Assembly: GCA_039696685.1 (NCBI GenBank)
Contig: CP155566.1
Span: 1,240,001 to 1,304,000, forward strand
Source: Vibrio sp. CDRSL-10 TSBA
GTDB taxonomy: Bacteria > Pseudomonadota > Gammaproteobacteria > Enterobacterales > Vibrionaceae
DNA: 64,000 nucleotides
Direction: 5' to 3'
The position numbers and the translations under genes were made by a program. The notes below the pieces were generated by a model. The model did not search any database. It was not told where the DNA came from and saw nothing but the letters and a program-made list of their open reading frames with translations. This document shows, in pieces, positions 1 through 64,000 of the stretch. Every line of letters starts with the position of its first letter. Position 1 is the stretch's first letter.

Positions 1-38
1 CCAATCAAAGCGACGGGCCGGACTTCTGTTCTGGCGGT

Positions 39-2085
39 TCAAATCAGGGTCATCAGCGGATCGCCACTGCTGACTCTGGTCGAGCTGGTGACAATCACAT
101 CCAAATAATCATCGCTGTTGGTAATCACTATCGGTGTGGTGGTGTCATATCCGAGGGTGGTCAGCACTTGCAGGTCAAACTGTATCAGTAGTTGTCCCTG
201 GACGACCTCCTGGCCTGCCTCAACCAGCAATTCAAATCCCTTGCCTTTGAGTTTGACCGTATCGATGCCGATGTGAATCAGCATTTCCACGCCGTCTTCA
301 CTTTGCAGCCCGATCGAGTGATGGGTTTTGAATACCGAAGCGACTTTACCATTAAACGGCGCTCGCAGTTCTCCGCTCTCCGGGATGATGGCGACGCCTT
401 GCCCGATAATTTCACTGGCGAAGGTAGGGTCACCAACCATAGATAAAGCGACTACCTGACCGGAAATCGGACTGCTGATTTGCGCAAAGGAGCGGCTTTT
501 AGCTCGTTTCTGCCGGTAAGTTATACCTATCAGCTTTGTCGGACGCTTTTGTTCCCGCAGACGCCATTGTTTCCGATGGTACAGTAGTTCCTGCAGACGC
601 CATTCTTTCCGCAGACACACTGGTTTTTTCAGACACCATTCTTTCCGCAGACACACTGGTTTTTTCAGACACCATTCTTTTCGTAGATAGCATAGCTTTT
701 CCGCTTGCCTGGCTGTCTGGGGTAAAAAAGTAGGTGAGAGTGATCGCCAGCAGTAAAGTAAGCAGGGTGCCTAAAATTGTGGCATACACCGAGTTGTCCA
801 CGCCCGTTGGCGGAATAATCTGCAGAATAGAAAACAGGCCCGGCATCGCCAGCGAATAGGCTTTGGCGTAAAAGAAGGCTGCGATACCTGAGCCGACTGC
901 AGCAGATAAGCAGCCAAAAATAAACGGCCATCGTCTGGGCAGAGTAATGCAATATATCGCGGGTTCTGTGACGCCAAACATCGCTGTGACCGCCGCACTA
1001 CCAGCGTAAGCAACACTTTGTTGCTTGCGGTATTTCAATACAATTCCCAGACAAGCACCGACCTGGCCAAACACAGCGGGAAGCAATAGTGGTGGGATAA
1101 CATCAAAACCATTCACCGCGATGTTGCTCATCACTATAGGAGCCAGGCTCCAGTGGATGCCAAACACCACCAAGACTTGCCATATCGCTCCGATGATCAT
1201 ACCGGCAATGACCGGACTGGCGTGATACAAGAAGAACACGACAGTAGAGATCGCTTGGGCGATAGTAGTACTGAGCGGCCCGATGACCAGAAAGGTTAAC
1301 GGAATGGTGATCATCAGGCACAGAAATGGTGCCAGCCACTTATAAAGATATTCGGGTAGTGACTTAGGGATACGTCGCTCCAGCCAGACATTAAACCAAG
1401 TGGCGAATAAAACGGGAATCACCGAGTTTGAATAGTTAATAAACTGGAGGGGCAGGCCGAGAAAATCGGCTTGCTGGGGCGTCACTGCGGCCGCTTGTTG
1501 TGAAAAAAGCGCATCGACATGACTGGTAATCTCAGGGTGTACCAGGGCTCCGGCGATAGTGATCCCAAACAGTGGATTGGAGCCAAAATGTTTTGAAGCC
1601 GTATAACCGAGTAATACCGGCAGAAAGAAAAACACCGTATCGGCGGCAGAATAGAGGATACGGTAAGTGCCGGTATCGATACCCAACCATCCCATACTGA
1701 CACACAAAATTATGGTGCTTTTTAAAATGCCGGCTGCACTCAAAAACCAGAGAATAGGATTGAAAATGCTAGTAATGGTGTTGATTAGAGTGCTAACGTG
1801 CCCTGGAAAGTTGTGGTTTTCCGTAGTACCTATCAATGGTGTTACGGACTGATAGAGTTTCTCAACCTGGGTTCCGATGACGATCTGAAACAGACCTCCG
1901 GACAGCATCACAGAGATCACTTCCGGCAGCTGTTGAATCTCTTTCACTGCGTCTACGGGGATCTGTTTGAGCTGGAAGCGTAGACGGGTAGTGCAATGGG
2001 TCACCCGTACTACATTTGACGGGCCGCCGAGTTTGGTGATGATCTGCCGGGCCAGGCGGTCATGATAGTCACTGGATATTTGCAT
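39..2085 (-). CDS. bglF: Beta-glucoside PTS permease EIIBCA (BglF type), frameshifted
   Basis: Membrane permease that imports and phosphorylates aryl-beta-glucosides. It also controls the neighbouring antiterminator by phosphorylation (family knowledge). Order is EIIB (phospho-Cys in HCTTRLRF near residue 30), a multi-span EIIC (about residues 100-450), a linker, then EIIA with the HIGIDTVKL phospho-His motif. The EIIBC frame stops at 499-501 and EIIA lies in another frame. Deleting one T from GTTTC at 506-510 joins them into about 681 residues (E. coli BglF is about 625). The extra length is a linker of 6-residue repeats from an 18-bp tandem array. It follows the antiterminator gene by about 9 bases, so the two form one operon. 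Confidence 0.85.
547..690. repeat. 18-bp tandem repeat array in bglF linker
   Basis: Eight consecutive 18-base units, alternating between two subtypes, so the central part also reads as perfect 36-base repeats (601-636 equals 637-672). On the coding strand each unit encodes six residues such as VSEKTS or VSAERM. The array sits exactly in the flexible linker between EIIC and EIIA, where length change should be tolerated. Confidence 0.9.
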
Positions 2086-2093
2086 AGCGTCGA

Positions 2094-2945
2094 TCAGTTG
2101 GCTGGTGCAGCGCGACGCACACGTTCAACATGAATGGTCAGAAACATCATCTCTTCTGAGGTCATGGCATGTTTGAACTGTTTATCGACATAACGGCTGA
2201 TTTTTTCCACACAAGCGAACGCCGCAGGGTACTTGCCGCGCACTGACTGAAACAGTGAATCGTCGTCATCCGAAATGGTGGTCTGATGAATCAGGCGGTG
2301 TACGAAGAATTTAAGATGCGTAACTAAACGACGAAATTCATCGCTGTCTTCATTCAAATCCAGACCGAGGTTGTACTTAATCATATGCACGATATCACGA
2401 ATCAGATTGGTGACATTGATGGTGTTGTTCATATCTTCGTTAAGCTGTGCATTGACCAGATGCAGAGCGATAAAGCCGGCTTCATCCTCGGCAAAACTGA
2501 CCCCGGATGCGGCTTTGAGCAATTGCAGAGCCTGACAGCCAATTTTAAATTCCACCGGATAAAGCTGTTTAATTTCCCACAACATACCATTTTTGACGAT
2601 TTGACCGGTGCGTAACCGTTCAATGGCAAAATGGATGTGATCGGCCAGTGAAATATGAATACTCGGGTGTAACTCCGCGCTTAATGTACTCTGGGCTAAC
2701 TCGACGATTTGTTCGGTTGCGGCCAATAGCTCGAGCGGGATTTCTTCTAACAATTCCCGATAGCGATTATCGATAGCATCGTCGTCACTCTTGGCCAGAG
2801 TGAACACCTTTTCTATCTTGTCGGCGGCAATTTCCATACCGGGTTTCATTTGAAATCCGATACCGCGTCCCATCACCACCACTTCTCGTTCATTGACATC
2901 GGTAGAGATAAGAACGTTATTATTTAATACTTTTGATACACGCAT
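2094..2945 (-). CDS. bglG: BglG/LicT-family transcriptional antiterminator
   Basis: RNA-binding antiterminator of 283 residues. The N-terminal CAT-type RNA-binding domain (about residues 1-60, MRVSKVLNNNVLIS start) is followed by two PRD domains (about 65-170 and 171-283) with the expected histidines. Family proteins bind a ribonucleic antiterminator (RAT) hairpin and so prevent formation of an overlapping terminator, under PTS phosphorylation control. A RAT-terminator pair lies in this gene's own leader, and two more lie in the divergent operon's leader. The antiterminator therefore probably controls its own operon with bglF and the EIIBC-porin operon as well. Confidence 0.9.
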   Translation of the reverse strand: MRVSKVLNNNVLISTDVNEREVVVMGRGIGFQMKPGMEIAADKIEKVFTLAKSDDDAIDNRYRELLEEIPLELLAATEQIVELAQSTLSAELHPSIHISLADHIHFAIERLRTGQIVKNGMLWEIKQLYPVEFKIGCQALQLLKAASGVSFAEDEAGFIALHLVNAQLNEDMNNTINVTNLIRDIVHMIKYNLGLDLNEDSDEFRRLVTHLKFFVHRLIHQTTISDDDDSLFQSVRGKYPAAFACVEKISRYVDKQFKHAMTSEEMMFLTIHVERVRRAAPAN

Positions 2946-2977
2946 AATTTTTTAGAGTAATAGGCAGTTTGGTGCAT

Positions 2978-3025
2978 AAAAAAACCTAAGCTGGTCAGAT
3001 AGGGTGATCTGTCCTGAGCTTAGGT
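2978..3025 (-). terminator. RAT-controlled intrinsic terminator in bglG leader
   Basis: Stem ACCTAAGCT (2984-2992) pairs perfectly with AGCTTAGGT (3017-3025). On the minus strand it is followed by a run of T. Its promoter-side arm overlaps the 3' end of the RAT, so RAT and terminator are mutually exclusive. Confidence 0.88.
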
Positions 3026-3052
3026 TTTGCCTGCTGATTGCAGTAACAATCC
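3022..3052 (-). promoter_or_regulatory. RAT antiterminator site of the bglG-bglF operon
   Basis: The minus strand reads GGATTGTTACTGC, a short loop, then GCAGGCAAAACCT. This matches the LicT/BglG RAT consensus very closely. It ends inside the 5' arm of the terminator at 2984-3025, the classic bgl arrangement. Confidence 0.9.
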
Positions 3053-3055
3053 TGT

Positions 3056-3371
3056 AATTTGCGCACAGTGTATAATCTTCATCGCACCCTCTCAAATTGA
3101 TGACCGCGAATGTGTGAATGGATACACACTATTGCTCAAACAGTCCGAAATGCGGACTGTTTTCTTTGGCTTATAATAATCGGAACAAACCAAAATAGGT
3201 ATAAATGCTTGTTTGGAACCGGTTACAAATGTGATTTGAGTCGCTGTTTGGGCGATATTTAATGATATGAAGCCGATCTGAATCACATTTGGCATTTGAC
3301 TGCGTTGACCGGAAAATCGGCTGGATTTATCGTTCACGCCATCGAAGCAGGCAAGTGTCGATTGAGATACC
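3056..3371. promoter_or_regulatory. Divergent bgl promoter region with inverted repeats and CRP/LacI-like sites
   Basis: Gene-free spacer between the two bgl operons. A 10-base inverted repeat (AAACAGTCCG at 3138-3147, CGGACTGTTT at 3153-3162) could be an operator or a terminator stem. A LacI-family-like palindrome TGGAACCGGTTACA lies at 3214-3227. Two TGTGA half-sites in AAATGTGATT contexts, one on each strand (about 3227-3245 and 3270-3290), resemble weak CRP sites. A candidate minus-strand -10 (TATACA) lies near 3069-3074. Promoter assignments are tentative. Confidence 0.45.
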
Positions 3372-3455
3372 TTGTTACTGCAGACGGATTATTGTGACAG
3401 ACTGTTGTAATAGACAGGCTGTTGTTACAGAAAACGGATTGTTATCGCGAAAGCG
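3372..3455 (+). repeat. Degenerate 17-bp tandem array of RAT-like units
   Basis: Five units of 16-17 bases (3372-3388, 3389-3404, 3405-3421, 3422-3438, 3439-3455). Each opens with a variant of TTGTTAC, the left arm of a RAT, and several end in a variant of ACGGA. The last unit is part of the functional-looking RAT at 3436-3466. Confidence 0.6.
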
Positions 3456-3466
3456 AGCAAAACCTG
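3436..3466 (+). promoter_or_regulatory. First RAT antiterminator site upstream of EIIBC operon
   Basis: GGATTGTTATCGC, a GAAA-containing loop, then GCGAGCAAAACCTG. It fits the BglG/LicT RAT architecture with a compensated central stem. It overlaps the left arm of the terminator at 3461-3515. Confidence 0.85.
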
Positions 3467-3515
3467 ACTTAACTTACCCAAAGCTTATTTGCCGGGAAGT
3501 GGTCAGGTTTTTTTA
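3461..3515 (+). terminator. Intrinsic terminator 1 in EIIBC leader
   Basis: AACCTGAC (3461-3468) pairs with GTCAGGTT (3502-3509), followed by a T run. The left arm is shared with the RAT at 3436-3466. Confidence 0.85.
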
Positions 3516-3550
3516 TAGATAAAACTCAGGTTAGTTTTCGTTATTTTTCG

Positions 3551-3581
3551 GGATTGTTACCACTTACAGGGCAAAACCCGG
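3551..3581 (+). promoter_or_regulatory. Second RAT-like antiterminator site
   Basis: GGATTGTTACCAC, a short loop, then AGGGCAAAACCCGG. It keeps the conserved ends of the RAT but has a more divergent middle. It overlaps the left arm of a second terminator. Confidence 0.75.
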
Positions 3582-3623
3582 GGATACCCAACTGCAATGC
3601 ATGTGGGATCCTCGGGTTTTTTT
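3575..3623 (+). terminator. Intrinsic terminator 2 in EIIBC leader
   Basis: AACCCGgGGAT (from 3575) pairs with ATCCtCGGGTT (to about 3618), followed by TTTTTTT. It stands about 50 bases before the EIIBC start codon. Confidence 0.85.
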
Positions 3624-3661
3624 ATGCCTGAAATTCAGTCGGTTACCCGCTTATTAAATAG

Positions 3662-5093
<1,432 letters not shown>

Positions 5094-5117
5094 CAGCCAC
5101 AGCCAAATTTATTGTAA

Positions 5118-6536
<1,419 letters not shown>

Positions 6537-6556
6537 CAAAACCGGGTTAATCCCTC

Positions 6557-6591
6557 GAGCTCGCCGGAAAGCTCCTGACTCTGGTGAGCTC
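6557..6591 (+). promoter_or_regulatory. Intercistronic hairpin between GH1 and porin genes
   Basis: GAGCTCGCC (6557-6565) can pair with GGTGAGCTC (6583-6591), with one G-U. There is no T run, so this looks like an mRNA-stabilising or translation-tuning hairpin rather than a terminator. Confidence 0.5.
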
Positions 6592-6604
6592 CCCCCTACA
6601 TTGA

Positions 6605-8209
<1,605 letters not shown>

Positions 8210-8210
<1 letters not shown>

Positions 8211-9241
8211 TGGCAAAGATTTTAGGTAATATTAAAATGTTTATGAATCAACGGCTCATGCTACTGTGGTTTCTGAGTATGTTCTCAATGAATGTTTTTG
8301 CTGATGGATTAGAGTTTTCTGTACCGTCAAAAAAACAAGTGCGAATATTAATTAGTGCGGACGCAAAAAATGAAGCGGATGACGATTTTGCTATAGTGCA
8401 TGCATTATTGACTCCCAGTTTTGAGGTGAAAGCACTTATTGGTTCTCAGTATTCACGTACTGCTCCTCTAATGAAGCGAGATGCTACTAATACCGCAACG
8501 GAGAGCGTAGAGGAAATTCAACGTGTGCTGAAGTACATGAGAAAAGATATTCCAGTTTATACCGGTTCTCAGAGCTCTCTCCAAGCGGATAATGGACGAA
8601 GTGAGAGTGCTGCAGCTCAAGCTATTATTGATGAGGCCCATAAACAGAGTGATCTACCACTATATATTTTGGTTATGGGACCAATGACAGATGTTGCTTT
8701 GGCATATGAGATGGATCCAAGTATTGCCGATAAATTTACAGTTATTTGGATAGGTGGAATGCCTTATCCGCAAGGTGGATGGGAATATAATTTGTTCAAT
8801 GACCCTAAAGCAGCACAGGTTATTTTCGATTCACCTATTGCTCTGTGGCAAATTCCACACAACGTATATATGACTATGCGTGTATCTATGGCAGAACTTC
8901 AGTTTAAAGTTAAAACAAAAGGTGATATCGGTAAATATCTATGGAATCAGATGATCGATTTTAACGATCTTGCCAACGCAACGTTTGATTTTACAACTTG
9001 GCCTAAAAGTGAAGTGTGGGTATTGGGTGACAACCCTAGTATCTCACTTTTGCTAGCCAGTGAGGTTTATCAATACACGGAGGAGGATTCCCCTTTACTT
9101 GACGAAAAGTTGAATTATCTACCAAACCCTCAATCACAGCGTAAAATACGCGTTTATCACGATGCTGACGTACGATTTACGCTGGAAGATCTGTTTAGCA
9201 AATTAGCTTTATTTAGTTCATCACGAGTTTCATCTGATTGA
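8210..9241 (+). CDS. Secreted nucleoside-hydrolase-family protein
   Basis: About 343 residues with an N-terminal signal peptide (FLSMFSMNVFADG) and an inosine/uridine-preferring hydrolase fold. The metal site is a variant, ISADAKNEADDDFA, in place of the usual DTDPGxDDA. MGPMTDVALA and the later LGDNPS segment fit the family. The ATG overlaps the porin stop by one base, so translation is coupled and it belongs to the bgl operon. The segment is visibly AT-richer than its neighbours, suggesting separate acquisition. The substrate is unknown; the family also holds ADP-ribosyl and glycosyl hydrolases. Confidence 0.75.
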
Positions 9242-9272
9242 TATGAAGATAGAATTGGCCTTATTTGAACAT

Positions 9273-10151
9273 ATGTCAATTACATTTTTCAAATTTAAAG
9301 AAGCTTCTATTTTGAAACTGAAAGCAAAATTAAACACTGCAACCTTATTGATTGTGACGCTTTTTATCTGAGTTAGTAGCAGTACATTGGCTGCTGATAT
9401 GATAAGCACTGACAATGACCGCATGATCGTGCTAACCGATATTGGTAATGAACCGGGTGACTCGCAATTTTTAGTGCGTTTGCTGACTTACAGCAACGAG
9501 TTTGAGATTGAAAAGTTGATCGCTATCACTTCAACCTGGCAACGGGATAAAGTTCAGCCGGCGTTGCTGAAAAACGGTCTTAACGTACCTGAGCATCCGG
9601 AATACGGTGGCTGGGGTGGTCGTTATGCTTCGGTTGCTTATAATGATGAAGGCGGACTGCGCACCAGTGTGTCAGATACCGTGCAGAGTGTGGATGGCAA
9701 AGAGTATCGCAATGCCTCAGCGTCCATCTGGCGTTTCCGTCATCAGTTCCAGAATGACTTTGCCGGTCGTATGCAGTGGACTCTGACTGATAACTATCAG
9801 GACGTGAACCACAATCCTGTGCTGACCCTCAACGGTCAAGCTGGCCTGGCACCGGTTGAACTGAGTGTGAAAGCGGGTGATAAAGTTGAGCTTAGCGCAG
9901 CAGGCAGTCAGGATCCGGATGGTGATAAACTTGCTTACCGCTGGTGGCAATATGGTGAGCCGACCGCTCACGCGCTGCAGATCCATTTTGCGCCGAAAGT
10001 CGAGCTGACGGACAGTGACAAAATGACGGCCAGTTTTGTTGCGCCAAAAGTGGATAAGCCGACGCCGTTCCACATTATTCTTGAAGTCAGTGATGATGGT
10101 GAGCCGCAGCTTTACTCTTACCGTCGTGCGATTGTCACGGTGAACCCATAG
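9273..10151 (+). pseudogene. Decayed DUF1593 (Sde182-like) protein gene
   Basis: The C-terminal part is typical of DUF1593/Sde182 proteins: GLNVPEHPEYGGWGGRY, a QNDFAGRMQWT segment and a final Ig-like domain (QDPDGDKLAYRWW). Two lesions are visible. A TGA at 9369-9371 interrupts the signal peptide (TLLIVTLFI-stop-VSSSTLAAD). Also, ITSTWQRDKVQP runs straight into ALLKNGLNVPEHP, so roughly 200 residues of the usual catalytic domain are missing without loss of frame. An internal TTG at 9387 could still start a 254-residue product, but without an export signal. It is the last gene of the operon. Confidence 0.7.
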
Positions 10152-10241
10152 TAACGGTTAATCAATAGCAACGATGAAACAATCGTCATAAGTGGTTAAC
10201 TCTTCAGCGACAGCGCTGAAATGCTAAAGCTTTATGAACAA

Positions 10242-10274
10242 GATCCCGCCCGGTTTATGGGTGGGATTTTTTTA
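10242..10274 (+). terminator. Intrinsic terminator of bgl/porin operon
   Basis: ATCCCGCCC pairs with GGGTGGGAT across a short loop, followed by TTTTTTT. Confidence 0.9.
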
Positions 10275-10417
10275 TTTCCGGCTTCAATTGAACTGTGTTT
10301 TTTTTATTCTGTTGCACACTAATTTCCCTCTAGTAACGGCACTCACGGAGTATTAGTGATATAACGGATGTCACACTGAACAGGTGTTAACAGAATTCAA
10401 TCGCTAAGGAGATGGGA

Positions 10418-11866
10418 ATGCAATTATCAGATACTGGATTATTCCAGCAGCACTGCTTTATCGACGGACAATGGGTTGCCAGTGAGGATGGCCAGGCGAC
10501 GACGGTGACCAATCCTTACGATGGTTCGGTTATCGGTACGGTGCCACAACTGACGGACGAGCAGGTTAAGCGTGCTATCGAATCAGCAGACAAAGCGCAG
10601 CGCCTGTGGGCAAAAGAGACGGCCACGACTCGTGCCACCATTCTGCGTCGCTGGTTCAACCTGATTGAGCAGCATAAAGATGATCTGGCCCATATGATGA
10701 CGGTCGAGCAGGGTAAAGCGCTGGCTGAAGCCAAAGGCGAAATTACCTACGCGGCCAGCTTTGTCGAATGGTACGCCGAAGAAGCCAAACGCGCTTATGG
10801 CGAGATGATCCCAAGCCACAAAGCCGATGCACGTATCCTGGTTGCTAAAGAGCCGGTGGGTGTGGTTGCAGCGATTACGCCGTGGAACTTCCCGGCTGCG
10901 ATGATTACCCGTAAAGCGGGCCCGGCACTGGCCGCAGGTTGTGCTGTGGTGCTCAAACCGGCGCCGGATACACCGTTTACCGCGCTTGCACTGGCCGAGC
11001 TTGCCAAACGTGCCGGATTACCGGATGGCCTGCTGCAGGTTGTGACCGGCGATGCAATCAGCTTGGGCCGGGTACTGACCAAGAGCAAACTGGTGCGCAA
11101 ACTCTCGTTCACCGGTTCAACCCGGGTCGGTAAGATTCTGATGGAGCAGTCGGCGGCGAATGTGAAGAAGCTCTCGCTGGAGCTCGGTGGTAACGCACCG
11201 TTTATCGTCTTTGACGATGCTGACATTGATGCTGCGGTTGAGGGGGCGATGATCGCCAAATTCCGTAATGCGGGCCAGACCTGTGTGTGCGCTAACCGGA
11301 TTTATGTCCATGACAGTGTGTACGACACCTTCACGGCAAAACTGGTCGAGCGGGTCAGACAGCTGAAAGTGGGTAATGGGCTGGAAGAAGGGACTCACAT
11401 CGGCCCGATGATCAACGATGCCGCGGTGGCCAAAGTACGCAGTCATATTGAAGATGCTGTGCAGAAAGGCGCGCAAGTGGAATTCGGTACTCTGCCGCAA
11501 CACGGCAGTCGTCTGCTTGAGCCGCATGTACTGACCAATATGAGTGATGACATGCTGGTTGCCCACGAAGAAACGTTCGGCCCGCTGGCTGGTTTGTTCC
11601 GCTTCAGCGCTGAAGACGAAGTGATCGAGCGGGCTAATGCGACCGATTTTGGTCTGGCCGCTTATTGCTACACCCAGAATCTGGCGCGTGCGTGGCGCAT
11701 GAGTGAAGCGCTGGAAAGCGGTATCGTCGGCATTAACGAAGGGCTGATCTCAACCACGCTGGCGCCATTTGGTGGCGTGAAAGAATCCGGTCTGGGCCGT
11801 GAAGGCGCACGCCAGGGGATGGAAGAGTACCTGGAAATGAAATATACCCTGATGGGCGGTCTGTAA
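10418..11866 (+). CDS. gabD: NADP-dependent succinate-semialdehyde dehydrogenase
   Basis: Aldehyde dehydrogenase superfamily, 482 residues, oxidising succinate semialdehyde to succinate in GABA degradation. Visible signatures: the Rossmann segment PWNFPAAMITRKAGPALAAG, the catalytic Glu in LELGGNAPF (about residue 255), the catalytic Cys in GQTCVCANR (about residue 289) and the C-terminal PFGGVKESGLGREG. ATG 10418 is preferred over ATG 10412 because AAGGAG ends 6 bases upstream of it. It stands alone after the bgl terminator; no GABA transaminase is nearby. Confidence 0.93.
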   Translation: MQLSDTGLFQQHCFIDGQWVASEDGQATTVTNPYDGSVIGTVPQLTDEQVKRAIESADKAQRLWAKETATTRATILRRWFNLIEQHKDDLAHMMTVEQGKALAEAKGEITYAASFVEWYAEEAKRAYGEMIPSHKADARILVAKEPVGVVAAITPWNFPAAMITRKAGPALAAGCAVVLKPAPDTPFTALALAELAKRAGLPDGLLQVVTGDAISLGRVLTKSKLVRKLSFTGSTRVGKILMEQSAANVKKLSLELGGNAPFIVFDDADIDAAVEGAMIAKFRNAGQTCVCANRIYVHDSVYDTFTAKLVERVRQLKVGNGLEEGTHIGPMINDAAVAKVRSHIEDAVQKGAQVEFGTLPQHGSRLLEPHVLTNMSDDMLVAHEETFGPLAGLFRFSAEDEVIERANATDFGLAAYCYTQNLARAWRMSEALESGIVGINEGLISTTLAPFGGVKESGLGREGARQGMEEYLEMKYTLMGGL

Positions 11867-11879
11867 CGCCTGCCTCTGT

Positions 11880-12167
11880 TTAGGGCGTTTTCGTTTCAGG
11901 CGCCTTAAACACTCCCCATTTCAGCGGGCCGTTGGTTTCAATCTGACTGGCCCGCTGACATAACATATACACCTCTCCGACCTGCAGTACCGCTCCCTCC
12001 GAATAGGCTTTATCTTCGTAGTAGCAGACACGTTTACCCATGTCACCGCCATCAAGCACGATAGCCGGTTTTGGCGTGCTGACAGAAATGCTGTTGGCCT
12101 GAGCAGCAGAGCTAAGCGCGCTGATAAGGAGCACTGTGGCCTGTGTCATGATGAGTTTGTGCTTCAT
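11880..12167 (-). CDS. Small exported DUF1496 (YnjH-like) protein
   Basis: 95 residues with a signal peptide (MKHKLIMTQATVLLISALSS, cleavage near AQAN) and a compact domain with two Cys, VCYYEDKAYSEGAVLQVG and YMLCQRA. This fits the YnjH/DUF1496 family of periplasmic proteins of unknown function. The two Cys probably form a disulfide (inference). It converges on gabD. Confidence 0.75.
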   Translation of the reverse strand: MKHKLIMTQATVLLISALSSAAQANSISVSTPKPAIVLDGGDMGKRVCYYEDKAYSEGAVLQVGEVYMLCQRASQIETNGPLKWGVFKAPETKTP

Positions 12168-12316
12168 TATATTCTCCGTTTAATTCCGATAGCTACCTAA
12201 GAGTCACTGCCTAAGAGTCTCTGGTGATGAATCATTACCGATGAGCGGCAGAGATGAACGGCAGCCGGATTTGTTGCACCAGGCGGGCTTTGAACCGTCA
12301 TACTTCCAGCTTATGC

Positions 12317-13259
12317 TCAAGCCAGCGAATGACCAAACTGACGCTGATAACGTGCGAGCATGCTCTCATTGCCCAGTAATCCGCCCTGATGAATATACAG
12401 CAGTGACTTATCAGGCTGCGTTGGCAGCCAGTGCCTCAGTAAACGCCACATTAACGGGTCGTACAGTAAATCAAATTCCACCTCGGTTTGGGCGCGTAAC
12501 TGCTGCCAGATCTGGTAATCCTCTGCATAGAGGCGACCAAAATGATGTTTGGATGAAGGGCTGATGATGGTTGGGTAGCGCGCAGCCGGAGCCAGGTTGT
12601 GAGCGACAGGTTGGGTTTGCCCGATGAGCTGATCAAACTGCTCAAGCAGGTAGCCCTGGTCGCCGACGCACGGGCAGGTCACCACTTCAATCCCATGCGG
12701 CGCTAATGTCTGATGCAGGTAGAGCGCCGTTGTCCCGGTTCCCGAGGGCAGCACAACCCGCCATTGCTGCTCAGGTTGCTGGGCAATCCAACTGATCAGC
12801 TCATTGCCCAGTGCCGTCACTCCTTGTTTGGCGATTGGGGTGCGGCCGCCTTCCTCCAGCACCAGGCAGTGATTGTCCGGCCGGCGATATTGGGCAATGT
12901 GTTGTTTGGGGTGTAACTGACTCAGCGCGCGGGTTTCGATGATTTGTGCGCCCAGCGCCAGCGCTGCACGATAGTTGCCGTTCGGGTTTCTGTTTCAGCC
13001 AGCCCGGCACGTGGTCTACATAAAACTCCAGCTGCCAGCCACGCAGATTGGCCAGAGCGGCCAGTGAATAGAGCGAGTTGGCTTGCGCGGAACCGTAGCA
13101 GATTAAGGTATTGACCTCAGGTAATGCCTGTTCCAGCAAGGGCATAAATTTACGTGCTTTGTTCCCGCTGAACTGTGCGTGCAGTTGGTCATCCCGTTTG
13201 AGATAAAAGGAAAAATCACCAAACTGATGGAGGGTGACGGGACTGTCGGCAAGTTTCAT
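12317..13259 (-). CDS. dcyD: D-cysteine desulfhydrase / ACC deaminase-family PLP enzyme, frameshifted
   Basis: Fold-type II PLP enzyme. The PLP-binding Lys is in QFSGNKARKF (about residue 35), followed by CYGSAQANSLYSLA, and LPSGTGTTALYLHQ forms the phosphate loop. The frame breaks after WLKQ. Removing one base of GTTTC at 12986-12990 (a second GTTTC at 12992-12996 is also possible) gives WLKQNPNGNYRAALALGA and a 313-residue protein, near DcyD length. The substrate, D-cysteine or 1-aminocyclopropane-1-carboxylate, cannot be told from sequence. An 18-bp repeat array lies just upstream. Confidence 0.82.
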
Positions 13260-13284
13260 AACATTCGGTCTCAGTTAGGCACTT

Positions 13285-13390
13285 ATTCTTATTAAAACAA
13301 TCATTCTCTTTGAAACAAGCAGTCTCATTAAAACGTTCAGGTCAGAAAACGTTTAGTCTCAAAAAAACGTCTAGTCTCAAAAAACATATG
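13285..13390. repeat. Degenerate 18-bp tandem repeats upstream of dcyD
   Basis: Six consecutive units of a pattern close to AGTCTCATTAAAACGTTC: 13285-13302, 13303-13320, 13321-13338, 13339-13354 (two bases short), 13355-13372 and 13373-13390. The array starts about 25 bases upstream of the dcyD start. A forward reading frame across it gives SLK-rich repeats, but I see no sign that it is expressed. Confidence 0.75.
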
Positions 13391-13534
13391 TTCCTGGCAA
13401 ATCATCCATGGTTTACACCCCCTTCGCTTTTTGCAGAGCACGGGATCTGTTTATCGATTGAGTTTGCAGAGTTTACCCTGCTTATTTGCCGTGTTTAGTT
13501 TTTTGCAGTGCTTAGTTTGCCCCGAACGGGGGAC

Positions 13535-13567
13535 GAAAAAAAGCCCAAAACAAAGTCGTTTTGGGCT
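13535..13567 (-). terminator. Orphan minus-strand intrinsic terminator
   Basis: AGCCCAAAAC pairs with GTTTTGGGCT; on the minus strand it is followed by TTTTTTT. No minus-strand gene lies between here and psrA, which runs the other way. It therefore ends either an unannotated small RNA or a leader transcript of dcyD. Confidence 0.7.
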
Positions 13568-13814
13568 GATACAAACATAGGAGTTAATAAGAAAAAGCAG
13601 CATAGGTGTAGCTTTCAGTACCACAGACAGTTCGACGATCTGTAAAACTTTTAAAACTCTGTCAACTACGATAATTCAGACCGGGACTCATAAAAAGAGT
13701 TCCCGTTAAAGAGAAAAAAAATTTACATTTTTCAAAATGCGAGTCGGGACAAGCTATTACACCGAATGAATGCTGTCTGGTCTGACCATTATTGAAAAGT
13801 GTGATGTTAATTAC

Positions 13815-13859
13815 TTGTTAACCCTCAATGTGCGGAGTATATTTTCAAACAGATGTTTT
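13815..13859 (+). promoter_or_regulatory. psrA promoter with overlapping PsrA-like operator
   Basis: TTGTTA (13815-13820) and TATATT (13838-13843) are spaced 17 bases apart, a strong sigma-70 pattern. Just downstream, CAAACAGATGTTTT (13846-13859) carries AAAC-N4-GTTT, the core of the known PsrA box. Placement around the start site suggests autorepression. Confidence 0.6.
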
Positions 13860-13895
13860 ATACAAGTGATTAACGTTTGGGTGAGTGGATTAGCA

Positions 13896-14522
13896 ATGGC
13901 ACCAAGAAGTAGTACCAAGGAAAAAATACTGGATGTAGCGGAAGGCTTGTTTGCTGAGCACGGCTTTAATGATACATCGCTGCGAACGATAACCAGCAAG
14001 GCCAACGTGAATCTGGCTTCAGTCAATTATCACTTTGGGGATAAGAAAACCTTGGTGCGGGCGGTACTGAACCGTTACCTGGAAGCGTTTATGCCGGCCG
14101 TCAAGGATGCTCTGATCACGCTCAATCTGCGTGATGAGTATACGATGGCGGATGTCTTTGAGTCGCTGCGCAGCCCGCTTAGGGCGCTGAACGAGTTACG
14201 TCCGAATGGTACCAGCCGCTTTATGCTGTTGATTGGGCGTGGTTACACCGATGTACAAGGCCATTTACGCTGGTTTATCACTACCCGTTATGACGATGTA
14301 CTCACGCTGTTTACTCAGTCGGTGTTAAAAGCCAATCCACAGTTGACCCGCGAAACTCTGTTCTGGCGGCTGCATTTCACTCTGGGAACTTGTGTATTCA
14401 CCATGGCATCGAGCCAGGCACTGACTGAGATAGCCGAAAATGATTTTGGCACTCAGGTCGATGCCAAAGTGATGGTCGATCAGATCATTCCGTACCTGGC
14501 GGCTGGTATGGCGGCCGGATAA
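13896..14522 (+). CDS. psrA: TetR-family fatty-acid regulator PsrA
   Basis: TetR repressor of 208 residues. The N-terminal helix-turn-helix covers residues 8-55 (STKEKILDVAEGLFAEHGF, then NLASVNYHFGDKKTL); the C-terminal ligand domain is PsrA-like. Vibrio PsrA represses fatty-acid beta-oxidation genes such as fadE and responds to long-chain acyl ligands (family knowledge). It lies immediately upstream of and parallel to fadE. The ATG at 13896 opens directly on MAPRSSTKEK; longer in-frame starts would cover the promoter. Confidence 0.85.
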   Translation: MAPRSSTKEKILDVAEGLFAEHGFNDTSLRTITSKANVNLASVNYHFGDKKTLVRAVLNRYLEAFMPAVKDALITLNLRDEYTMADVFESLRSPLRALNELRPNGTSRFMLLIGRGYTDVQGHLRWFITTRYDDVLTLFTQSVLKANPQLTRETLFWRLHFTLGTCVFTMASSQALTEIAENDFGTQVDAKVMVDQIIPYLAAGMAAG

Positions 14523-14600
14523 GGGCGATCTGCCCGAGACAAACTAACCGAAGGTTAAAGGTCGGAGAACCTCAGCCTAACACAAAGCAAAACATAATAA

Positions 14601-14619
14601 GTTTACGTATTAAGTAAAC
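14601..14619 (+). promoter_or_regulatory. Inverted repeat upstream of fadE
   Basis: GTTTAC and GTAAAC flank a 7-base near-symmetric centre, 41 bases before the fadE start. It could be a PsrA or FadR operator; the spacing differs from the AAAC-N4-GTTT box at psrA, so the identity is open. Confidence 0.4.
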
Positions 14620-14660
14620 ACAATCAGTTTAAAAGACCAGTGAACAAAAGGATCTGAACT

Positions 14661-16943
14661 ATGTGCTCTCTACGAAGAAAATGGATAAGCGACCCCGCTT
14701 TCAAACTGTTCAGGCAAGTGCTGCCACCGCTCTCGGAAACAGAGAAAGAGGCGATGGAAGCCGGCAGTGTCTGGTGGGACGGGGAACTGTTTTCTGGTAA
14801 ACCAGATTTCAAAAAGCTGCACCATTATCCCAAGCCAACCCTGAGTGAAGAAGAGCAGTCGTTCATGGACAATGAACTGGAAACACTGCTTGCCATGCTT
14901 GATGACCATAAAATCATCAAACAGGACCGTGATTTACCGCCGGAGGTATGGCAGTTCCTGCGTAAAGAGCGCTTCTTCTCTTTGATTATTGCCAAGAAAT
15001 TCGGCGGTCGTCAGTTCTCTGCGTTGGCAAACTCGACCATAGTGTCGCGTATCGCAACCCGCAGTATCAGTACTGCGGTGACCGTGATGGTGCCGAACTC
15101 ACTCGGCCCGGGTGAGCTGTTGTCGTACTATGGTACTCAGGAGCAAAAAGATTACTGGTTACCGCGCCTGGCAGACGGTACGGATATTCCCTGCTTTGCG
15201 CTCACCGGGCCGGAAGCCGGCTCTGATGCGGGCGGCATTCCCGACCAGGGCATCGTGTGTTATGGCAAGCATGAAGGTAAGGAAGTGCTGGGTGTACGTC
15301 TTAACTGGAATAAGCGCTACATCACGTTGGCTCCGGTGGCAACGGTGCTGGGGCTGGCATTTAAGATGTACGATCCGGACAACCTGCTGGGTGATAAACA
15401 AGACATCGGTATTACCTGTGCGTTGATTCCGGCGGATCATGAAGGGGTCGAAATCGGCGAACGTCATGACCCGCTTGGCCTGGCCTTTATGAACGGTCCG
15501 ACGCGTGGTCAGGATGTGTTTATTCCGATGGAGTGGTTGATTGGCGGTGTTGACTACGCCGGCAAAGGCTGGCGTATGCTGGTGGAATGTTTATCGGCCG
15601 GACGCGGTATTTCACTGCCGGCGCTTGGCACCGCGATTGGTCACCTGACTTCGCGTACCACCGGGGCTTACGCCTATGTTCGTAAGCAGTTCGGTATGTC
15701 GATCGGTAAGTTTGAAGGGGTTGAAGAGGCGCTGGGGCGTATCGGCGGCCTGACTTACCTGCTGGAAGCCACCCGGACTCTGACGACCACGTCGCTGGAC
15801 ATGAAAGAGAAGCCGGGTATCGTGACTGCGATAGCCAAGTATCATATGACCGAGATTGGCCGCAGCATTCTGAATGATGCGATGGACATCCATGCCGGCC
15901 GGGCGATTCAGGATGGTCCGATGAACTATCTCGCGACTCACTACCTGGGTATACCGGTTGCGATTACCGTAGAAGGGGCCAATATTCTGACCCGTAACCT
16001 GATGATTTTCGGTCAGGGGGCGACGCGCTGTCACCCGTATGTGCTGCAAGAGATGGCTGCCGCTGCCAATCCTGATCAGGAGCAGGGAGCGAAAGAGTTT
16101 GATAAGCTGCTGTTTAAACATATCGGCCACGCGGCCAGAAATACCTTTGGGGCGCTGGGCGCCGCTTTGACCGGGTCACGCTTCATCCGTGCCGATATGA
16201 GCGGAGAAACCAAGCACTATTACCGCCACATGACACGCCTGAGCCGGGCTCTGGCCGTCAGTGCTGATTTTGCCATGCTCACCCTGGGCGGTGAACTGAA
16301 ACGCAAAGAGATGATTTCGGCGCGTCTGGGTGACGGCCTGAGTTACCTGTATATGGCATCGGCGGTACTGAAACGTTATGAAGACGAAGGACGGCAGCAG
16401 GCGGATCTGAATTATGTTCATTTTGCGATGCAATACTGTCTGCACCATGCGGCGAAGTCACTCAATGATGCTTACCGTAATTATTCTATCAAGTCGGTTG
16501 GCCGGGTAATGAAGGGGCTGCTGTTCCCGCTTGGTAATCACTTCCAGCCTCCGGGTGATGAGCTGACGACTAAAATCGCGCAGAGCCTGATGACGCCGGG
16601 AGCGCATCGCGATCGTCTGACCCATTTGTGTTACATCGGAGCGGAGCCTGATGACAGCGTTGGGCTGATGGAACGGGCGTTTTTACAGCTCTATGGTGTG
16701 CAAGGGCTGGAACGCAAACTCAATAAAGGCGTGAAAGAGGGCAAAGTGGCCCGTAAAGGCCCGCTGACTGAACGATTGCAGCAGGCGCTTGACGCTGGCG
16801 TTCTGAGTCAGGATGAAGTGGATGCGATTGTCGCTGCTGATAAGCTGCGTTATCAGGCAATTCAGGTCGATCACTTCAGTCATGACTTGTCTGAGGTTTT
16901 GACCCACACCAGTGGTAAGCCTAAGCTTAATCACGTGGCCTGA
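14661..16943 (+). CDS. fadE: Acyl-CoA dehydrogenase FadE
   Basis: 760-residue flavoprotein that catalyses the first step of fatty-acid beta-oxidation, acyl-CoA to trans-2-enoyl-CoA. Family segments include CFALTGPEAGSDAGG, AGRGISLPALG, KYHMTEIGRSILNDAMD and the DUF1974-type C-terminal half. It aligns with E. coli FadE from RKWISDPAFKLFRQV onward but lacks the roughly 50-residue N-terminal membrane segment of the 814-residue E. coli enzyme. No upstream frame supplies that segment. It is probably regulated by PsrA encoded just upstream. Confidence 0.92.
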   Translation: MCSLRRKWISDPAFKLFRQVLPPLSETEKEAMEAGSVWWDGELFSGKPDFKKLHHYPKPTLSEEEQSFMDNELETLLAMLDDHKIIKQDRDLPPEVWQFLRKERFFSLIIAKKFGGRQFSALANSTIVSRIATRSISTAVTVMVPNSLGPGELLSYYGTQEQKDYWLPRLADGTDIPCFALTGPEAGSDAGGIPDQGIVCYGKHEGKEVLGVRLNWNKRYITLAPVATVLGLAFKMYDPDNLLGDKQDIGITCALIPADHEGVEIGERHDPLGLAFMNGPTRGQDVFIPMEWLIGGVDYAGKGWRMLVECLSAGRGISLPALGTAIGHLTSRTTGAYAYVRKQFGMSIGKFEGVEEALGRIGGLTYLLEATRTLTTTSLDMKEKPGIVTAIAKYHMTEIGRSILNDAMDIHAGRAIQDGPMNYLATHYLGIPVAITVEGANILTRNLMIFGQGATRCHPYVLQEMAAAANPDQEQGAKEFDKLLFKHIGHAARNTFGALGAALTGSRFIRADMSGETKHYYRHMTRLSRALAVSADFAMLTLGGELKRKEMISARLGDGLSYLYMASAVLKRYEDEGRQQADLNYVHFAMQYCLHHAAKSLNDAYRNYSIKSVGRVMKGLLFPLGNHFQPPGDELTTKIAQSLMTPGAHRDRLTHLCYIGAEPDDSVGLMERAFLQLYGVQGLERKLNKGVKEGKVARKGPLTERLQQALDAGVLSQDEVDAIVAADKLRYQAIQVDHFSHDLSEVLTHTSGKPKLNHVA

Positions 16944-16969
16944 GGCAGCTCTGCGGGATAATCAACAGT

Positions 16970-16998
16970 AAGGCTTCTGACAAGAAGCCTTCTTTTTT
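16970..16998 (+). terminator. fadE intrinsic terminator
   Basis: AAGGCTTCT (16970-16978) pairs with AGAAGCCTT (16983-16991), followed by CTTTTTT. Confidence 0.9.
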
Positions 16999-17184
16999 GC
17001 TGGCAGGTTAACCCGGATTCGCGCTTGGCTGACTACCAATGATGGCCGGATTACGGGGCTCGGGGGTTAAAAAACGCCACACAGTGATCCAACCACTTAT
17101 AAAATACCGCCATTTTGACAGAAATAGGATGCGATCTGCGGGCGAAACTTTTATCCTAGCGAAGATTTTTGAAGGAAGTTGAAT

Positions 17185-18387
17185 ATGATCATCAAACCTA
17201 AAATTCGCGGATTTATCTGTACAACAACGCACCCAGTGGGTTGTGAAGCTAATGTAAAAGAACAAATTGCTTACACTAAAGCACAAGGTCCAATCAAGAA
17301 CGCGCCTAAGCGTGTGCTTGTTGTCGGCTCTTCAAGTGGTTATGGTTTGTCTTCACGTATCGCAGCGGCATTTGGCGGCGGTGCAGCCACCATCGGTGTG
17401 TTTTTTGAAAAACCAGGTACTGAGAAGAAGCCAGGCACAGCAGGTTTCTACAATGCAGCAGCTTTCGATAAGCTGGCGCATGAAGAAGGTCTGTATGCGA
17501 AAAGCCTGAACGGCGATGCGTTCTCGAACGAAGCTAAACATAAAGCGATCGAACTGATTAAAGAAGATCTGGGTCAGATTGACCTGGTTGTCTACTCACT
17601 GGCATCACCAGTGCGTAAGCTGCCTGAAACGGGCGAGCTGGTACGTTCAGCACTGAAACCTATCGGCGAAACTTACACTTCTACTGCGGTTGACACCAAC
17701 AAAGATGTCATCATTGAAGCAAGTGTAGAACCGGCGACAGAGCAGGAAATCGAAGACACCATTACTGTAATGGGTGGTCAGGACTGGGAACTGTGGATGC
17801 AGGCCCTGGATGAAGCTGGCGTACTGGCAGAAGGTTGCAAAACCGTTGCTTACAGCTACATCGGTACTGAACTGACCTGGCCAATCTACTGGGACGGCGC
17901 TCTGGGCCGTGCCAAGATGGATCTGGACCGCGCATCAGCAGCTCTGAACGATAAACTGGCAGCTAAAGGCGGCACGGCAAACGTGGCAGTGCTTAAGTCA
18001 GTTGTGACTCAGGCAAGCTCGGCAATTCCTGTTATGCCACTGTACATTGCAATGGTATTCAAGAAAATGCGTGAAGAAGGCATCCATGAAGGTTGTATGG
18101 AGCAGATCTACCGCATGTTCAGCCAGCGTCTGTACAAAGACGACGCCAGCAAGCCAGAAACAGACGACAAAAACCGTCTGCGCCTGGATGACTGGGAACT
18201 GCGTGAAGACGTTCAGCAACACTGCCGTGATTTGTGGCCACAGATTACTACAGAAAACCTGAAAGAGCTGACCGACTACGAAGCCTATAAAGAAGAGTTC
18301 CTGCAACTGTTCGGCTTCGGTATCGAAGGCGTTGATTACGATGCTGACGTCAACCCACAGGTTGAATTCGACGTTATCGATATCTAA
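17185..18387 (+). CDS. fabV: Trans-2-enoyl-ACP reductase FabV
   Basis: 400-residue NADH-dependent enoyl reductase completing each cycle of fatty-acid synthesis; FabV is the triclosan-insensitive isozyme first described in Vibrio. Visible: an N-terminal [20 protein letters not shown], the NAD loop in [19 protein letters not shown], and the catalytic Y-X8-K pattern around [20 protein letters not shown] to K. ATG 17185 follows GAAGGAAG at good spacing. Its place directly after fadE puts degradation and synthesis genes side by side. Confidence 0.95.
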
Positions 18388-18430
18388 TCGTATCGTTTGA
18401 TACATCGATAACCAGAAAGCTAATGTCAAA

Positions 18431-18457
18431 GGCGCTGATTGATTCAGCGCCTTTTTT
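18431..18457 (+). terminator. fabV intrinsic terminator
   Basis: GGCGCTGA pairs with TCAGCGCC, followed by TTTTTT. Confidence 0.92.
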
Positions 18458-18572
18458 GTCTCTGCGATTTATGGCTATTGCGATTCAACGATTAAAAAAG
18501 GTATAAAAAAAGCGCCGCTCGATGGCGACGCTTGTTGTTTGCTGAGGCTTATTGTTTGCTGAGTTGAATCCG

Positions 18573-20256
18573 TCAGCTGAGCAGAATAAGCAGAGTACCC
18601 GCCAGCGTCATCAGAATATTGGCAATCGCATAAGTACCGGCATAGCCCAGCGCCGGAATGGTTGATTTGGCGTAATCATTGACAATGTCCATCGCCGGTG
18701 CGCATGTGCGGGCACCAATGATGGCGCCAAACAGCAGCGCACGGTTCATTTTCAGTATGTGTGCGCCCACCAAGTAAGCGAAGACAACCGGCAGCACACT
18801 GACCACAAAGGCCAGACCGATCACCTGCGGGCCGACTTCTGATAAGTGTTCAAACATGCGCCCGCCGGCGCTCAGACCAATACCGACCATAAAGATCATC
18901 AGGCCTAAATCTTTGACCATATTCAGTGCACCTTGTGGTACGTAGCCAAAGGTCGGGTGATTGGCACGTAAAAAGCCCAGCGTGATGCCCGCCAGCAGAA
19001 GACCGACCGCGTTACCCAGACTGAACGAGACCTGGCCGAAGGTCATAGTGACCAGACCAAACAGAATACCCAGAATAAAGAAGCTGCAGAATGCCAGCAA
19101 ATCCGCCATCTGACTGTGAATCGAGATAAAACCGATTTTGTCTGCCAGGCCTTTAACGCGGCTGCGTTCACCACTGACCTGCAGAACATCGCCTTTGGCC
19201 AGTACGATATCCAGGTCCATCGGCATTTCGATTTGAGCCCGAACCACGCGGTTCAGGAAACAGCCATCCTCAGACAGGTTAAGATCAGACAGGCGTTTAC
19301 CGGCAATCGTATCGCTTTTGACAACGATTTCTTCTTCTACCACGCGCAGGTCAAGCAGGTTACGGTCGAACACCTCTTTACCGTTACGAAAACTGGGTTC
19401 CAGTCTGGCGTGGCTGTCCGGGAAGCCCACCAGGGCAATTTCGTCACCTTCCTGCAAAATCGCGTCACCATCAGGATGGGCGAGAATGCCGTTACGTCGG
19501 ATACGCTCGATGTAACAACCGGTCTGACGATAAATACCCAGTTCACGCAGATTACGTCCGTCGACCCATTGCACCAGTTCCGGCCCCACGCGATAGGCAC
19601 GAATAATCGGCAGGTACACTTTACGTTGTCCGCTGCCACCCAGACCGCGTTTCCTGAGCGATTTGCTGGGCAGAATCAGACAGGTTTTGCTTTTGCAGGT
19701 TAGGCAGCAGTTTAGCGAACATGATCATACTGATAAGGCCGATCAAATAGGCCATCGCATAGCCGACGGAAACATTTTCCAGCACCAGAGAAATATCCAG
19801 ATTACGCGGCACGGAAGACAAACCCGAGTTCAATGCATCCTGCGCGCCAACCAGCACCGGAGTCGAGGTCAGGGCACCGGCCATCATACCGGCCGCCAGG
19901 CCTAAATCGAGATTGAGGTAGTGATTGGCCAGATAGGTCAGCACGGTCGCCGTGATCAGCACGACCAGGCTTAAAATGAGGTAATGTTTGCCATCGCGGA
20001 AGAAAATACTGAAAAAGTTGGGGCCGGCTTCAATACCGACGCAGTAGATAAACAGCATAAAGCCAATGGTGAGGGCTTCTGCATTGAAGGAGAAACCGAG
20101 GTGTCCCATGATCAACGATGTGATCAATACACCGATAGAGTTACCTAACTGCAGGCTGCCAAAGCGGATTTTGCCAAAAGCAAGGCCAATAGCCAGAACA
20201 ACAAAGATGAGAAGAATAGGGTTTTGGTCTAGCAAAAATACGACGTCGATGTTCAC
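18573..20256 (-). CDS. ybjL: YbjL-type AAE-family transporter, frameshifted
   Basis: Inner-membrane protein of the aspartate:alanine exchanger family. Two multi-span membrane halves flank two RCK_C domains ([16 protein letters not shown] and [14 protein letters not shown] segments). The frame breaks after QQIAQE. Removing one base of GTTTC at 19649-19653 gives [20 protein letters not shown] and 560 residues, against 561 for E. coli YbjL as I remember it. The substrate is unknown. As in E. coli it lies next to grxA. Confidence 0.88.
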
Positions 20257-20377
20257 AATTTAGCTCAATTCAAGCGCGGAGGAGGGTGTATTTAAATTAT
20301 GCGGATTGTAGCGTAATTAATTAAAAAATTAAGTGAAAATTTTAAGGTTTAACAGTTCTATGAAATAACTGTTTATG

Positions 20378-20406
20378 AAAAAAGCCCGCTGGCAGTGCAG
20401 CGGGCT
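20378..20406 (-). terminator. grxA intrinsic terminator
   Basis: AGCCCGCTG pairs with CAGCGGGCT; the minus strand continues with TTTTTT. Confidence 0.9.
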
Positions 20407-20442
20407 CTCATGTATTAGTACTGTAGTCAAATCATCGACGAA

Positions 20443-20706
20443 TTAGTCGAACAGACCCAGATTTTCTTTTGCGTAAGCTTCAAACTCAGTGCAACCACCG
20501 ATGTGCTCTTGGTCGATGAAGATCTGTGGCACAGTCTCTACTGGTTTACCAACGGTTTTTTCCAGATCAGCTTTGGTGATGCCTTCAGCGTGGATATCAA
20601 CATAACGGTAGTTGAAGTCGTCACGTTTCTCTTTCAGCGTATCAGCGTGCTCTTTCGCACGTACACAATATGGGCAACCAGGGCGACCAAAAATCACTAC
20701 GAACAT
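20443..20706 (-). CDS. grxA: Glutaredoxin 1
   Basis: 87-residue cytoplasmic thiol-disulfide oxidoreductase that reduces ribonucleotide reductase and other targets with glutathione. The redox centre is CPYC in FGRPGCPYCVRAKE near residue 12; the TVPQIFID cis-Pro loop and the HIGGCTEF glutathione-binding segment follow. The start at 20706 has AAAGGAG upstream; an upstream frame extension has no support. Confidence 0.95.
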   Translation of the reverse strand: MFVVIFGRPGCPYCVRAKEHADTLKEKRDDFNYRYVDIHAEGITKADLEKTVGKPVETVPQIFIDQEHIGGCTEFEAYAKENLGLFD

Positions 20707-21060
20707 AGCTTTCTCCTTTGTTTCGATTGACGTCACTATGCCCGATCCAACATAGAAAATAAAGTGGCAATTACCTGTTCTTTTAATAGGTAAAAGCTAT
20801 CGGTGCGATTTGCGGCCAGAGCCGTACAAAGTGTCATCGCTGTGGTGACGTGATGTGAATATTATGACGGAGATGACGCAGAGTGAATTGTGACCCTCTG
20901 CATAAACTGCTACTAAAATTGTGGATATGGCCGGCAAGTTGCACTGTATCAAACAATTTTTTTATTAAAGCGAGCACTCTGTATCCACTACGTACTTGCT
21001 GCTTTGTCTATCCTGCGAACCGCATCAGTCTGCACACTGATGTGAACTAAGGGAGGTCGC
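20707..21060. other. Intergenic region between grxA and Fe-ADH
   Basis: 354 bases between divergent genes. The grxA ribosome site is at its left end and GGGAGG precedes the Fe-ADH start at its right. I see no clear promoter, RNA or repeat otherwise. Confidence 0.6.
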
Positions 21061-22345
21061 ATGTTTCAGTTTATGACAGCAACTCGGATTATTTTTGGTG
21101 AAGGCTCGTTGCAACAATCCTTGTCGGTTATCTGTCAGTATGGCCAACGTGTCCTGCTGGTATCGGGCAAAAATACCGAGCGAGCGAAACCGGTGGTTGA
21201 TTACCTCAATCAGCAAGCCATGCACTACCAGCATTTGTCGATATGCAGCGAGCCTAACATTACCATGGTTGAAGAGTGTGCTGCCCGTGGGCGCCGTTTC
21301 AGGCCGGATGTGGTGGTGGCTATCGGCGGTGGCAGTGTGATTGATATGGGCAAAGCACTCGCTGCGATTATTCCCAATCAGGGGAATGTGTATGACTACG
21401 TCGAAGTCGTCGGGCGCAATGTACCGCTCAAGGCCAAACCTTTAGCCTTTATTGCGATTCCGACCACAGCCAGTACGGGTTCAGAAGTCACTCGCAATGC
21501 TGTGCTGCGTTCCGGCCAGGACAGGGTCAAAGTCAGTCTGCGCAGTCCGGACATGCTGGCCGATGTGGCGATTGTCGACCCGACCCTGACTTACGGTACC
21601 GACAGTTATACTTCCGGCCGGGGCGCGATGGATGCGTTTGTCCACCTGATGGAAGCCTATGTGTGCGGCGATCCTAACCCGTTGACGGATATGATTTGTG
21701 AAGAAGGGTTACGCCGTTTGTCGCGCTCCCTGCTTGCGGCTTGCCTGGATGATGACAAAAATGCTCGCTGTGATTTATCGTTTGCCGCATTGCTGGGGGG
21801 AATGGCCATCACCAATGCAAAACTCGGTGCAGCACACGGCCTTGCGTCTGCGCTTGGAGGTAAGTTGGATGCACCACACAGCGTGATCACAGCACGGCTT
21901 GCTCCTTACGTGATGCAAGAAAACATTCATGCTGCTCAGGTCGCCGGGCGGACAGAGGTTATCGAAACGCTATCGCTGTCTGTCGCGCTTGCTGACACTG
22001 CGCAAAAACGCTGGTCTGGAAGACGGTATTCTATGGGTGCAAATGATGCTAGATACGTTGCATGTGCCGGTGTTGGGTCAGTTCGGGGTCTGTAATACGT
22101 CATTTGAGCAGGTAGCATCAGATGCACTGAAATCACACGCGATAAAAGGGAATCCGTTGCCGCTGACCCGTGAGCGCCTGATCTATATTCTGCAGCAGGT
22201 GTGCAACTGTGCGGCGCCTCAAACAGCGCAAACAACCCAAACAAGCCAAACACCTCAATCCGCACAAGCATCCAGCCCGCAGCAGACGTACATTGAGGTA
22301 TTGCACGATTCTGCGCGGCACGCAGCAGATGGCCTGCAGAGCTGA
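21061..22345 (+). CDS. Iron-containing alcohol dehydrogenase, frameshifted, with Q/T-rich tail
   Basis: Group III metal-dependent alcohol dehydrogenase. NAD site VVVAIGGGSVIDMGKALAA, PTTASTGSEVT, and the metal-binding stretch with AHGLASALGGKLDAPHSV. The first frame runs into nonsense near the C terminus. Removing one A of GAAAC at 21964-21968 gives IERYRCLSRLLTLRKNAGLE and 427 residues. After the enzyme domain comes a tail of six 3-residue repeats (QTA, QTT, QTS, QTP, QSA, QAS) not normal for the family. The alcohol substrate is unknown. Confidence 0.85.
22220..22273 (+). repeat. 9-bp tandem repeats in Fe-ADH tail
   Basis: Six 9-base units starting CAAACA or CAA (22220-22228 through 22265-22273), encoding QTx/QxA triplets. 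Confidence 0.8.
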
Positions 22346-22422
22346 ATTTGCTGAGAAACACATAACCTGGTAAGTGAGCCTGGGTATAAAGTGAGATGCC
22401 TTGTTTGAATGGCAATAAAAAA

Positions 22423-22447
22423 ACGGAGCACATTGTGCTCCGTTTTT
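22423..22447. terminator. Bidirectional terminator between Fe-ADH and hexR
   Basis: ACGGAGCAC pairs with GTGCTCCGT; T runs occur on both strands. It serves the convergent Fe-ADH and hexR genes. Confidence 0.88.
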
Positions 22448-22468
22448 GTTCTCTATACGAGTGTGTTA

Positions 22469-23323
22469 TCAGATGCTGGACAATTTGTCATAGCGCGAAT
22501 CTTTCAGCACTTCTTTGACTCGTTTGAGGTTTTCACGGAAACCAGAACCGCGGCGCAGGGTAAACCCGGTCGCCAGGACATCGATAACGGTCATCTGGAC
22601 CACGCGGCTCGCCATCGGCATATACACATCGGTGTCTTCCGGCACATCGAGGCAGATAGACAGTGAGCTTGCCCGGTCTAATGGTGAATCCTTGGCGGTA
22701 ATGGCAATCACGGTTGCGCCGTTTTCACGCCCCAGATTTGCCACTTCAACCAGACTTTTGGTCCGGCCGGTGTGTGAAATCAGCACGATTACGTCGTTGT
22801 CGGTGCAGTTAATACAACTCATACGTTGCATCACCACATCTTCAAAACAGGTAATCGGAATATTAAAGCGAATAAACTTGTTTTGTGCATCACGGGCCAC
22901 GGCAGAAGAGGCGCCAAGACCGAAGAATGAGATACGTTTCGCCTGCGTCAGCAAATCGACGGCACGGTTAATCTGCATCGGATCTAGGCTGTTTTTCGCC
23001 ACATCCAGACATGCCATGGTCGACTCGAAGATTTTGTGAGTGTAGGCATCCGGGCCATCATCTTCCTCGACGTTACGGTTCACATAAGGCGTACCGTTTG
23101 CCAGGCTCTGAGCCAGATGCAATTTAAAATCGGGGAAGCCTTTGGTGTCCAGGCGACGGCAGAAGCGGTTAACGGTAGGCTCACTGACATCCGCCATCTT
23201 AGCAAGGGTGGCAATGCTCGAGTGAATGGCAGTCTGCGGAGAAGCCATAATAACTTCTGCGACTTTACGTTCCGACTTGCTAAAATTTTCCAGGTTCTTT
23301 TGAATTTTTTCTAATGTATTCAT
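22469..23323 (-). CDS. hexR: RpiR-family regulator HexR
   Basis: 284-residue repressor of central carbon genes in Gammaproteobacteria, responsive to 2-keto-3-deoxy-6-phosphogluconate (family knowledge). N-terminal RpiR helix-turn-helix (residues 1-75, with SEPTVNRFCRRL) and a C-terminal SIS sugar-phosphate domain (FFGLGASSAVARDAQNKF, ISHTGRTKSLVEVA). The start at MNTLEKIQKN matches HexR; the longer upstream frame is not needed. Confidence 0.93.
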   Translation of the reverse strand: MNTLEKIQKNLENFSKSERKVAEVIMASPQTAIHSSIATLAKMADVSEPTVNRFCRRLDTKGFPDFKLHLAQSLANGTPYVNRNVEEDDGPDAYTHKIFESTMACLDVAKNSLDPMQINRAVDLLTQAKRISFFGLGASSAVARDAQNKFIRFNIPITCFEDVVMQRMSCINCTDNDVIVLISHTGRTKSLVEVANLGRENGATVIAITAKDSPLDRASSLSICLDVPEDTDVYMPMASRVVQMTVIDVLATGFTLRRGSGFRENLKRVKEVLKDSRYDKLSSI

Positions 23324-23628
23324 AGTGTTCACGCGGGCGTAGAGAACAACTCGTTGGTAAGGCAACCATTAAGGGGGAGGGAAATAATCGTTTCCAAAAG
23401 CCCATTTACCAACGCCATGGGATGAGTATAAACCTAAGCAGGGATAATCCAGAAATGAAACGACGTATCAAATGATGAGAATATGACAAGCCTCAAACTA
23501 AATTTCATAAAAACTACAGCTTTAGGCGCAAAACTTATCCAAAATACGAACGAGACGCATCGTCTTGATATGTGAATTACAGCAAAACGAAATAAATTTT
23601 CAGTTTGCTGTAATTCACTCCGAGCAGG
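23324..23628. other. Intergenic region with a 15-bp perfect inverted repeat
   Basis: 305 bases between panP (end) and hexR (start), both minus strand. GTGAATTACAGCAAA (23572-23586) is perfectly inverted as TTTGCTGTAATTCAC (23604-23618) around a 17-base AT-rich centre. It lies 11 bases after panP and has no T run. It may be a Rho-independent-like stem, an RNA-stabilising end or an operator. Confidence 0.7.
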
Positions 23629-25272
23629 TTATGCCAGAATTTGTTGCGTTAAACGCTCAATTCTGCCCATCAGAAGTGGTGCCAGAGTTGCAATTTCTCT
23701 TTGCTCTTCCAGGACCGAGTGTAGAATTTCGTTTGTTGTCAGTGGATTAGCAAGCACGACACGAAAAACGATGGTATCAAGCTTATCCCAACAAATCGGA
23801 TTCAAACGGGTACGTGAAACGAAGGACTTACCGGTTTCACGTTGTTTTTTCTGAATAAACTTGGTCAGTTCATTCAGGAGTTCATTTAATTGCGCACGTT
23901 GCGAGCGGTCTGCTTTGTGCATCGCTGCCTTAACCTGCGGCGGCAGGTAGCGGTAGGTCAACAGGCATAACTCAGGTTGTGAGACCAGCTCAAAATCGGC
24001 TTGTGCACTAATCAAATCAGCAAAATAGCGGGCTTTGGCTATGCTCTGGTCAATCAGCAGTTCATAACCGGCACGGCTGATGATATGCATACTGGCATAC
24101 ACCAGCATCGCGATGCCAGAGCGCGAACCTTCCAGGGTGTGGCTGCCGAGATCTTTGGAGCCTTTACGCAAAATATACTGCGCGTGGTGTTCAATTGAGT
24201 TCATCGCGTGCGGATCTTTAAACAGCACCATACCGGCTCCCATCGGGATATAAAGCTGCTTATGGGCATCAATGGTCACTGAGTCAGCCAGTTCAATGCC
24301 ATCCAGCAGATGGCGGTAATTTCCTGACATCAGAGTGGCGCCACCCCAGGCCGCGTCCACGTGGAAATGGCACTGCTCCTGCTGACAAATGCGGGCAATC
24401 GCCTGCAGGGGATCGATATTTCCGGTTTCAGTGGTGCCGGCGACGCCGATAACGGCAAACGGTTTGATGTTGCGCGCTTTTAGCTCGGTGATTTTAGCCT
24501 GCAGATCATCCGGGCAGATCCGGTTGTGCTCATCGGTACGGACAGACACCAGACCGTCCTGGCCAATCCCGAGTACATCTGCGGCTTTCTTGAGTGAATA
24601 GTGACCACGTTCAGACACCAGAATCGCCAGACCGTCATAGTTGTAATGACGCATCGCCTTAAACAGGCCTTCTTTTTCAACGCCCTGGAAATCACCATCG
24701 GCTTTGAGTGCGCTGTTACGGGCTACCCATAACGCGGTAATGTTGGCAATCGTTCCCCCGGAGCAAAATGCGCCGAGTGAGTGCTCAGCACTGTGCATCC
24801 ACTGTTGATAGAAGCTGTCATCGTTACCGTAGATCAGGCGGTGCAGCATGCCCAACACTTGCCGCTCCAATGGCGTAAAGGCTTTGGAGGTTTCGATTTT
24901 TACCAGATTCTGGTTAAGGGCAATCATGATCTTGGACAGCGGCATCATAAAGTAAGGCAGTGCCGAGGTCATATGACCGATAAAGCTGGGTGATGCGGTG
25001 TGTACTGACTGTGCCACCAGGGTATCGAGCAGATGCTGGGTATGGTCTGAGACAAAGACAGGTTCATCAGGAATGCGCGGATCACAGAAATCTTTTTCGA
25101 TCTGCTTGAGCGGCTTTTCGTCGGCCACTATGTGTTCACGCAAAAACTGATTCAGATTGCGGGAGAGCTCTTCTTCGATGCGGGTCAGTGTTGAGTCCGG
25201 CCCTTCTGGCACCGTAAATATGCGAAGCAAAGATTCAAAGTTCGCATTTGCGGTTTTGTGTTCAGATACCAT
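23629..25272 (-). CDS. panP: PLP-dependent aspartate 1-decarboxylase PanP
   Basis: 547-residue group II PLP decarboxylase. The Schiff-base Lys is in TIDAHKQLYIPMGAGM (about residue 350); HVDAAWGGA carries the PLP-contacting Asp, and CSGGTIANITALW binds cofactor phosphate. Length and N-terminal region fit PanP, which makes beta-alanine for pantothenate in organisms without PanD, rather than glutamate decarboxylase. That choice rests on recalled family features. It stands alone. Confidence 0.8.
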   Translation of the reverse strand: MVSEHKTANANFESLLRIFTVPEGPDSTLTRIEEELSRNLNQFLREHIVADEKPLKQIEKDFCDPRIPDEPVFVSDHTQHLLDTLVAQSVHTASPSFIGHMTSALPYFMMPLSKIMIALNQNLVKIETSKAFTPLERQVLGMLHRLIYGNDDSFYQQWMHSAEHSLGAFCSGGTIANITALWVARNSALKADGDFQGVEKEGLFKAMRHYNYDGLAILVSERGHYSLKKAADVLGIGQDGLVSVRTDEHNRICPDDLQAKITELKARNIKPFAVIGVAGTTETGNIDPLQAIARICQQEQCHFHVDAAWGGATLMSGNYRHLLDGIELADSVTIDAHKQLYIPMGAGMVLFKDPHAMNSIEHHAQYILRKGSKDLGSHTLEGSRSGIAMLVYASMHIISRAGYELLIDQSIAKARYFADLISAQADFELVSQPELCLLTYRYLPPQVKAAMHKADRSQRAQLNELLNELTKFIQKKQRETGKSFVSRTRLNPICWDKLDTIVFRVVLANPLTTNEILHSVLEEQREIATLAPLLMGRIERLTQQILA

Positions 25273-25412
25273 ACAGCGTCGTTTTAAGTTTCATCTTCCG
25301 ATTTTAAGCGCACAATCTAAACGAAAACGGGACGCTTGTCCCGTGTTTATTCGGTTGGTGACTGTGCCCGGATGCCCGTCATGATAGCCATGCGGGATAA
25401 GTTACAGTTAAA

Positions 25413-25926
25413 TTAGTGACAGGTGATCTGCTCAGTTTTGGCTATCGCCTGATTGTATTTGTCGAGCGCAGATTCAATCTGTTTCGGATGGCTGAGTAAA
25501 TCGGCAAAAGCAGAACGCAGCTCGTAGTTCTTGGCATGTGGTTCTGCCTGGCGATCATCGAAGGTCGTTTTCGCGATTTGACCCAGTTCATCACTGCGCG
25601 AAGCGAGGACTTTGACATCCTGCTGCTCTAGCTGCAGCCAGGCTTCGACCGGTTGTCCGGTGGCAACTTTGGACGGATCGTGCTTGAGGTAGTAGTGAAC
25701 AGCGGCGCGATTGAGCTCAAAATGGTGTTGGCGGCCTTGCAGGAACCATTGGCTGACTTCCGCTAAATCTGGATACTTTTGTGTTGTCATCTCAGCCAGG
25801 TCGGTGTACCAGGCCAGGGATGCATCAATGTAAGCGTCATACTTTTGCGCAAAGCACTGATTGTCCGCTGCTGCGGCGCTCATCGAAACCGGCTGATAAC
25901 AGCAGAGTGACAAGAAAGCGTTTCAT
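25413..25926 (-). CDS. Hypothetical periplasmic protein, frameshifted in signal peptide
   Basis: Unrecognised, about 170 residues. Removing one A of GAAAC at 25886-25890 joins MKRFLVTLLLSAG to SMSAAAADNQCF, restoring a normal signal peptide from the ATG at 25926. Without it, a TTG start would give an export-less protein. The mature part is predicted largely helical, with single Cys near each end (NQCFAQKY and TEQITCH) that may form a disulfide. Operon context gives no function. Confidence 0.7.
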
Positions 25927-26085
25927 AAAAGTTCCTTTCCGACTTGTATCGACTTCCCTTTAGCTTAGGGAGTTATAGGTTTACGTCCAGTTTGGGTTGC
26001 TCATTTCACCGTAGACTGGTGCTATGCAGCTGGTCTATTGTAAAAGACACCCATTGTAAAAGATAAGTAACACTATTCCTGCGAT

Positions 26086-26991
26086 CTAGCCTGCAAGTGA
26101 CACAAAGAAAAGCATCAATACCGGAACTAACACACTGAGTATAAAGCCGCTGACGATAGCGACCGGCACACATCGTACACCGCCGGTGGTCTGGATTAGC
26201 GGCAGGGTGAAGTCCATGGACGTGGCGCCTGCATAGCCGATAGTGGTGCAGGGTTTACGCCCAATCAGCATCGGGATCATCACCAGAGAAACCAGTTCAC
26301 GCATTAGCTCGACCAGGAATGAAGCGCCGCCATAGACCGGCCCAAATGCATCACCCATCAGAATGCCGGACAGCGAATACCAGCCAAAGCCTGACGCCAT
26401 TGCCAGCGCTTTATAAACCGGTATATCGAGTACCAATGCTGCCACTAAGCCACCCAGCCAGCTGGTGATAATCATGACGGCCGCAATTGTCATTCCGAGC
26501 TTGTTAATCAGGATTTGTCCCAGTGTCAGGCCGCAGTTGCGCAGCTGGATACCAATAAAAAACAGTAACAGCGACAAACACCACTCCATCGCATTGTCGA
26601 CCCAGGGTAAATTCAGATTCAGTACCACGCCCAATAACAGGCCTCCACCGACAACCACAATCAGTTTAAGAGATTCCAGCGCCATGCTTGAAAGGGGCAA
26701 CTGACTGTGGGAAGAGTCGGTCTGGAGGGGCATGAAGCGATCAATCAGCGGCAGGAAGAGCAAATTAGCCACCCCGAGAGCAACGAAAAAGACACTGACA
26801 AACTTAATGATCAGTTGCAGATTGTCCCCCAGGTTGTCCAGAGCCGCTAAGCTCAGTCCCATCAGAAACAGCATGATATAGACCAGGTTGGAGGTAACCT
26901 GATTGAGCTTATTGAGCCAGTTTTTATTGCGTACGCTAAACAGATAGCCCACGACCAGCGGGGCAAAGATAAACAGCATCCCTGAAAGCAT
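26086..26991 (-). CDS. lysO: Lysine exporter LysO
   Basis: 301-residue inner-membrane protein with about eight hydrophobic segments, of the LysO/YbjE family (DUF340), which exports L-lysine. Typical are the GFGWYSLSGILMGDAFGP and ELVSLVMIPMLIGR stretches and the GATSMDFTLPLI motif. It starts 20 bases after the HDOD gene ends on the same strand, so both are probably cotranscribed. Confidence 0.87.
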   Translation of the reverse strand: MLSGMLFIFAPLVVGYLFSVRNKNWLNKLNQVTSNLVYIMLFLMGLSLAALDNLGDNLQLIIKFVSVFFVALGVANLLFLPLIDRFMPLQTDSSHSQLPLSSMALESLKLIVVVGGGLLLGVVLNLNLPWVDNAMEWCLSLLLFFIGIQLRNCGLTLGQILINKLGMTIAAVMIITSWLGGLVAALVLDIPVYKALAMASGFGWYSLSGILMGDAFGPVYGGASFLVELMRELVSLVMIPMLIGRKPCTTIGYAGATSMDFTLPLIQTTGGVRCVPVAIVSGFILSVLVPVLMLFFVSLAG

Positions 26992-27011
26992 AAAATCCTC
27001 AAAAGTCGGGG

Positions 27012-27932
27012 TCAGAAACCGCTGGCGTTGATTACTGCACTGAGTTTGTCTTTAAAATCGAGTTCACTCAGATTGCTGAGTTCAAACAGTACTTCGGCAC
27101 CAGTCGCGTTGATCTCGACTTCATGCTCGTCATACGCATCGTCTTGCTTTCTGTACAGCAACAGATGGTGGGCGATTCGCGCCACATCGAGATAAGTGAC
27201 TTCTTGTTCATGCTCAATCAGCGACTGATTACAGGCCACTTCAAGGAAATCACGGTCGAATCCCCAATGTTTCAGCACTTGTTTACTGGTTTGAGAACAA
27301 CTGGATTGGAAAATCTGCAGCGCGATGTCCTGATCAAGATAGTTGCCGTTCTCCAAGTACAGATAGTACTCATTCACCAGGCAGAACAAGCCGATATCGG
27401 CCAGCAGGCCAACCAAGAGTGCTTTTTCCTGCTCAAGATAGGTGTAACGCCCCGGTTCAAGCGCTTTAAAACTTTGCACCACCATTACCATGGTTGCGCC
27501 CAATTCACGGGATACCGATGCGCTGTTCACCAGAATGGCATTGCATTCTTTGCTCAGATTGATGGAGTGCTTGAGCTGTTCTATCGCCTGAGCCGTGACA
27601 ATGTCACGTACCCGCATAATGCCAAGACGTGATACCGCAGTGAATAAATCGTTACAAGTGATATTGCGGCGATTGAAGACCACAGAGTTTGCCACCCTGA
27701 TAACAATAGCCGCCAGGCCAGGATCGTCGGTCAGACAATCGGCCACGTCAGATATACCGGTCGTTTCTAACGTACACAGTTTTTGAATTTTCACTACCAC
27801 CTCGGGAATCGGTGGTAAGGAGATCTTACCGGTGCTGATGGAATTTTTAACCATCTGCGCAAACTCACTTTCTAGCCCTTCAATGAGTTTGTGGCGGTTT
27901 TCCGGAAGCCAAAAAAAAGATAGATGATTCAT
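27012..27932 (-). CDS. HDOD-domain signalling protein
   Basis: 306 residues. The HDOD domain spans about 35-240 (LPPIPEVVVKIQKL, DPGLAAIVIRVANS, AVSRLGIMRVRDIV), a non-catalytic relative of HD phosphohydrolases found in signalling proteins. No other domain is recognisable. Its partner is unknown; it precedes lysO and diverges from tfoX. Confidence 0.85.
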   Translation of the reverse strand: MNHLSFFWLPENRHKLIEGLESEFAQMVKNSISTGKISLPPIPEVVVKIQKLCTLETTGISDVADCLTDDPGLAAIVIRVANSVVFNRRNITCNDLFTAVSRLGIMRVRDIVTAQAIEQLKHSINLSKECNAILVNSASVSRELGATMVMVVQSFKALEPGRYTYLEQEKALLVGLLADIGLFCLVNEYYLYLENGNYLDQDIALQIFQSSCSQTSKQVLKHWGFDRDFLEVACNQSLIEHEQEVTYLDVARIAHHLLLYRKQDDAYDEHEVEINATGAEVLFELSNLSELDFKDKLSAVINASGF

Positions 27933-28295
27933 TTTTAATTATTAATCGTTTTAGTGAGCCCCATTCTACAAAGTGGTGACAAATATACGCAACTCATATA
28001 AAGCACAAATTGTCCGTTTATGGGCATTTGGATGATCTGTTGTGCATTTTCCCCGGTAAGTTAACGCAAAAGTATGAGATACAACGCACTGTGATGCATA
28101 TCTCTTTTTTGTCAACTTGAGAATGAATTGCTGTGAATTTCGTACGGTATTATTTTTTGTAAGTTCATTATGATGAAGGAAAATATAAGCAAGCGTTCGA
28201 TAAAAGGACTTTGCACTTTAATCGGTTGGCTGGCCGAACCTATTTATTGCTGTCTGGTGACCTCTTTATTCACTCAATAAGAAGGTTTTACCACT
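27933..28295. other. Intergenic region between HDOD gene and tfoX
   Basis: 363 AT-rich bases. A TGTGATGCATATC stretch near 28090 is a weak CRP half-site. I looked for a c-di-GMP-I riboswitch, as known for tfoY, and found none, which favours TfoX over TfoY for the next gene. Confidence 0.5.
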
Positions 28296-28880
28296 ATGTG
28301 TACAAACAGATACATCACATTACTCAATCAATTTGGTCCGTCGGAGAAGCGTTCCATGTTCGGTGGTACAGGATTGTTCCGGCATAACGCCATGTTTGCA
28401 TTATTGGCACAAGGGCGGTTGTTTATTCGTGGCGGCTGTGTGTTGGATGATGAATTTGTGGCTTTAGGATGTGAAAAATTCCGTCATGTAAAGAAGCAGA
28501 CCACGGCAACCGTCAATTATTATGACGTGACGGATTTATGGATTGGTGAGCAGGCTTGTCTTGATGATTTAATCCGTCGTTCGATTGAGTATGCGGTGGC
28601 CTCGCGCTGTCGTCAGAATCTGGGCGAAGTGAAGCGTTTAAGAGATATGCCGAATATGCATTTCAGATTGGAACGCATGGTGAAAAAAGCGGGCATCAAG
28701 GACGTGGCCACATTCGTTGAACTGGGGGCGCCAAAGGTCTTTAACAGAGTCCGCGATATTTATGGCAATAATCTGGATGTCAGTCTGCTGTGGAAGTTTG
28801 CCGGCGCGATTGAAGGCGTGCACTGGGAATTATTGCAGGAGCCGCGCAAGCGCCAATTGCTCGACAGTTGTTTGCAGTAA
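28296..28880 (+). CDS. tfoX: Competence regulator TfoX/Sxy
   Basis: 194 residues with an N-terminal TfoX domain (about 8-100; SMFGGTGLFRHNAMF, KKQTTATVNYYDVT) and a C-terminal TfoX domain (about 110-190; KRLRDMPNMHFRLE, VWELL-like end). TfoX switches on natural transformation and T6SS genes with CRP in Vibrio. Neighbours on both sides match the tfoX locus of V. cholerae as I recall it. A long leader would allow TfoR small-RNA control (inference). Confidence 0.82.
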   Translation: MCTNRYITLLNQFGPSEKRSMFGGTGLFRHNAMFALLAQGRLFIRGGCVLDDEFVALGCEKFRHVKKQTTATVNYYDVTDLWIGEQACLDDLIRRSIEYAVASRCRQNLGEVKRLRDMPNMHFRLERMVKKAGIKDVATFVELGAPKVFNRVRDIYGNNLDVSLLWKFAGAIEGVHWELLQEPRKRQLLDSCLQ

Positions 28881-28893
28881 AAATAAGCCACAA

Positions 28894-28922
28894 TAAAAAA
28901 CCGAGGCGCGCCTCGGTTTTTT
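28894..28922. terminator. Bidirectional terminator after tfoX
   Basis: A perfect palindrome AACCGAGGCGCGCCTCGGTT is flanked by A and T runs, serving the convergent tfoX and outer-membrane protein genes. Confidence 0.92.
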
Positions 28923-28955
28923 GACGCCGTGATCCGGCCACGTGTTTATCGCTGT

Positions 28956-29504
28956 TTAGTATTTGAAACGAGCGGTAAACATCAGTTGGTCGCCGTACGC
29001 ATCGTTGAAGCGGGCTTCAGCGCCAAGAGAAAACAGCTCGGTTGAGTGGAAACGGCCGTAAACCGAACCGATCCAGTCATCGTTGTCATCAATAGAAACG
29101 TAACCGGCTTTACCACCCACTTCCAGTTGCGGACCCAGCCACTGGCGTACGCCAAGGTTGAGTTCCATACCTGTATCTGCGCTGCTGCGCGATTCATCAT
29201 CATGAATACGGAACAGCATCTCACCAGTGAAGTCAGCCCAGTTGTTGATTGGCGCGTGGAAGCCGAAACCAGCGGCTGCATCGTAGTCATCATCGAACTC
29301 AGAATCAACACGGCCGATGATGTGGGCATTTGGGTGGATAGAAGTGCTGATTGCCGCACCATAGGTAACCGGGCTCGCGCCGATGCGCGCTTCAACGTAG
29401 TCGTAGCTGAAGTTACTCATCACGGCCGGGCTGTTAGGATCGACCGCAGCCATTGAATGGGCTGAAGCAAGAAGAAGTGCTGATGCAATGATTGTTTTAC
29501 GCAT
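28956..29504 (-). CDS. Small outer-membrane beta-barrel protein
   Basis: 182 residues, signal peptide to about residue 20 (LLLASAHSMAA), then alternating amphipathic strands (WADFTGEMLFRIHD, LEVGGKAGYVS, SLGAEARFNDAY) and a C-terminal MFTARFKY, ending in an aromatic residue as barrels do. It looks like an 8-stranded OmpA/OmpW-size barrel. The family is not identified further. Confidence 0.7.
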   Translation of the reverse strand: MRKTIIASALLLASAHSMAAVDPNSPAVMSNFSYDYVEARIGASPVTYGAAISTSIHPNAHIIGRVDSEFDDDYDAAAGFGFHAPINNWADFTGEMLFRIHDDESRSSADTGMELNLGVRQWLGPQLEVGGKAGYVSIDDNDDWIGSVYGRFHSTELFSLGAEARFNDAYGDQLMFTARFKY

Positions 29505-29760
29505 AATCACGATAAACCTATCTCTTTATGATTAATTCCATGGTCAACGGTGAGGTCATATAACGCAATGCCTTGTAAGATAACCAAGCTCTAAAAGTGT
29601 CGACATCATAATTCACGGTGTTGCCGGGCTCTACCGGAAAATGTCATTGTTTTGTCGTTCAGGTAAAAAATAAGCAATTTAAATGCCAAATATATGAAAT
29701 TTTTGTGTTTATTATCTGATTCAACAACCCAACTTGCAGTTTATTGGTGAGGTTGGGAGC

Positions 29761-30258
29761 TTACTCTCCAAAAGTGGTGCGTTTTGCGGCCATGGCATTG
29801 AGTATCTTCTCGGCATCCAGAATTTGTACCCAGGCCATTAAGTCTTTTTCATGGTCGATGATATACTGGGTCAGTTGATCTTTGACCATCTGGCGCAGCT
29901 GGTCACCTTGCCAGGGTTTAGCAACATAGAAATCAAGGCTGGCGTGATTGACCGCCTCAACGGTATCTTCCAGTCCTGCCTGACCGGTCAGCAGTACCTT
30001 GCGGGTTGCGGCCGTATCCGGATTCTGGTTCATCTCGATCAAAAACTGAATCCCGGTTTGCTCGGGCATAATGTGATCACACAGAATCAGTGCCAGATGA
30101 ATATCCTGCTGACGATAATCGTCAATAACCTGTCTTGCTTCACTGACCGACTCGGCAGCCTCCAGTACAAAATCCTGCTCGAAACAGTCAAGATCCTGTA
30201 CCACGCTATCCAGCACTTCTCTTTCATCATCAACACATAAAATCATGTATTTATTCAT
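29761..30258 (-). CDS. Single-domain response regulator
   Basis: 165 residues. REC domain from 1 to about 125 with the acidic pair in CVDDERE, phosphoacceptor Asp in LILCDHIMPEQTG, conserved Thr in VLLTGQAG and Lys in YVAKPWQGDQL; then a helical tail of about 40 residues with no output domain. It lies about 120 bases downstream of the hybrid sensor kinase on the same strand and is its likely partner. Confidence 0.88.
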   Translation of the reverse strand: MNKYMILCVDDEREVLDSVVQDLDCFEQDFVLEAAESVSEARQVIDDYRQQDIHLALILCDHIMPEQTGIQFLIEMNQNPDTAATRKVLLTGQAGLEDTVEAVNHASLDFYVAKPWQGDQLRQMVKDQLTQYIIDHEKDLMAWVQILDAEKILNAMAAKRTTFGE

Positions 30259-30379
30259 GTTGTTCTCCTTAATCCTGATGCGTGGTCAGCGTGACGGTAT
30301 GTTGCTGAAGTATTTACTGAGTCACAGCGTTAGCTGCAAACTCGACGTATACCAAAAAATCACAAGGGCACCGTTAAAA

Positions 30380-32330
30380 TTATAACGGCAGCCATAGGCT
30401 CATTGAGGTATAGGCGTTGATCTCACTGTCGACCTCAATCCAGCCTTGGTGCTGCAAAGCGATTTGCTGACAGACGGATAAACCGATTCCCAGTCCAAAA
30501 TTGCCTTCGCGTTTGGTGGTGAAATTGAGCGCAAAAATTTTGTCCCGTAATTGCGGTGGGATGCCGCAGCCATTATCGGTAATGCTGATCACCACGTAGG
30601 TTTTGTCCTCTTTAACGGCCAGCCGGGTGCGTATGTGAAGTGTGCCGCGCTCCGGCAGGGCGTCAATCGCATTGGCGATAAGATTAGTCCAGATCTGTTG
30701 CAAGGCAATCGGCTGACAGCGCACAAGGGGCAGCTCGGCGTATTCTTTCTCTACCCGGTGCATTTTGAGCCGGTTTTCAAAGATCACCAGGGTATCTTCC
30801 AGTCCTTCATGAATATCGACCAGATGAAAGGTTTCATCGTCCGGGCGGGCATAACCCTTGAGGCTTTTGACCATATCGGCAATCCGTTGCGAACAGACGG
30901 TAATTGAGCGTAAATTACTTCCGGCGAGGTGGTAACTTTCCAGTTCGCTCACCAATTGCAAGGCCTGCTCTGCATCCTGCTGCGCGATAGTGAGTATGGC
31001 CTGGTCTTCATCCAGCCCGAGAGTGACCAGTTTTTTCGCCAGTAACCTGTGTTGGATCTGCGCCTCCAGAGCCTGCGCTTTCGCGCGTACCTGAGCCGTT
31101 GAGAGCGGGTTGACCCGCAGCGCCTGGCGCAATAGTTGTGCGCCGTGATGGTCGATGGGCAGATGACTGGCGTGTTCAACAATCGATTCAATGTTGCGGG
31201 CCAGCGTTTCTGCGCCGCGCAGTATAGCAGCGACGGGGTTGTTCAGCTCATGGGCGACGCCGGCCACCAGTTGGCCCAGCATGGCCATTTTTTCCCGCTC
31301 TATCAATTGCTGATGGGCACTTTCCAGCGACTCCAGCGTTTTTTGCAGCGTGATTTTAGTGGTGATACTGCGCTGCAGCCGGCGGTTAAAATGGCGTAAC
31401 AGTAAATTGGTGAACAACGGCAGCAGGCGAGTGTCGGAGTGCATTACTTTAGCAAATACGCTTCTGTCGAGTTTGATCACTTCGGTCTGCGTCAGCGTGA
31501 TGGCGGTTGAAAACGAGGGTTCACCAGTGACAAAAGACATGCCGCCGACAATATTGCCTTTCGGATGTCGCACCACTTCTCGTTGCTGGCCCTGGTCATC
31601 TTTTTTGTACAGGGCGACTTCGCCCGAGGTAATGAACCATAAAAACCGGTTTTCGGTGCCTTCTTCCGTCAGCAGGTGTTGCGCCGAGTAGGTTTCGGCA
31701 GGCTCGAGTCTCATCATTGTGTTCAAAAAACTGGTACAAGGCGCCAATCACCTGCTCGGCCAGTTCCGTGTCTGACATCTGATGATAGTCACTGATGAAG
31801 CCCTCGCGGTAACTGCGCATCTTATTGTCGATATGAGCACGCAGAATACGCGATTGGTCGAGAACACTGCTGTAACTGAGCACGTTCTCGCTATCATGGG
31901 TAAGTAGATAGGTGGTGAGCTCCTGTTGCACGGTTTTGCGCAGCAGGTTATCCGCCAGCGGCTCGGTCAGACAATAGTCGAGTCGGCCTTCATTGACGGC
32001 ATTCACAATTGCCTGAATATCCTGGCCACTGCTGATGAGTATTTTGCGGGCGTTACGGGTGTGCGGCATCTTATCCAGCTGGATAAGAAAGTCGGCGCCG
32101 TCCACGGCAGAATGATGACTGGCCAGCACCAGAGCCACGACCTGATTGTGTTGCTCCACTTGTTCGAGGATATGATGAGCTTGCTGCAAAGAATCGGCGC
32201 TCAGTACATCAAACCGGCTGGCAAACACACTCAGCTCGTTACGCCAGTGTTGCACGCTGAGCGGATTGTTGTCTAAACAGAGCAGGGCATATCGGTTCAC
32301 AAGACTCTCGCACGGGCTATCACTATCCAT
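30380..32330 (-). CDS. REC-cNMP-histidine kinase fusion, frameshifted
   Basis: Repaired length 649 residues. Order: REC-like domain (about 15-140), linker helices, cyclic-nucleotide-binding fold (TEEGTENRFLWFITSGEVAL to FAKVM), HisKA with phospho-His in AGVAHELNNPVAAIL, and HATPase_c (NLIANAIDALP, ITDNGCGIPP, FGLGIGLSVCQQIA). The REC phosphoacceptor is lost: VALVLASHHSAVDG has Ser/Ala where Asp is expected. The two frames join when one base of GTTTC at 31692-31696 is removed (TRACRTYSAQHLL). The downstream intact REC protein is the obvious target. Confidence 0.83.
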
Positions 32331-32517
32331 GACTTTATCAGGCTTTAGCCACTAAATTTGCGAGTCCGGTTAGAAGTCAACAAATCCTGACACAAAGGTA
32401 ACCAATTCCCTGATTTACTTCATACTTTGCTTACTCGTTTCTGACAGGCGGCTGTTACTGTTTCGTCCTTTGGGTATCTACGGTAGACTGAGCCAAACAA
32501 TAAGGAATCCCTGACAC

Positions 32518-33786
32518 ATGAATACAATAAAACGCATTGGCGCAGTGGGTGGCGCGGTTGTCCTGGTGCTGTGCTGGCCTCTGGCTGTCGGCCAGATTGG
32601 ACAAAATGTCATCACCGATGGTATCGCTCATTTCAGCAACGAACAGGTCACGGCTGAACTGGTCAGTTATGATCGCGGCTACCTTTCTTCTCATGTTGAA
32701 ACCCGCTACACCATTCTTGATCCTCAGCTCAAAGCGCAACTGGCCGAACAGGGGATTCCGGCCCAATTTTTACTGAACAGTGAAATCTCCCATGGCCTGA
32801 TAAGTTTAACGGCGGTGTCGGATTTTCCTGAGTATCCCGAGTTACCGCTTACCATCACCAGCACGACCAGCTTAAACGGCAATACCCGTTTTAAAGTGGA
32901 GAGCGACAACTGGCACTACCAGAATCAGGGTGAAACGCCGTTCACTATTTCTCTGACTCCGGCGGTGCTGGAGGGCAGTGCGACCCGCTTGGGTGAGCTG
33001 ACTTATTCACTCTCTGTGCCATCGATTGATATGGACTTTACCAATGGTGAAAAAGCCCAGCTCAGCCATCTGCGTATTGACGGGCAGGGCAAGCAAGTCA
33101 AAGGTTTCTGGATCGGTAAACAGAGCCTGACTCTGGATGCGCTGACCACCCAAGATATTGATGGCTCGACGCCATTTAGTGCGGACAAAGCCAGTTACCA
33201 GTTCACGTCAACGCTCGATGAGGCTACTCAGCGTTTCAGCAGCCAGCATGTGGTGAATATCGGTCAGTTGGTCAATCAGGACAACACCCTGCGCGATGTG
33301 CAGTTTGATTTTACTCTGGCGGATGTTGACAGTGATTCGTTCGAGCAACTGTCGAATATTTACCAAAGCTATCCTGAAATGACCCATGAAGCGATGGGGC
33401 AGGCGATGCCGTATCTGGATACGTTATTTTCTAAAGGCTTTAGTCTGACGATGGACAAGCTGTCTGCTTCTTTGGGCGAAGGTGAGTTTAATTCCAGCTG
33501 GAGTTTGTCGATTCCTGAAGGGACGGACAATGTGATGCAGGATCCCGGTATTGTGCTGTCGGCGCTCACCGGTCATCTGGAATCGTCCGTTTCTAATCAA
33601 CTTGCGGCGGCATATCCGATGATACAGCAAGGCGCAGATGAGTTGGTTGTGATGGAAATGGCGACTCAGGATGATAAAGGTTATCAGTTAAAAGCGGATG
33701 TGAAAGACGGTAATCTGCAATTTGCCAACGGCACGAAAGTCCCGCTGGTGGCATTATTTATGACTTTGATGATGCAACAAGGTTAG
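32518..33786 (+). CDS. DUF945 (YdgA-like) family protein
   Basis: 422 residues with an N-terminal hydrophobic segment ([18 protein letters not shown]) as signal anchor and a long periplasmic part. [16 protein letters not shown] near residue 48 is characteristic of the DUF945/YdgA family. Function unknown. A palindromic stem separates it from serC. Confidence 0.8.
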
Positions 33787-33814
33787 TAGCGAAAAGAATT
33801 TCGTGCTTATTGAA

Positions 33815-33840
33815 GAAAAGAGGTCTTAAGACCTCTTTTC
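33815..33840. terminator. Perfect palindromic stem between DUF945 gene and serC
   Basis: GAAAAGAGGTCTT and its exact complement AAGACCTCTTTTC form a 13-bp perfect stem ending in T-rich sequence, a likely terminator of the DUF945 gene. Confidence 0.75.
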
Positions 33841-33908
33841 TCACTTTTTATCCGGCTAAAAAAGTGGTATTAATCACACTAATTTTCGATAGCAGGAGCA
33901 AAGAACAC

Positions 33909-35003
33909 ATGGAGCCGATCACGGACACTGTCTTTAACTTTAGTGCTGGCCCAGCAGCGTTACCAAAAGCTGTAATGCAAAAAGCACAGGCTGAATTTGT
34001 TAACTGGAACAACATGGGTGTTTCAGTGATGGAAATCAGCCACCGCAGCAAACCTTTTATCAAGGTCGCAGAGGAAGCGGAACAGGATTTGCGCGATTTA
34101 CTGAATATCCCGGACAACTACAAGGTGTTGTTCTGTCAGGGTGGTGCACGCGCGCAGTTTGCTGCTGTGCCGCTGAACCTGTTGGGTGACAAAACTAAAG
34201 CGACTTACATTGATGGTGGCTACTGGGCTGCAAGCGCAGTAAAAGAAGCGGACAAATACTGTACACCAGACGTTTTCGACGCAAAAATCGTTAAAGACGG
34301 CAAAACCGGTATTCTGCCAGCGAGCGAATGGAAAATTGATTCGGACTCCGCATACGTTCACTTCTGCCCTAACGAGACTATCGACGGTATCGAAATTAAC
34401 GATCTGCCTGTGACTGATAAGCCAATCGTGGCTGACATGTCTTCAACGATTCTGTCCCGTGAGATCGACGTTTCTAAATATGGCGTGATTTACGCAGGCG
34501 CACAGAAGAACATCGGTCCTGCAGGCATCTGTATTGCCATCGTACGTGACGATCTGCTGGGTGTTGCTCAGCAAGCGCTGCCAAGCATTCTGAACTACAC
34601 GCTGCTGGCTGAGCAGGATTCTATGTTCAATACGCCACCAACCTACGCCTGGTACCTGTCTGGTCAGGTGTTCAAATGGCTGAAAGAGAACGGTGGTGTG
34701 GCGGCGATTGAAAAGACTAACCGTGCAAAAGCGGCGCTGCTGTACGGACAAATTGATGCGTCTCCGTTCTACCGTAACGATATCCACCCGGATAACCGTT
34801 CTCTGATGAACGTACCATTCCAACTGGCGAAGCCAGAGCTGGATGCTACCTTCCTGGAGTTGGCTGAAGCACGTGGCCTGACCTCTCTGAAAGGTCACCG
34901 TGCGGTTGGCGGTATGCGCGCCTCTATCTACAACGCAATGCCACTTGAAGGTGTGCAGGCGCTGGTAGACTTTATGCAAGAGTTCGAAGCGAAATACGCT
35001 TAA
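33909..35003 (+). CDS. serC: Phosphoserine aminotransferase
   Basis: 364-residue PLP enzyme of serine and pyridoxine biosynthesis. [15 protein letters not shown] start, [17 protein letters not shown] Lys in [12 protein letters not shown] (about residue 200), and [17 protein letters not shown] at the C terminus. ATG 33909 is chosen because AGGAG precedes it and the family start is [16 protein letters not shown]; the longer frame runs through the upstream stem. Confidence 0.95.
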
Positions 35004-35050
35004 CGACATGCACAGACTGACGGACGTTAGTCGCGTTCATAGATAATACA

Positions 35051-35075
35051 GCCCGGTTTGATACCGGGCTTTTTT
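35051..35075 (+). terminator. serC intrinsic terminator
   Basis: GCCCGGT pairs with ACCGGGC, followed by TTTTTT. Confidence 0.9.
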
Positions 35076-35399
35076 CCGTCTGCATTTCTCATTCCACAAG
35101 GCTTATCAACCGGCATCCTCACAAGGTATGCGACTTCTTTACGTGCTTAGCTGTTGCACGTTTACCTTATTTGGTTCTGAAAATTCTGATTGTTGTCAAC
35201 GAATTATTCTTTCTCAAAACCCAATAGCGTGGCAAAAATTTGAAATAGTCCTAACCGCTGTGCTGGTCGTATAGTCATCGCTTCGAGTGACACAGAACGC
35301 CCTCAAGCGAGCCACTCACCATCATTTGAGTTCTCTCGGCAGCCGTGTCCGGCGTCACCAGAGAGCTTTATCTATGCCAACGTCAGTCAGGGAAGAGCG
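35076..35399. other. Intergenic region downstream of serC
   Basis: About 320 bases without a convincing gene. A 9-codon frame (35374-35403) ends by overlapping the next small ORF as ATGA. I see no other structure. Confidence 0.5.
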
Positions 35400-35579
35400 A
35401 TGAGGAGCACAACAATCGACAGTAAAGTAAGCGACGTACCAGCAGCCATGTACGAGTCACCAACCATATACAAATCGAAAGCCAGGTACGAATCGCATGC
35501 CTGGTACGAACCGACAGCGATATTGGCCGGATACGGGCAGAATCTATCTATCGCCATCAACCAGATGCAGAGGGGTTGA
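35400..35579 (+). CDS. Possible 59-residue upstream ORF coupled to FAD gene
   Basis: Opens at ATG 35400 and stops at TGA 35577-35579, sharing an A with the ATG of the FAD gene (TGATG), a translational-coupling arrangement. About half of it is encoded by an 18-bp tandem repeat, giving MYESPT, IYKSKA, RYESHA, WYEPTA. No family is recognised. It may be a leader peptide or a chance frame through the repeat. Confidence 0.35.
   Translation: MRSTTIDSKVSDVPAAMYESPTIYKSKARYESHAWYEPTAILAGYGQNLSIAINQMQRG
35447..35518. repeat. Four degenerate 18-bp tandem repeats
   Basis: Units 35447-35464, 35465-35482, 35483-35500 and 35501-35518 share a pattern near CAGGTACGAATCGCATGC. Confidence 0.8.
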
Positions 35580-37313
35580 TGATGGCGACTGAGCAAGGAC
35601 AGGTTCAAGAGTACGATTTGATTGTCATCGGCTCCGGCGCGGCCGGATTATCAGCCGCCGTGACAGCGGCTTACCATGGTCTGAAGGTGTTGGTTTTAGA
35701 AAAAGCACCGGTCATCGGCGGAACGACCACCTGGTCGGGTGGCTGGATTTGGGCCCCTCGCAATCATCTCGCGGCGGAACAGGGTATCCGTTATGACTAC
35801 CAGGATGTTGAAACCTATTTGCGCAATGTGGTGAAAGACCAGTTTAATCCTGAACGGGTCAGCGCTTTTCTGCATGGCGCACCGCAGATGGTGGCTTTTT
35901 TCCATCGTCATACCGCGTTGCAATTTGACTCCGGTTTGCATATTCCGGATACCTACAGCCTTGAAGAGGGCGCAGGAAACCGGCGGCCGCTCGGTCATCG
36001 CCAAACCTTACAACGGCCGTAAACTGGGCAAATGGATCCGCCGTTTGCGTAAGCCGTTACCAGAAACGACCTTTCATGGCCTGACCATTCAGGCCGGTGT
36101 CGATCTGAAACATTTTATGAACGTAACCCGCAGTGTGGGCAGCTTTTGTTATGTTGCTAAGCGGGTGAGCAAACACATTATCGATCTGGCGCTGTACCGG
36201 CGCGGCATGCAGTTACGCAATGGACTTTCTCTTGCGGCGCGTTTATTGCGTTCGGCGCTTGATTTAGGTGTCAGGTTTGAGACCAACTGCCGTCGGGTTG
36301 AGCTGAACCTGCGCGACGGACAAGTTCGTGGTGTGACCTTTATCGATGACTGCGAGCAGCCGCGAGTCTGCCATGCCGTGAAAGGTGTGGTGCTGGCGAC
36401 CGGGGGCTTTGCCCATGATAAAGAGCGCGTCAACAAGCTGTTTCCGCAAGGCGTGGAGCATAAAACTCTGGCCGTACCCACGGCAACCGGTGACGGACTT
36501 AATCTGGGCATACAAGCTGGCGGTGAAGTCGAGACGCGTTATCCGGCGGCGGGCTCCTGGTGTCCGGTCTCTCTGGTTCCCAAACCAGGTCAGCCAGATG
36601 GGGTATTTCCGCATATCATTGACCGTGGCAAACCGGGCATTATCGGGGTGTTACAGGACGGAAGGCGTTTTTGTAACGAAGGGATGGGTTATTACGATTA
36701 TGTCAAACATCTGATTGAGACCGCACCGCAGGGACAAGCGGCTCAGTCATGGCTGATATGCGATCACACTTTCCAGCGTCGTTATGGCCTCGGCGTTGCG
36801 CGTCCGGCGCCGCTGCCTGTGGGTCGATACATAGAAAGCGGTTACCTGATCAAAGCGGACTCAATCACAGAGCTGGCGCAAAAGTGCGGTATTGATGCTC
36901 AGGGACTGGAGCAGACGATTCAAGACTGGAACAGGCACGCGCGTAAAGGACAAGATCCGCAATTTCATCGTGGCGAAACTGCCTATACCCGCTTGCAAGG
37001 GGATGCCAGCCATCAACCCAACCCTTGCGTAGCGCCCATTGAGCGTGGTCCGTTTTACGCAGTGCGGGTCATTACCGGTAGCTTTGGTACATTTGCCGGC
37101 TTAAGAAGCGACGGACAAGCCCGAGTACTGAATACGAAGGGCGAACCAATCCCCGGCCTGTATGCTGCCGGCTGTGATTTGGCGAGTGTGATGGGCGGTC
37201 AGTATCCGGCCGGAGGAATTAATTTGGGACCTGCTTTGACGTTTGGTTATCTCGCTGCCCGTAACGCAGCAGGCGTCACTGACTGGGAAGTGGACTTAAG
37301 GGGAAGAATCTGA
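35579..37313 (+). CDS. FAD-binding 3-ketosteroid dehydrogenase/fumarate reductase-like flavoprotein, frameshifted
   Basis: Repaired length about 577 residues. N-terminal Rossmann fold for FAD (LIVIGSGAAGLSAAVTAAYH) and VIGGTTTWSGGWIWAP; C-terminal GLYAAGCDLASVMGGQYPAGG and GPALTFGYLAARNA, typical of KstD-like members. The frame breaks in the middle. Removing one A of GAAAC at 35976-35980 gives EEGAGTGGRSVIAKPYNGRK, the expected motif. No signal peptide, so cytoplasmic. Its stop overlaps the next gene's start. The substrate may be a cyclic ketone or enoate; it cannot be fixed from sequence. Confidence 0.8.
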
Positions 37314-38140
37314 TGTTTTCACTGGCACATTTAACGGTTGTCAATCTGGCACCACCGCAGATGATTGAGATGGCCGCGCAAGTAGGATTTGATGCAGTCG
37401 GGCTGCGCTTAATCAAGGTGACCGATAATTCACCCGGTTATCCGCTGATGCAGGATAAACCCATGATGAAGGCGACTCAGGCGGCACTGGCGAACACCGG
37501 AATCGCAGTGCATGATGTAGAGTTTGTCCGCCTGACGCCGGAATTTCAGGTTGATGATCTGGAGGGATTGCTGGAGGCCGGGGCGCAATTGGGGGCAAAA
37601 CAGATTATTACCGCCCCGTACGATCCTGACCTCAGTCGTTTGGCATCTTCTTTGGCTTGTTTGGGCGAGAAAGCCAAACAGTATGATCTTAATGTGGTGC
37701 TGGAATTCTTCCCCTGGACCAATGTTCCCGATCTGGCTTCGGCTTATGCGGTGACTAAAGATGGCGGAGATAATGTCGGGATCCTGGTCGATACCCTGCA
37801 TTTTGACCGTTCTCCAAGCACCTTGCAGCAACTGGCAATGATCCCGCCCCATAAACTGCCGTTTATGCATTTATGCGACGCATTACGTTATGACAGCTAC
37901 AACAAGGAATTATTACTGCATACAGCACGCGAAGATCGTCTGCCGCCCGGAGAGGGAGAGATTGATTTGGCGTCGATCATCCGGGCGATGCCGAAAGGGA
38001 TACCAATGGGGCTGGAAGTGCCAATGCCGCTGAGTAATCCTCATTCTCTGCAGGAGATGACGCGATGCGCTCAGCGTTGTCTGGCAGGAGCCAAAGCGGT
38101 GGTCAGTCAGGCTTATGCTTCACAGCCTGAACTGGGTTAG
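37313..38140 (+). CDS. Sugar-phosphate isomerase/epimerase-like TIM-barrel protein
   Basis: 275 residues of the AP endonuclease 2/xylose-isomerase-like TIM barrel family (PF01261). Metal-site residues appear in VVLEFFPW (Glu), ILVDTLHFDRS (Asp/His), PFMHLCDA and GLEVPMP. The ATG overlaps the FAD gene stop as TGATG, so the two are translated together and probably act in one catabolic pathway. The family includes isomerases, epimerases and dehydratases; I cannot choose among them. Confidence 0.78.
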   Translation: MFSLAHLTVVNLAPPQMIEMAAQVGFDAVGLRLIKVTDNSPGYPLMQDKPMMKATQAALANTGIAVHDVEFVRLTPEFQVDDLEGLLEAGAQLGAKQIITAPYDPDLSRLASSLACLGEKAKQYDLNVVLEFFPWTNVPDLASAYAVTKDGGDNVGILVDTLHFDRSPSTLQQLAMIPPHKLPFMHLCDALRYDSYNKELLLHTAREDRLPPGEGEIDLASIIRAMPKGIPMGLEVPMPLSNPHSLQEMTRCAQRCLAGAKAVVSQAYASQPELG

Positions 38141-38237
38141 CGGGCTCGATACAGCTGATGAAAGTGATGCCAGCGCACGGTGCGTTCAACCCGGGCGACT
38201 GGCATGATGAACTAGAGCCGGACAAGGCGGATGAATC

Positions 38238-38816
38238 TCAGGGCCGGATGAATTCTTCGCCTTGCTCAATCTGGCGCTGTACCCGGCATGGATGGCCGAA
38301 GGCCAGCGAGTTAGCGGGAATATCCCGGGTGACGACACTGCCTGCGCCGATGACCGCACCGTCACCTATCGATACGCCGGGCATGATCACACAGTTTCCG
38401 CCAATCCAGACATGGTTGCCGATAGTAACAGGCTCGGCCCAGCCGATATGCTGGTCGCGGCTGGCACTGTCGAGTGGGTGATGAGCGGTATAGATCTGCA
38501 CGTTCGGGCCAATAAATACGTGGTCACCGATGCTAACCGGGGCGCAATCGAGCAGCGTGAAGTTAAAATTGATAAAGACATGGCTGCCAATCGTGGTATT
38601 GATGCCGTAATCAATATTGATCTGTTTTTCGAAATGCACATCGTCGCCAATCGCAGCAAACAGGCGCTGCAATATCGTGCGTTGCTGTTCACGGGCACTT
38701 CGGGGCAGCTGATTATATTCGGCGGCCAGATCCCGAGCGGTATCGCGGATCTCAATCAGCCCGGGATCATTAATCCAGTAGCGCTCACCGGCGCGCATTT
38801 GTTGCAGTGCACTCAT
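38238..38816 (-). CDS. Maltose/galactoside O-acetyltransferase-like hexapeptide protein
   Basis: 192 residues. N-terminal Mac domain (about 5-55, MRAGERYWINDPGLI) and a left-handed beta-helix of hexapeptide repeats (about 70-175; IGSHVFINFNFTLLD, IGDHVFIGPNVQIYTAHHP with the catalytic His, IGNHVWIGGNCVIMPGVSIG). Transfers acetyl from acetyl-CoA to sugars. It is the last gene of a sugar cluster with GH43 and a GPH transporter. Confidence 0.9.
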   Translation of the reverse strand: MSALQQMRAGERYWINDPGLIEIRDTARDLAAEYNQLPRSAREQQRTILQRLFAAIGDDVHFEKQINIDYGINTTIGSHVFINFNFTLLDCAPVSIGDHVFIGPNVQIYTAHHPLDSASRDQHIGWAEPVTIGNHVWIGGNCVIMPGVSIGDGAVIGAGSVVTRDIPANSLAFGHPCRVQRQIEQGEEFIRP

Positions 38817-38893
38817 CAGGACTCCTGTCTGAAGTGGTTCTGTTTATTCATAGTTCGCCTGCCCGGCAGGGACCCGCCGGGCAGGTTCATGAC

Positions 38894-39833
38894 TCAGACG
38901 GCATCGCCAAAATGTGGCTGACCATCCTGCCATTCAAGCACTTTAACCCGGGTGTGGCGGTTCGGATCCCAAAGCGGATCACCCTCAATTTCGGTGTAAT
39001 CGCGTGCGTGATAGACCAGTAAATCGTTGCCGTGTTCATCCCGGGTAAAGCTGTTGTGACCTGGTCCATACACCTTGAGCTGCCAGTTGGTGGCAAAGAC
39101 CGGGCGGGCAGATTTATGCCAGCTGGCAGGGTCGAGTAAGTCACTATCTTCATCGGCCCACAGCAGGCCCATACAGTAGTTTTCATCTGTCGCGCTGGCC
39201 GAATACGTCATCCAGAATTTGCCGTGCCGATGCAGTACCGAAGGTCCTTCGTTGACCCAGAATCCACGTTGTTCCCAGTCAAACTCAGGGATACTTAACC
39301 GCTGCGGCGGAGTCTTGAGTATCAGGGGTGTTTCCAGTTCGGCGATATACAGGTTGGAGTTGCCGGTGATGCCGTTTTCCTTTTGCGCCCAGACATAGTA
39401 GTTGCGGCCTTGGTGAGAAAACGCAGTCGCATCCAGGCAGAAACGTATCCATACCACTGTCAATCTGGCCGGCGAATGACCAGTTGTCGCTTATGGGGTT
39501 CGCATTGCTGTTTGAGATGGCATACATCCGATGCTGAAACAGCCCATCGACGATCTCACGTGACGGCGCAGCAGCGAAATAGACGTACCAGCAGTTGTCG
39601 ATAAAATGTAGCTCCGGTGCCCAGATTAAATCGCTGTAAGGGCCGTCGTCCGGTTTATACCAAGCGTTAATCAGTTCGCTGCTGGTGGCAAGCTCCGCGA
39701 TTGAACGCGCGCGGCGAATTTCAATCCGGTCATATTCGGGCACAGACGCGGTAAAATAGTAATAACCGTCGCTGTGGCGATAGATGTGCGGGTCAGCCCG
39801 CTGCTCAATGATTGGATTAATCAGTGTTTGCAT
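38894..39833 (-). CDS. GH43-family glycoside hydrolase, frameshifted
   Basis: Repaired length 312 residues. Five-bladed propeller signatures of GH43: catalytic base Asp in RADPHIYRHSDGYYYF, an Asp in LIWAPELHFID, and the acid Glu in FWVNEGPSVLHR. The frame breaks in the middle; removing one A of GAAAC at 39440-39444 gives SGMDTFCLDATAFSHQGRNY. No signal peptide, so it acts on imported oligosaccharides such as arabino- or xylo-oligosaccharides (inference). It follows the GPH transporter gene by 12 bases. Confidence 0.83.
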
Positions 39834-39845
39834 ATAATGTGAACC

Positions 39846-41240
39846 TTAATGAGTGAGACCTTTCAGTGGCTTATCCGGAGTAACCGTACTGAGGTTTTCA
39901 TCCTGCTCGAGAATATTGGTCGCGGTCATCGAATGATAAAAACGGTCGGTGACCTTGTACTTAAACATCAACGCGCCCATCAAAAAGTGAAACAGGCCGG
40001 GAATGATGGTTAGCATCAGAGCGATACCGGTCAGGGTATAATCCGATTGATCTTGGTTCGGGACATAGTTGAACGTGGTCAGCAGCCAGCCGACGATTGC
40101 ACCGGCAATTCCCATGCCAAATTTCTGACAGAAAGAGATACCGCCAAAGGCGAGGCCGGAAACGCGCTGGCCGGTTTTGTAGGTGCCGTAATCGACCGCT
40201 TCGGCAATTGCCGACCAGAATACTGGCGCATGCAAATCCACCACGAACGAGAGCAGGAAATAGAGCATGAACGCCAGGGCAAAATCGCCGCGTCCAACCA
40301 GCAGATAGAGCAGGGCGCTGATCAGCAGTACGGCAATCTGGCTGTAGCGGAACAGCTTAATTTTGCAGTAGCGTTTGGTAATCCAGGTCGAAGCGACCAT
40401 GGCCAGAATGGCCGCTACCACGCCGGTCGCCAGGAAGGCTGATATCGTACCCGCATCGCCCCCAAGATAATATTTGGCGTAATAGGCGGCAACAGAGCCG
40501 CGAATCACATATCCAACAGTACCAGTGACGCACACTGCGCACAGCACCAGCCATTGGTCGTTACTGGCCAGCAATTTGACCTGCTGAGTGAAACTGCGCT
40601 GCTCCACTTTGTGTTCAATCCGTTCTTTGGTGGTCACAAAGCAGAACAGGAACAGCAGTGTACCCATCAATCCCATTAGTCCCATCGCATATTGGTAACC
40701 AAGCTGGATATTGTCTTGCCCCCAGAATTCAGACAGTTGCGGCACGATAATGGTGACCAGAAACGCGGCAATCTTGGCAAAAAACAGCCGGTAACCATTG
40801 GCAGACAGGCGCTCTTTCGGATCGTCCGTCAGCACGCTGATAAGCGAGATGTAAGGAATCGTCACCGCGGTAAACATAATGGTGACCAGAATATAGGTCG
40901 CGTAGGCGTAGATCAGTTTACTGTTGTAGTCCGCATCGGGGGTGCTGAAAGCGAGATACACTGATAATCCGAACGGTACAGAAAGAAATAGCAGATAGGG
41001 CCGGTAGCGACCCCAGCGAGTATGAACTTTATCGGTCAGCATGCCCATTAACGGGTCAGTGACCGCATCAATCAGACGTACCACGATGAACAGCAGAGCG
41101 AGATCCTGGGGTTTGATCCCAAAGATATCGGTGTAGAAAAAGGTGATGATCAACATCATCGAAGAGATGACCACGTTTACGGCCATATCACCGGCACCAA
41201 ATCCCACTTTTTCTAATACAGGCAGCTTATATTTATACAT
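39846..41240 (-). CDS. GPH-family glycoside:cation symporter
   Basis: 464 residues, about 12 membrane segments, of the MelB/XynB-like glycoside-pentoside-hexuronide family. Signatures: GDMAVNVVISSMMLIITFFYTD and RLIDAVTDPLMGMLTDKVHTRWGRYRPYLL at the N-terminal half (shown in parts), typical of the cation-binding and D-P-G loops. First gene of the transporter-GH43-acetyltransferase unit, importing the oligosaccharide cleaved by GH43. Confidence 0.88.
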   Translation of the reverse strand: MYKYKLPVLEKVGFGAGDMAVNVVISSMMLIITFFYTDIFGIKPQDLALLFIVVRLIDAVTDPLMGMLTDKVHTRWGRYRPYLLFLSVPFGLSVYLAFSTPDADYNSKLIYAYATYILVTIMFTAVTIPYISLISVLTDDPKERLSANGYRLFFAKIAAFLVTIIVPQLSEFWGQDNIQLGYQYAMGLMGLMGTLLFLFCFVTTKERIEHKVEQRSFTQQVKLLASNDQWLVLCAVCVTGTVGYVIRGSVAAYYAKYYLGGDAGTISAFLATGVVAAILAMVASTWITKRYCKIKLFRYSQIAVLLISALLYLLVGRGDFALAFMLYFLLSFVVDLHAPVFWSAIAEAVDYGTYKTGQRVSGLAFGGISFCQKFGMGIAGAIVGWLLTTFNYVPNQDQSDYTLTGIALMLTIIPGLFHFLMGALMFKYKVTDRFYHSMTATNILEQDENLSTVTPDKPLKGLTH

Positions 41241-41687
41241 TGTATTTTCATCCGTTGATTTACAACTGATGAATAATGTAATGGGAATAGCGTTCTGGTG
41301 CTGTTATGAGTCTCAAATATCCGGGTATGCAGCATTTTTGTGCATATTTTTAGCTAATCTGGTTATGACTAAACAGGCTATTTTCTCACGTTGGTCCTAT
41401 CAAAGAGTAATAACAGTACTATTTATAAGTATTTGTTTCGTAGTGATTAATGTATTAAAAAAGGCATCGCAGCTATTTGGCTTGTCTGTGATTACCAGAG
41501 GGAAATAAAGACCAAGAGTCTTGGCAGAGCCAGATGAAATAACGTTTTATAAGGCAGAGACAGGGCGTGAATAAACGTCACTCGGGTGGATGAAAGACAA
41601 TAAAAAAACCGCCAGGTCGGCGGCTTTCTATTACAACTCCAGACTACCACCGTGGGCGGTAGTCTGGGTTAACGAGGGTTACCGGGA
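41241..41687. other. Intergenic region with ygiQ terminator
   Basis: 447 bases. The hairpin at 41602-41624 is described separately. The rest is AT-rich promoter territory for the GPH operon; a forward open frame across it is an antisense shadow at its left end. Confidence 0.5.
41602..41624 (-). terminator. ygiQ intrinsic terminator
   Basis: AACCGCC pairs with GGCGG across AGGTC; on the minus strand a run of seven T follows. Confidence 0.85.
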
Positions 41688-44111
41688 TCAGTTCGCGCGC
41701 TGACCGCTGCGTCCCTGAGACTGGCCTTTACCACGGGCACGCGTCGGGTTGTTTCCCTGACCGCGGTTGCCGCTTGTTTTACCGTTTGTTGCCTGGTTGC
41801 CCTGCTGGTTACGGCCACCCTGAGAAGCGGGTTTACCTTGCGAGCGACCCTGGGTGTTTGACCCGCCTTGTTTGCCTGGTCCACCCTGTTTACCGGGTCC
41901 ACCTTGCTTATTTGAACCGCCTTGTTTACCCGGACCGCCTTGCTGACCTTGTCCTGCTGCCTTTCCGCCATTGCGCTGACCTTTTGGTTGATCGCCGCGC
42001 AGCGCGTCAAAGCCTGGCTGTGACTTAGTATGTTTGGTGGCAAAGCGGTTGGCACCGTGGCGACCTGACTTGCGACGTTGAGCCGGCGTGCTGCGGTCAC
42101 TGTCTTCGGCTGGTACCAGACAACTTGGTTTGTCACCGATCAGGTGTTTCTTACCCATGTCGATCAACGCTTCACGGATCAAAGGCCAGTTGAGCGGATC
42201 GTGGTAACGCAGCAGTGCTTTGTGCAGGCGACGCTGACGCTCACCTTTCGGCACCGTGATGTCTTCACGCTTCTTGTACTTCACGCGTTTGAGCGGGTTC
42301 ACTTCTGAGTGGTACATCGCAGTTGCGTTACACATCGGTGACGGGTAGAAGTTCTGTACCTGGTCACACTCAAAGTTGTTCTGTTTCAGCCACAATGCCA
42401 GGTTGAGCATATCTTCATCTTTGGTGCCCGGGTGAGCAGAAATGAAGTACGGGATCAGGTACTGCTTCTTGCCTGCTTCGGCACTGAATTTCTCGAACAT
42501 CTCTTTAAAGCGGTCATAAGTCCCCATGCCCGGTTTCATCATCAGATCAAGCGGCGATTTTTCAGTATGCTCCGGTGCAATCTTGAGGTAGCCACCGACG
42601 TGGTGCGTCACCAGTTCTTTAACGTATTCCGGTGATTCGATCGCCAGGTCATAACGTACCCCGGACGCGATCAGGATCTTCTTCACGCCTTCAACTTTAC
42701 GCGCTTCACGGTACAGGTCGATGGTGTGTTTGTGGTCGGTATTTAGTTTATGACAGATACCCGGGAACACACACGATGGACGGCGGCAGTTAGCCTCCGC
42801 TTTCGGATCAGAACAGCCCAGACGGTACATGTTGGCGGTTGGGCCACCCAGGTCGGAAATGGTTCCGGTAAAGCCCGGTACCTTGTCTCGAATCTCTTTG
42901 ACTTCGTTGATGATCGACTCTTGCGAACGGTTCTGGATGATTCGTCCTTCGTGCTCGGTAATCGAACAGAATGAACAGCCACCAAAACAGCCACGCATGA
43001 TGTTGACTGAGGTCTTGATCATGTCATAAGCCGGAATTTTCGCTTTGCCGTACATCGGATGCGGAACCCGTGCGTAAGGCAGGCCAAACACAAAGTCCAT
43101 CTCTTCGGTCGTCAGCGGGATAGGCGCCTGGTTAACCCACAGTTCACGGTTGCCATGGCTCTGCAGCAGGGCGCGGCCGGAATACGGGTTGGTTTCCAGA
43201 TGCAGAACACGGCTGGCGTGTGCGTACAAAATACGGTCATTTTGCAGTTTTTCGTACGACGGCAGACGCACCGCGGTGGTTTTTGCATCGTGGCGCGACG
43301 GACGAATGGTAATCGGTTTGGCTTCGACTTCTTCTTTCTTGTTGGTTTCGCACTGGGTTTCAACTTCGTACGGGTTGGTCGGCACAAACGGTTTGCTTGG
43401 CTTATCAATCCGTGACGAGTCGATCACGGTGTAACCTTCCGGCGCGACCGGCAGGTTAACGGCGGTGCCGCGAACATTGGTCATGTCAGCAATGTTTTCG
43501 CCATTAGCCAGACGGTGTGCGACTTCGACCAGCGCACGCTCGGCGTTACCAAACAGCAGGATATCGGCTTTGGCATCAAACAGCACCGAACGACGGATTT
43601 TATCTGACCAGTAGTCGTAATGCGCGACACGACGCAGGCTGGCCTCGATACCGCCCAGTACAATAGGCACATCTTTATAGGCTTCACGACAGCGCTGTGA
43701 ATACACCAGAGTGGCACGATCCGGACGTTTACCACCCTCATTATTCGGGGTGTAGGCATCGTCATGACGCAGCTTTTTATCTGAGGTGTAGCGGTTGATC
43801 ATCGAGTCCATGTTGCCGGCAGTGATACCGAAGAACAGGTTCGGTTTACCCAGGCTGGTGAAGGCATCTTTGTTCTGCCATTCCGGCTGAGTAATGATAC
43901 CTACCCGAAAGCCCTGTGATTCCAGCAAACGGCCAATGATCGCCATACCAAAACTTGGGTGATCAACATACGCATCACCGGTCACGATGATGATGTCACA
44001 ACTGTCCCAACCCAGAGCATCCATCTCTTTACGTGAGGTGGGAAGGAAAGGCGCTGTGCCAAAACATTCGGCCCAGTACTTTTTGTATTCGTTAATCTTT
44101 GGTGTATTCAT
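41688..44111 (-). CDS. ygiQ: YgiQ-family radical SAM protein
   Basis: 807 residues. B12-binding-like N-terminal region ([17 protein letters not shown]), radical SAM 4Fe-4S motif [11 protein letters not shown] (about residue 383), then the UPF0313 C-terminal domain. Its reaction is unknown. The last 110 residues are low-complexity Gly/Gln/Lys/Arg sequence with five 6-residue repeats ([12 protein letters not shown]) that may bind nucleic acid. Confidence 0.92.
41849..41938 (-). repeat. 18-bp tandem repeats in ygiQ tail
   Basis: Five 18-base units (41849-41866, 41867-41884, 41885-41902, 41903-41920, 41921-41938), each coding six residues of the [12 protein letters not shown] pattern. Confidence 0.85.
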
Positions 44112-44709
44112 ATATTTAAAACGTGCTCACTTTACGCTAAGGGCTGAGCGGCTGCATGACCATGTTTGTAATATGGCTTTGTGCCTGTGTTGTGTGGTCG
44201 CACACTCAACGCCCGAAATTCTTTTCGCGCCGATCTGTTTATGACCCGAATGGTCTGAAACAGTCACTGACGACCACTCCTGGCCGCTTACATTGCGCGT
44301 GTTGAGAGCCGAAGACATCCGCTGTCAGCTCTGTTTTTGCTGGCTTAGTTAAGGCTTGAGCAACCTGTGCTCAAACTGGTCTGCATGGAAATTTTCCGTT
44401 CTCAACTTTGCAATAATAGCAGGTGAAAAAAGACGCCAGACAAAATAGCGGTGGAGTGTACCACGTTCTCAGCGAAGCCGCTCTGTTTCTGTTGTTAATA
44501 AACACAACAGTTCATCATCAGTGAATTGCGCTGCCATAACCGTGCTGAATGGTGGTGGTGAACGACACAACAGGGACTTACCAAGAGGTCGCAACCATTG
44601 TTAACCTGATTTAAAGCGAAGGGGGATTGCTCCCAGAATCAGGACGCTGTGTTGTTAAGGCGGGTGGTGGCTGCTACCATTCGGGAAATATCTACAATTG
44701 CTTAACATT
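44112..44709. other. Gene-poor region between ygiQ and the GGDEF gene
   Basis: 598 bases. Short open frames exist on both strands but none has a good ribosome site or a recognisable product. I see no terminator with a T run and no repeat. Confidence 0.5.
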
Positions 44710-46096
44710 ATGCTTGCACAACACTCTTCTTCTAAACCCTGGATTCTGGTTGATGCGGCGGTGTCTATCGTACGTCCCTTTGGTGCGGCTGCCGTTTCTG
44801 TTCGGTTTGATATCATTTGTCGGCTATGCCGCTCATATTGAAGAACTGTATCGCCCGTTTCCTAATGGGCCCGCGACCAATCCCCAGACGGCCGCCGTCG
44901 TCGTACTGATCGGTTTGAGTTTGCTGGTTGGTTCTGCTTCACAAAGAGCGATTTGGTTACAACGCACTTTCGCTACCCTGGCCTTGCTTGTCGTCGGAAC
45001 GCGAATTTTCGATGCGCTGTTTCAAACCCAAATAAGCCAGAGCGTAATGCCGTTTCATCATTTGGTGCTGGCAGACATCGCACAGGGCAAAAGTAACAGC
45101 TTTGGTGTGAATTCAGCCTTGATGCTGGCTGCCTGCGCAGCAGCTGTGTGGTTCAAAGCCATACGGCAGCAAATGTTGTCACAGTTGGCGGCATCGCTGG
45201 CGTTTTCTATTCCGATGATCACTTTTATCGGTTACTCCTATCAACTGAGCAGTTTCTACGGTGAGATGTCTTTGCTAACTGCAACGGCGGGTTTCACTCT
45301 GAGTCTCTCCGCGCTGGCGCTGAGCGCCGATTTTGGTGTGCTGAAGAGCATTCTCAGCCCCTATATTGCCGGCAAAGTGGCACGTTATCAGGTCGTGGTG
45401 GGCTACCTGTTTCCAATCCTGATTGGTTATTTTCTGGTGAATTCGTTTTTGGCCGGTGATACCAGCATTCTCGGTATGTTTGTGGTGATTGTGTGCTGGT
45501 TTATTGTACTCATGGTGGGTATTTCAGCGATTTTTGTCGAGCGGGTTGATCGCAGCCGGCGCGAAATGGAAAGTAAACTTATTTACGCTGCCTATAACGA
45601 TAAGCTGACTGCACTGCCGAACCGCCGCAAGTTTTTTGATGCCGGCGAACATGAGCTGACGCGTGCGCGCCGCAGTGATACCCGCTTGTGTGTCATGATG
45701 CTAGATATCGATTATTTTAAATCGATTAACGACAAAGCAGGGCATGCGATTGGTGATAAGGTTCTGATCGAGATTGCGAAAACCCTCAAAGCAACATTGC
45801 GCGACGTGGATGTTGTCGGACGCATTGGTGGAGAAGAATTTGCTGTTATTCTGGCTGACACTAACAGTAAAGGTGCTGGTTATGTTGCCGAAAAACTGCG
45901 CCGTAACGTGGAGGGTACCGAAGTTGAAGGCTGGACTGATATTCATGGCCCGGTCACGACGTCGATTGGCTGGACTACCAGTCGCGGCGAGAAAAGCCTG
46001 GATGAGTGTCTGAGCGAAGCTGATAAAGCTTTATACCGCTCAAAGGAGAACGGCCGTAATCAAGTCATCGCTTTCTCTGATTTACAATACGCTTAG
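44710..46096 (+). CDS. Membrane diguanylate cyclase (GGDEF), frameshifted at N terminus
   Basis: Repaired length 461 residues. An N-terminal sensor of about seven membrane segments (residues about 30-290) precedes a GGDEF domain with DKLTALPNRRKFFD, MLDIDYFKSINDKAGH and the active-site variant GRIGGEEFAVIL (GGEEF, active type). It makes cyclic di-GMP. There is no RxxD inhibitory site before GGEEF that I can see. Removing one T of GTTTC at 44794-44798 joins MLAQHSSSKPWILVD to VLFGLISFVGYAAHIEELY; otherwise only a poor TTG start fits. It lies directly upstream of a c-di-GMP riboswitch. Confidence 0.85.
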
Positions 46097-46533
46097 TCTC
46101 TTTGGCGTTGCACGACTATCCCATCTAATTTGGGCTCTCGTATCCGTAGGGAGCCTGTCTGGTGTTTGAAATCATCCCTCGTCGCGTGTTGGATTGTGGA
46201 TTTGTTTATTACACACATAACCTTAAATTAATAAAGGTTATGTGTTGTGTCATATTCAGGTCAGTTATTGGCTAAAAAGACGGGTTTGCTTGCTGCGCTT
46301 TCATTCGGATGGCGCAGGAGGCTTTGAGACCGGTACCATCACTTACCTTATCAGGTTTATTTTAAAATCAGACAGTTGTGTTGCGATTGCTTTTGTTAAC
46401 TAACGGTCAGGCTTGAGTGAGTTTTGGTTAAGGCTGCTTGTTTTGTAACATTGTCCGGATATGCTTCCCGTTACTGAGTCAGCACACGCTGTCTGAGTCC
46501 GGTCAATACGCTCTCTTCAGTGAGCTATTGACG
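46097..46533. other. Region between GGDEF gene and riboswitch, with 12-bp inverted repeat
   Basis: 437 bases expected to hold the levansucrase promoter. ACACATAACCTT (46213-46224) is perfectly inverted at AAGGTTATGTGT (46234-46245), loop 9 bases. The T content after it is low, so it may be an operator as well as a weak terminator of the GGDEF gene. Confidence 0.55.
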
Positions 46534-46617
46534 ATTGTAAAGGCAAAGCCTTCGAAAGGAGGTGACGCAAAGTCTCCGGTCTAACGGATATATTCCTAAG
46601 ATAGCGGGACCGCCAAC
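46534..46617 (+). ncRNA. c-di-GMP-I (GEMM-I) riboswitch
   Basis: Conserved blocks are present in order: AAAGGCAAAG, the P2 stem CCTTC-GAAA-GGAGG with its GAAA tetraloop, the highly conserved GACGCAAAG, then P3 CCGGTCTAA pairing with AAGATAGCGG around a GGA/TCC tip, which also supplies the tetraloop receptor. The order and sequences match the Vc2 element upstream of V. cholerae tfoY. No intrinsic terminator follows in the 180-base leader, so control may act on translation or by Rho. Confidence 0.88.
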
Positions 46618-46799
46618 TGTGTTTATCAATGCATTCTTTCTGTTTCGAATTTGTATCGAGGGGATAACCTGATTCAGCCGACTTTTTATCAAAAGTTGGG
46701 AACGTTCTCGAAACTGTGAAGATAACACGATACATCCCGTTGTGGTCACTATCTCTGGAAAGAAAACAGATAACAATGTTAATTAAGCAGAGGTAAATA

Positions 46800-48389
46800 A
46801 TGAGTACAAACAGTCGAAAACCGGTCGTGCCGGTGTCACATATTATGATGGGGTTACTGCTTGCGGGAGCCGGCCAATCCGCTTTAGCAGCACAGCTTCA
46901 ACCGGGTCCTGAGCCAACAGTACACACCCAGCAAGCTTATGCACCGGATAGCGATTTTACCGCCAAGTGGACTCGTGCTGATGCTCGCCAGCTTAAGCGG
47001 ATGTCAGATCCATTGACACCATCACGTGAAAACTCAATGCCAGAAGAGTACACCATGCCACCCATTCCGCTCGATTTTCCGGATATGTCCAATGAGCAGG
47101 TCTGGGTCTGGGACTCATGGCCGCTGACGGATGCTGATGCTAACCAATACAGTATCAATGGTCAGGAGGTTATCTTTTCCTTGGTCGCCGATCGTAGTCT
47201 GGGTTTTGATGATCGCCACGTTTACGCCAGAATTGGTTACTTCTATCGTCCGGCGGGTATTCCTGATGAGGAGCGTCCTGCCAATGGAGGATGGACGTAT
47301 GGCGGCCTGATTTTTGATGAAGGGGTGACAGGACAAATTTTTGAAGATCAATCCTATAGTCATCAGACGCAATGGTCAGGATCTGCGCGTATATTCCCTG
47401 GCGGCGAGGTAAAACTGTTTTTTACCGACGTGGCCTTTTATCGTGATGAAAATGGGAACGATGTCAAACCCTATGATCCGCGTATTGCTCTGAGTGTGGG
47501 TAAGATTCATGCGAATAAAAACGGAGTGAAGTTTACCGGATTTAAAAAAGTCACTACCTTGCTGGAAGCCGACGGAGAATATTATCAGACGGCAGAGCAA
47601 AACCCGTACTTCAACTTCCGTGACCCGTTCACCTTCACCGACCCCGCGCATCCGGGCGAAACATTTATGGTGTTTGAAGGCAACTCAGCGATGAAACGTG
47701 GTGAAGCCAAGTGTACTGAAGAAGATTTGGGGTATCAGGTGGGAGACCCGTACGCTGAGACGCCAAGAGAGGTGAACGCTTCGGGAGCGACGTATCAGAT
47801 TGGTAATGTCGGGTTGGCACGAGCGACGAATGATGACCTGACGGAATGGGAATTTTTGCCGCCAATCCTCTCTGCCAACTGTGTGACTGACCAGACTGAG
47901 CGCCCGCAAATTGTGCAAAAAGATGGTAAATACTATCTGTTTACCATCAGCCACAGTACCACATTTGCCAATGGAATCACCGGGCCTGAGGGCGTATACG
48001 GCTTTGTCGGTAATGGCATCCGCAGCGATTATCAGCCGATGAACCAAGGGTCGGGACTGGTTCTGGGTAACCCGACTAACCTTAACTTCTATCCGGGAAC
48101 GCCGTATGACCCTGACTACAATCAGCCAGCCGGGCATTTTCAGTCTTATTCTCACTATGTGATGCCTGATGGCTTGATACAGTCGTTTATCGACACTGTT
48201 GGCTTTAAGGAAAATTTCCGCCGAGGCGGTACTCTGGCTCCAACGGTCAAGATCCTTATTGACGGTGACACATCCGAAGTGGATTACACCTATGGGCTGT
48301 ATGGTGACGGGTTAGGTGGTTGGGCGGATATTCCGGCTAACCGACAGGTTAACCCAAGTGGCGTCAACGGTCGCCATGGACGTAATTAA
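46800..48389 (+). CDS. GH68 levansucrase
   Basis: 529 residues with a signal peptide (LLLAGAGQSALAAQ). GH68 five-bladed propeller: nucleophile Asp in VWVWDSWPLTD (about residue 100), the RDP transition-state stabiliser in NFRDPFTF (about residue 277), and the acid/base Glu in DQTERPQIV (about residue 364). Exported enzyme that splits sucrose and polymerises fructose into levan. The only gene behind the c-di-GMP-I riboswitch, so levan production is probably tied to c-di-GMP and biofilm state. Either levansucrase or inulosucrase is possible from sequence. Confidence 0.9.
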   Translation: MSTNSRKPVVPVSHIMMGLLLAGAGQSALAAQLQPGPEPTVHTQQAYAPDSDFTAKWTRADARQLKRMSDPLTPSRENSMPEEYTMPPIPLDFPDMSNEQVWVWDSWPLTDADANQYSINGQEVIFSLVADRSLGFDDRHVYARIGYFYRPAGIPDEERPANGGWTYGGLIFDEGVTGQIFEDQSYSHQTQWSGSARIFPGGEVKLFFTDVAFYRDENGNDVKPYDPRIALSVGKIHANKNGVKFTGFKKVTTLLEADGEYYQTAEQNPYFNFRDPFTFTDPAHPGETFMVFEGNSAMKRGEAKCTEEDLGYQVGDPYAETPREVNASGATYQIGNVGLARATNDDLTEWEFLPPILSANCVTDQTERPQIVQKDGKYYLFTISHSTTFANGITGPEGVYGFVGNGIRSDYQPMNQGSGLVLGNPTNLNFYPGTPYDPDYNQPAGHFQSYSHYVMPDGLIQSFIDTVGFKENFRRGGTLAPTVKILIDGDTSEVDYTYGLYGDGLGGWADIPANRQVNPSGVNGRHGRN

Positions 48390-48472
48390 TCCAGACTAAA
48401 CCAGGCCTTGTGAAGTCTCTGCTTTGCAAGGCCTGTTGTCACATTCAGAGTGAAACTAATCATCAGGTGTGA

Positions 48473-49720
48473 CTAGGAGAGAGATACCCGGCTGAGTAAC
48501 TTGGCGGGTTGACGGGCAATCAGGATCTCTCCATGACGCACTGAATATAGCACTTCGCCCTGTTTCTGAATCACTTCTACATCATTGCTGCCTTGCAGGA
48601 CAATAAAGTTGGCCGGTTTACCCACTTCGATACCGTAGCGATCTGAGATATGCAGCGCTTTGGCGCCGTTATCGGTGATTAAATCCAGCGCGGTTGCCAG
48701 GTCTTCATAGCCCATCATATGGCAGGAATGCAGCCCGGAATCGAGCACGCGCAGCAGCTTACCGTTTCCGACTGGATACCAGGGATCCTGAATGGAATCT
48801 TCGCCAAAACAGATATTCATACCGGCTGCGCGAATTTCTTTGACCCGTGTGATGCCGCGTCGTTTCGGATAGGTATCAAAGCGGCCTTGCAAGTGGATGC
48901 TTTCTGTCGGACAGGAAATAAAGTTAATCTTTGACTTCTTGAGCAGGCGGAACAGCTTAGAGCAGTATGCGTTGTTGTAAGAGTGCATGGCCGTGGTGTG
49001 ACTGGCGGTGACCCGCTCGCCCATATTTTTTTCCAGTGCCACGGTTGCCAACACTTCGAGAAAACGTGATGCTTCATCATCGATTTCATCACAATGCACA
49101 TCAACCAGTTTATCGTGTTTTTGCGCCAGGTCCATCAGCCATTCCACCGACTGCACGCCATATTCGCGCGTGAATTCAAAATGTGGAATACCACCGATAA
49201 CATCGGCTCCGTGTTCAAGCGCTTTTTCCATCAACTCGGTGCCGTTAGGGTAGGAGAGGATACCCTCCTGCGGAAAGGCCACGATTTGCAAATCAATAAA
49301 AGGTGCCAGTTGCGGGCGCAATTCGTTAATGGCCTTCAGAGCCACTAAATCAGGGTCAGTTACATCGACATGGGTACGGATATGCTGAATGCCATTTTCC
49401 AGCAGCAGTTCGATGGTTTTCAGTACCCGCGACTGTACATCTTCCCGGCTCAGCATCGGCTTACGTTCTGCCCAGCGCTCAATGCCTTCAAACAGCGTTC
49501 CGCTCATGTTCCAGTTGGGCTCCCCGGCGGTCAGTACCGCGTCCAGGTGAATATGAGGTTCAACGAAAGGGGCGCACAGCAGGTTACCTGCTACATCAAT
49601 CTCCGCCCGGGCGTCGCTGATCATGCCTGATTGCGGTGTGATAGCGGTAAACTGGCCCTGTTCACATTCGAGGCTGTAGAGTCCTTGTTTGCCTCTCAGG
49701 CTGGCGTTAATAATAATCAT
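48473..49720 (-). CDS. codA: Cytosine deaminase
   Basis: 415-residue amidohydrolase converting cytosine to uracil. Metal ligands: PHIHLDAVL (HxH), DVHCDEIDDEAS (His), SHTTAMHSY (His) and FGEDSIQDPW (Asp). Start at MIIINASLRG with AAGGAAGG upstream. It lies at the 3' end of codB-pucR-codA, 11 bases after pucR. Confidence 0.93.
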   Translation of the reverse strand: MIIINASLRGKQGLYSLECEQGQFTAITPQSGMISDARAEIDVAGNLLCAPFVEPHIHLDAVLTAGEPNWNMSGTLFEGIERWAERKPMLSREDVQSRVLKTIELLLENGIQHIRTHVDVTDPDLVALKAINELRPQLAPFIDLQIVAFPQEGILSYPNGTELMEKALEHGADVIGGIPHFEFTREYGVQSVEWLMDLAQKHDKLVDVHCDEIDDEASRFLEVLATVALEKNMGERVTASHTTAMHSYNNAYCSKLFRLLKKSKINFISCPTESIHLQGRFDTYPKRRGITRVKEIRAAGMNICFGEDSIQDPWYPVGNGKLLRVLDSGLHSCHMMGYEDLATALDLITDNGAKALHISDRYGIEVGKPANFIVLQGSNDVEVIQKQGEVLYSVRHGEILIARQPAKLLSRVSLS

Positions 49721-49731
49721 GGTTCCTTCCT

Positions 49732-50925
49732 TCAAAAGTGCAATTTGTCAGTTGATGGCTGCGTATTGGTTGCAGATGAAAACAGCAAACGTTCTGCGAT
49801 CAGTGCGGATTGGAGACTCAACCTCTGCTGGGCATTGTTGAGGCTCAGACCGGTCAGTTGCTCTATCTTACTCAGCCGGTTGCTGAGCGTATTACGATGA
49901 ATATTGAGGTGAGCGGCGGTTTGGCGCAGTGATCCCAGGTTGTCGAGATAGCTGCTTAGCGTGTGTTTGAGTAATTGATTGTGTTTGTCCTGATCGCCAT
50001 ACAGTCCGCCCAGATGTTGTTTGCAAAAGTCAGCCAGAAATTGCGGATCTTCAAGGCGGCTGAAAATTTGCGCAATGCCAAGACTATTGTAATGGACCAC
50101 CTGATACCCCTGATGGGCAGCACTGAAATCTGCACTTTGCCGTGCTTGTAACACCGCCTGACGCAGGTTGCGCAGCGTTCTGGCTTCGCTTACTCCAAGA
50201 TGGCAATCAATTCCCTGACGGGCAAGATGCTGTGCCAGTTGCTGCCACACCGCAAGCGTGTCGGGGCTGTTGGGGGCAAGTGGCAGGCAGGCCAGCCAGC
50301 CCTGGTGATATTCGAGTACGGGAAGAGCTCCGCTAAAACCAGCCAGGAATTGGCTGATTAAATGTTGGCTACGTATCAGATCACTGGTCTGATTCGAAGC
50401 GGGAGTAATGACCGCCACGGACCAGATACTGTTAACATCTATGCCGTGTTCGCTGGCTTTGAGCAACGTCATGTCCGATGGCACTGTGGTCTCCAGCAAG
50501 TGTTGAACCAGCCAGCGGGTCGACTTGTGTTCCAGATCGGTCATGATGATCGCATTCGACAGCAGCTCGGTGACTTTGACCATCGGCAGTGCCCACGGCT
50601 GCTCAATCACGGGAAAGCCACACTGGTCGGCGAATGCCAACACTTTGTGTGGAATTTCTTCCAAATAAGGGGAATGAGTCAGCAGTACCAGACCGCTGGC
50701 ATTTCTCGCTTTGGCGGTCGTAATCAGCTGGATAAAATCGTTGGCTTGCCAGTTCCAGTTTAAACCGGTCACGAAGATAAGCTCGCCACCTTCAATCCAG
50801 TCTTTAATATCCGCATTTTCCGCGACGTAAGGCCAGCGGATAATATTGCGCCGGCCTTGCTGCCCGGCCCGGAGCTGCAAAGGCTCCAGGCCGGAAATAC
50901 ACCCTAATGAATCAATGGTAACCAT
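49732..50925 (-). CDS. PucR-family transcriptional regulator
   Basis: About 397 residues. N-terminal PucR purine-regulator-like domain (about 5-125; WPYVAENADIKDWIEGGELIFVTG) and C-terminal PucR helix-turn-helix (about 325-385; TAAHLNIHRNTLSNRLSKIEQ). Lying between codB and codA, it probably controls cytosine uptake and use. ATG 50925 directly follows the codB stop (TAAG-ATG); a GTG at 50937 would overlap codB by 11 bases. Confidence 0.87.
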   Translation of the reverse strand: MVTIDSLGCISGLEPLQLRAGQQGRRNIIRWPYVAENADIKDWIEGGELIFVTGLNWNWQANDFIQLITTAKARNASGLVLLTHSPYLEEIPHKVLAFADQCGFPVIEQPWALPMVKVTELLSNAIIMTDLEHKSTRWLVQHLLETTVPSDMTLLKASEHGIDVNSIWSVAVITPASNQTSDLIRSQHLISQFLAGFSGALPVLEYHQGWLACLPLAPNSPDTLAVWQQLAQHLARQGIDCHLGVSEARTLRNLRQAVLQARQSADFSAAHQGYQVVHYNSLGIAQIFSRLEDPQFLADFCKQHLGGLYGDQDKHNQLLKHTLSSYLDNLGSLRQTAAHLNIHRNTLSNRLSKIEQLTGLSLNNAQQRLSLQSALIAERLLFSSATNTQPSTDKLHF

Positions 50926-50926
50926 C

Positions 50927-52187
50927 TTACTGCGCACTCTGGATAGCGCGTTGTTTGGCGCCCGACAGCGACAGCAACAGGGTATAGCTTGCGGCGGAGA
51001 CCAGAATGCCGACCAGCGGTGCGACCCAAGGCGAGAAATAGGCGCAGCCAGAGCCGATAGCGTAAGCCAACAGACCTGACCAATTGTATTGTGGCAGATT
51101 AGCGGTGGTTAAATCCGGCATTTGCGTGCGGTATTTGACCCAGAAATCGGTCATGATGATGGCGCCAATCGGCGGGATAAAGGTACCGAGCAGAATCAGA
51201 AAAGGGATCAGCATATTATACATTCCCATGATCGCCATCGCGGTGCCGATAGCAGCCCCAATCCAGGTGATCAGGCGACGCTTGTCGGTACGCAGAATGT
51301 TACAACCGGCCGCCGCAAAGTTATAAATGGTGTTGTCCTGAGTGGTCCAGATGTTGGTAAACAGCATCAATACTGCAGCCAGCATAAAGCCTTGTGACAC
51401 CAGAACATCGACAATGTCCGATTGCTGATAAATCGAGGCACCGAATGCGCCGACAAAAACCATCAGGCCGTTACCGACAAAGAAAGCGGCCAGAGTTGTG
51501 ATCACGGCTACCTTGCCGTTTTTAGCAAAACGGCTCCAGTTAGTGGCCTGAGTGCCGCCGCTGACAAAAGTGCCAAACACCAGAGTAATGGCAGCGGCTA
51601 CTGGCATGCTGTCGCTTGGTTGCTTGCCGATCAGTTTCACCGATGCCGCCGACATCAATCAAACCTTTGTAAAAACTCAGGCCAATGAAAAACAGCATCG
51701 CCGGTACAGAAATTTTTGACAGCAGTTCCAGCGCTTTGTAGCCGATGGAAGCACTGATGCAAAAGCCAAAACCAAACACCACCATCAGCGGGACGGTCCA
51801 GGATTCTGGCAGTTCAAGCAGCTTGACTAGAATCAAAGCGATCGTTGCTGTACCCCATGCATACCAGCCTATCTGAGTAAAGCCGAGCACAAAATCAGAC
51901 AGTTTACTGCCATTCAAGCCGAAGCTGTAACGTCCGAGTAACACGGTATTGAGGCCAGTCTTGCAGGCAATATAAGCCAGGGCCGCCGCGTAGATGCCCA
52001 GTAAAGCGTTGCCAACCAGGATGATGGCCAACATCTCATAAAAGCTGAACGCGTTGCCCAGTGTACCGCCGGCCCACATAGTGGAAGTAAAAAAGGTAAA
52101 GCCGAGCAATACTGACATCATTGACCACATTCCCTTACGTTGGTCAGCTGGTACAGCACTTAACGGATAATCGCTTGTCGTCTTCAT
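50927..52187 (-). CDS. codB: Cytosine permease, frameshifted
   Basis: NCS1-family cytosine:proton symporter with about 12 membrane segments. Removing one base of GTTTC at 51634-51638 turns the break into DVGGIGELIGKQPSDSMP and gives 419 residues, the length I recall for E. coli CodB. The start at 52187 (MKTTSDYPLS) has AAGGA at proper distance. First gene of codB-pucR-codA. Confidence 0.88.
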
Positions 52188-52526
52188 AACATTCATTCCT
52201 TGAATTGATGTTTAACTCCCGATTCAAAACAACATTTGTGCCAAAACCCGTGAGCAGTACTCAGTTTGGATGGCACTGTGCGCAAAGGACATTAGCAGGA
52301 CGGATAGGTGTACCATATGCACATATTACGAGATTGTGCCTTGTGTCGACATTTTGAGTACAGCAGCGGAATGCGTTGAATTTGCACCACTAAGGTGAGA
52401 AAAAAGTGATTTTGGTGCGAACTGGCGGCTTGTATGGGTAGACCGAATGCACAACAGAGCGACGTGCGCGGTTCGCGATCTGGGACACTATTCGGAGAGC
52501 GTCAGGCCGGGAAATGCGGGTAATAA
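52188..52526. other. codB upstream region
   Basis: 339 bases. Presumed codB promoter region; I see no repeat, RNA or small gene in it. Confidence 0.45.
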
Positions 52527-52551
52527 AAAGCCGGTATTGGATTACCGGCTG
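52527..52551 (-). terminator. Terminator of small lipoprotein gene
   Basis: AGCCGGTA pairs with TACCGGCT; the minus strand continues TTTTATT. Confidence 0.85.
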
Positions 52552-52557
52552 GCGAGG

Positions 52558-52725
52558 TTATTCAGTTGCTTCGTGAATCGCTTCTTTCGTGTTTTGTACC
52601 CCGGCCTGAGTTGCTTCCTTGGTCTCATTCCAGATAGTAGAAGAGTCTTGTTTCACGCCTTTCCAGGTTTCCGCGCAGCCGCTCAGCAGCAGAGCCAGAG
52701 TGATGGCAGTCAGTGCAGTTCTCAT
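52558..52725 (-). CDS. Small lipoprotein
   Basis: 55 residues from ATG 52725, with a lipoprotein signal peptide MRTALTAITLALLLSGC (lipobox LLSGC), then a short hydrophilic helix of W-K-G, K-E-A and T-E repeats. Entericidin-like in size and layout, but no family is assigned. AAGGAAT-type ribosome site upstream and its own terminator downstream support it. Confidence 0.75.
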   Translation of the reverse strand: MRTALTAITLALLLSGCAETWKGVKQDSSTIWNETKEATQAGVQNTKEAIHEATE

Positions 52726-52828
52726 TGCTTATTCCTTAAATTATCAATATGGAAGATAAAATAACAATAAATCGCTCTAAGAGTAATACTGGTATTAGCA
52801 AATTGCGCCATCACTGTGTCAGAACTAT

Positions 52829-52957
52829 GTATACCCTTCCTACTTGAAGCTGCAGCGGTGTTGGCTGCATTCATTCACCCCAATCACATAGTGTCTCTAT
52901 GCTCATGGGGATTCACTCATTTGCCGCCTACCTGCAACTCCAAGTTGTTTGGCTATA
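52829..52957. repeat. ERIC element
   Basis: About 129 bases with the ERIC core (CACCCCAATCACATAG and CTCATGGGGATTCACTC facing each other) and inverted ends CTACTTGAAGCTGCAG and CTGCAACTCCAAGTTG. Full length, next to the GNAT gene end. Confidence 0.85.
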
Positions 52958-52970
52958 GAAGAAATGCGAA

Positions 52971-53480
52971 TCACACCAGTGCCACATGTGAGTGTTCAGT
53001 GTGGGCGGTGAATGACTGCTGATGGTCAAAACGCTGACGGGTAACCAGCCCCCATTTCGGATCATCAAACACATCTTCTGTAAAATGGCCATGCGTATAG
53101 TGGTCAATCACTTTACGCCAGAAATGTATGGCGTGCTCGGCACCTGCAACCTGTTTGATTTCCCAGCGCCCACCTAAATCTGCGAACAACTTGCTGATAA
53201 AACGCTGGCCGGTCTGCCGGCCGCGGAAATAGGGCACCACATAAAAGTCACATACTTCAAAATGGCCGTCCGTTTCTTCGGCAATCGCACAATGACCGGC
53301 CGGGCTTTCGTCGATATAGAGCAGATAACCGCGGACCACGCCTCCCAATTCAGTGTCGAGGCCAAAACGTCCGTGCTCATCCGGTTTTTTTTGCATTATG
53401 CGCGAAAATTCTGCTTCGTAAGCCTGGGCCAAATTAAGATAAATATGCTGGTTACTGCTATCAACGTTGACGATATTCAT
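52971..53480 (-). CDS. GNAT-family acetyltransferase
   Basis: 169 residues. GNAT fold with the acetyl-CoA loop region YVVPYFRGRQTGQRFI (about residue 90) and a preceding VCDFYVV strand; substrate unknown. It ends 13 bases from the ERIC element, which may form part of its mRNA 3' end. Confidence 0.82.
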   Translation of the reverse strand: MNIVNVDSSNQHIYLNLAQAYEAEFSRIMQKKPDEHGRFGLDTELGGVVRGYLLYIDESPAGHCAIAEETDGHFEVCDFYVVPYFRGRQTGQRFISKLFADLGGRWEIKQVAGAEHAIHFWRKVIDHYTHGHFTEDVFDDPKWGLVTRQRFDHQQSFTAHTEHSHVALV

Positions 53481-53937
53481 ATTGGATTGTGGTCTTGTTT
53501 TTCTGAGCTGTCAGTGCAGATCGAACTGAGTGAAAAGGCGCTATACACTAAACCAAATAGACCATGCTGGGTAGTCATTGTTTGACTTAACCATATGTTA
53601 TGCTTTAAAGGCTCTGTGCTGATGGGGATTCACTCATTGGCCACCTATCTACAACGCCAAGTTATTTGGCTATCGTTAATTTTGGTATAAATACGGGTTG
53701 ATTGCTCCATCTGTAAATTTAAATAGTAGCAATTTGCAGTTGTATACAATGTTGTTTTTAATTTTAGAATAACGGCAACATAATATAATTACTGATTGCT
53801 TTAACTATTTGATTTGCAGTTTATATTACTTCACAGAATTCAGGTTCACTGATTGACACTTATATCCTTATCTATCGAAAATGCCCCATTATTACCGTTA
53901 ATTTAATACTAAAAAGCTCAATAATAGGGATGTTATT
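53481..53937. other. dctP upstream region with ERIC fragment
   Basis: 457 AT-rich bases. It contains a 3' half of an ERIC element (53612-53680) and the TRAP operon promoter region. AGGGAT is the ribosome site of the next gene. I cannot fix the promoter. Confidence 0.5.
53612..53680. repeat. Truncated ERIC element
   Basis: TGATGGGGATTCACTCATTG through ACGCCAAGTTATTTGGCTAT is the right half of the element at 52829-52957; the left half is absent. Confidence 0.75.
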
Positions 53938-54921
53938 ATGTATTCACGCCTTGCCATAAAATGCTTCAGCATTTTATTTGCCTGCTCAACGATTGGTTTT
54001 TCTGTTCAGGCTAAGACCTATCGTTTATCACACAACGTTTCGAATACCACAACCTGGCAGGAAGGAGCGGAAAAGTTTAACGAACTGCTTTCTGAAGCAA
54101 CCGACGGCGACATGAAAGTTCGTATTTTCCCGAACTCGGTCCTGACCGGTGGTGACCAAATTAAGCAGGCAGAAATGCTGGGTGCAAACAAGATCGATTT
54201 TGTCCTGACTTCTGCGATTAACGTGACGCCGTTAATTCCGGAAATGGCTGTATTCTCGCTGCCTTACTTATTTGATGACTATAAAGCGGTCGATGACGCG
54301 ATTAATGGCGCTGGTGGCAAAAAAATCGAACAAATCGCGCTGGACAAAAATATTATTATTCTGGCCTGGGGTGAAAACGGTTTTCGCGAGCTGACCAACA
54401 GCGTGAAAGCGGTTAAATCGCCGGACGATCTGCAAGGTATGTCGGTTCGTGTTGCCGGTCCTATGTACATTGATGTGTTTACTGATCTAGGCGCGAACCC
54501 ACAACAAATCCAGTGGGCTGAAACTTTCCCGGCGTTGCAACAAGGTGTGGTTGACGGTCAGGAAAACCCGGTTGGCGCGATTATTGTTCCGCAGCGTTTG
54601 TATGAAATTCAGAACAACATCACCTTGTGGCACTACTCATACGACCCGATTTTCCTGGCGGTAAGCCGTAAAGTTTGGGACAGCCTGGACGCAGAGACAC
54701 AACAGAAAGTTTCTCATGCCGCACAGGAAGCGATGAAATACCAAAGAGAGATTTCACGCCAAAAAACCGCCGATGGTGTTCAGGTGCTGCGTGACAACAA
54801 TATGCAGGTGATGGAGCTGACGCCGGAGCAGATCGACGCGTTCCGTCAAAAAACCAAACCTTCTTACAATAAGTGGAAAGAAAAAGTCGGTACTGACATT
54901 GTCGACTTATTTGAGGGCTAA
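53938..54921 (+). CDS. TRAP transporter substrate-binding protein (DctP family)
   Basis: 327 residues with signal peptide (LFACSTIGFSVQAK) and the DctP/TAXI-type periplasmic binding fold: RLSHNVSNTTTWQEGAEKF, the GMSVRVAGPMYIDVF region and the conserved Arg of the carboxylate site therein, plus QQGVVDGQENP. It binds an organic acid for the DctQM membrane pair that follows. Confidence 0.92.
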   Translation: MYSRLAIKCFSILFACSTIGFSVQAKTYRLSHNVSNTTTWQEGAEKFNELLSEATDGDMKVRIFPNSVLTGGDQIKQAEMLGANKIDFVLTSAINVTPLIPEMAVFSLPYLFDDYKAVDDAINGAGGKKIEQIALDKNIIILAWGENGFRELTNSVKAVKSPDDLQGMSVRVAGPMYIDVFTDLGANPQQIQWAETFPALQQGVVDGQENPVGAIIVPQRLYEIQNNITLWHYSYDPIFLAVSRKVWDSLDAETQQKVSHAAQEAMKYQREISRQKTADGVQVLRDNNMQVMELTPEQIDAFRQKTKPSYNKWKEKVGTDIVDLFEG

Positions 54922-54929
54922 TTAGCCAG

Positions 54930-54994
54930 CAGGGTCTGTTGATCACGCGTGCTGCCTGCCTGAGTCTTGTCTCAGTTGGTCAACAGGCCCTTTC
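54930..54994 (+). promoter_or_regulatory. Long hairpin between dctP- and dctQ-like genes
   Basis: GGGTCTGTTGATC pairs with GGTCAACAGGCCC with one or two mismatches. Such stems often lower expression of membrane subunits relative to the binding protein. Confidence 0.5.
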
Positions 54995-55048
54995 ATCCAT
55001 TCCATGCTCGTCTTTCACACTCATTCATACTCGATATAAAAATATAAA

Positions 55049-55534
55049 ATGACTACAGCCACACTGTTCAACAAAGCATGGCGGCATTTAGAAGAAACCA
55101 TCTGCGTAATTATTTTCGTGGTTATGCTGGTGCTGGGTTTTGCTAATGTCATCGTGCGTACCTTTACCAACTACTCCTTAGCCTCAACTCAAGAGATTGT
55201 CATCAACGGTATGGTGGCCCTGACTCTGTTTGGTACCGCTATTGCCATTAAGCGCAGCCAGTTACTTTCCGTTGATTTTCTGATCGATAAGGTGACCCCG
55301 GGTGTGCGCAAGCTGCTGCAGGTCGCTATTACCGGTGCGATTGTCTTTACCCTGGTGGTGATGCTGTATTACATGGTCGATCTGTTGATGAACCAATATG
55401 AATCGCAAACTCTCACCAGTGCACTTCAGGTTAAAGCCTGGTACTACACAACCATCCTGCCTCTGGCCTTTGTTCTGATGATCATTCGCCAGATTGAGTG
55501 GTTGTTTACCCAGTTAAAGCGGCATACGAATTAA
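55049..55534 (+). CDS. TRAP transporter small permease (DctQ family)
   Basis: 161 residues, four membrane segments, with the family pattern LEETICVIIFVVMLVLGFANV and GMVALTLFGTAIAIKRSQLLSVD. Partner of the large permease encoded next. Confidence 0.9.
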   Translation: MTTATLFNKAWRHLEETICVIIFVVMLVLGFANVIVRTFTNYSLASTQEIVINGMVALTLFGTAIAIKRSQLLSVDFLIDKVTPGVRKLLQVAITGAIVFTLVVMLYYMVDLLMNQYESQTLTSALQVKAWYYTTILPLAFVLMIIRQIEWLFTQLKRHTN

Positions 55535-55550
55535 AAGTAAGGTGGTAGTT

Positions 55551-56858
55551 GTGGATATATCTGTTGGGAGCCAGATGATCATTTTGTTCTTCGCTCTGAT
55601 CATCTTTGGCGTGCCGGTTGCGTTTTGTTTAGGGTTGTCTGCGTTGTTTGCCATGTGGCAGATGGACTTCGGGCTCGACATGGTGGCGGATTTAGTGATT
55701 GCCAGCAGCTCAAAGTATACCTTGCTGGCGATTCCTTTTTTCATTCTGGCCGGCAACATCATGGGCATCAGCGGCATTGCGGAGAGGATGATTCTGTTTT
55801 TCCGGGTACTGGTTGAAAAACTGCCCGGTAACATGGGGCTGGTTGGTACGGTTGTGTGCCTGTTCTGGGGTTCTGTGAGTGGTTCGGGTCCGGCTTCTGT
55901 TGCCGCTATAGGTCCGCTGATCATTAAAGGCATGGTCGAAGACGGTTACAGTAAACCGTTTGCCGCCGGGCTGGTATCGACCGGTGCTGCGCTATCGCTG
56001 ATCATTCCGCCTTCGATCGGGCTGGTCATTTACGGCGTGATTGCCGAAACGTCGATCAGTGACTTGTTTTTGGCCACGATTGTGCCGGGTATTTTGCTGG
56101 GCTGTCTGATGCTGCTCATGTTGCCGTTGTCGCGCCATTATCAGGCAGACTCAGAGGCGGATCAGGCTATTTCACTCAGCGTTGCGAACAATGCCGAAGG
56201 TACTTATCTGCAGCGTCTGTACCAAGCATTTACTCACGCTTTTTGGGGCTTGTTTACGCCTGTATTGATCCTCGGCGGCATTTATGGCGGCATATTTACT
56301 CCGACCGAAGCGGCCATTATTGCTTCTGTCTACGCTATTATTGTCGGCAGCCTGATCTATCGCACCATTAATCTGAAACAGATTTACGCTGCGTTTGCCC
56401 ATTCCGCGTGTTCATCTGCGGTGGTGATGATCGTGGTCGCCTTTGCCGGCCTGTTTGGCTGGGTGATTGAGATAGACGGGCTGGTGATTGATTACTCTGA
56501 AGTGATGCTGACGATCAGTGAAAATCCCCAGATCATTTTATTTGTGATTCTGGCCATTTTGCTGACGGTGGGTATGTTTATGGACGCGGTGACTATCATG
56601 TATATCACCCTGCCTATCTTTTTGCCTGTGGTGAGAGAGCTGAATATTGATTTGACCTGGTTCGGTGTACTGCTGATGACCGCGCTGTCGATTGGGCTGA
56701 TTACGCCACCGGTGGGCATCAACCTGTTTGTGGCAGCCAATATCACCAATTGCTCGCTTGCTTCGATTGCCCGTGGGGTGATTCCGTTCTTGCTGGTTTC
56801 AATTTTCGGCCTGTGCCTGTTAGTCTGGTTCCCGCAAATCTCATTATTTTTGCTTTAG
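55551..56858 (+). CDS. TRAP transporter large permease (DctM family)
   Basis: About 435 residues with some 12 membrane segments. Family motifs: FALIIFGVPVAFCLGLSALF, AIPFFILAGNIMG, SGSGPASVAAIG, STGAALSLIIPPSIGL and ITPPVGINLF. Start is uncertain between GTG 55542 and GTG 55551; AGTAAGG favours the second. Forms the sodium-dependent channel unit with the small permease. Confidence 0.92.
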   Translation: MDISVGSQMIILFFALIIFGVPVAFCLGLSALFAMWQMDFGLDMVADLVIASSSKYTLLAIPFFILAGNIMGISGIAERMILFFRVLVEKLPGNMGLVGTVVCLFWGSVSGSGPASVAAIGPLIIKGMVEDGYSKPFAAGLVSTGAALSLIIPPSIGLVIYGVIAETSISDLFLATIVPGILLGCLMLLMLPLSRHYQADSEADQAISLSVANNAEGTYLQRLYQAFTHAFWGLFTPVLILGGIYGGIFTPTEAAIIASVYAIIVGSLIYRTINLKQIYAAFAHSACSSAVVMIVVAFAGLFGWVIEIDGLVIDYSEVMLTISENPQIILFVILAILLTVGMFMDAVTIMYITLPIFLPVVRELNIDLTWFGVLLMTALSIGLITPPVGINLFVAANITNCSLASIARGVIPFLLVSIFGLCLLVWFPQISLFLL

Positions 56859-56929
56859 CGCGGTGGAGCGTATACGCCATTCAGACATCAAAAGCATTCA
56901 CAACCAGACAATGACGGGCAGGAAAGGAT

Positions 56930-57634
56930 ATGAAAACCATAGGTATGTTGGGCGGAATGAGCTGGGAATCCACTGTCAGTTATTACAGCGCCATCAATCA
57001 GGAAGTGAAAGAGCAGCTGGGCGGACTGAACTCCGCCAAAATTTGCCTCTACAGCGTCAATTTCGATCCGATCGAAAAGCTTCAGCACCAGGGGAAGTGG
57101 TCGGAGACGGCACAACTACTGAGCGAAGCTGCCCGTTCTGTTCAGGCGGGCGGCGCAGACTTTCTGCTTATTTGTACCAACACGATGCATAAAGTCGCCG
57201 CTGAAATTGAAGCCCATATCGATATCCCGATCCTGCATATTGCGGATGCTACCGCGCAGCAACTGACAAAGGATGGTGTCAGCCGGGTAGGGCTACTCGG
57301 TACCCGCTTTACCATGGAACAGGACTTTTATACCGGCCGGTTGCGTGACAAATTTGCTATTGATGTATTAATTCCTGATGCAGAACAACGTGACATGGTC
57401 CATCAGGTGATATATCAGGAGTTGTGTCTGGGTAAAATAAATCCTGACTCACGTCAGCAGTATCTGGCGGTGATTGAGGATTTGCAGCGCCGCGGTGCGC
57501 AGGCGGTGATTTTGGGATGTACCGAAATCGCGCTGTTGGTACAGCAAGCGCATACAGCCGTTCCGCTGTACGATACGACCCGAATTCACGCTAAGCAGGC
57601 GGTGCAGTTCGCGTTATCTGAGGATGAATTCTAG
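56930..57634 (+). CDS. Aspartate/glutamate racemase-family amino-acid racemase
   Basis: 234 residues, PLP-independent racemase family. MLGGMSWESTVSYYSAIN start, first catalytic Cys in LICTNTMHK (about residue 82) and second in ILGCTEIALL (about residue 195). Similar to YgeA/RacX. Located directly after the TRAP genes, so the imported compound may be an amino acid that is then racemised (inference). Confidence 0.88.
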   Translation: MKTIGMLGGMSWESTVSYYSAINQEVKEQLGGLNSAKICLYSVNFDPIEKLQHQGKWSETAQLLSEAARSVQAGGADFLLICTNTMHKVAAEIEAHIDIPILHIADATAQQLTKDGVSRVGLLGTRFTMEQDFYTGRLRDKFAIDVLIPDAEQRDMVHQVIYQELCLGKINPDSRQQYLAVIEDLQRRGAQAVILGCTEIALLVQQAHTAVPLYDTTRIHAKQAVQFALSEDEF

Positions 57635-57647
57635 CAGGGAGAGGAAA

Positions 57648-57827
57648 ATGGATTATTGTGGGCAGTGTCGCCAGTTCAGCCGGGTCAGCGGCCAGGAGAA
57701 AGATATCTGTTCAGCCTGGGAGCAGCCGACCCAGGCCAAAAGAGCCGCATGCGGATTTTTCATGCCGCTCAAGACAAGGCGCAATCAGGCTGCCATACCT
57801 GATGTTCCCAAAACTACATCTTCCTGA
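57648..57827 (+). CDS. Small Cys-rich hypothetical protein
   Basis: 59 residues from ATG 57648, with GGGAGAGG upstream. Four Cys in the first 40 residues (DYCGQCRQF, DICSAW, AACGFFMP) suggest a small zinc- or cluster-binding fold. It is the last gene of the TRAP-racemase run and ends 12 bases from the convergent EAL gene. No family recognised. Confidence 0.65.
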   Translation: MDYCGQCRQFSRVSGQEKDICSAWEQPTQAKRAACGFFMPLKTRRNQAAIPDVPKTTSS

Positions 57828-57839
57828 TTCCCGAACCAT

Positions 57840-59369
57840 TTATATATCGTAATGCAACGGCTTGGTCTCGCTGGCCTGTTCAACGCAGTAGCGTTCGATA
57901 AAGGTTTCCATGCTGATCGGTTTACTGAACAGGTAACCCTGGAAATAATCGACACCGTGCACGGTGAGGTAGTCCAGTTGGTCGTTACGTTCCACACCCT
58001 CCGCAATAGTCGGTATGTTCAGACGCCGGGCGAGATCCAGTACGTTATTTACAATGTGATTGGACAGTTCATTCTCACCAATCAAGTCGATAAAGCTCTT
58101 GTCTATTTTCAGGTAATCGGCCTGAAACATCTGTAAATAGAGCAGACTCGAATGGCCGGTACCGAAATCATCAATGGAGATGCGTACGTGTTCATTTTTT
58201 AGTGCCTGATAGGTCTCCATGACTTCGGCTACCTCAAAGGCCTGCTCACGTTCGGTCAGTTCCAGCACCAGATTGATATGCGGAGCATTCATCAGCTGGC
58301 GAAAACGCTGGCAGCTGTGGACGATTTTATCGTTAGTTAACTGCTCGGCACTGATGTTGAATGCAATATGGAAACTGTCCGGCAGCTGGTTGGCTACCGG
58401 GGCAAGATACATCGCCGTTTGTTCGAGCAGCGTTTCGGTCAGCTTTTGTGAAAGCCCGCCACGTTCGATAATAGAAATGAACTCGTACGGACCAACAATG
58501 CCGCGCGTCGGGTGGTGCCAGCGCACCAGAATTTCACCGGCCACCATGCGTCCGCCACTATCAAAAATAGGCTGAATGTAAGGTTTAAATTGCTGGTGGG
58601 CGATACCCAAAGCCAGCTCTCCGGCCAGCCATGACGGCTGACACAAGAAACGATAGACTCTGAAGCAGACAAACACATACAGCACCAGAGGGATCACCAG
58701 ATAGTAAGTAACCTGCTTGATGACCCGCCAGTGATACATCTTGCTGTCGTAGTCAAACTGAATACCGTAGGAGTAACTGTCGGAATTCAATACTCCACCC
58801 GTGACCAGCTTGGTCGCTTGAGCATGGCTGAGTACTTTTTGATTGTTGAGCATGATCGATGGCTTAATAAAGGCCGGGTTAATATCGAGCAGGAACAGGA
58901 AGTAGCGCTCGGAAACCTCGTACAACATCTCATCAGTCCGATACAGTACAGATTCAGCTTCGAGCATACCGCTTGTAAGTTGAATCGAAGGTCCTTGCAT
59001 GGACAAAGGTAGTGTGGTCAGGCTGCCGTGCATTGAATTGCAGTAGCCTTGAGGCTGGCTTTTTGTCGCCGAGAGTCCGCCGGGAATTTTGAGGATTTCT
59101 CGCAACAAAACAGGTTGCAGCGCGGCACAATCCTGATCCGGGTATGCGCTGATATCGCGGCCTATCTCATCCAGCTGGAGAAACAACTGGTCTATTTGCT
59201 CAATCACATTTCGGATTTCAGCTCTGGCTTGTTCGGCTAATTGATGGGTAACCCATTGGTAGGCGACCACAAAGGAAGACAGTGTCAGGACAATAAAGAG
59301 TAAGCCAGTGTAGAACCGGGCTTTTTTTAACCTGGAGAGGCGATAACTGCTTAAAGTGGCTGTAGACAA
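57840..59369 (-). CDS. CSS-motif EAL-domain c-di-GMP phosphodiesterase
   Basis: 509 residues. Membrane segment (about 18-37), periplasmic domain with the DCAALQ Cys of CSS-motif proteins, second membrane segment (about 225-245), then EAL (about 255-500). The signature is EIL rather than EAL (GEILVRWHHP). Other catalytic residues seem present: NISAEQL, LELTEREQ, DDFGTGHSSL, KIDKSFI and AEGVE. Probably hydrolyses c-di-GMP under redox control of the periplasmic Cys pair, as known for this family. Confidence 0.88.
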   Translation of the reverse strand: MSTATLSSYRLSRLKKARFYTGLLFIVLTLSSFVVAYQWVTHQLAEQARAEIRNVIEQIDQLFLQLDEIGRDISAYPDQDCAALQPVLLREILKIPGGLSATKSQPQGYCNSMHGSLTTLPLSMQGPSIQLTSGMLEAESVLYRTDEMLYEVSERYFLFLLDINPAFIKPSIMLNNQKVLSHAQATKLVTGGVLNSDSYSYGIQFDYDSKMYHWRVIKQVTYYLVIPLVLYVFVCFRVYRFLCQPSWLAGELALGIAHQQFKPYIQPIFDSGGRMVAGEILVRWHHPTRGIVGPYEFISIIERGGLSQKLTETLLEQTAMYLAPVANQLPDSFHIAFNISAEQLTNDKIVHSCQRFRQLMNAPHINLVLELTEREQAFEVAEVMETYQALKNEHVRISIDDFGTGHSSLLYLQMFQADYLKIDKSFIDLIGENELSNHIVNNVLDLARRLNIPTIAEGVERNDQLDYLTVHGVDYFQGYLFSKPISMETFIERYCVEQASETKPLHYDI

Positions 59370-59732
59370 ACTGTTTATTCCTGAAAGACAACGAGATAAA
59401 GGCTCAATATGGGATTGCCGCCTAGCTTATAACACAACTTATTTGTGCTACAACATGATAGTGCACCTAAAATCTGTGATTCTATTAAAGCTCAACTCCA
59501 CGCCAATCTCCATCTGACGGCGATAATTAATTATTTGCAGCTAGGTATAACGCTTCGGCTCTGTAGTGGTATCGGGTCAATAGGGTAAATATTGATAGTG
59601 CATGGCCCGGCTTGAGTTGTGAGGTGAATGCCAGGCTGTCAATACGGCCGATGAATTGCCAACCAGAAGCAGTCAACAGTAGGCACGACAGGGCAGGTTT
59701 TGATATCATCAGCGCCAGATTTTACGCCATTG
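59370..59732. other. Intergenic region upstream of EAL gene
   Basis: 363 bases between divergent genes. A 60-codon minus-strand frame (59527-59709) has no ribosome site or family. Otherwise I see nothing definite. Confidence 0.45.
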
Positions 59733-60425
59733 ATGGTTGGGTTTATGTTGTATTCACTACTCACTGTGTTTGCGCCTATGTTACTGGGTGCACAAATTTT
59801 GCTGACGCTGGTTTTAGTTAAAGGGGACATTTGCCCCGGACAGCGCGGACGCATCCATAAAGTGCTGCCGGCCATTGCTGTACTCTGGTTGGCGGTCACT
59901 TCAATCAAGATCGAAGCCTTTTTGATTGTCGCTGCGCTTTTCTATTTCTATTCCCAGGTTCAGACCAAGAAAACCCGTGACAGCGGGCCGATGTGGGTAC
60001 TGTATCTGGCTGATGGGCTGGCGATTGCTTACGTAGCCATTTTACTGGGAGAAGCGCACAGTTGGTCGGGAGCATTATCTCTGCTGACCATGGTGGCGCT
60101 ATTGGGCGCGATGTTTGGTCACCTGCTGATGACCATTGCCCGTACCCGTTTACAGGCTTTCCACCGTATTTTGCCAGTGGCTGGTATTCTCTCTGCCATG
60201 TTAACCACGTTATGCATCGTGCCTTATGCGCACAGTCTCGATAGTGACAGCCTGTATGCCATGACTCAGCCGTTGCTGATCAGTTTTGCACTCCTGGTTG
60301 CCGGTATCATTGTCTGGAGCTGGCATATCATGATGTCAAAGACGGTTGATAAAGTGCAGCTTGCTGTGGCTCAGGTTATGATTCTTGCGGCATCGACCGG
60401 TTTCCACGGTCTTTACCTGATGTAA
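59733..60425 (+). CDS. Hypothetical multi-span membrane protein
   Basis: About 230 residues with six to seven hydrophobic segments (GFMLYSLLTVFAPMLLGAQI, VLWLAVTSIKIEAFLIVAAL and so on), no recognisable family. The start is uncertain: ATG 59733 opens close to the first membrane segment, and a TTG at 59700 would add 11 residues. Its own terminator follows. Confidence 0.65.
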   Translation: MVGFMLYSLLTVFAPMLLGAQILLTLVLVKGDICPGQRGRIHKVLPAIAVLWLAVTSIKIEAFLIVAALFYFYSQVQTKKTRDSGPMWVLYLADGLAIAYVAILLGEAHSWSGALSLLTMVALLGAMFGHLLMTIARTRLQAFHRILPVAGILSAMLTTLCIVPYAHSLDSDSLYAMTQPLLISFALLVAGIIVWSWHIMMSKTVDKVQLAVAQVMILAASTGFHGLYLM

Positions 60426-60459
60426 GCTGTTCCCGGATGAAATATAAAAAACAGTGAGA

Positions 60460-60482
60460 AAGCGCCTTCGGGCGCTTTTTTT
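60460..60482 (+). terminator. Terminator after membrane protein gene
   Basis: AAGCGCC pairs with GGCGCTT around TTCG, followed by TTTTTTT. Confidence 0.9.
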
Positions 60483-60668
60483 GTGGTTCATCGCGGATTG
60501 GTGGTGTCACTCAGATCCCGCCTGGAGAGTAAATTCACCCCGGAGGGCGGAATTTCGTTCTAAGCTTATACGGAGAAAGGGCGTTGTATGACATGACCAA
60601 TTTACGTGGTGGTGGCCGAGCTGCTGTATGTCTGCGTCCTGTCGTTCTGTAATCTGAGGAGCACCATA

Positions 60669-60869
60669 ATGGATTTGAGTAATGCCGGTAAGTTAGACAG
60701 TGCCATTCTGTTGGGAATCGTCAATGAAAAGTTACGTCTTGAATGTGACAGCCTTGATGAGTTGGTGAGCACTTATGAAATGGATGTGGATCATGTGGTC
60801 GACAAACTGAGTGGTCTCGGATTTCAGTACGACCCGCTGACCAATCAGTTTAAATGTGCCGGGCACTAG
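60669..60869 (+). CDS. DUF4250 protein
   Basis: 66 residues from ATG 60669, with GAGGAG 8 bases upstream. Segments ILLGIVNEKLRLECDSLDEL and KLSGLGFQYDPLTNQF fit the DUF4250 family of unknown function. The upstream in-frame extension lacks a ribosome site. Confidence 0.82.
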   Translation: MDLSNAGKLDSAILLGIVNEKLRLECDSLDELVSTYEMDVDHVVDKLSGLGFQYDPLTNQFKCAGH

Positions 60870-60888
60870 CCAGGGCCGAGAGTTAATC

Positions 60889-60916
60889 AAAGGGCCTGCT
60901 TAATAGCAGGCCCTTT
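60889..60916. terminator. Terminator between DUF4250 gene and metR
   Basis: AAAGGGCCTGC pairs perfectly with GCAGGCCCTTT; short T/A ends serve the convergent genes. Confidence 0.8.
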
Positions 60917-60933
60917 GGCAAAGTGTATTCCTG

Positions 60934-61845
60934 TCAGGCCATCTTGATGCCATCAAGGTGGCTTTTGCATTGCTGACGGGCGGTGGCAAAAAAAGCCTGC
61001 AGATAACGTTTATCTTTCTCACTGTTGCGGGTTGCAGCAAACAAGCGGCGCCACAGACCTTTGCCGAGTGGTTTACTGGTCACCAGACCCTGACGTGAAA
61101 ACTCACTGATGGCCCAGTTTGGTAGGGCGGCCACGCCAAGCCCTGCCGAGACCATCTGAACCAGCATCAGCGTATTGTCGGCTTGTTTCCATTTGGCCGG
61201 CTCAATGCCTGCCGGCTGCAGAAAATGTTTCACCACGTCGAGACGCTGCTTCTGGACCGGATAGCTGAGCATGGTTTGTCCGGCTAAATCTTCTGGTGTA
61301 ATAAACTCTTTTTCCGCCAGCGGGTGGTTGGTTGCGGTCACCAAACGCATTTCGAAATCGAACAGCGGCTCATAATGCACTTCGGAACGCGGCAGAATAT
61401 CGGAAGTAATTACCAGATCCAACTCACCGGCCAGTAAGGCCGGCAGAGGCTCAAAGCCGAAGCCGGATGAGAAATCCAGCGCGACACTTGGCCAGGCAAT
61501 CTGATATTCGCGCAGAGCAGGCATCAGCCACTGAAAACAAGAGTGGCATTCTATCGCCATGTGCAGGCGTCCGTTTACATCTTCTTTCAGACTGGCCAGT
61601 TCATTTTCTGCTTTGGCGAGCTTAGGGAGTACCTCATCGGCGAGCTTAAGTAAGATTTCGCCTTCCGAGGTAAAGCGTACCGGACGGGTTTTACGCAGAA
61701 ACAGCTGTCCGCCAATGCGGGCTTCGAGATCTTTAATCTGATGCGATAGTGCAGACTGGGTTAAATGCAGCGCTGTAGCCGTGGAAGTCAGCGAACCAGT
61801 GTCCCGCAGTGATACCAGTGTACGCAGGTGCTTGAGTTCTATCAT
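60934..61845 (-). CDS. metR: LysR-family regulator MetR
   Basis: 303 residues. Helix-turn-helix at about 3-60 (LKHLRTLVSLRDTGSLTSTA, LTQSALSHQIKDLE) and a LysR substrate domain; HSCFQWLMPALREYQ is typical of MetR, whose co-inducer is homocysteine. It activates methionine genes such as metE and metH. A MetJ-type operator lies in its promoter. Confidence 0.9.
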   Translation of the reverse strand: MIELKHLRTLVSLRDTGSLTSTATALHLTQSALSHQIKDLEARIGGQLFLRKTRPVRFTSEGEILLKLADEVLPKLAKAENELASLKEDVNGRLHMAIECHSCFQWLMPALREYQIAWPSVALDFSSGFGFEPLPALLAGELDLVITSDILPRSEVHYEPLFDFEMRLVTATNHPLAEKEFITPEDLAGQTMLSYPVQKQRLDVVKHFLQPAGIEPAKWKQADNTLMLVQMVSAGLGVAALPNWAISEFSRQGLVTSKPLGKGLWRRLFAATRNSEKDKRYLQAFFATARQQCKSHLDGIKMA

Positions 61846-61897
61846 GAGTTGCCTAGTCCAACTTGGAATTATATTTTGGAATTTACGCCGTTTTTAT

Positions 61898-61921
61898 AGA
61901 TGTGTAAACATCTAGACGTCT
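61898..61921 (-). promoter_or_regulatory. MetJ operator (three tandem met boxes)
   Basis: Three adjacent 8-mers, AGATGTGT, AAACATCT and AGACGTCT, match the met box AGACGTCT at 6, 6 and 8 of 8 positions. They lie 53-76 bases upstream of metR, fitting MetJ repression of metR. Confidence 0.75.
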
Positions 61922-62239
61922 ATTTAATCTAAATAAACTTAAAGTACGAGTAGTTCACCATGAATTATTTTAATAAACAAGTTGAATATTAAATGGCGGG
62001 TTAACTTTACGTCGAGGGCATTCAGTCAGGCGGTTTTTGGTTTGCATACACCTGATATGTTGTGTGCGGGAGTCAGCGTGTTACATAAAAAAGCGAGAGG
62101 CTTCATTGAAGCCGCCTTTTCTTATTCAATCTGGCGGTAACGAATGCTATTCTGCAAAGGTCAATAAAGCAACGATAATATGACACATGGTGGATAAGGA
62201 GTATTTCCACTGTTCAGCACTCTTAGGGAAAGCAGTAAT
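61922..62239. other. Region between metR and the chemoreceptor gene
   Basis: 318 bases. A hairpin GAGGCTTC-ATT-GAAGCCGCC with a TTTTC tail lies near 62096-62121, with no annotated forward gene before it. A short transcript from the metR promoter region could end there. No metE is present here. Confidence 0.45.
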
Positions 62240-64000
62240 ATGACAAAATCGTTTGGACTTAAACAAATCCTTCTTGTTTCGGTCATGGCCTTGGTCGCGG
62301 CATCAGTAGCGATATCCAGTACCATCTCCTACCTGAAGGAATCGGAAGTGATCAGCGCAATGATCACCCGCAGCGGCGAGATCTATACCCAGGATAAAGC
62401 CAATCTGGTACAGACCTTCATTCAGGAAAAAATCACGGCGGTGAAAGGGATAGGCGAACTGTATAAAGAGCAGCCTTATCCGGGTAATTCGGCGCAGGAT
62501 TACATCGACTTGACCGAGCTGTTTGCCACGACGCTGGCGACCGGCAGCTCTTTCATCGGCTTTGAATCCAATGGTGATGCCTACTGGAACCAGATTACCG
62601 ATGCGTGGCCCGGGCATAAATTCAATGGTGATATTCGCACCATGAGTTACTACAAGGAGGGGCGTCAGTCGACAACACCTTCATTGACCGACCCGTATCC
62701 GGATTCTGCTGATCCGAACACTTATTGGGTCAGTATTGTGCAGCGTACTCAGGATGGCATGTTGGGGGTCGACATGAAACTGGGTTTCCTCAATAAGCTG
62801 GTGGAACAATCGACTGATCTGGCCGGCAGTGCTGCCATGATCATCAACCATGATGGTACGGTGCTGGCGGCTTCACAAAACAGCGCGCTAAAACCTGGTG
62901 ACAAGACACTCGAGAGCGACTGGTTTAAAGGTGCAGCGAAGAGCATTATTGGTTCTGAGCACAGTTTGCAGGACTATCAACTGAACGGTGAGGAGAAAAT
63001 CCTTTACTCGAGTCAGATTAAAGTAGCCAACAAAAACTGGTACTTTGTTATTGGGCAAAGTAAGGGTATTGCTTTTGCCAATCTAACCGACTCTAAGCGC
63101 TCTGCCATTGTGATAGGCCTGGTGGCTACCCTGGTCAGCGTGTTGATCGCTTACCTGGTGATTCAGGTGCTGTACCGTCCGATTTTATCGCTCAAACAGA
63201 CCATCAACAGCCTGTCGAGCGGCAACGGCGATTTGACCCAACGTCTTGAAGTGAAATCGCAAGATGATCTCGGTCAGATAGCTCAGGGTGTGAACAACTT
63301 CATCAGCCAGTTACAGAGTATGATGCTGGAGATCAAGCAGGCTTCACAAACGCTGCAGTCGAACGTGGGTTCGGTCGAAACACTGTCACAGCGTAACGCC
63401 GACAAGTTGCGCCATCACGTGGTCGAGACTGAGCAGATCGTCACTGCGCTGGAAGAGATGAATGCGACCGCCGGTTCCACCGCGTCGGACGCCGCCAACA
63501 CCTCCAATATTACCCAGCAGGCAAACCACACCAGTGTTGAATCACGTCAGATTATGGCTCGTTCACTGGCGACTGTGGATGCACTGATTAAAGACGTGGA
63601 CATGACGGTCGACAGTGTGCGCAGCATGAGTGAAGAAACTCAGAGTATTCATTCGGTTCTGACCGTGATTGGCGAAATTGCAGAACAGACTAATCTGCTG
63701 GCGCTGAATGCGGCCATAGAAGCGGCGCGAGCCGGTGAGCAGGGGCGTGGTTTTGCTGTGGTCGCCGATGAAGTGCGCAATCTGGCTAACCGCACCAAGG
63801 ACAGTACCCAGGAAATCGAAAATGCGATTGGCCGTTTGTTGCAGGGGAATCAGGTTGTGGTTGATGCGATGAGTAAAACCAAGCTGCGCTGCCATGATAC
63901 CGCCAGCAGCTCTCAGAACGTGTCTGACAGCCTGGAAACCATGGCGAGCTACATCGACGACATCAACGACCTCAGCACCCAGATTGCCACGGCAGCGGAA
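62240..64000 (+). CDS. Methyl-accepting chemotaxis protein (truncated by window end)
   Basis: 586 codons are seen before the window ends. N-terminal membrane segment (about 9-30), periplasmic dCache-type sensor (about 40-275; [13 protein letters not shown] and [11 protein letters not shown]), second membrane segment (about 285-305), HAMP, then the signalling domain with [20 protein letters not shown] and [16 protein letters not shown]. Sensor layout resembles receptors for amino acids or related small ligands. The ligand is unknown. Confidence 0.92.

Follow-up and report, generated by a model that had tools for sequence, protein, structure and literature searches.

One-base insertions at GAAC/GTTC in a Vibrio genome are probably sequencing scars of DNA phosphorothioation

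Introduction

The window analysed here, a stretch of 64,000 nucleotides from Vibrio sp. CDRSL-10 TSBA (CP155566.1, positions 1,240,001 to 1,304,000), raises the question of why so many of its genes appear to be broken by a single base. An initial annotation described twelve otherwise intact genes, each interrupted by one extra base in GAAAC or GTTTC as if GAAC or GTTC had been misread, and attributed the breaks to systematic miscalling of bases at modified GAAC sites. In Dnd systems, some of the GAAC/GTTC sites have sulfur in place of a phosphate oxygen; the exchange affects both strands and lies between the G and the following A (or T). We asked whether the breaks are real, how far they extend, and whether such a mark could account for them.

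Results

Frame breaks in the window

All twelve 5-mers were present where they had been described, one of them displaced by a single position (25885-25889, earlier 25886-25890). The breaks were tested in two ways, by searching family profiles with both pieces of each gene and by a reference-free frame model based on codon usage (Table 1). In 8 of the 12 cases (bglF, EIIBC, LamB porin, ybjL, Fe-ADH, FAD_binding_2, GH43 and codB) the two halves aligned to successive or complementary stretches of a single family. The frame model placed a +1 switch, with the motif in the open-frame overlap, in nine cases (EIIBC, porin, dcyD, ybjL, Fe-ADH, kinase, FAD, GH43 and codB). Ten of the twelve claimed breaks are therefore supported: seven by both methods, bglF by its family matches and a loosely placed switch, and dcyD and the kinase site mainly by the frame model. 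Family support at the kinase site is indirect. The signal-peptide and GGDEF cases did not hold up, as the frame model found no switch in the window at either site. A short signal-peptide-like frame is present upstream at the former. Two motif copies lie in the overlaps of bglF, GH43 and dcyD, so that the exact site is ambiguous in these three. When the named loci retrieved for a single window gene served as references elsewhere in the window, only one break place emerged.

Table 1. Candidate frame breaks in the window, with family matches from profile searches and frame switches from the codon-usage model
Feature	Coordinates	Strand	Pieces and overlap	Motif	Family match	Frame switch
bglF-like PTS EIIABC	39..2085	-	499-2085 and 39-656; open frames overlap 499-770	506, 569	PRK09824 4-477 and 469-626	+1, loosely placed at 680
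PTS EIIBC	3671..5093	+	two; overlap 4470-4519	4498-4502 (one motif)	PF02378 2-178 and 183-316	+1
LamB-type porin	6620..8210	+	two; overlap 7272-7297	7290-7294	PF02264 1-106 and 111-378	+1
D-cysteine desulfhydrase-like (dcyD)	12317..13274	-	two; stop-to-stop frames	12986-12990, 12992-12996	upstream piece, weak D-cysteine desulfhydrase matches below model cut-offs; downstream piece, none	+1 at 12988
ybjL-like transporter	18573..20256	-	two; overlap 19621-19724	19649-19653	Asp-Al_Ex in one piece; TrkA_C and Asp-Al_Ex in the other	+1
Iron-containing alcohol dehydrogenase (Fe-ADH)	21061..22345	+	two; overlap 21914-22095	21964-21968	NF058672 6-312 and 300-376 (second weak, E 5e-5)	+1
Putative signal-peptide case, break not confirmed	25413..25959	-		25885-25889	none	none
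Response-regulator-like and histidine-kinase-like frames, one coding run (kinase)	30380..32330	-	overlap 31596-31747	31692-31696	different domains in the two pieces	+1 at 31707
FAD_binding_2 flavoprotein	35576..37313	+	two; overlap 35835-36022	35976-35980	PF00890 1-103 and 104-414	+1
GH43	38894..39833	-	two; overlap 39285-39490	39330, 39440	PF04616 3-114 and 117-288	+1
GGDEF gene, break not confirmed	44615..46096	+	single stop-to-stop frame, 493 codons	44794-44798	GGDEF domain	none
codB-like cytosine permease	50927..52196	-	two; overlap 51540-51658	51634-51638	PF02133 2-167 and 197-409	+1

The initial annotation also held that every break has the same sign. The frame model gave 19 switches in the window, of which 12 were +1 (9 with the motif) and 7 were of other sign (1 with the motif). 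Three +1 switches were motif-free, namely bglF and two others; we read these two and all seven opposite-sign switches as ordinary gene boundaries.

Breaks across 787 kb concentrate on one motif

A sample of 787 kb from the same genome was aligned to a syntenic relative (608 aligned genes). Among 196 distinct frame breaks, 191 were +1, and GAAAC or GTTTC lay inside 179 of these 191 junctions against an expectation of 3.5, so that the concentration noted in the window extends beyond it. The initial annotation had named this wider test as one that could refute its reading, and in the 787 kb the outcome was strongly in its favour. Such a tie to one motif is what a modification-linked base-calling error requires. 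In the first 400 kb, the motif was found in 80 of 89 rows, and 2000 random draws gave at most 6. Only 7 of the 191 +1 breaks had no motif within 4 nt, and of the 12 +1 junctions that are non-motif in the strict sense, 2 contained GTTAC or GTAAC. A minor GTAC-type target is no more than hinted at; neither 5-mer is among the top 5-mers listed. The reverse control, in which the strain's own ORFs were compared with the relative G054, gave 12 breaks, all of opposite sign, which we take to mirror the strain's own breaks inside longer ORFs.

Ordinary homopolymer error was considered and rejected, because such error should grow with run length. In aligned coding sequence of the first 400 kb, A/T runs lay in break intervals in 88 of 5672 cases at length three, 2 of 1426 at length four and 0 of 654 at length five or more, in agreement with the earlier statement that longer homopolymers are spared. 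Specificity for the motif was equally narrow in the same 400 kb: GAAAAC was broken in 0 of 203 cases and other NAAAC in 2 of 2150.

A single recurrent 5-mer and a single sign could also suggest programmed translational frameshifting or recoding at GAAAC/GTTTC. We regard this as scarcely conceivable, since breaks in the first 400 kb were divided equally between the two orientations relative to the coding strand (40 sense, 40 antisense), two signals that no ribosome could treat in the same way, and 731 GAAAC/GTTTC in aligned coding sequence are intact. Moreover, the relative G054 has GAAC at 67 of 180 homologous junctions (16 in control windows) and GAAAC at only 3 (control, 1). Relative to the contig, the 183 motif breaks in the 787 kb fell 102 and 81 in the two orientations.

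Breaks were present in 168 of the 608 aligned genes (28%), including glnA, leuA and hldE as well as rpoB, rpoC, rplK (L11) and infB (IF-2), the last with three breaks. Breakage of rpoB, rpoC, rplK and infB makes real gene disruption very unlikely.

Rate and sequence context of scarred sites

In the 787 kb, 183 coding GAAC/GTTC sites were scarred and 4297 were unaffected, a rate of 4.1%. The preference published for phosphorothioated sites is C at -2, A or C at -1, K at +1 and G at +2 (PMC9521924). The flanks of scarred sites share most, not all, of these preferences: A at -1 (50% at scarred sites versus 20%), K at +1 (OR 2.66) and G at +2 (OR 1.82) were favoured, C at -2 was not significant (OR 1.23, p 0.19), C at -1 was not enriched (OR 0.68, p 0.054), and G at -1 was. 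With 0, 1, 2, 3 or 4 matches to the published preference, the scar rate was 1.0, 2.0, 4.3, 9.0 and 10.9%, respectively.

Dependence on neighbouring bases would also be expected if the base caller were simply weak at certain GAAC k-mers, with no modification of the DNA. We consider this highly unlikely. Identical 4+4+4 contexts had both scarred and unscarred copies in 19 of 20 recurring cases, with few sites each, and the flanks largely follow the published phosphorothioate targets; in addition, the five scarred E. coli sites described below occurred only in dnd-positive genomes, although the sites were sought in such genomes.

The dnd/dpt locus of the strain

A dnd-like system had been predicted to lie outside the window, and dndBCDE together with dptFGH was located at C2:1196009-1213540, 26-44 kb upstream. 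The locus encodes a DndC sulfurtransferase of the PAPS-reductase fold (TIGR03183, 550 bits; PADLOC DndC, 1069 bits), DndE (PF08870, 105 bits), DndB (PF14072, 478 bits) and a DptFGH (DndFGH) restriction module whose members match TIGR03238, TIGR03236 and TIGR03237 above cut-offs. No dndA was seen in the locus, nor among those of its ORFs that were scanned; the genome has 14 PF00266 matches, none tied to a dndA/IscS role. A putative methyltransferase gene (TIGR04096) adjoins dndB.

The dndD gene, which encodes the DndD ATPase, is itself split. Its C-terminal piece matches DndD 429-657 of 657, all 15 reference comparisons cross both pieces with a single +1 break between them, and the 32-nt stretch shared by its two open frames contains a single copy of the motif. 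The dptH gene is broken in the same way. A truly dead dndD would leave no mark to be expected, and the dndD break hence counts for misreading.

Other dnd-positive genomes

A 53-base query spanning a scarred site in bglJ, built to fail at seeding on any copy that lacks the extra base, was run on 5426 genomes, 204 of which carry dndC. The extra base was found at the identical site in the E. coli assemblies FORC_041 and NCCP 13963 only (2/5426), both of them dnd-positive; two further genomes matched the query, neither with the extra-base form. At four more E. coli sites the scar was confined to a single genome, which in every case was dnd-positive. The E. coli scar sites were sought in dnd-positive genomes, and the sole unplanned test is that FORC_041 shares the bglJ site. 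Within 50 kb of FORC_041, four genes are annotated as frameshifted; three carry GAAC-type scars and the fourth is an acylase gene. Compared with strain 120899, 3 of its 7 one-base extras were of the GAAC type, and its own dnd genes are annotated as intact. In NCCP 13963, a pair of one-base differences at the end of an alignment was taken as noise, and two other E. coli loci showed ordinary homopolymer differences.

No motif-type +1 break was found in 16 other dnd loci with 1352 aligned GAAC sites (13 of 22 other matches in the order, G006 and two E. coli), nor among 46 aligned GAAC sites of the G805 locus. At the G381 dnd locus, the motif lay at an opposite-sign place in one of nine references. 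These 17 scar-free loci indicate that Dnd alone is not sufficient for a scar; we read them as probably corrected or differently sequenced assemblies.

Recurrence at an identical site in two dnd-positive E. coli is what a mutation hot spot would also produce, and phosphorothioated GAAC could be such hot spots for real insertions in a decaying genome. We find this extremely unlikely in view of the 28% of aligned genes broken, essential machinery such as rpoB, rpoC, rplK and infB (three times) among them, the break in dndD itself and the scar-free dnd-positive loci.

Another GAAC-specific mark, for example methylation by the putative methyltransferase encoded next to dndB, could also cause the error, and base-calling errors linked to methylation are known (PMC11389150). 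Since GTTC is simply GAAC on the opposite strand, scars in both orientations are no argument against methylation. In the stretches read around dnd in the scarred genomes NCCP 13963 and FORC_041, however, no gene is so annotated, and an adenine mark would presumably occupy one strand of GAAC/GTTC, leaving half of the reads clean. Such a mark is a very unlikely source of the scars.

Discussion

The motif concentration over 787 kb, the dnd locus, the GAAC of G054 and the two E. coli assemblies all support the proposed systematic error at modified GAAC. From these sequence comparisons, we consider it highly probable that the frame breaks are base-calling or consensus errors at phosphorothioated GAAC and not real breaks. 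The strain's dndBCDE would place sulfur on a subset of GAAC/GTTC, the mark presumably being a phosphorothioate rather than another dnd-linked modification. Native DNA would have been sequenced, probably on a long-read platform. Where modification is heaviest, the changed linkage may cause the base caller or polymerase to add one A or T in most reads, and, presumably for want of short-read correction, the extra base would become fixed in the consensus. The faulty assembly is probably an accidental map of sulfur marks.

More generally, and with less confidence, we think it likely that deposited long-read assemblies of bacteria with dnd can retain one-base scars, fixed at those sites that are phosphorothioated most heavily, that the phosphorothioate epigenome of such strains can be read from the public consensus alone, without reads, and that sites recur between strains, as at bglJ in two E. 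coli.

This is a problem of quality, as 168 of 608 aligned genes look broken and probably are not, and two RefSeq E. coli genomes (FORC_041 and NCCP 13963) probably contain false pseudogenes in smaller numbers. Motif-specific insertions also offer a free flag for strains with working phosphorothioation and candidate maps at single-site resolution. The 183 scarred and 4297 unaffected sites provide a context table for a new species. The table matches Salmonella for A at -1, K at +1 and G at +2, but not for C at -1 and -2, and it opens to test the question of why most GAAC sites escape the Dnd mark.

Our literature search found no published report of a phosphorothioate scar at the consensus level. 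The nearest precedent is nanopore detection in Salmonella enterica Cerro 87 by ONT/ELIGOS, in which raised error flags 3.9% of GTTC and 4.4% of GAAC (PMC9069010). That report resembles ours in the error at GAAC/GTTC phosphorothioate sites, the proportion of about 4% of motifs and the disturbance across strands; as described there, however, reads were compared with unmodified DNA, whereas here a fixed extra base stands in the deposited consensus and breaks genes. EcoWI-seq/SMRT maps likewise show that only part of GAAC/GTTC is used, that the same sites are used again and that A at -1, K at +1 and G at +2 are preferred, but 12% of GAAC/GTTC is modified in that account compared with 4.1% scarred here, and C at -1 and -2 is not clearly favoured in our sites (PMC9521924). 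The nanopore typing errors described in PMC11389150 are also motif-specific, strain-specific consensus errors from native modification; they involve base methylation and base ambiguity, whereas ours are one-base insertions that we infer to follow from a backbone mark. Finally, the locus resembles the DndABCDE-DptFGH (DndFGH) phosphorothioation-restriction system in having dndB, C, D and E and dptF, G and H, in two groups that face each other as they do in E. coli L102, and differs from that system in having no dndA alongside and in carrying a dnd-associated putative methyltransferase gene.

Results

Frame breaks in the window

The genome of Vibrio sp. CDRSL-10 TSBA comprises 4,900,437 bases in two contigs, with a contamination of 4.55, and the window spans C2:1240001-1304000. 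Of the 44 named loci retrieved with one window gene, three come from Vibrio and rank near the top, and the presence of two large replicons suits this genus. The initial annotation had proposed that twelve genes of the window are each broken by one extra base at a GAAAC or GTTTC. All twelve 5-mers exist, one of them at a shifted coordinate, and protein families together with a frame model supported the break in ten genes; the signal-peptide and GGDEF cases were unsupported. For eight window genes, the two halves fit consecutive or complementary parts of one family. The frame model, which is trained on codon use and needs no reference, gave 12 switches of +1 in the window. Nine coincide with proposed sites and have the motif inside the open-frame overlap, the bglF switch was detected with loose placement, and two further switches are, on our reading, normal gene boundaries.

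Two other observations concern the window (see table). The 529-codon gene has relatives of 78-91% identity scattered in Gammaproteobacteria (some Vibrio, Tolumonas, Marinobacterium, Azotobacter and Alteromonas) and Actinobacteria relatives at roughly 51-79%, a patchy distribution suggesting lateral transfer. The amidohydrolase, the PucR-type regulator and the split codB are neighbors of one another and likely form a cytosine/purine use cluster.

Frame breaks across 787 kb

Three blocks (787 kb) of this genome were set against 797 kb of the relative G054, in stretches picked as syntenic via shared GTPase anchors; G054 is among the nearest relatives in the 148 genomes compared (DNA identity 78% around one gene). 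Matches were obtained for 628 of 697 reference ORFs, with alignment coverage of 70% or more for 608. The 199 raw frame breaks reduced to 196 distinct ones, 191 of +1 and five of other sign. In the test named beforehand, frameshifts did concentrate on GAAAC/GTTTC: the whole motif fell within the junction in 179 of the 191 +1 breaks, against 3.5 predicted by length-matched random coding intervals, and in 1/5 of the other-sign breaks. With a margin of 4 nt on each side, 184/191 junctions held the motif (183 a single copy, one more than one), and a motif-type +1 break affected 168 of the 608 aligned genes. A/T runs other than the motif were spared, as the initial annotation had said of longer homopolymers.

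In the first 400 kb, the same detector gave 89 +1 rows, 80 with the motif (random maximum 6 over 2000 draws), and the junction was 7-13 nt wide in 72 of these 80. The reference-free frame model agrees with this detector, giving 104 +1 switches here (89 with the motif) and 15 in 400 kb of G054 (two with the motif). At the corresponding codons, G054 carries GAAC in 67/180 junction windows versus 16 control windows, and GAAAC in three versus one.

The broken genes include rpoB, rpoC, L11, IF-2 (three breaks), glnA, leuA, hldE and pdxJ, all intact in G054. Were these real mutations, the cell should not survive, and we rejected this explanation. Completeness was 95.9 in this genome, 99-100 in 21 of the 22 other dnd-positive genomes of the order sample and 82 in one draft.

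The dnd locus and control loci

Profile searches located the dnd-like (phosphorothioation) system predicted to lie outside the window. DndE occurs, this genome included, in 2/21 genomes of the near set, 23/394 of the order sample and 6/369 of the class sample. Both split genes of the locus carry +1 breaks, and the junction contained the motif in 10/10 reference comparisons for dptH and 13/15 for dndD. A truly dead dndD would leave no mark, and thus its break is best explained as a consequence of the gene being active.

Features of the dnd locus, of the window and of an E. coli stretch (C2, contig CP155566.1; L165, stretch of strain NCCP 13963)
Feature	Location	Strand	Remarks
dptF, dptG, dptH (split), DGQHR-domain gene, dndE, dndD (split), dndC, dndB, dnd-associated putative methyltransferase	C2:1196009-1213540		
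dnd-associated putative methyltransferase	C2:1211513-1213540	-	TIGR04096, 709 bits; directly adjoins dndB
529-codon gene	window 46800-48389	+	
Amidohydrolase, PucR-type regulator, split codB	window 48473-52196		
Phosphorothioated-DNA-binding restriction endonuclease gene	L165 43958-44107		annotated incomplete

No motif-type +1 break was found in 16 foreign dnd loci (13 of the 22 other dnd genomes of the order sample, the dnd-positive genome G006 and two E. coli) holding 1352 GAAC sites in aligned coding sequence, where about 55 would be expected at the rate of this genome. Three non-motif or opposite-sign places occurred, one in an E. coli locus and two in G381, another dnd-positive genome, whose opposite-sign place included the motif with 1/9 references. 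The dnd locus of a further such genome, G805, likewise had no motif-type break among 46 sites. Therefore, dnd presence is not sufficient for scars (one extra A or T at a GAAC/GTTC site), and the assembly procedure presumably matters.

Scars in E. coli assemblies

Three dnd loci of odd length, picked from the 60 records listed out of 225, which included more such loci, were compared with that of E. coli 55989: NCCP 13963 showed a single mismatch plus an extra base inside GAAC, and the other two showed homopolymer differences. The annotation of two more 50 kb stretches of NCCP 13963 flags hsdR, bglJ and an IS3 transposase as frameshifted; for hsdR and bglJ, the sole difference from intact copies (801 and 679 bases compared) is an extra base in GTTC. 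The restriction endonuclease gene is annotated incomplete in dnd-positive NCCP 13963, while 55989 and FORC_041 have one close to dnd that lacks this flag.

A 53-base query for the bglJ site, with which copies lacking the extra base fall below seed length and copies with further nearby differences could be missed, matched four of 5426 complete E. coli genomes: two exactly (FORC_041 and NCCP 13963) and two without the extra-base form. Both exact carriers, which thus share the bglJ scar, are dnd-positive, whereas dndC is carried by 204/5426 (3.8%). Since the sites were ascertained in dnd-positive genomes, the fair test is FORC_041 alone, an unplanned second carrier that is dnd-positive against this base rate. 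Within the 99%-identity band, the other scars had single carriers (dnd-locus site 1/123, hsdR 1/205, opgB 1/4092, yjjQ 1/5357).

In the comparison with strain 120899 (24.7 kb aligned), three of the seven one-base extras in FORC_041 were of GAAC type, as against none of the five in 120899. In the comparison with NCCP 13963 (48.6 kb), where the bglJ scar is common to both strains, GAAC-type extras made up two of seven in FORC_041 and none of five in NCCP 13963. The five E. coli scar sites have A or G before the motif and G or T after it, like most scarred sites of the Vibrio genome.

Discussion

The motif, sign, sense/antisense symmetry, rate and context of the breaks, the enzyme locus and the recurrence in two dnd-positive E. 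coli assemblies back the systematic base-calling error at modified GAAC sites that the initial annotation had put forward. The mark at the scarred sites would be sulfur; highly modified sites may be misread in most reads, and the extra base would then persist without short-read correction.

Read-level error at phosphorothioate sites (PMC9069010) and methylation-linked sequencing errors (PMC11389150) are already known. The passages seen of a paper describing a dnd-positive PacBio genome do not mention such an error (PMC5760749), and open-access titles and abstracts among the matches listed, a set mostly outside the subscription literature, held no report of consensus insertions at phosphorothioate sites. 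The scars are probably a new, consensus-level form of an already known kind of error: artefacts as genome sequence, yet useful as an accidental map of the epigenome.

Scarring affects 183 coding GAAC/GTTC sites versus 4297 unscarred (4.1%). The -1 base is A in 50% of scarred versus 20% of unscarred sites and T in 4% versus 37%, and the -3 base is C in 42% versus 26%; K at +1 (OR 2.66) and G at +2 (OR 1.82) are also favored. Identical recurring 12-base contexts mixed scarred and unscarred sites in 19/20 cases, so scarring does not seem to be determined by local sequence alone.

Two of the twelve +1 junctions without GAAAC (C2:2810008 and 2946863) hold GTTAC or GTAAC, a mere hint that would fit a minor GTAC target described in Salmonella (PMC9521924). 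In the parts seen of the same study, phosphorothioated sites prefer C at -2, M at -1, K at +1 and G at +2, and the scar rate rises from 1.0% to 10.9% as more of these preferences are matched. Scarred sites differ from the published ones in that C at -2 is not significant and C at -1 is not enriched, but resemble them in A at -1, K at +1 and G at +2.
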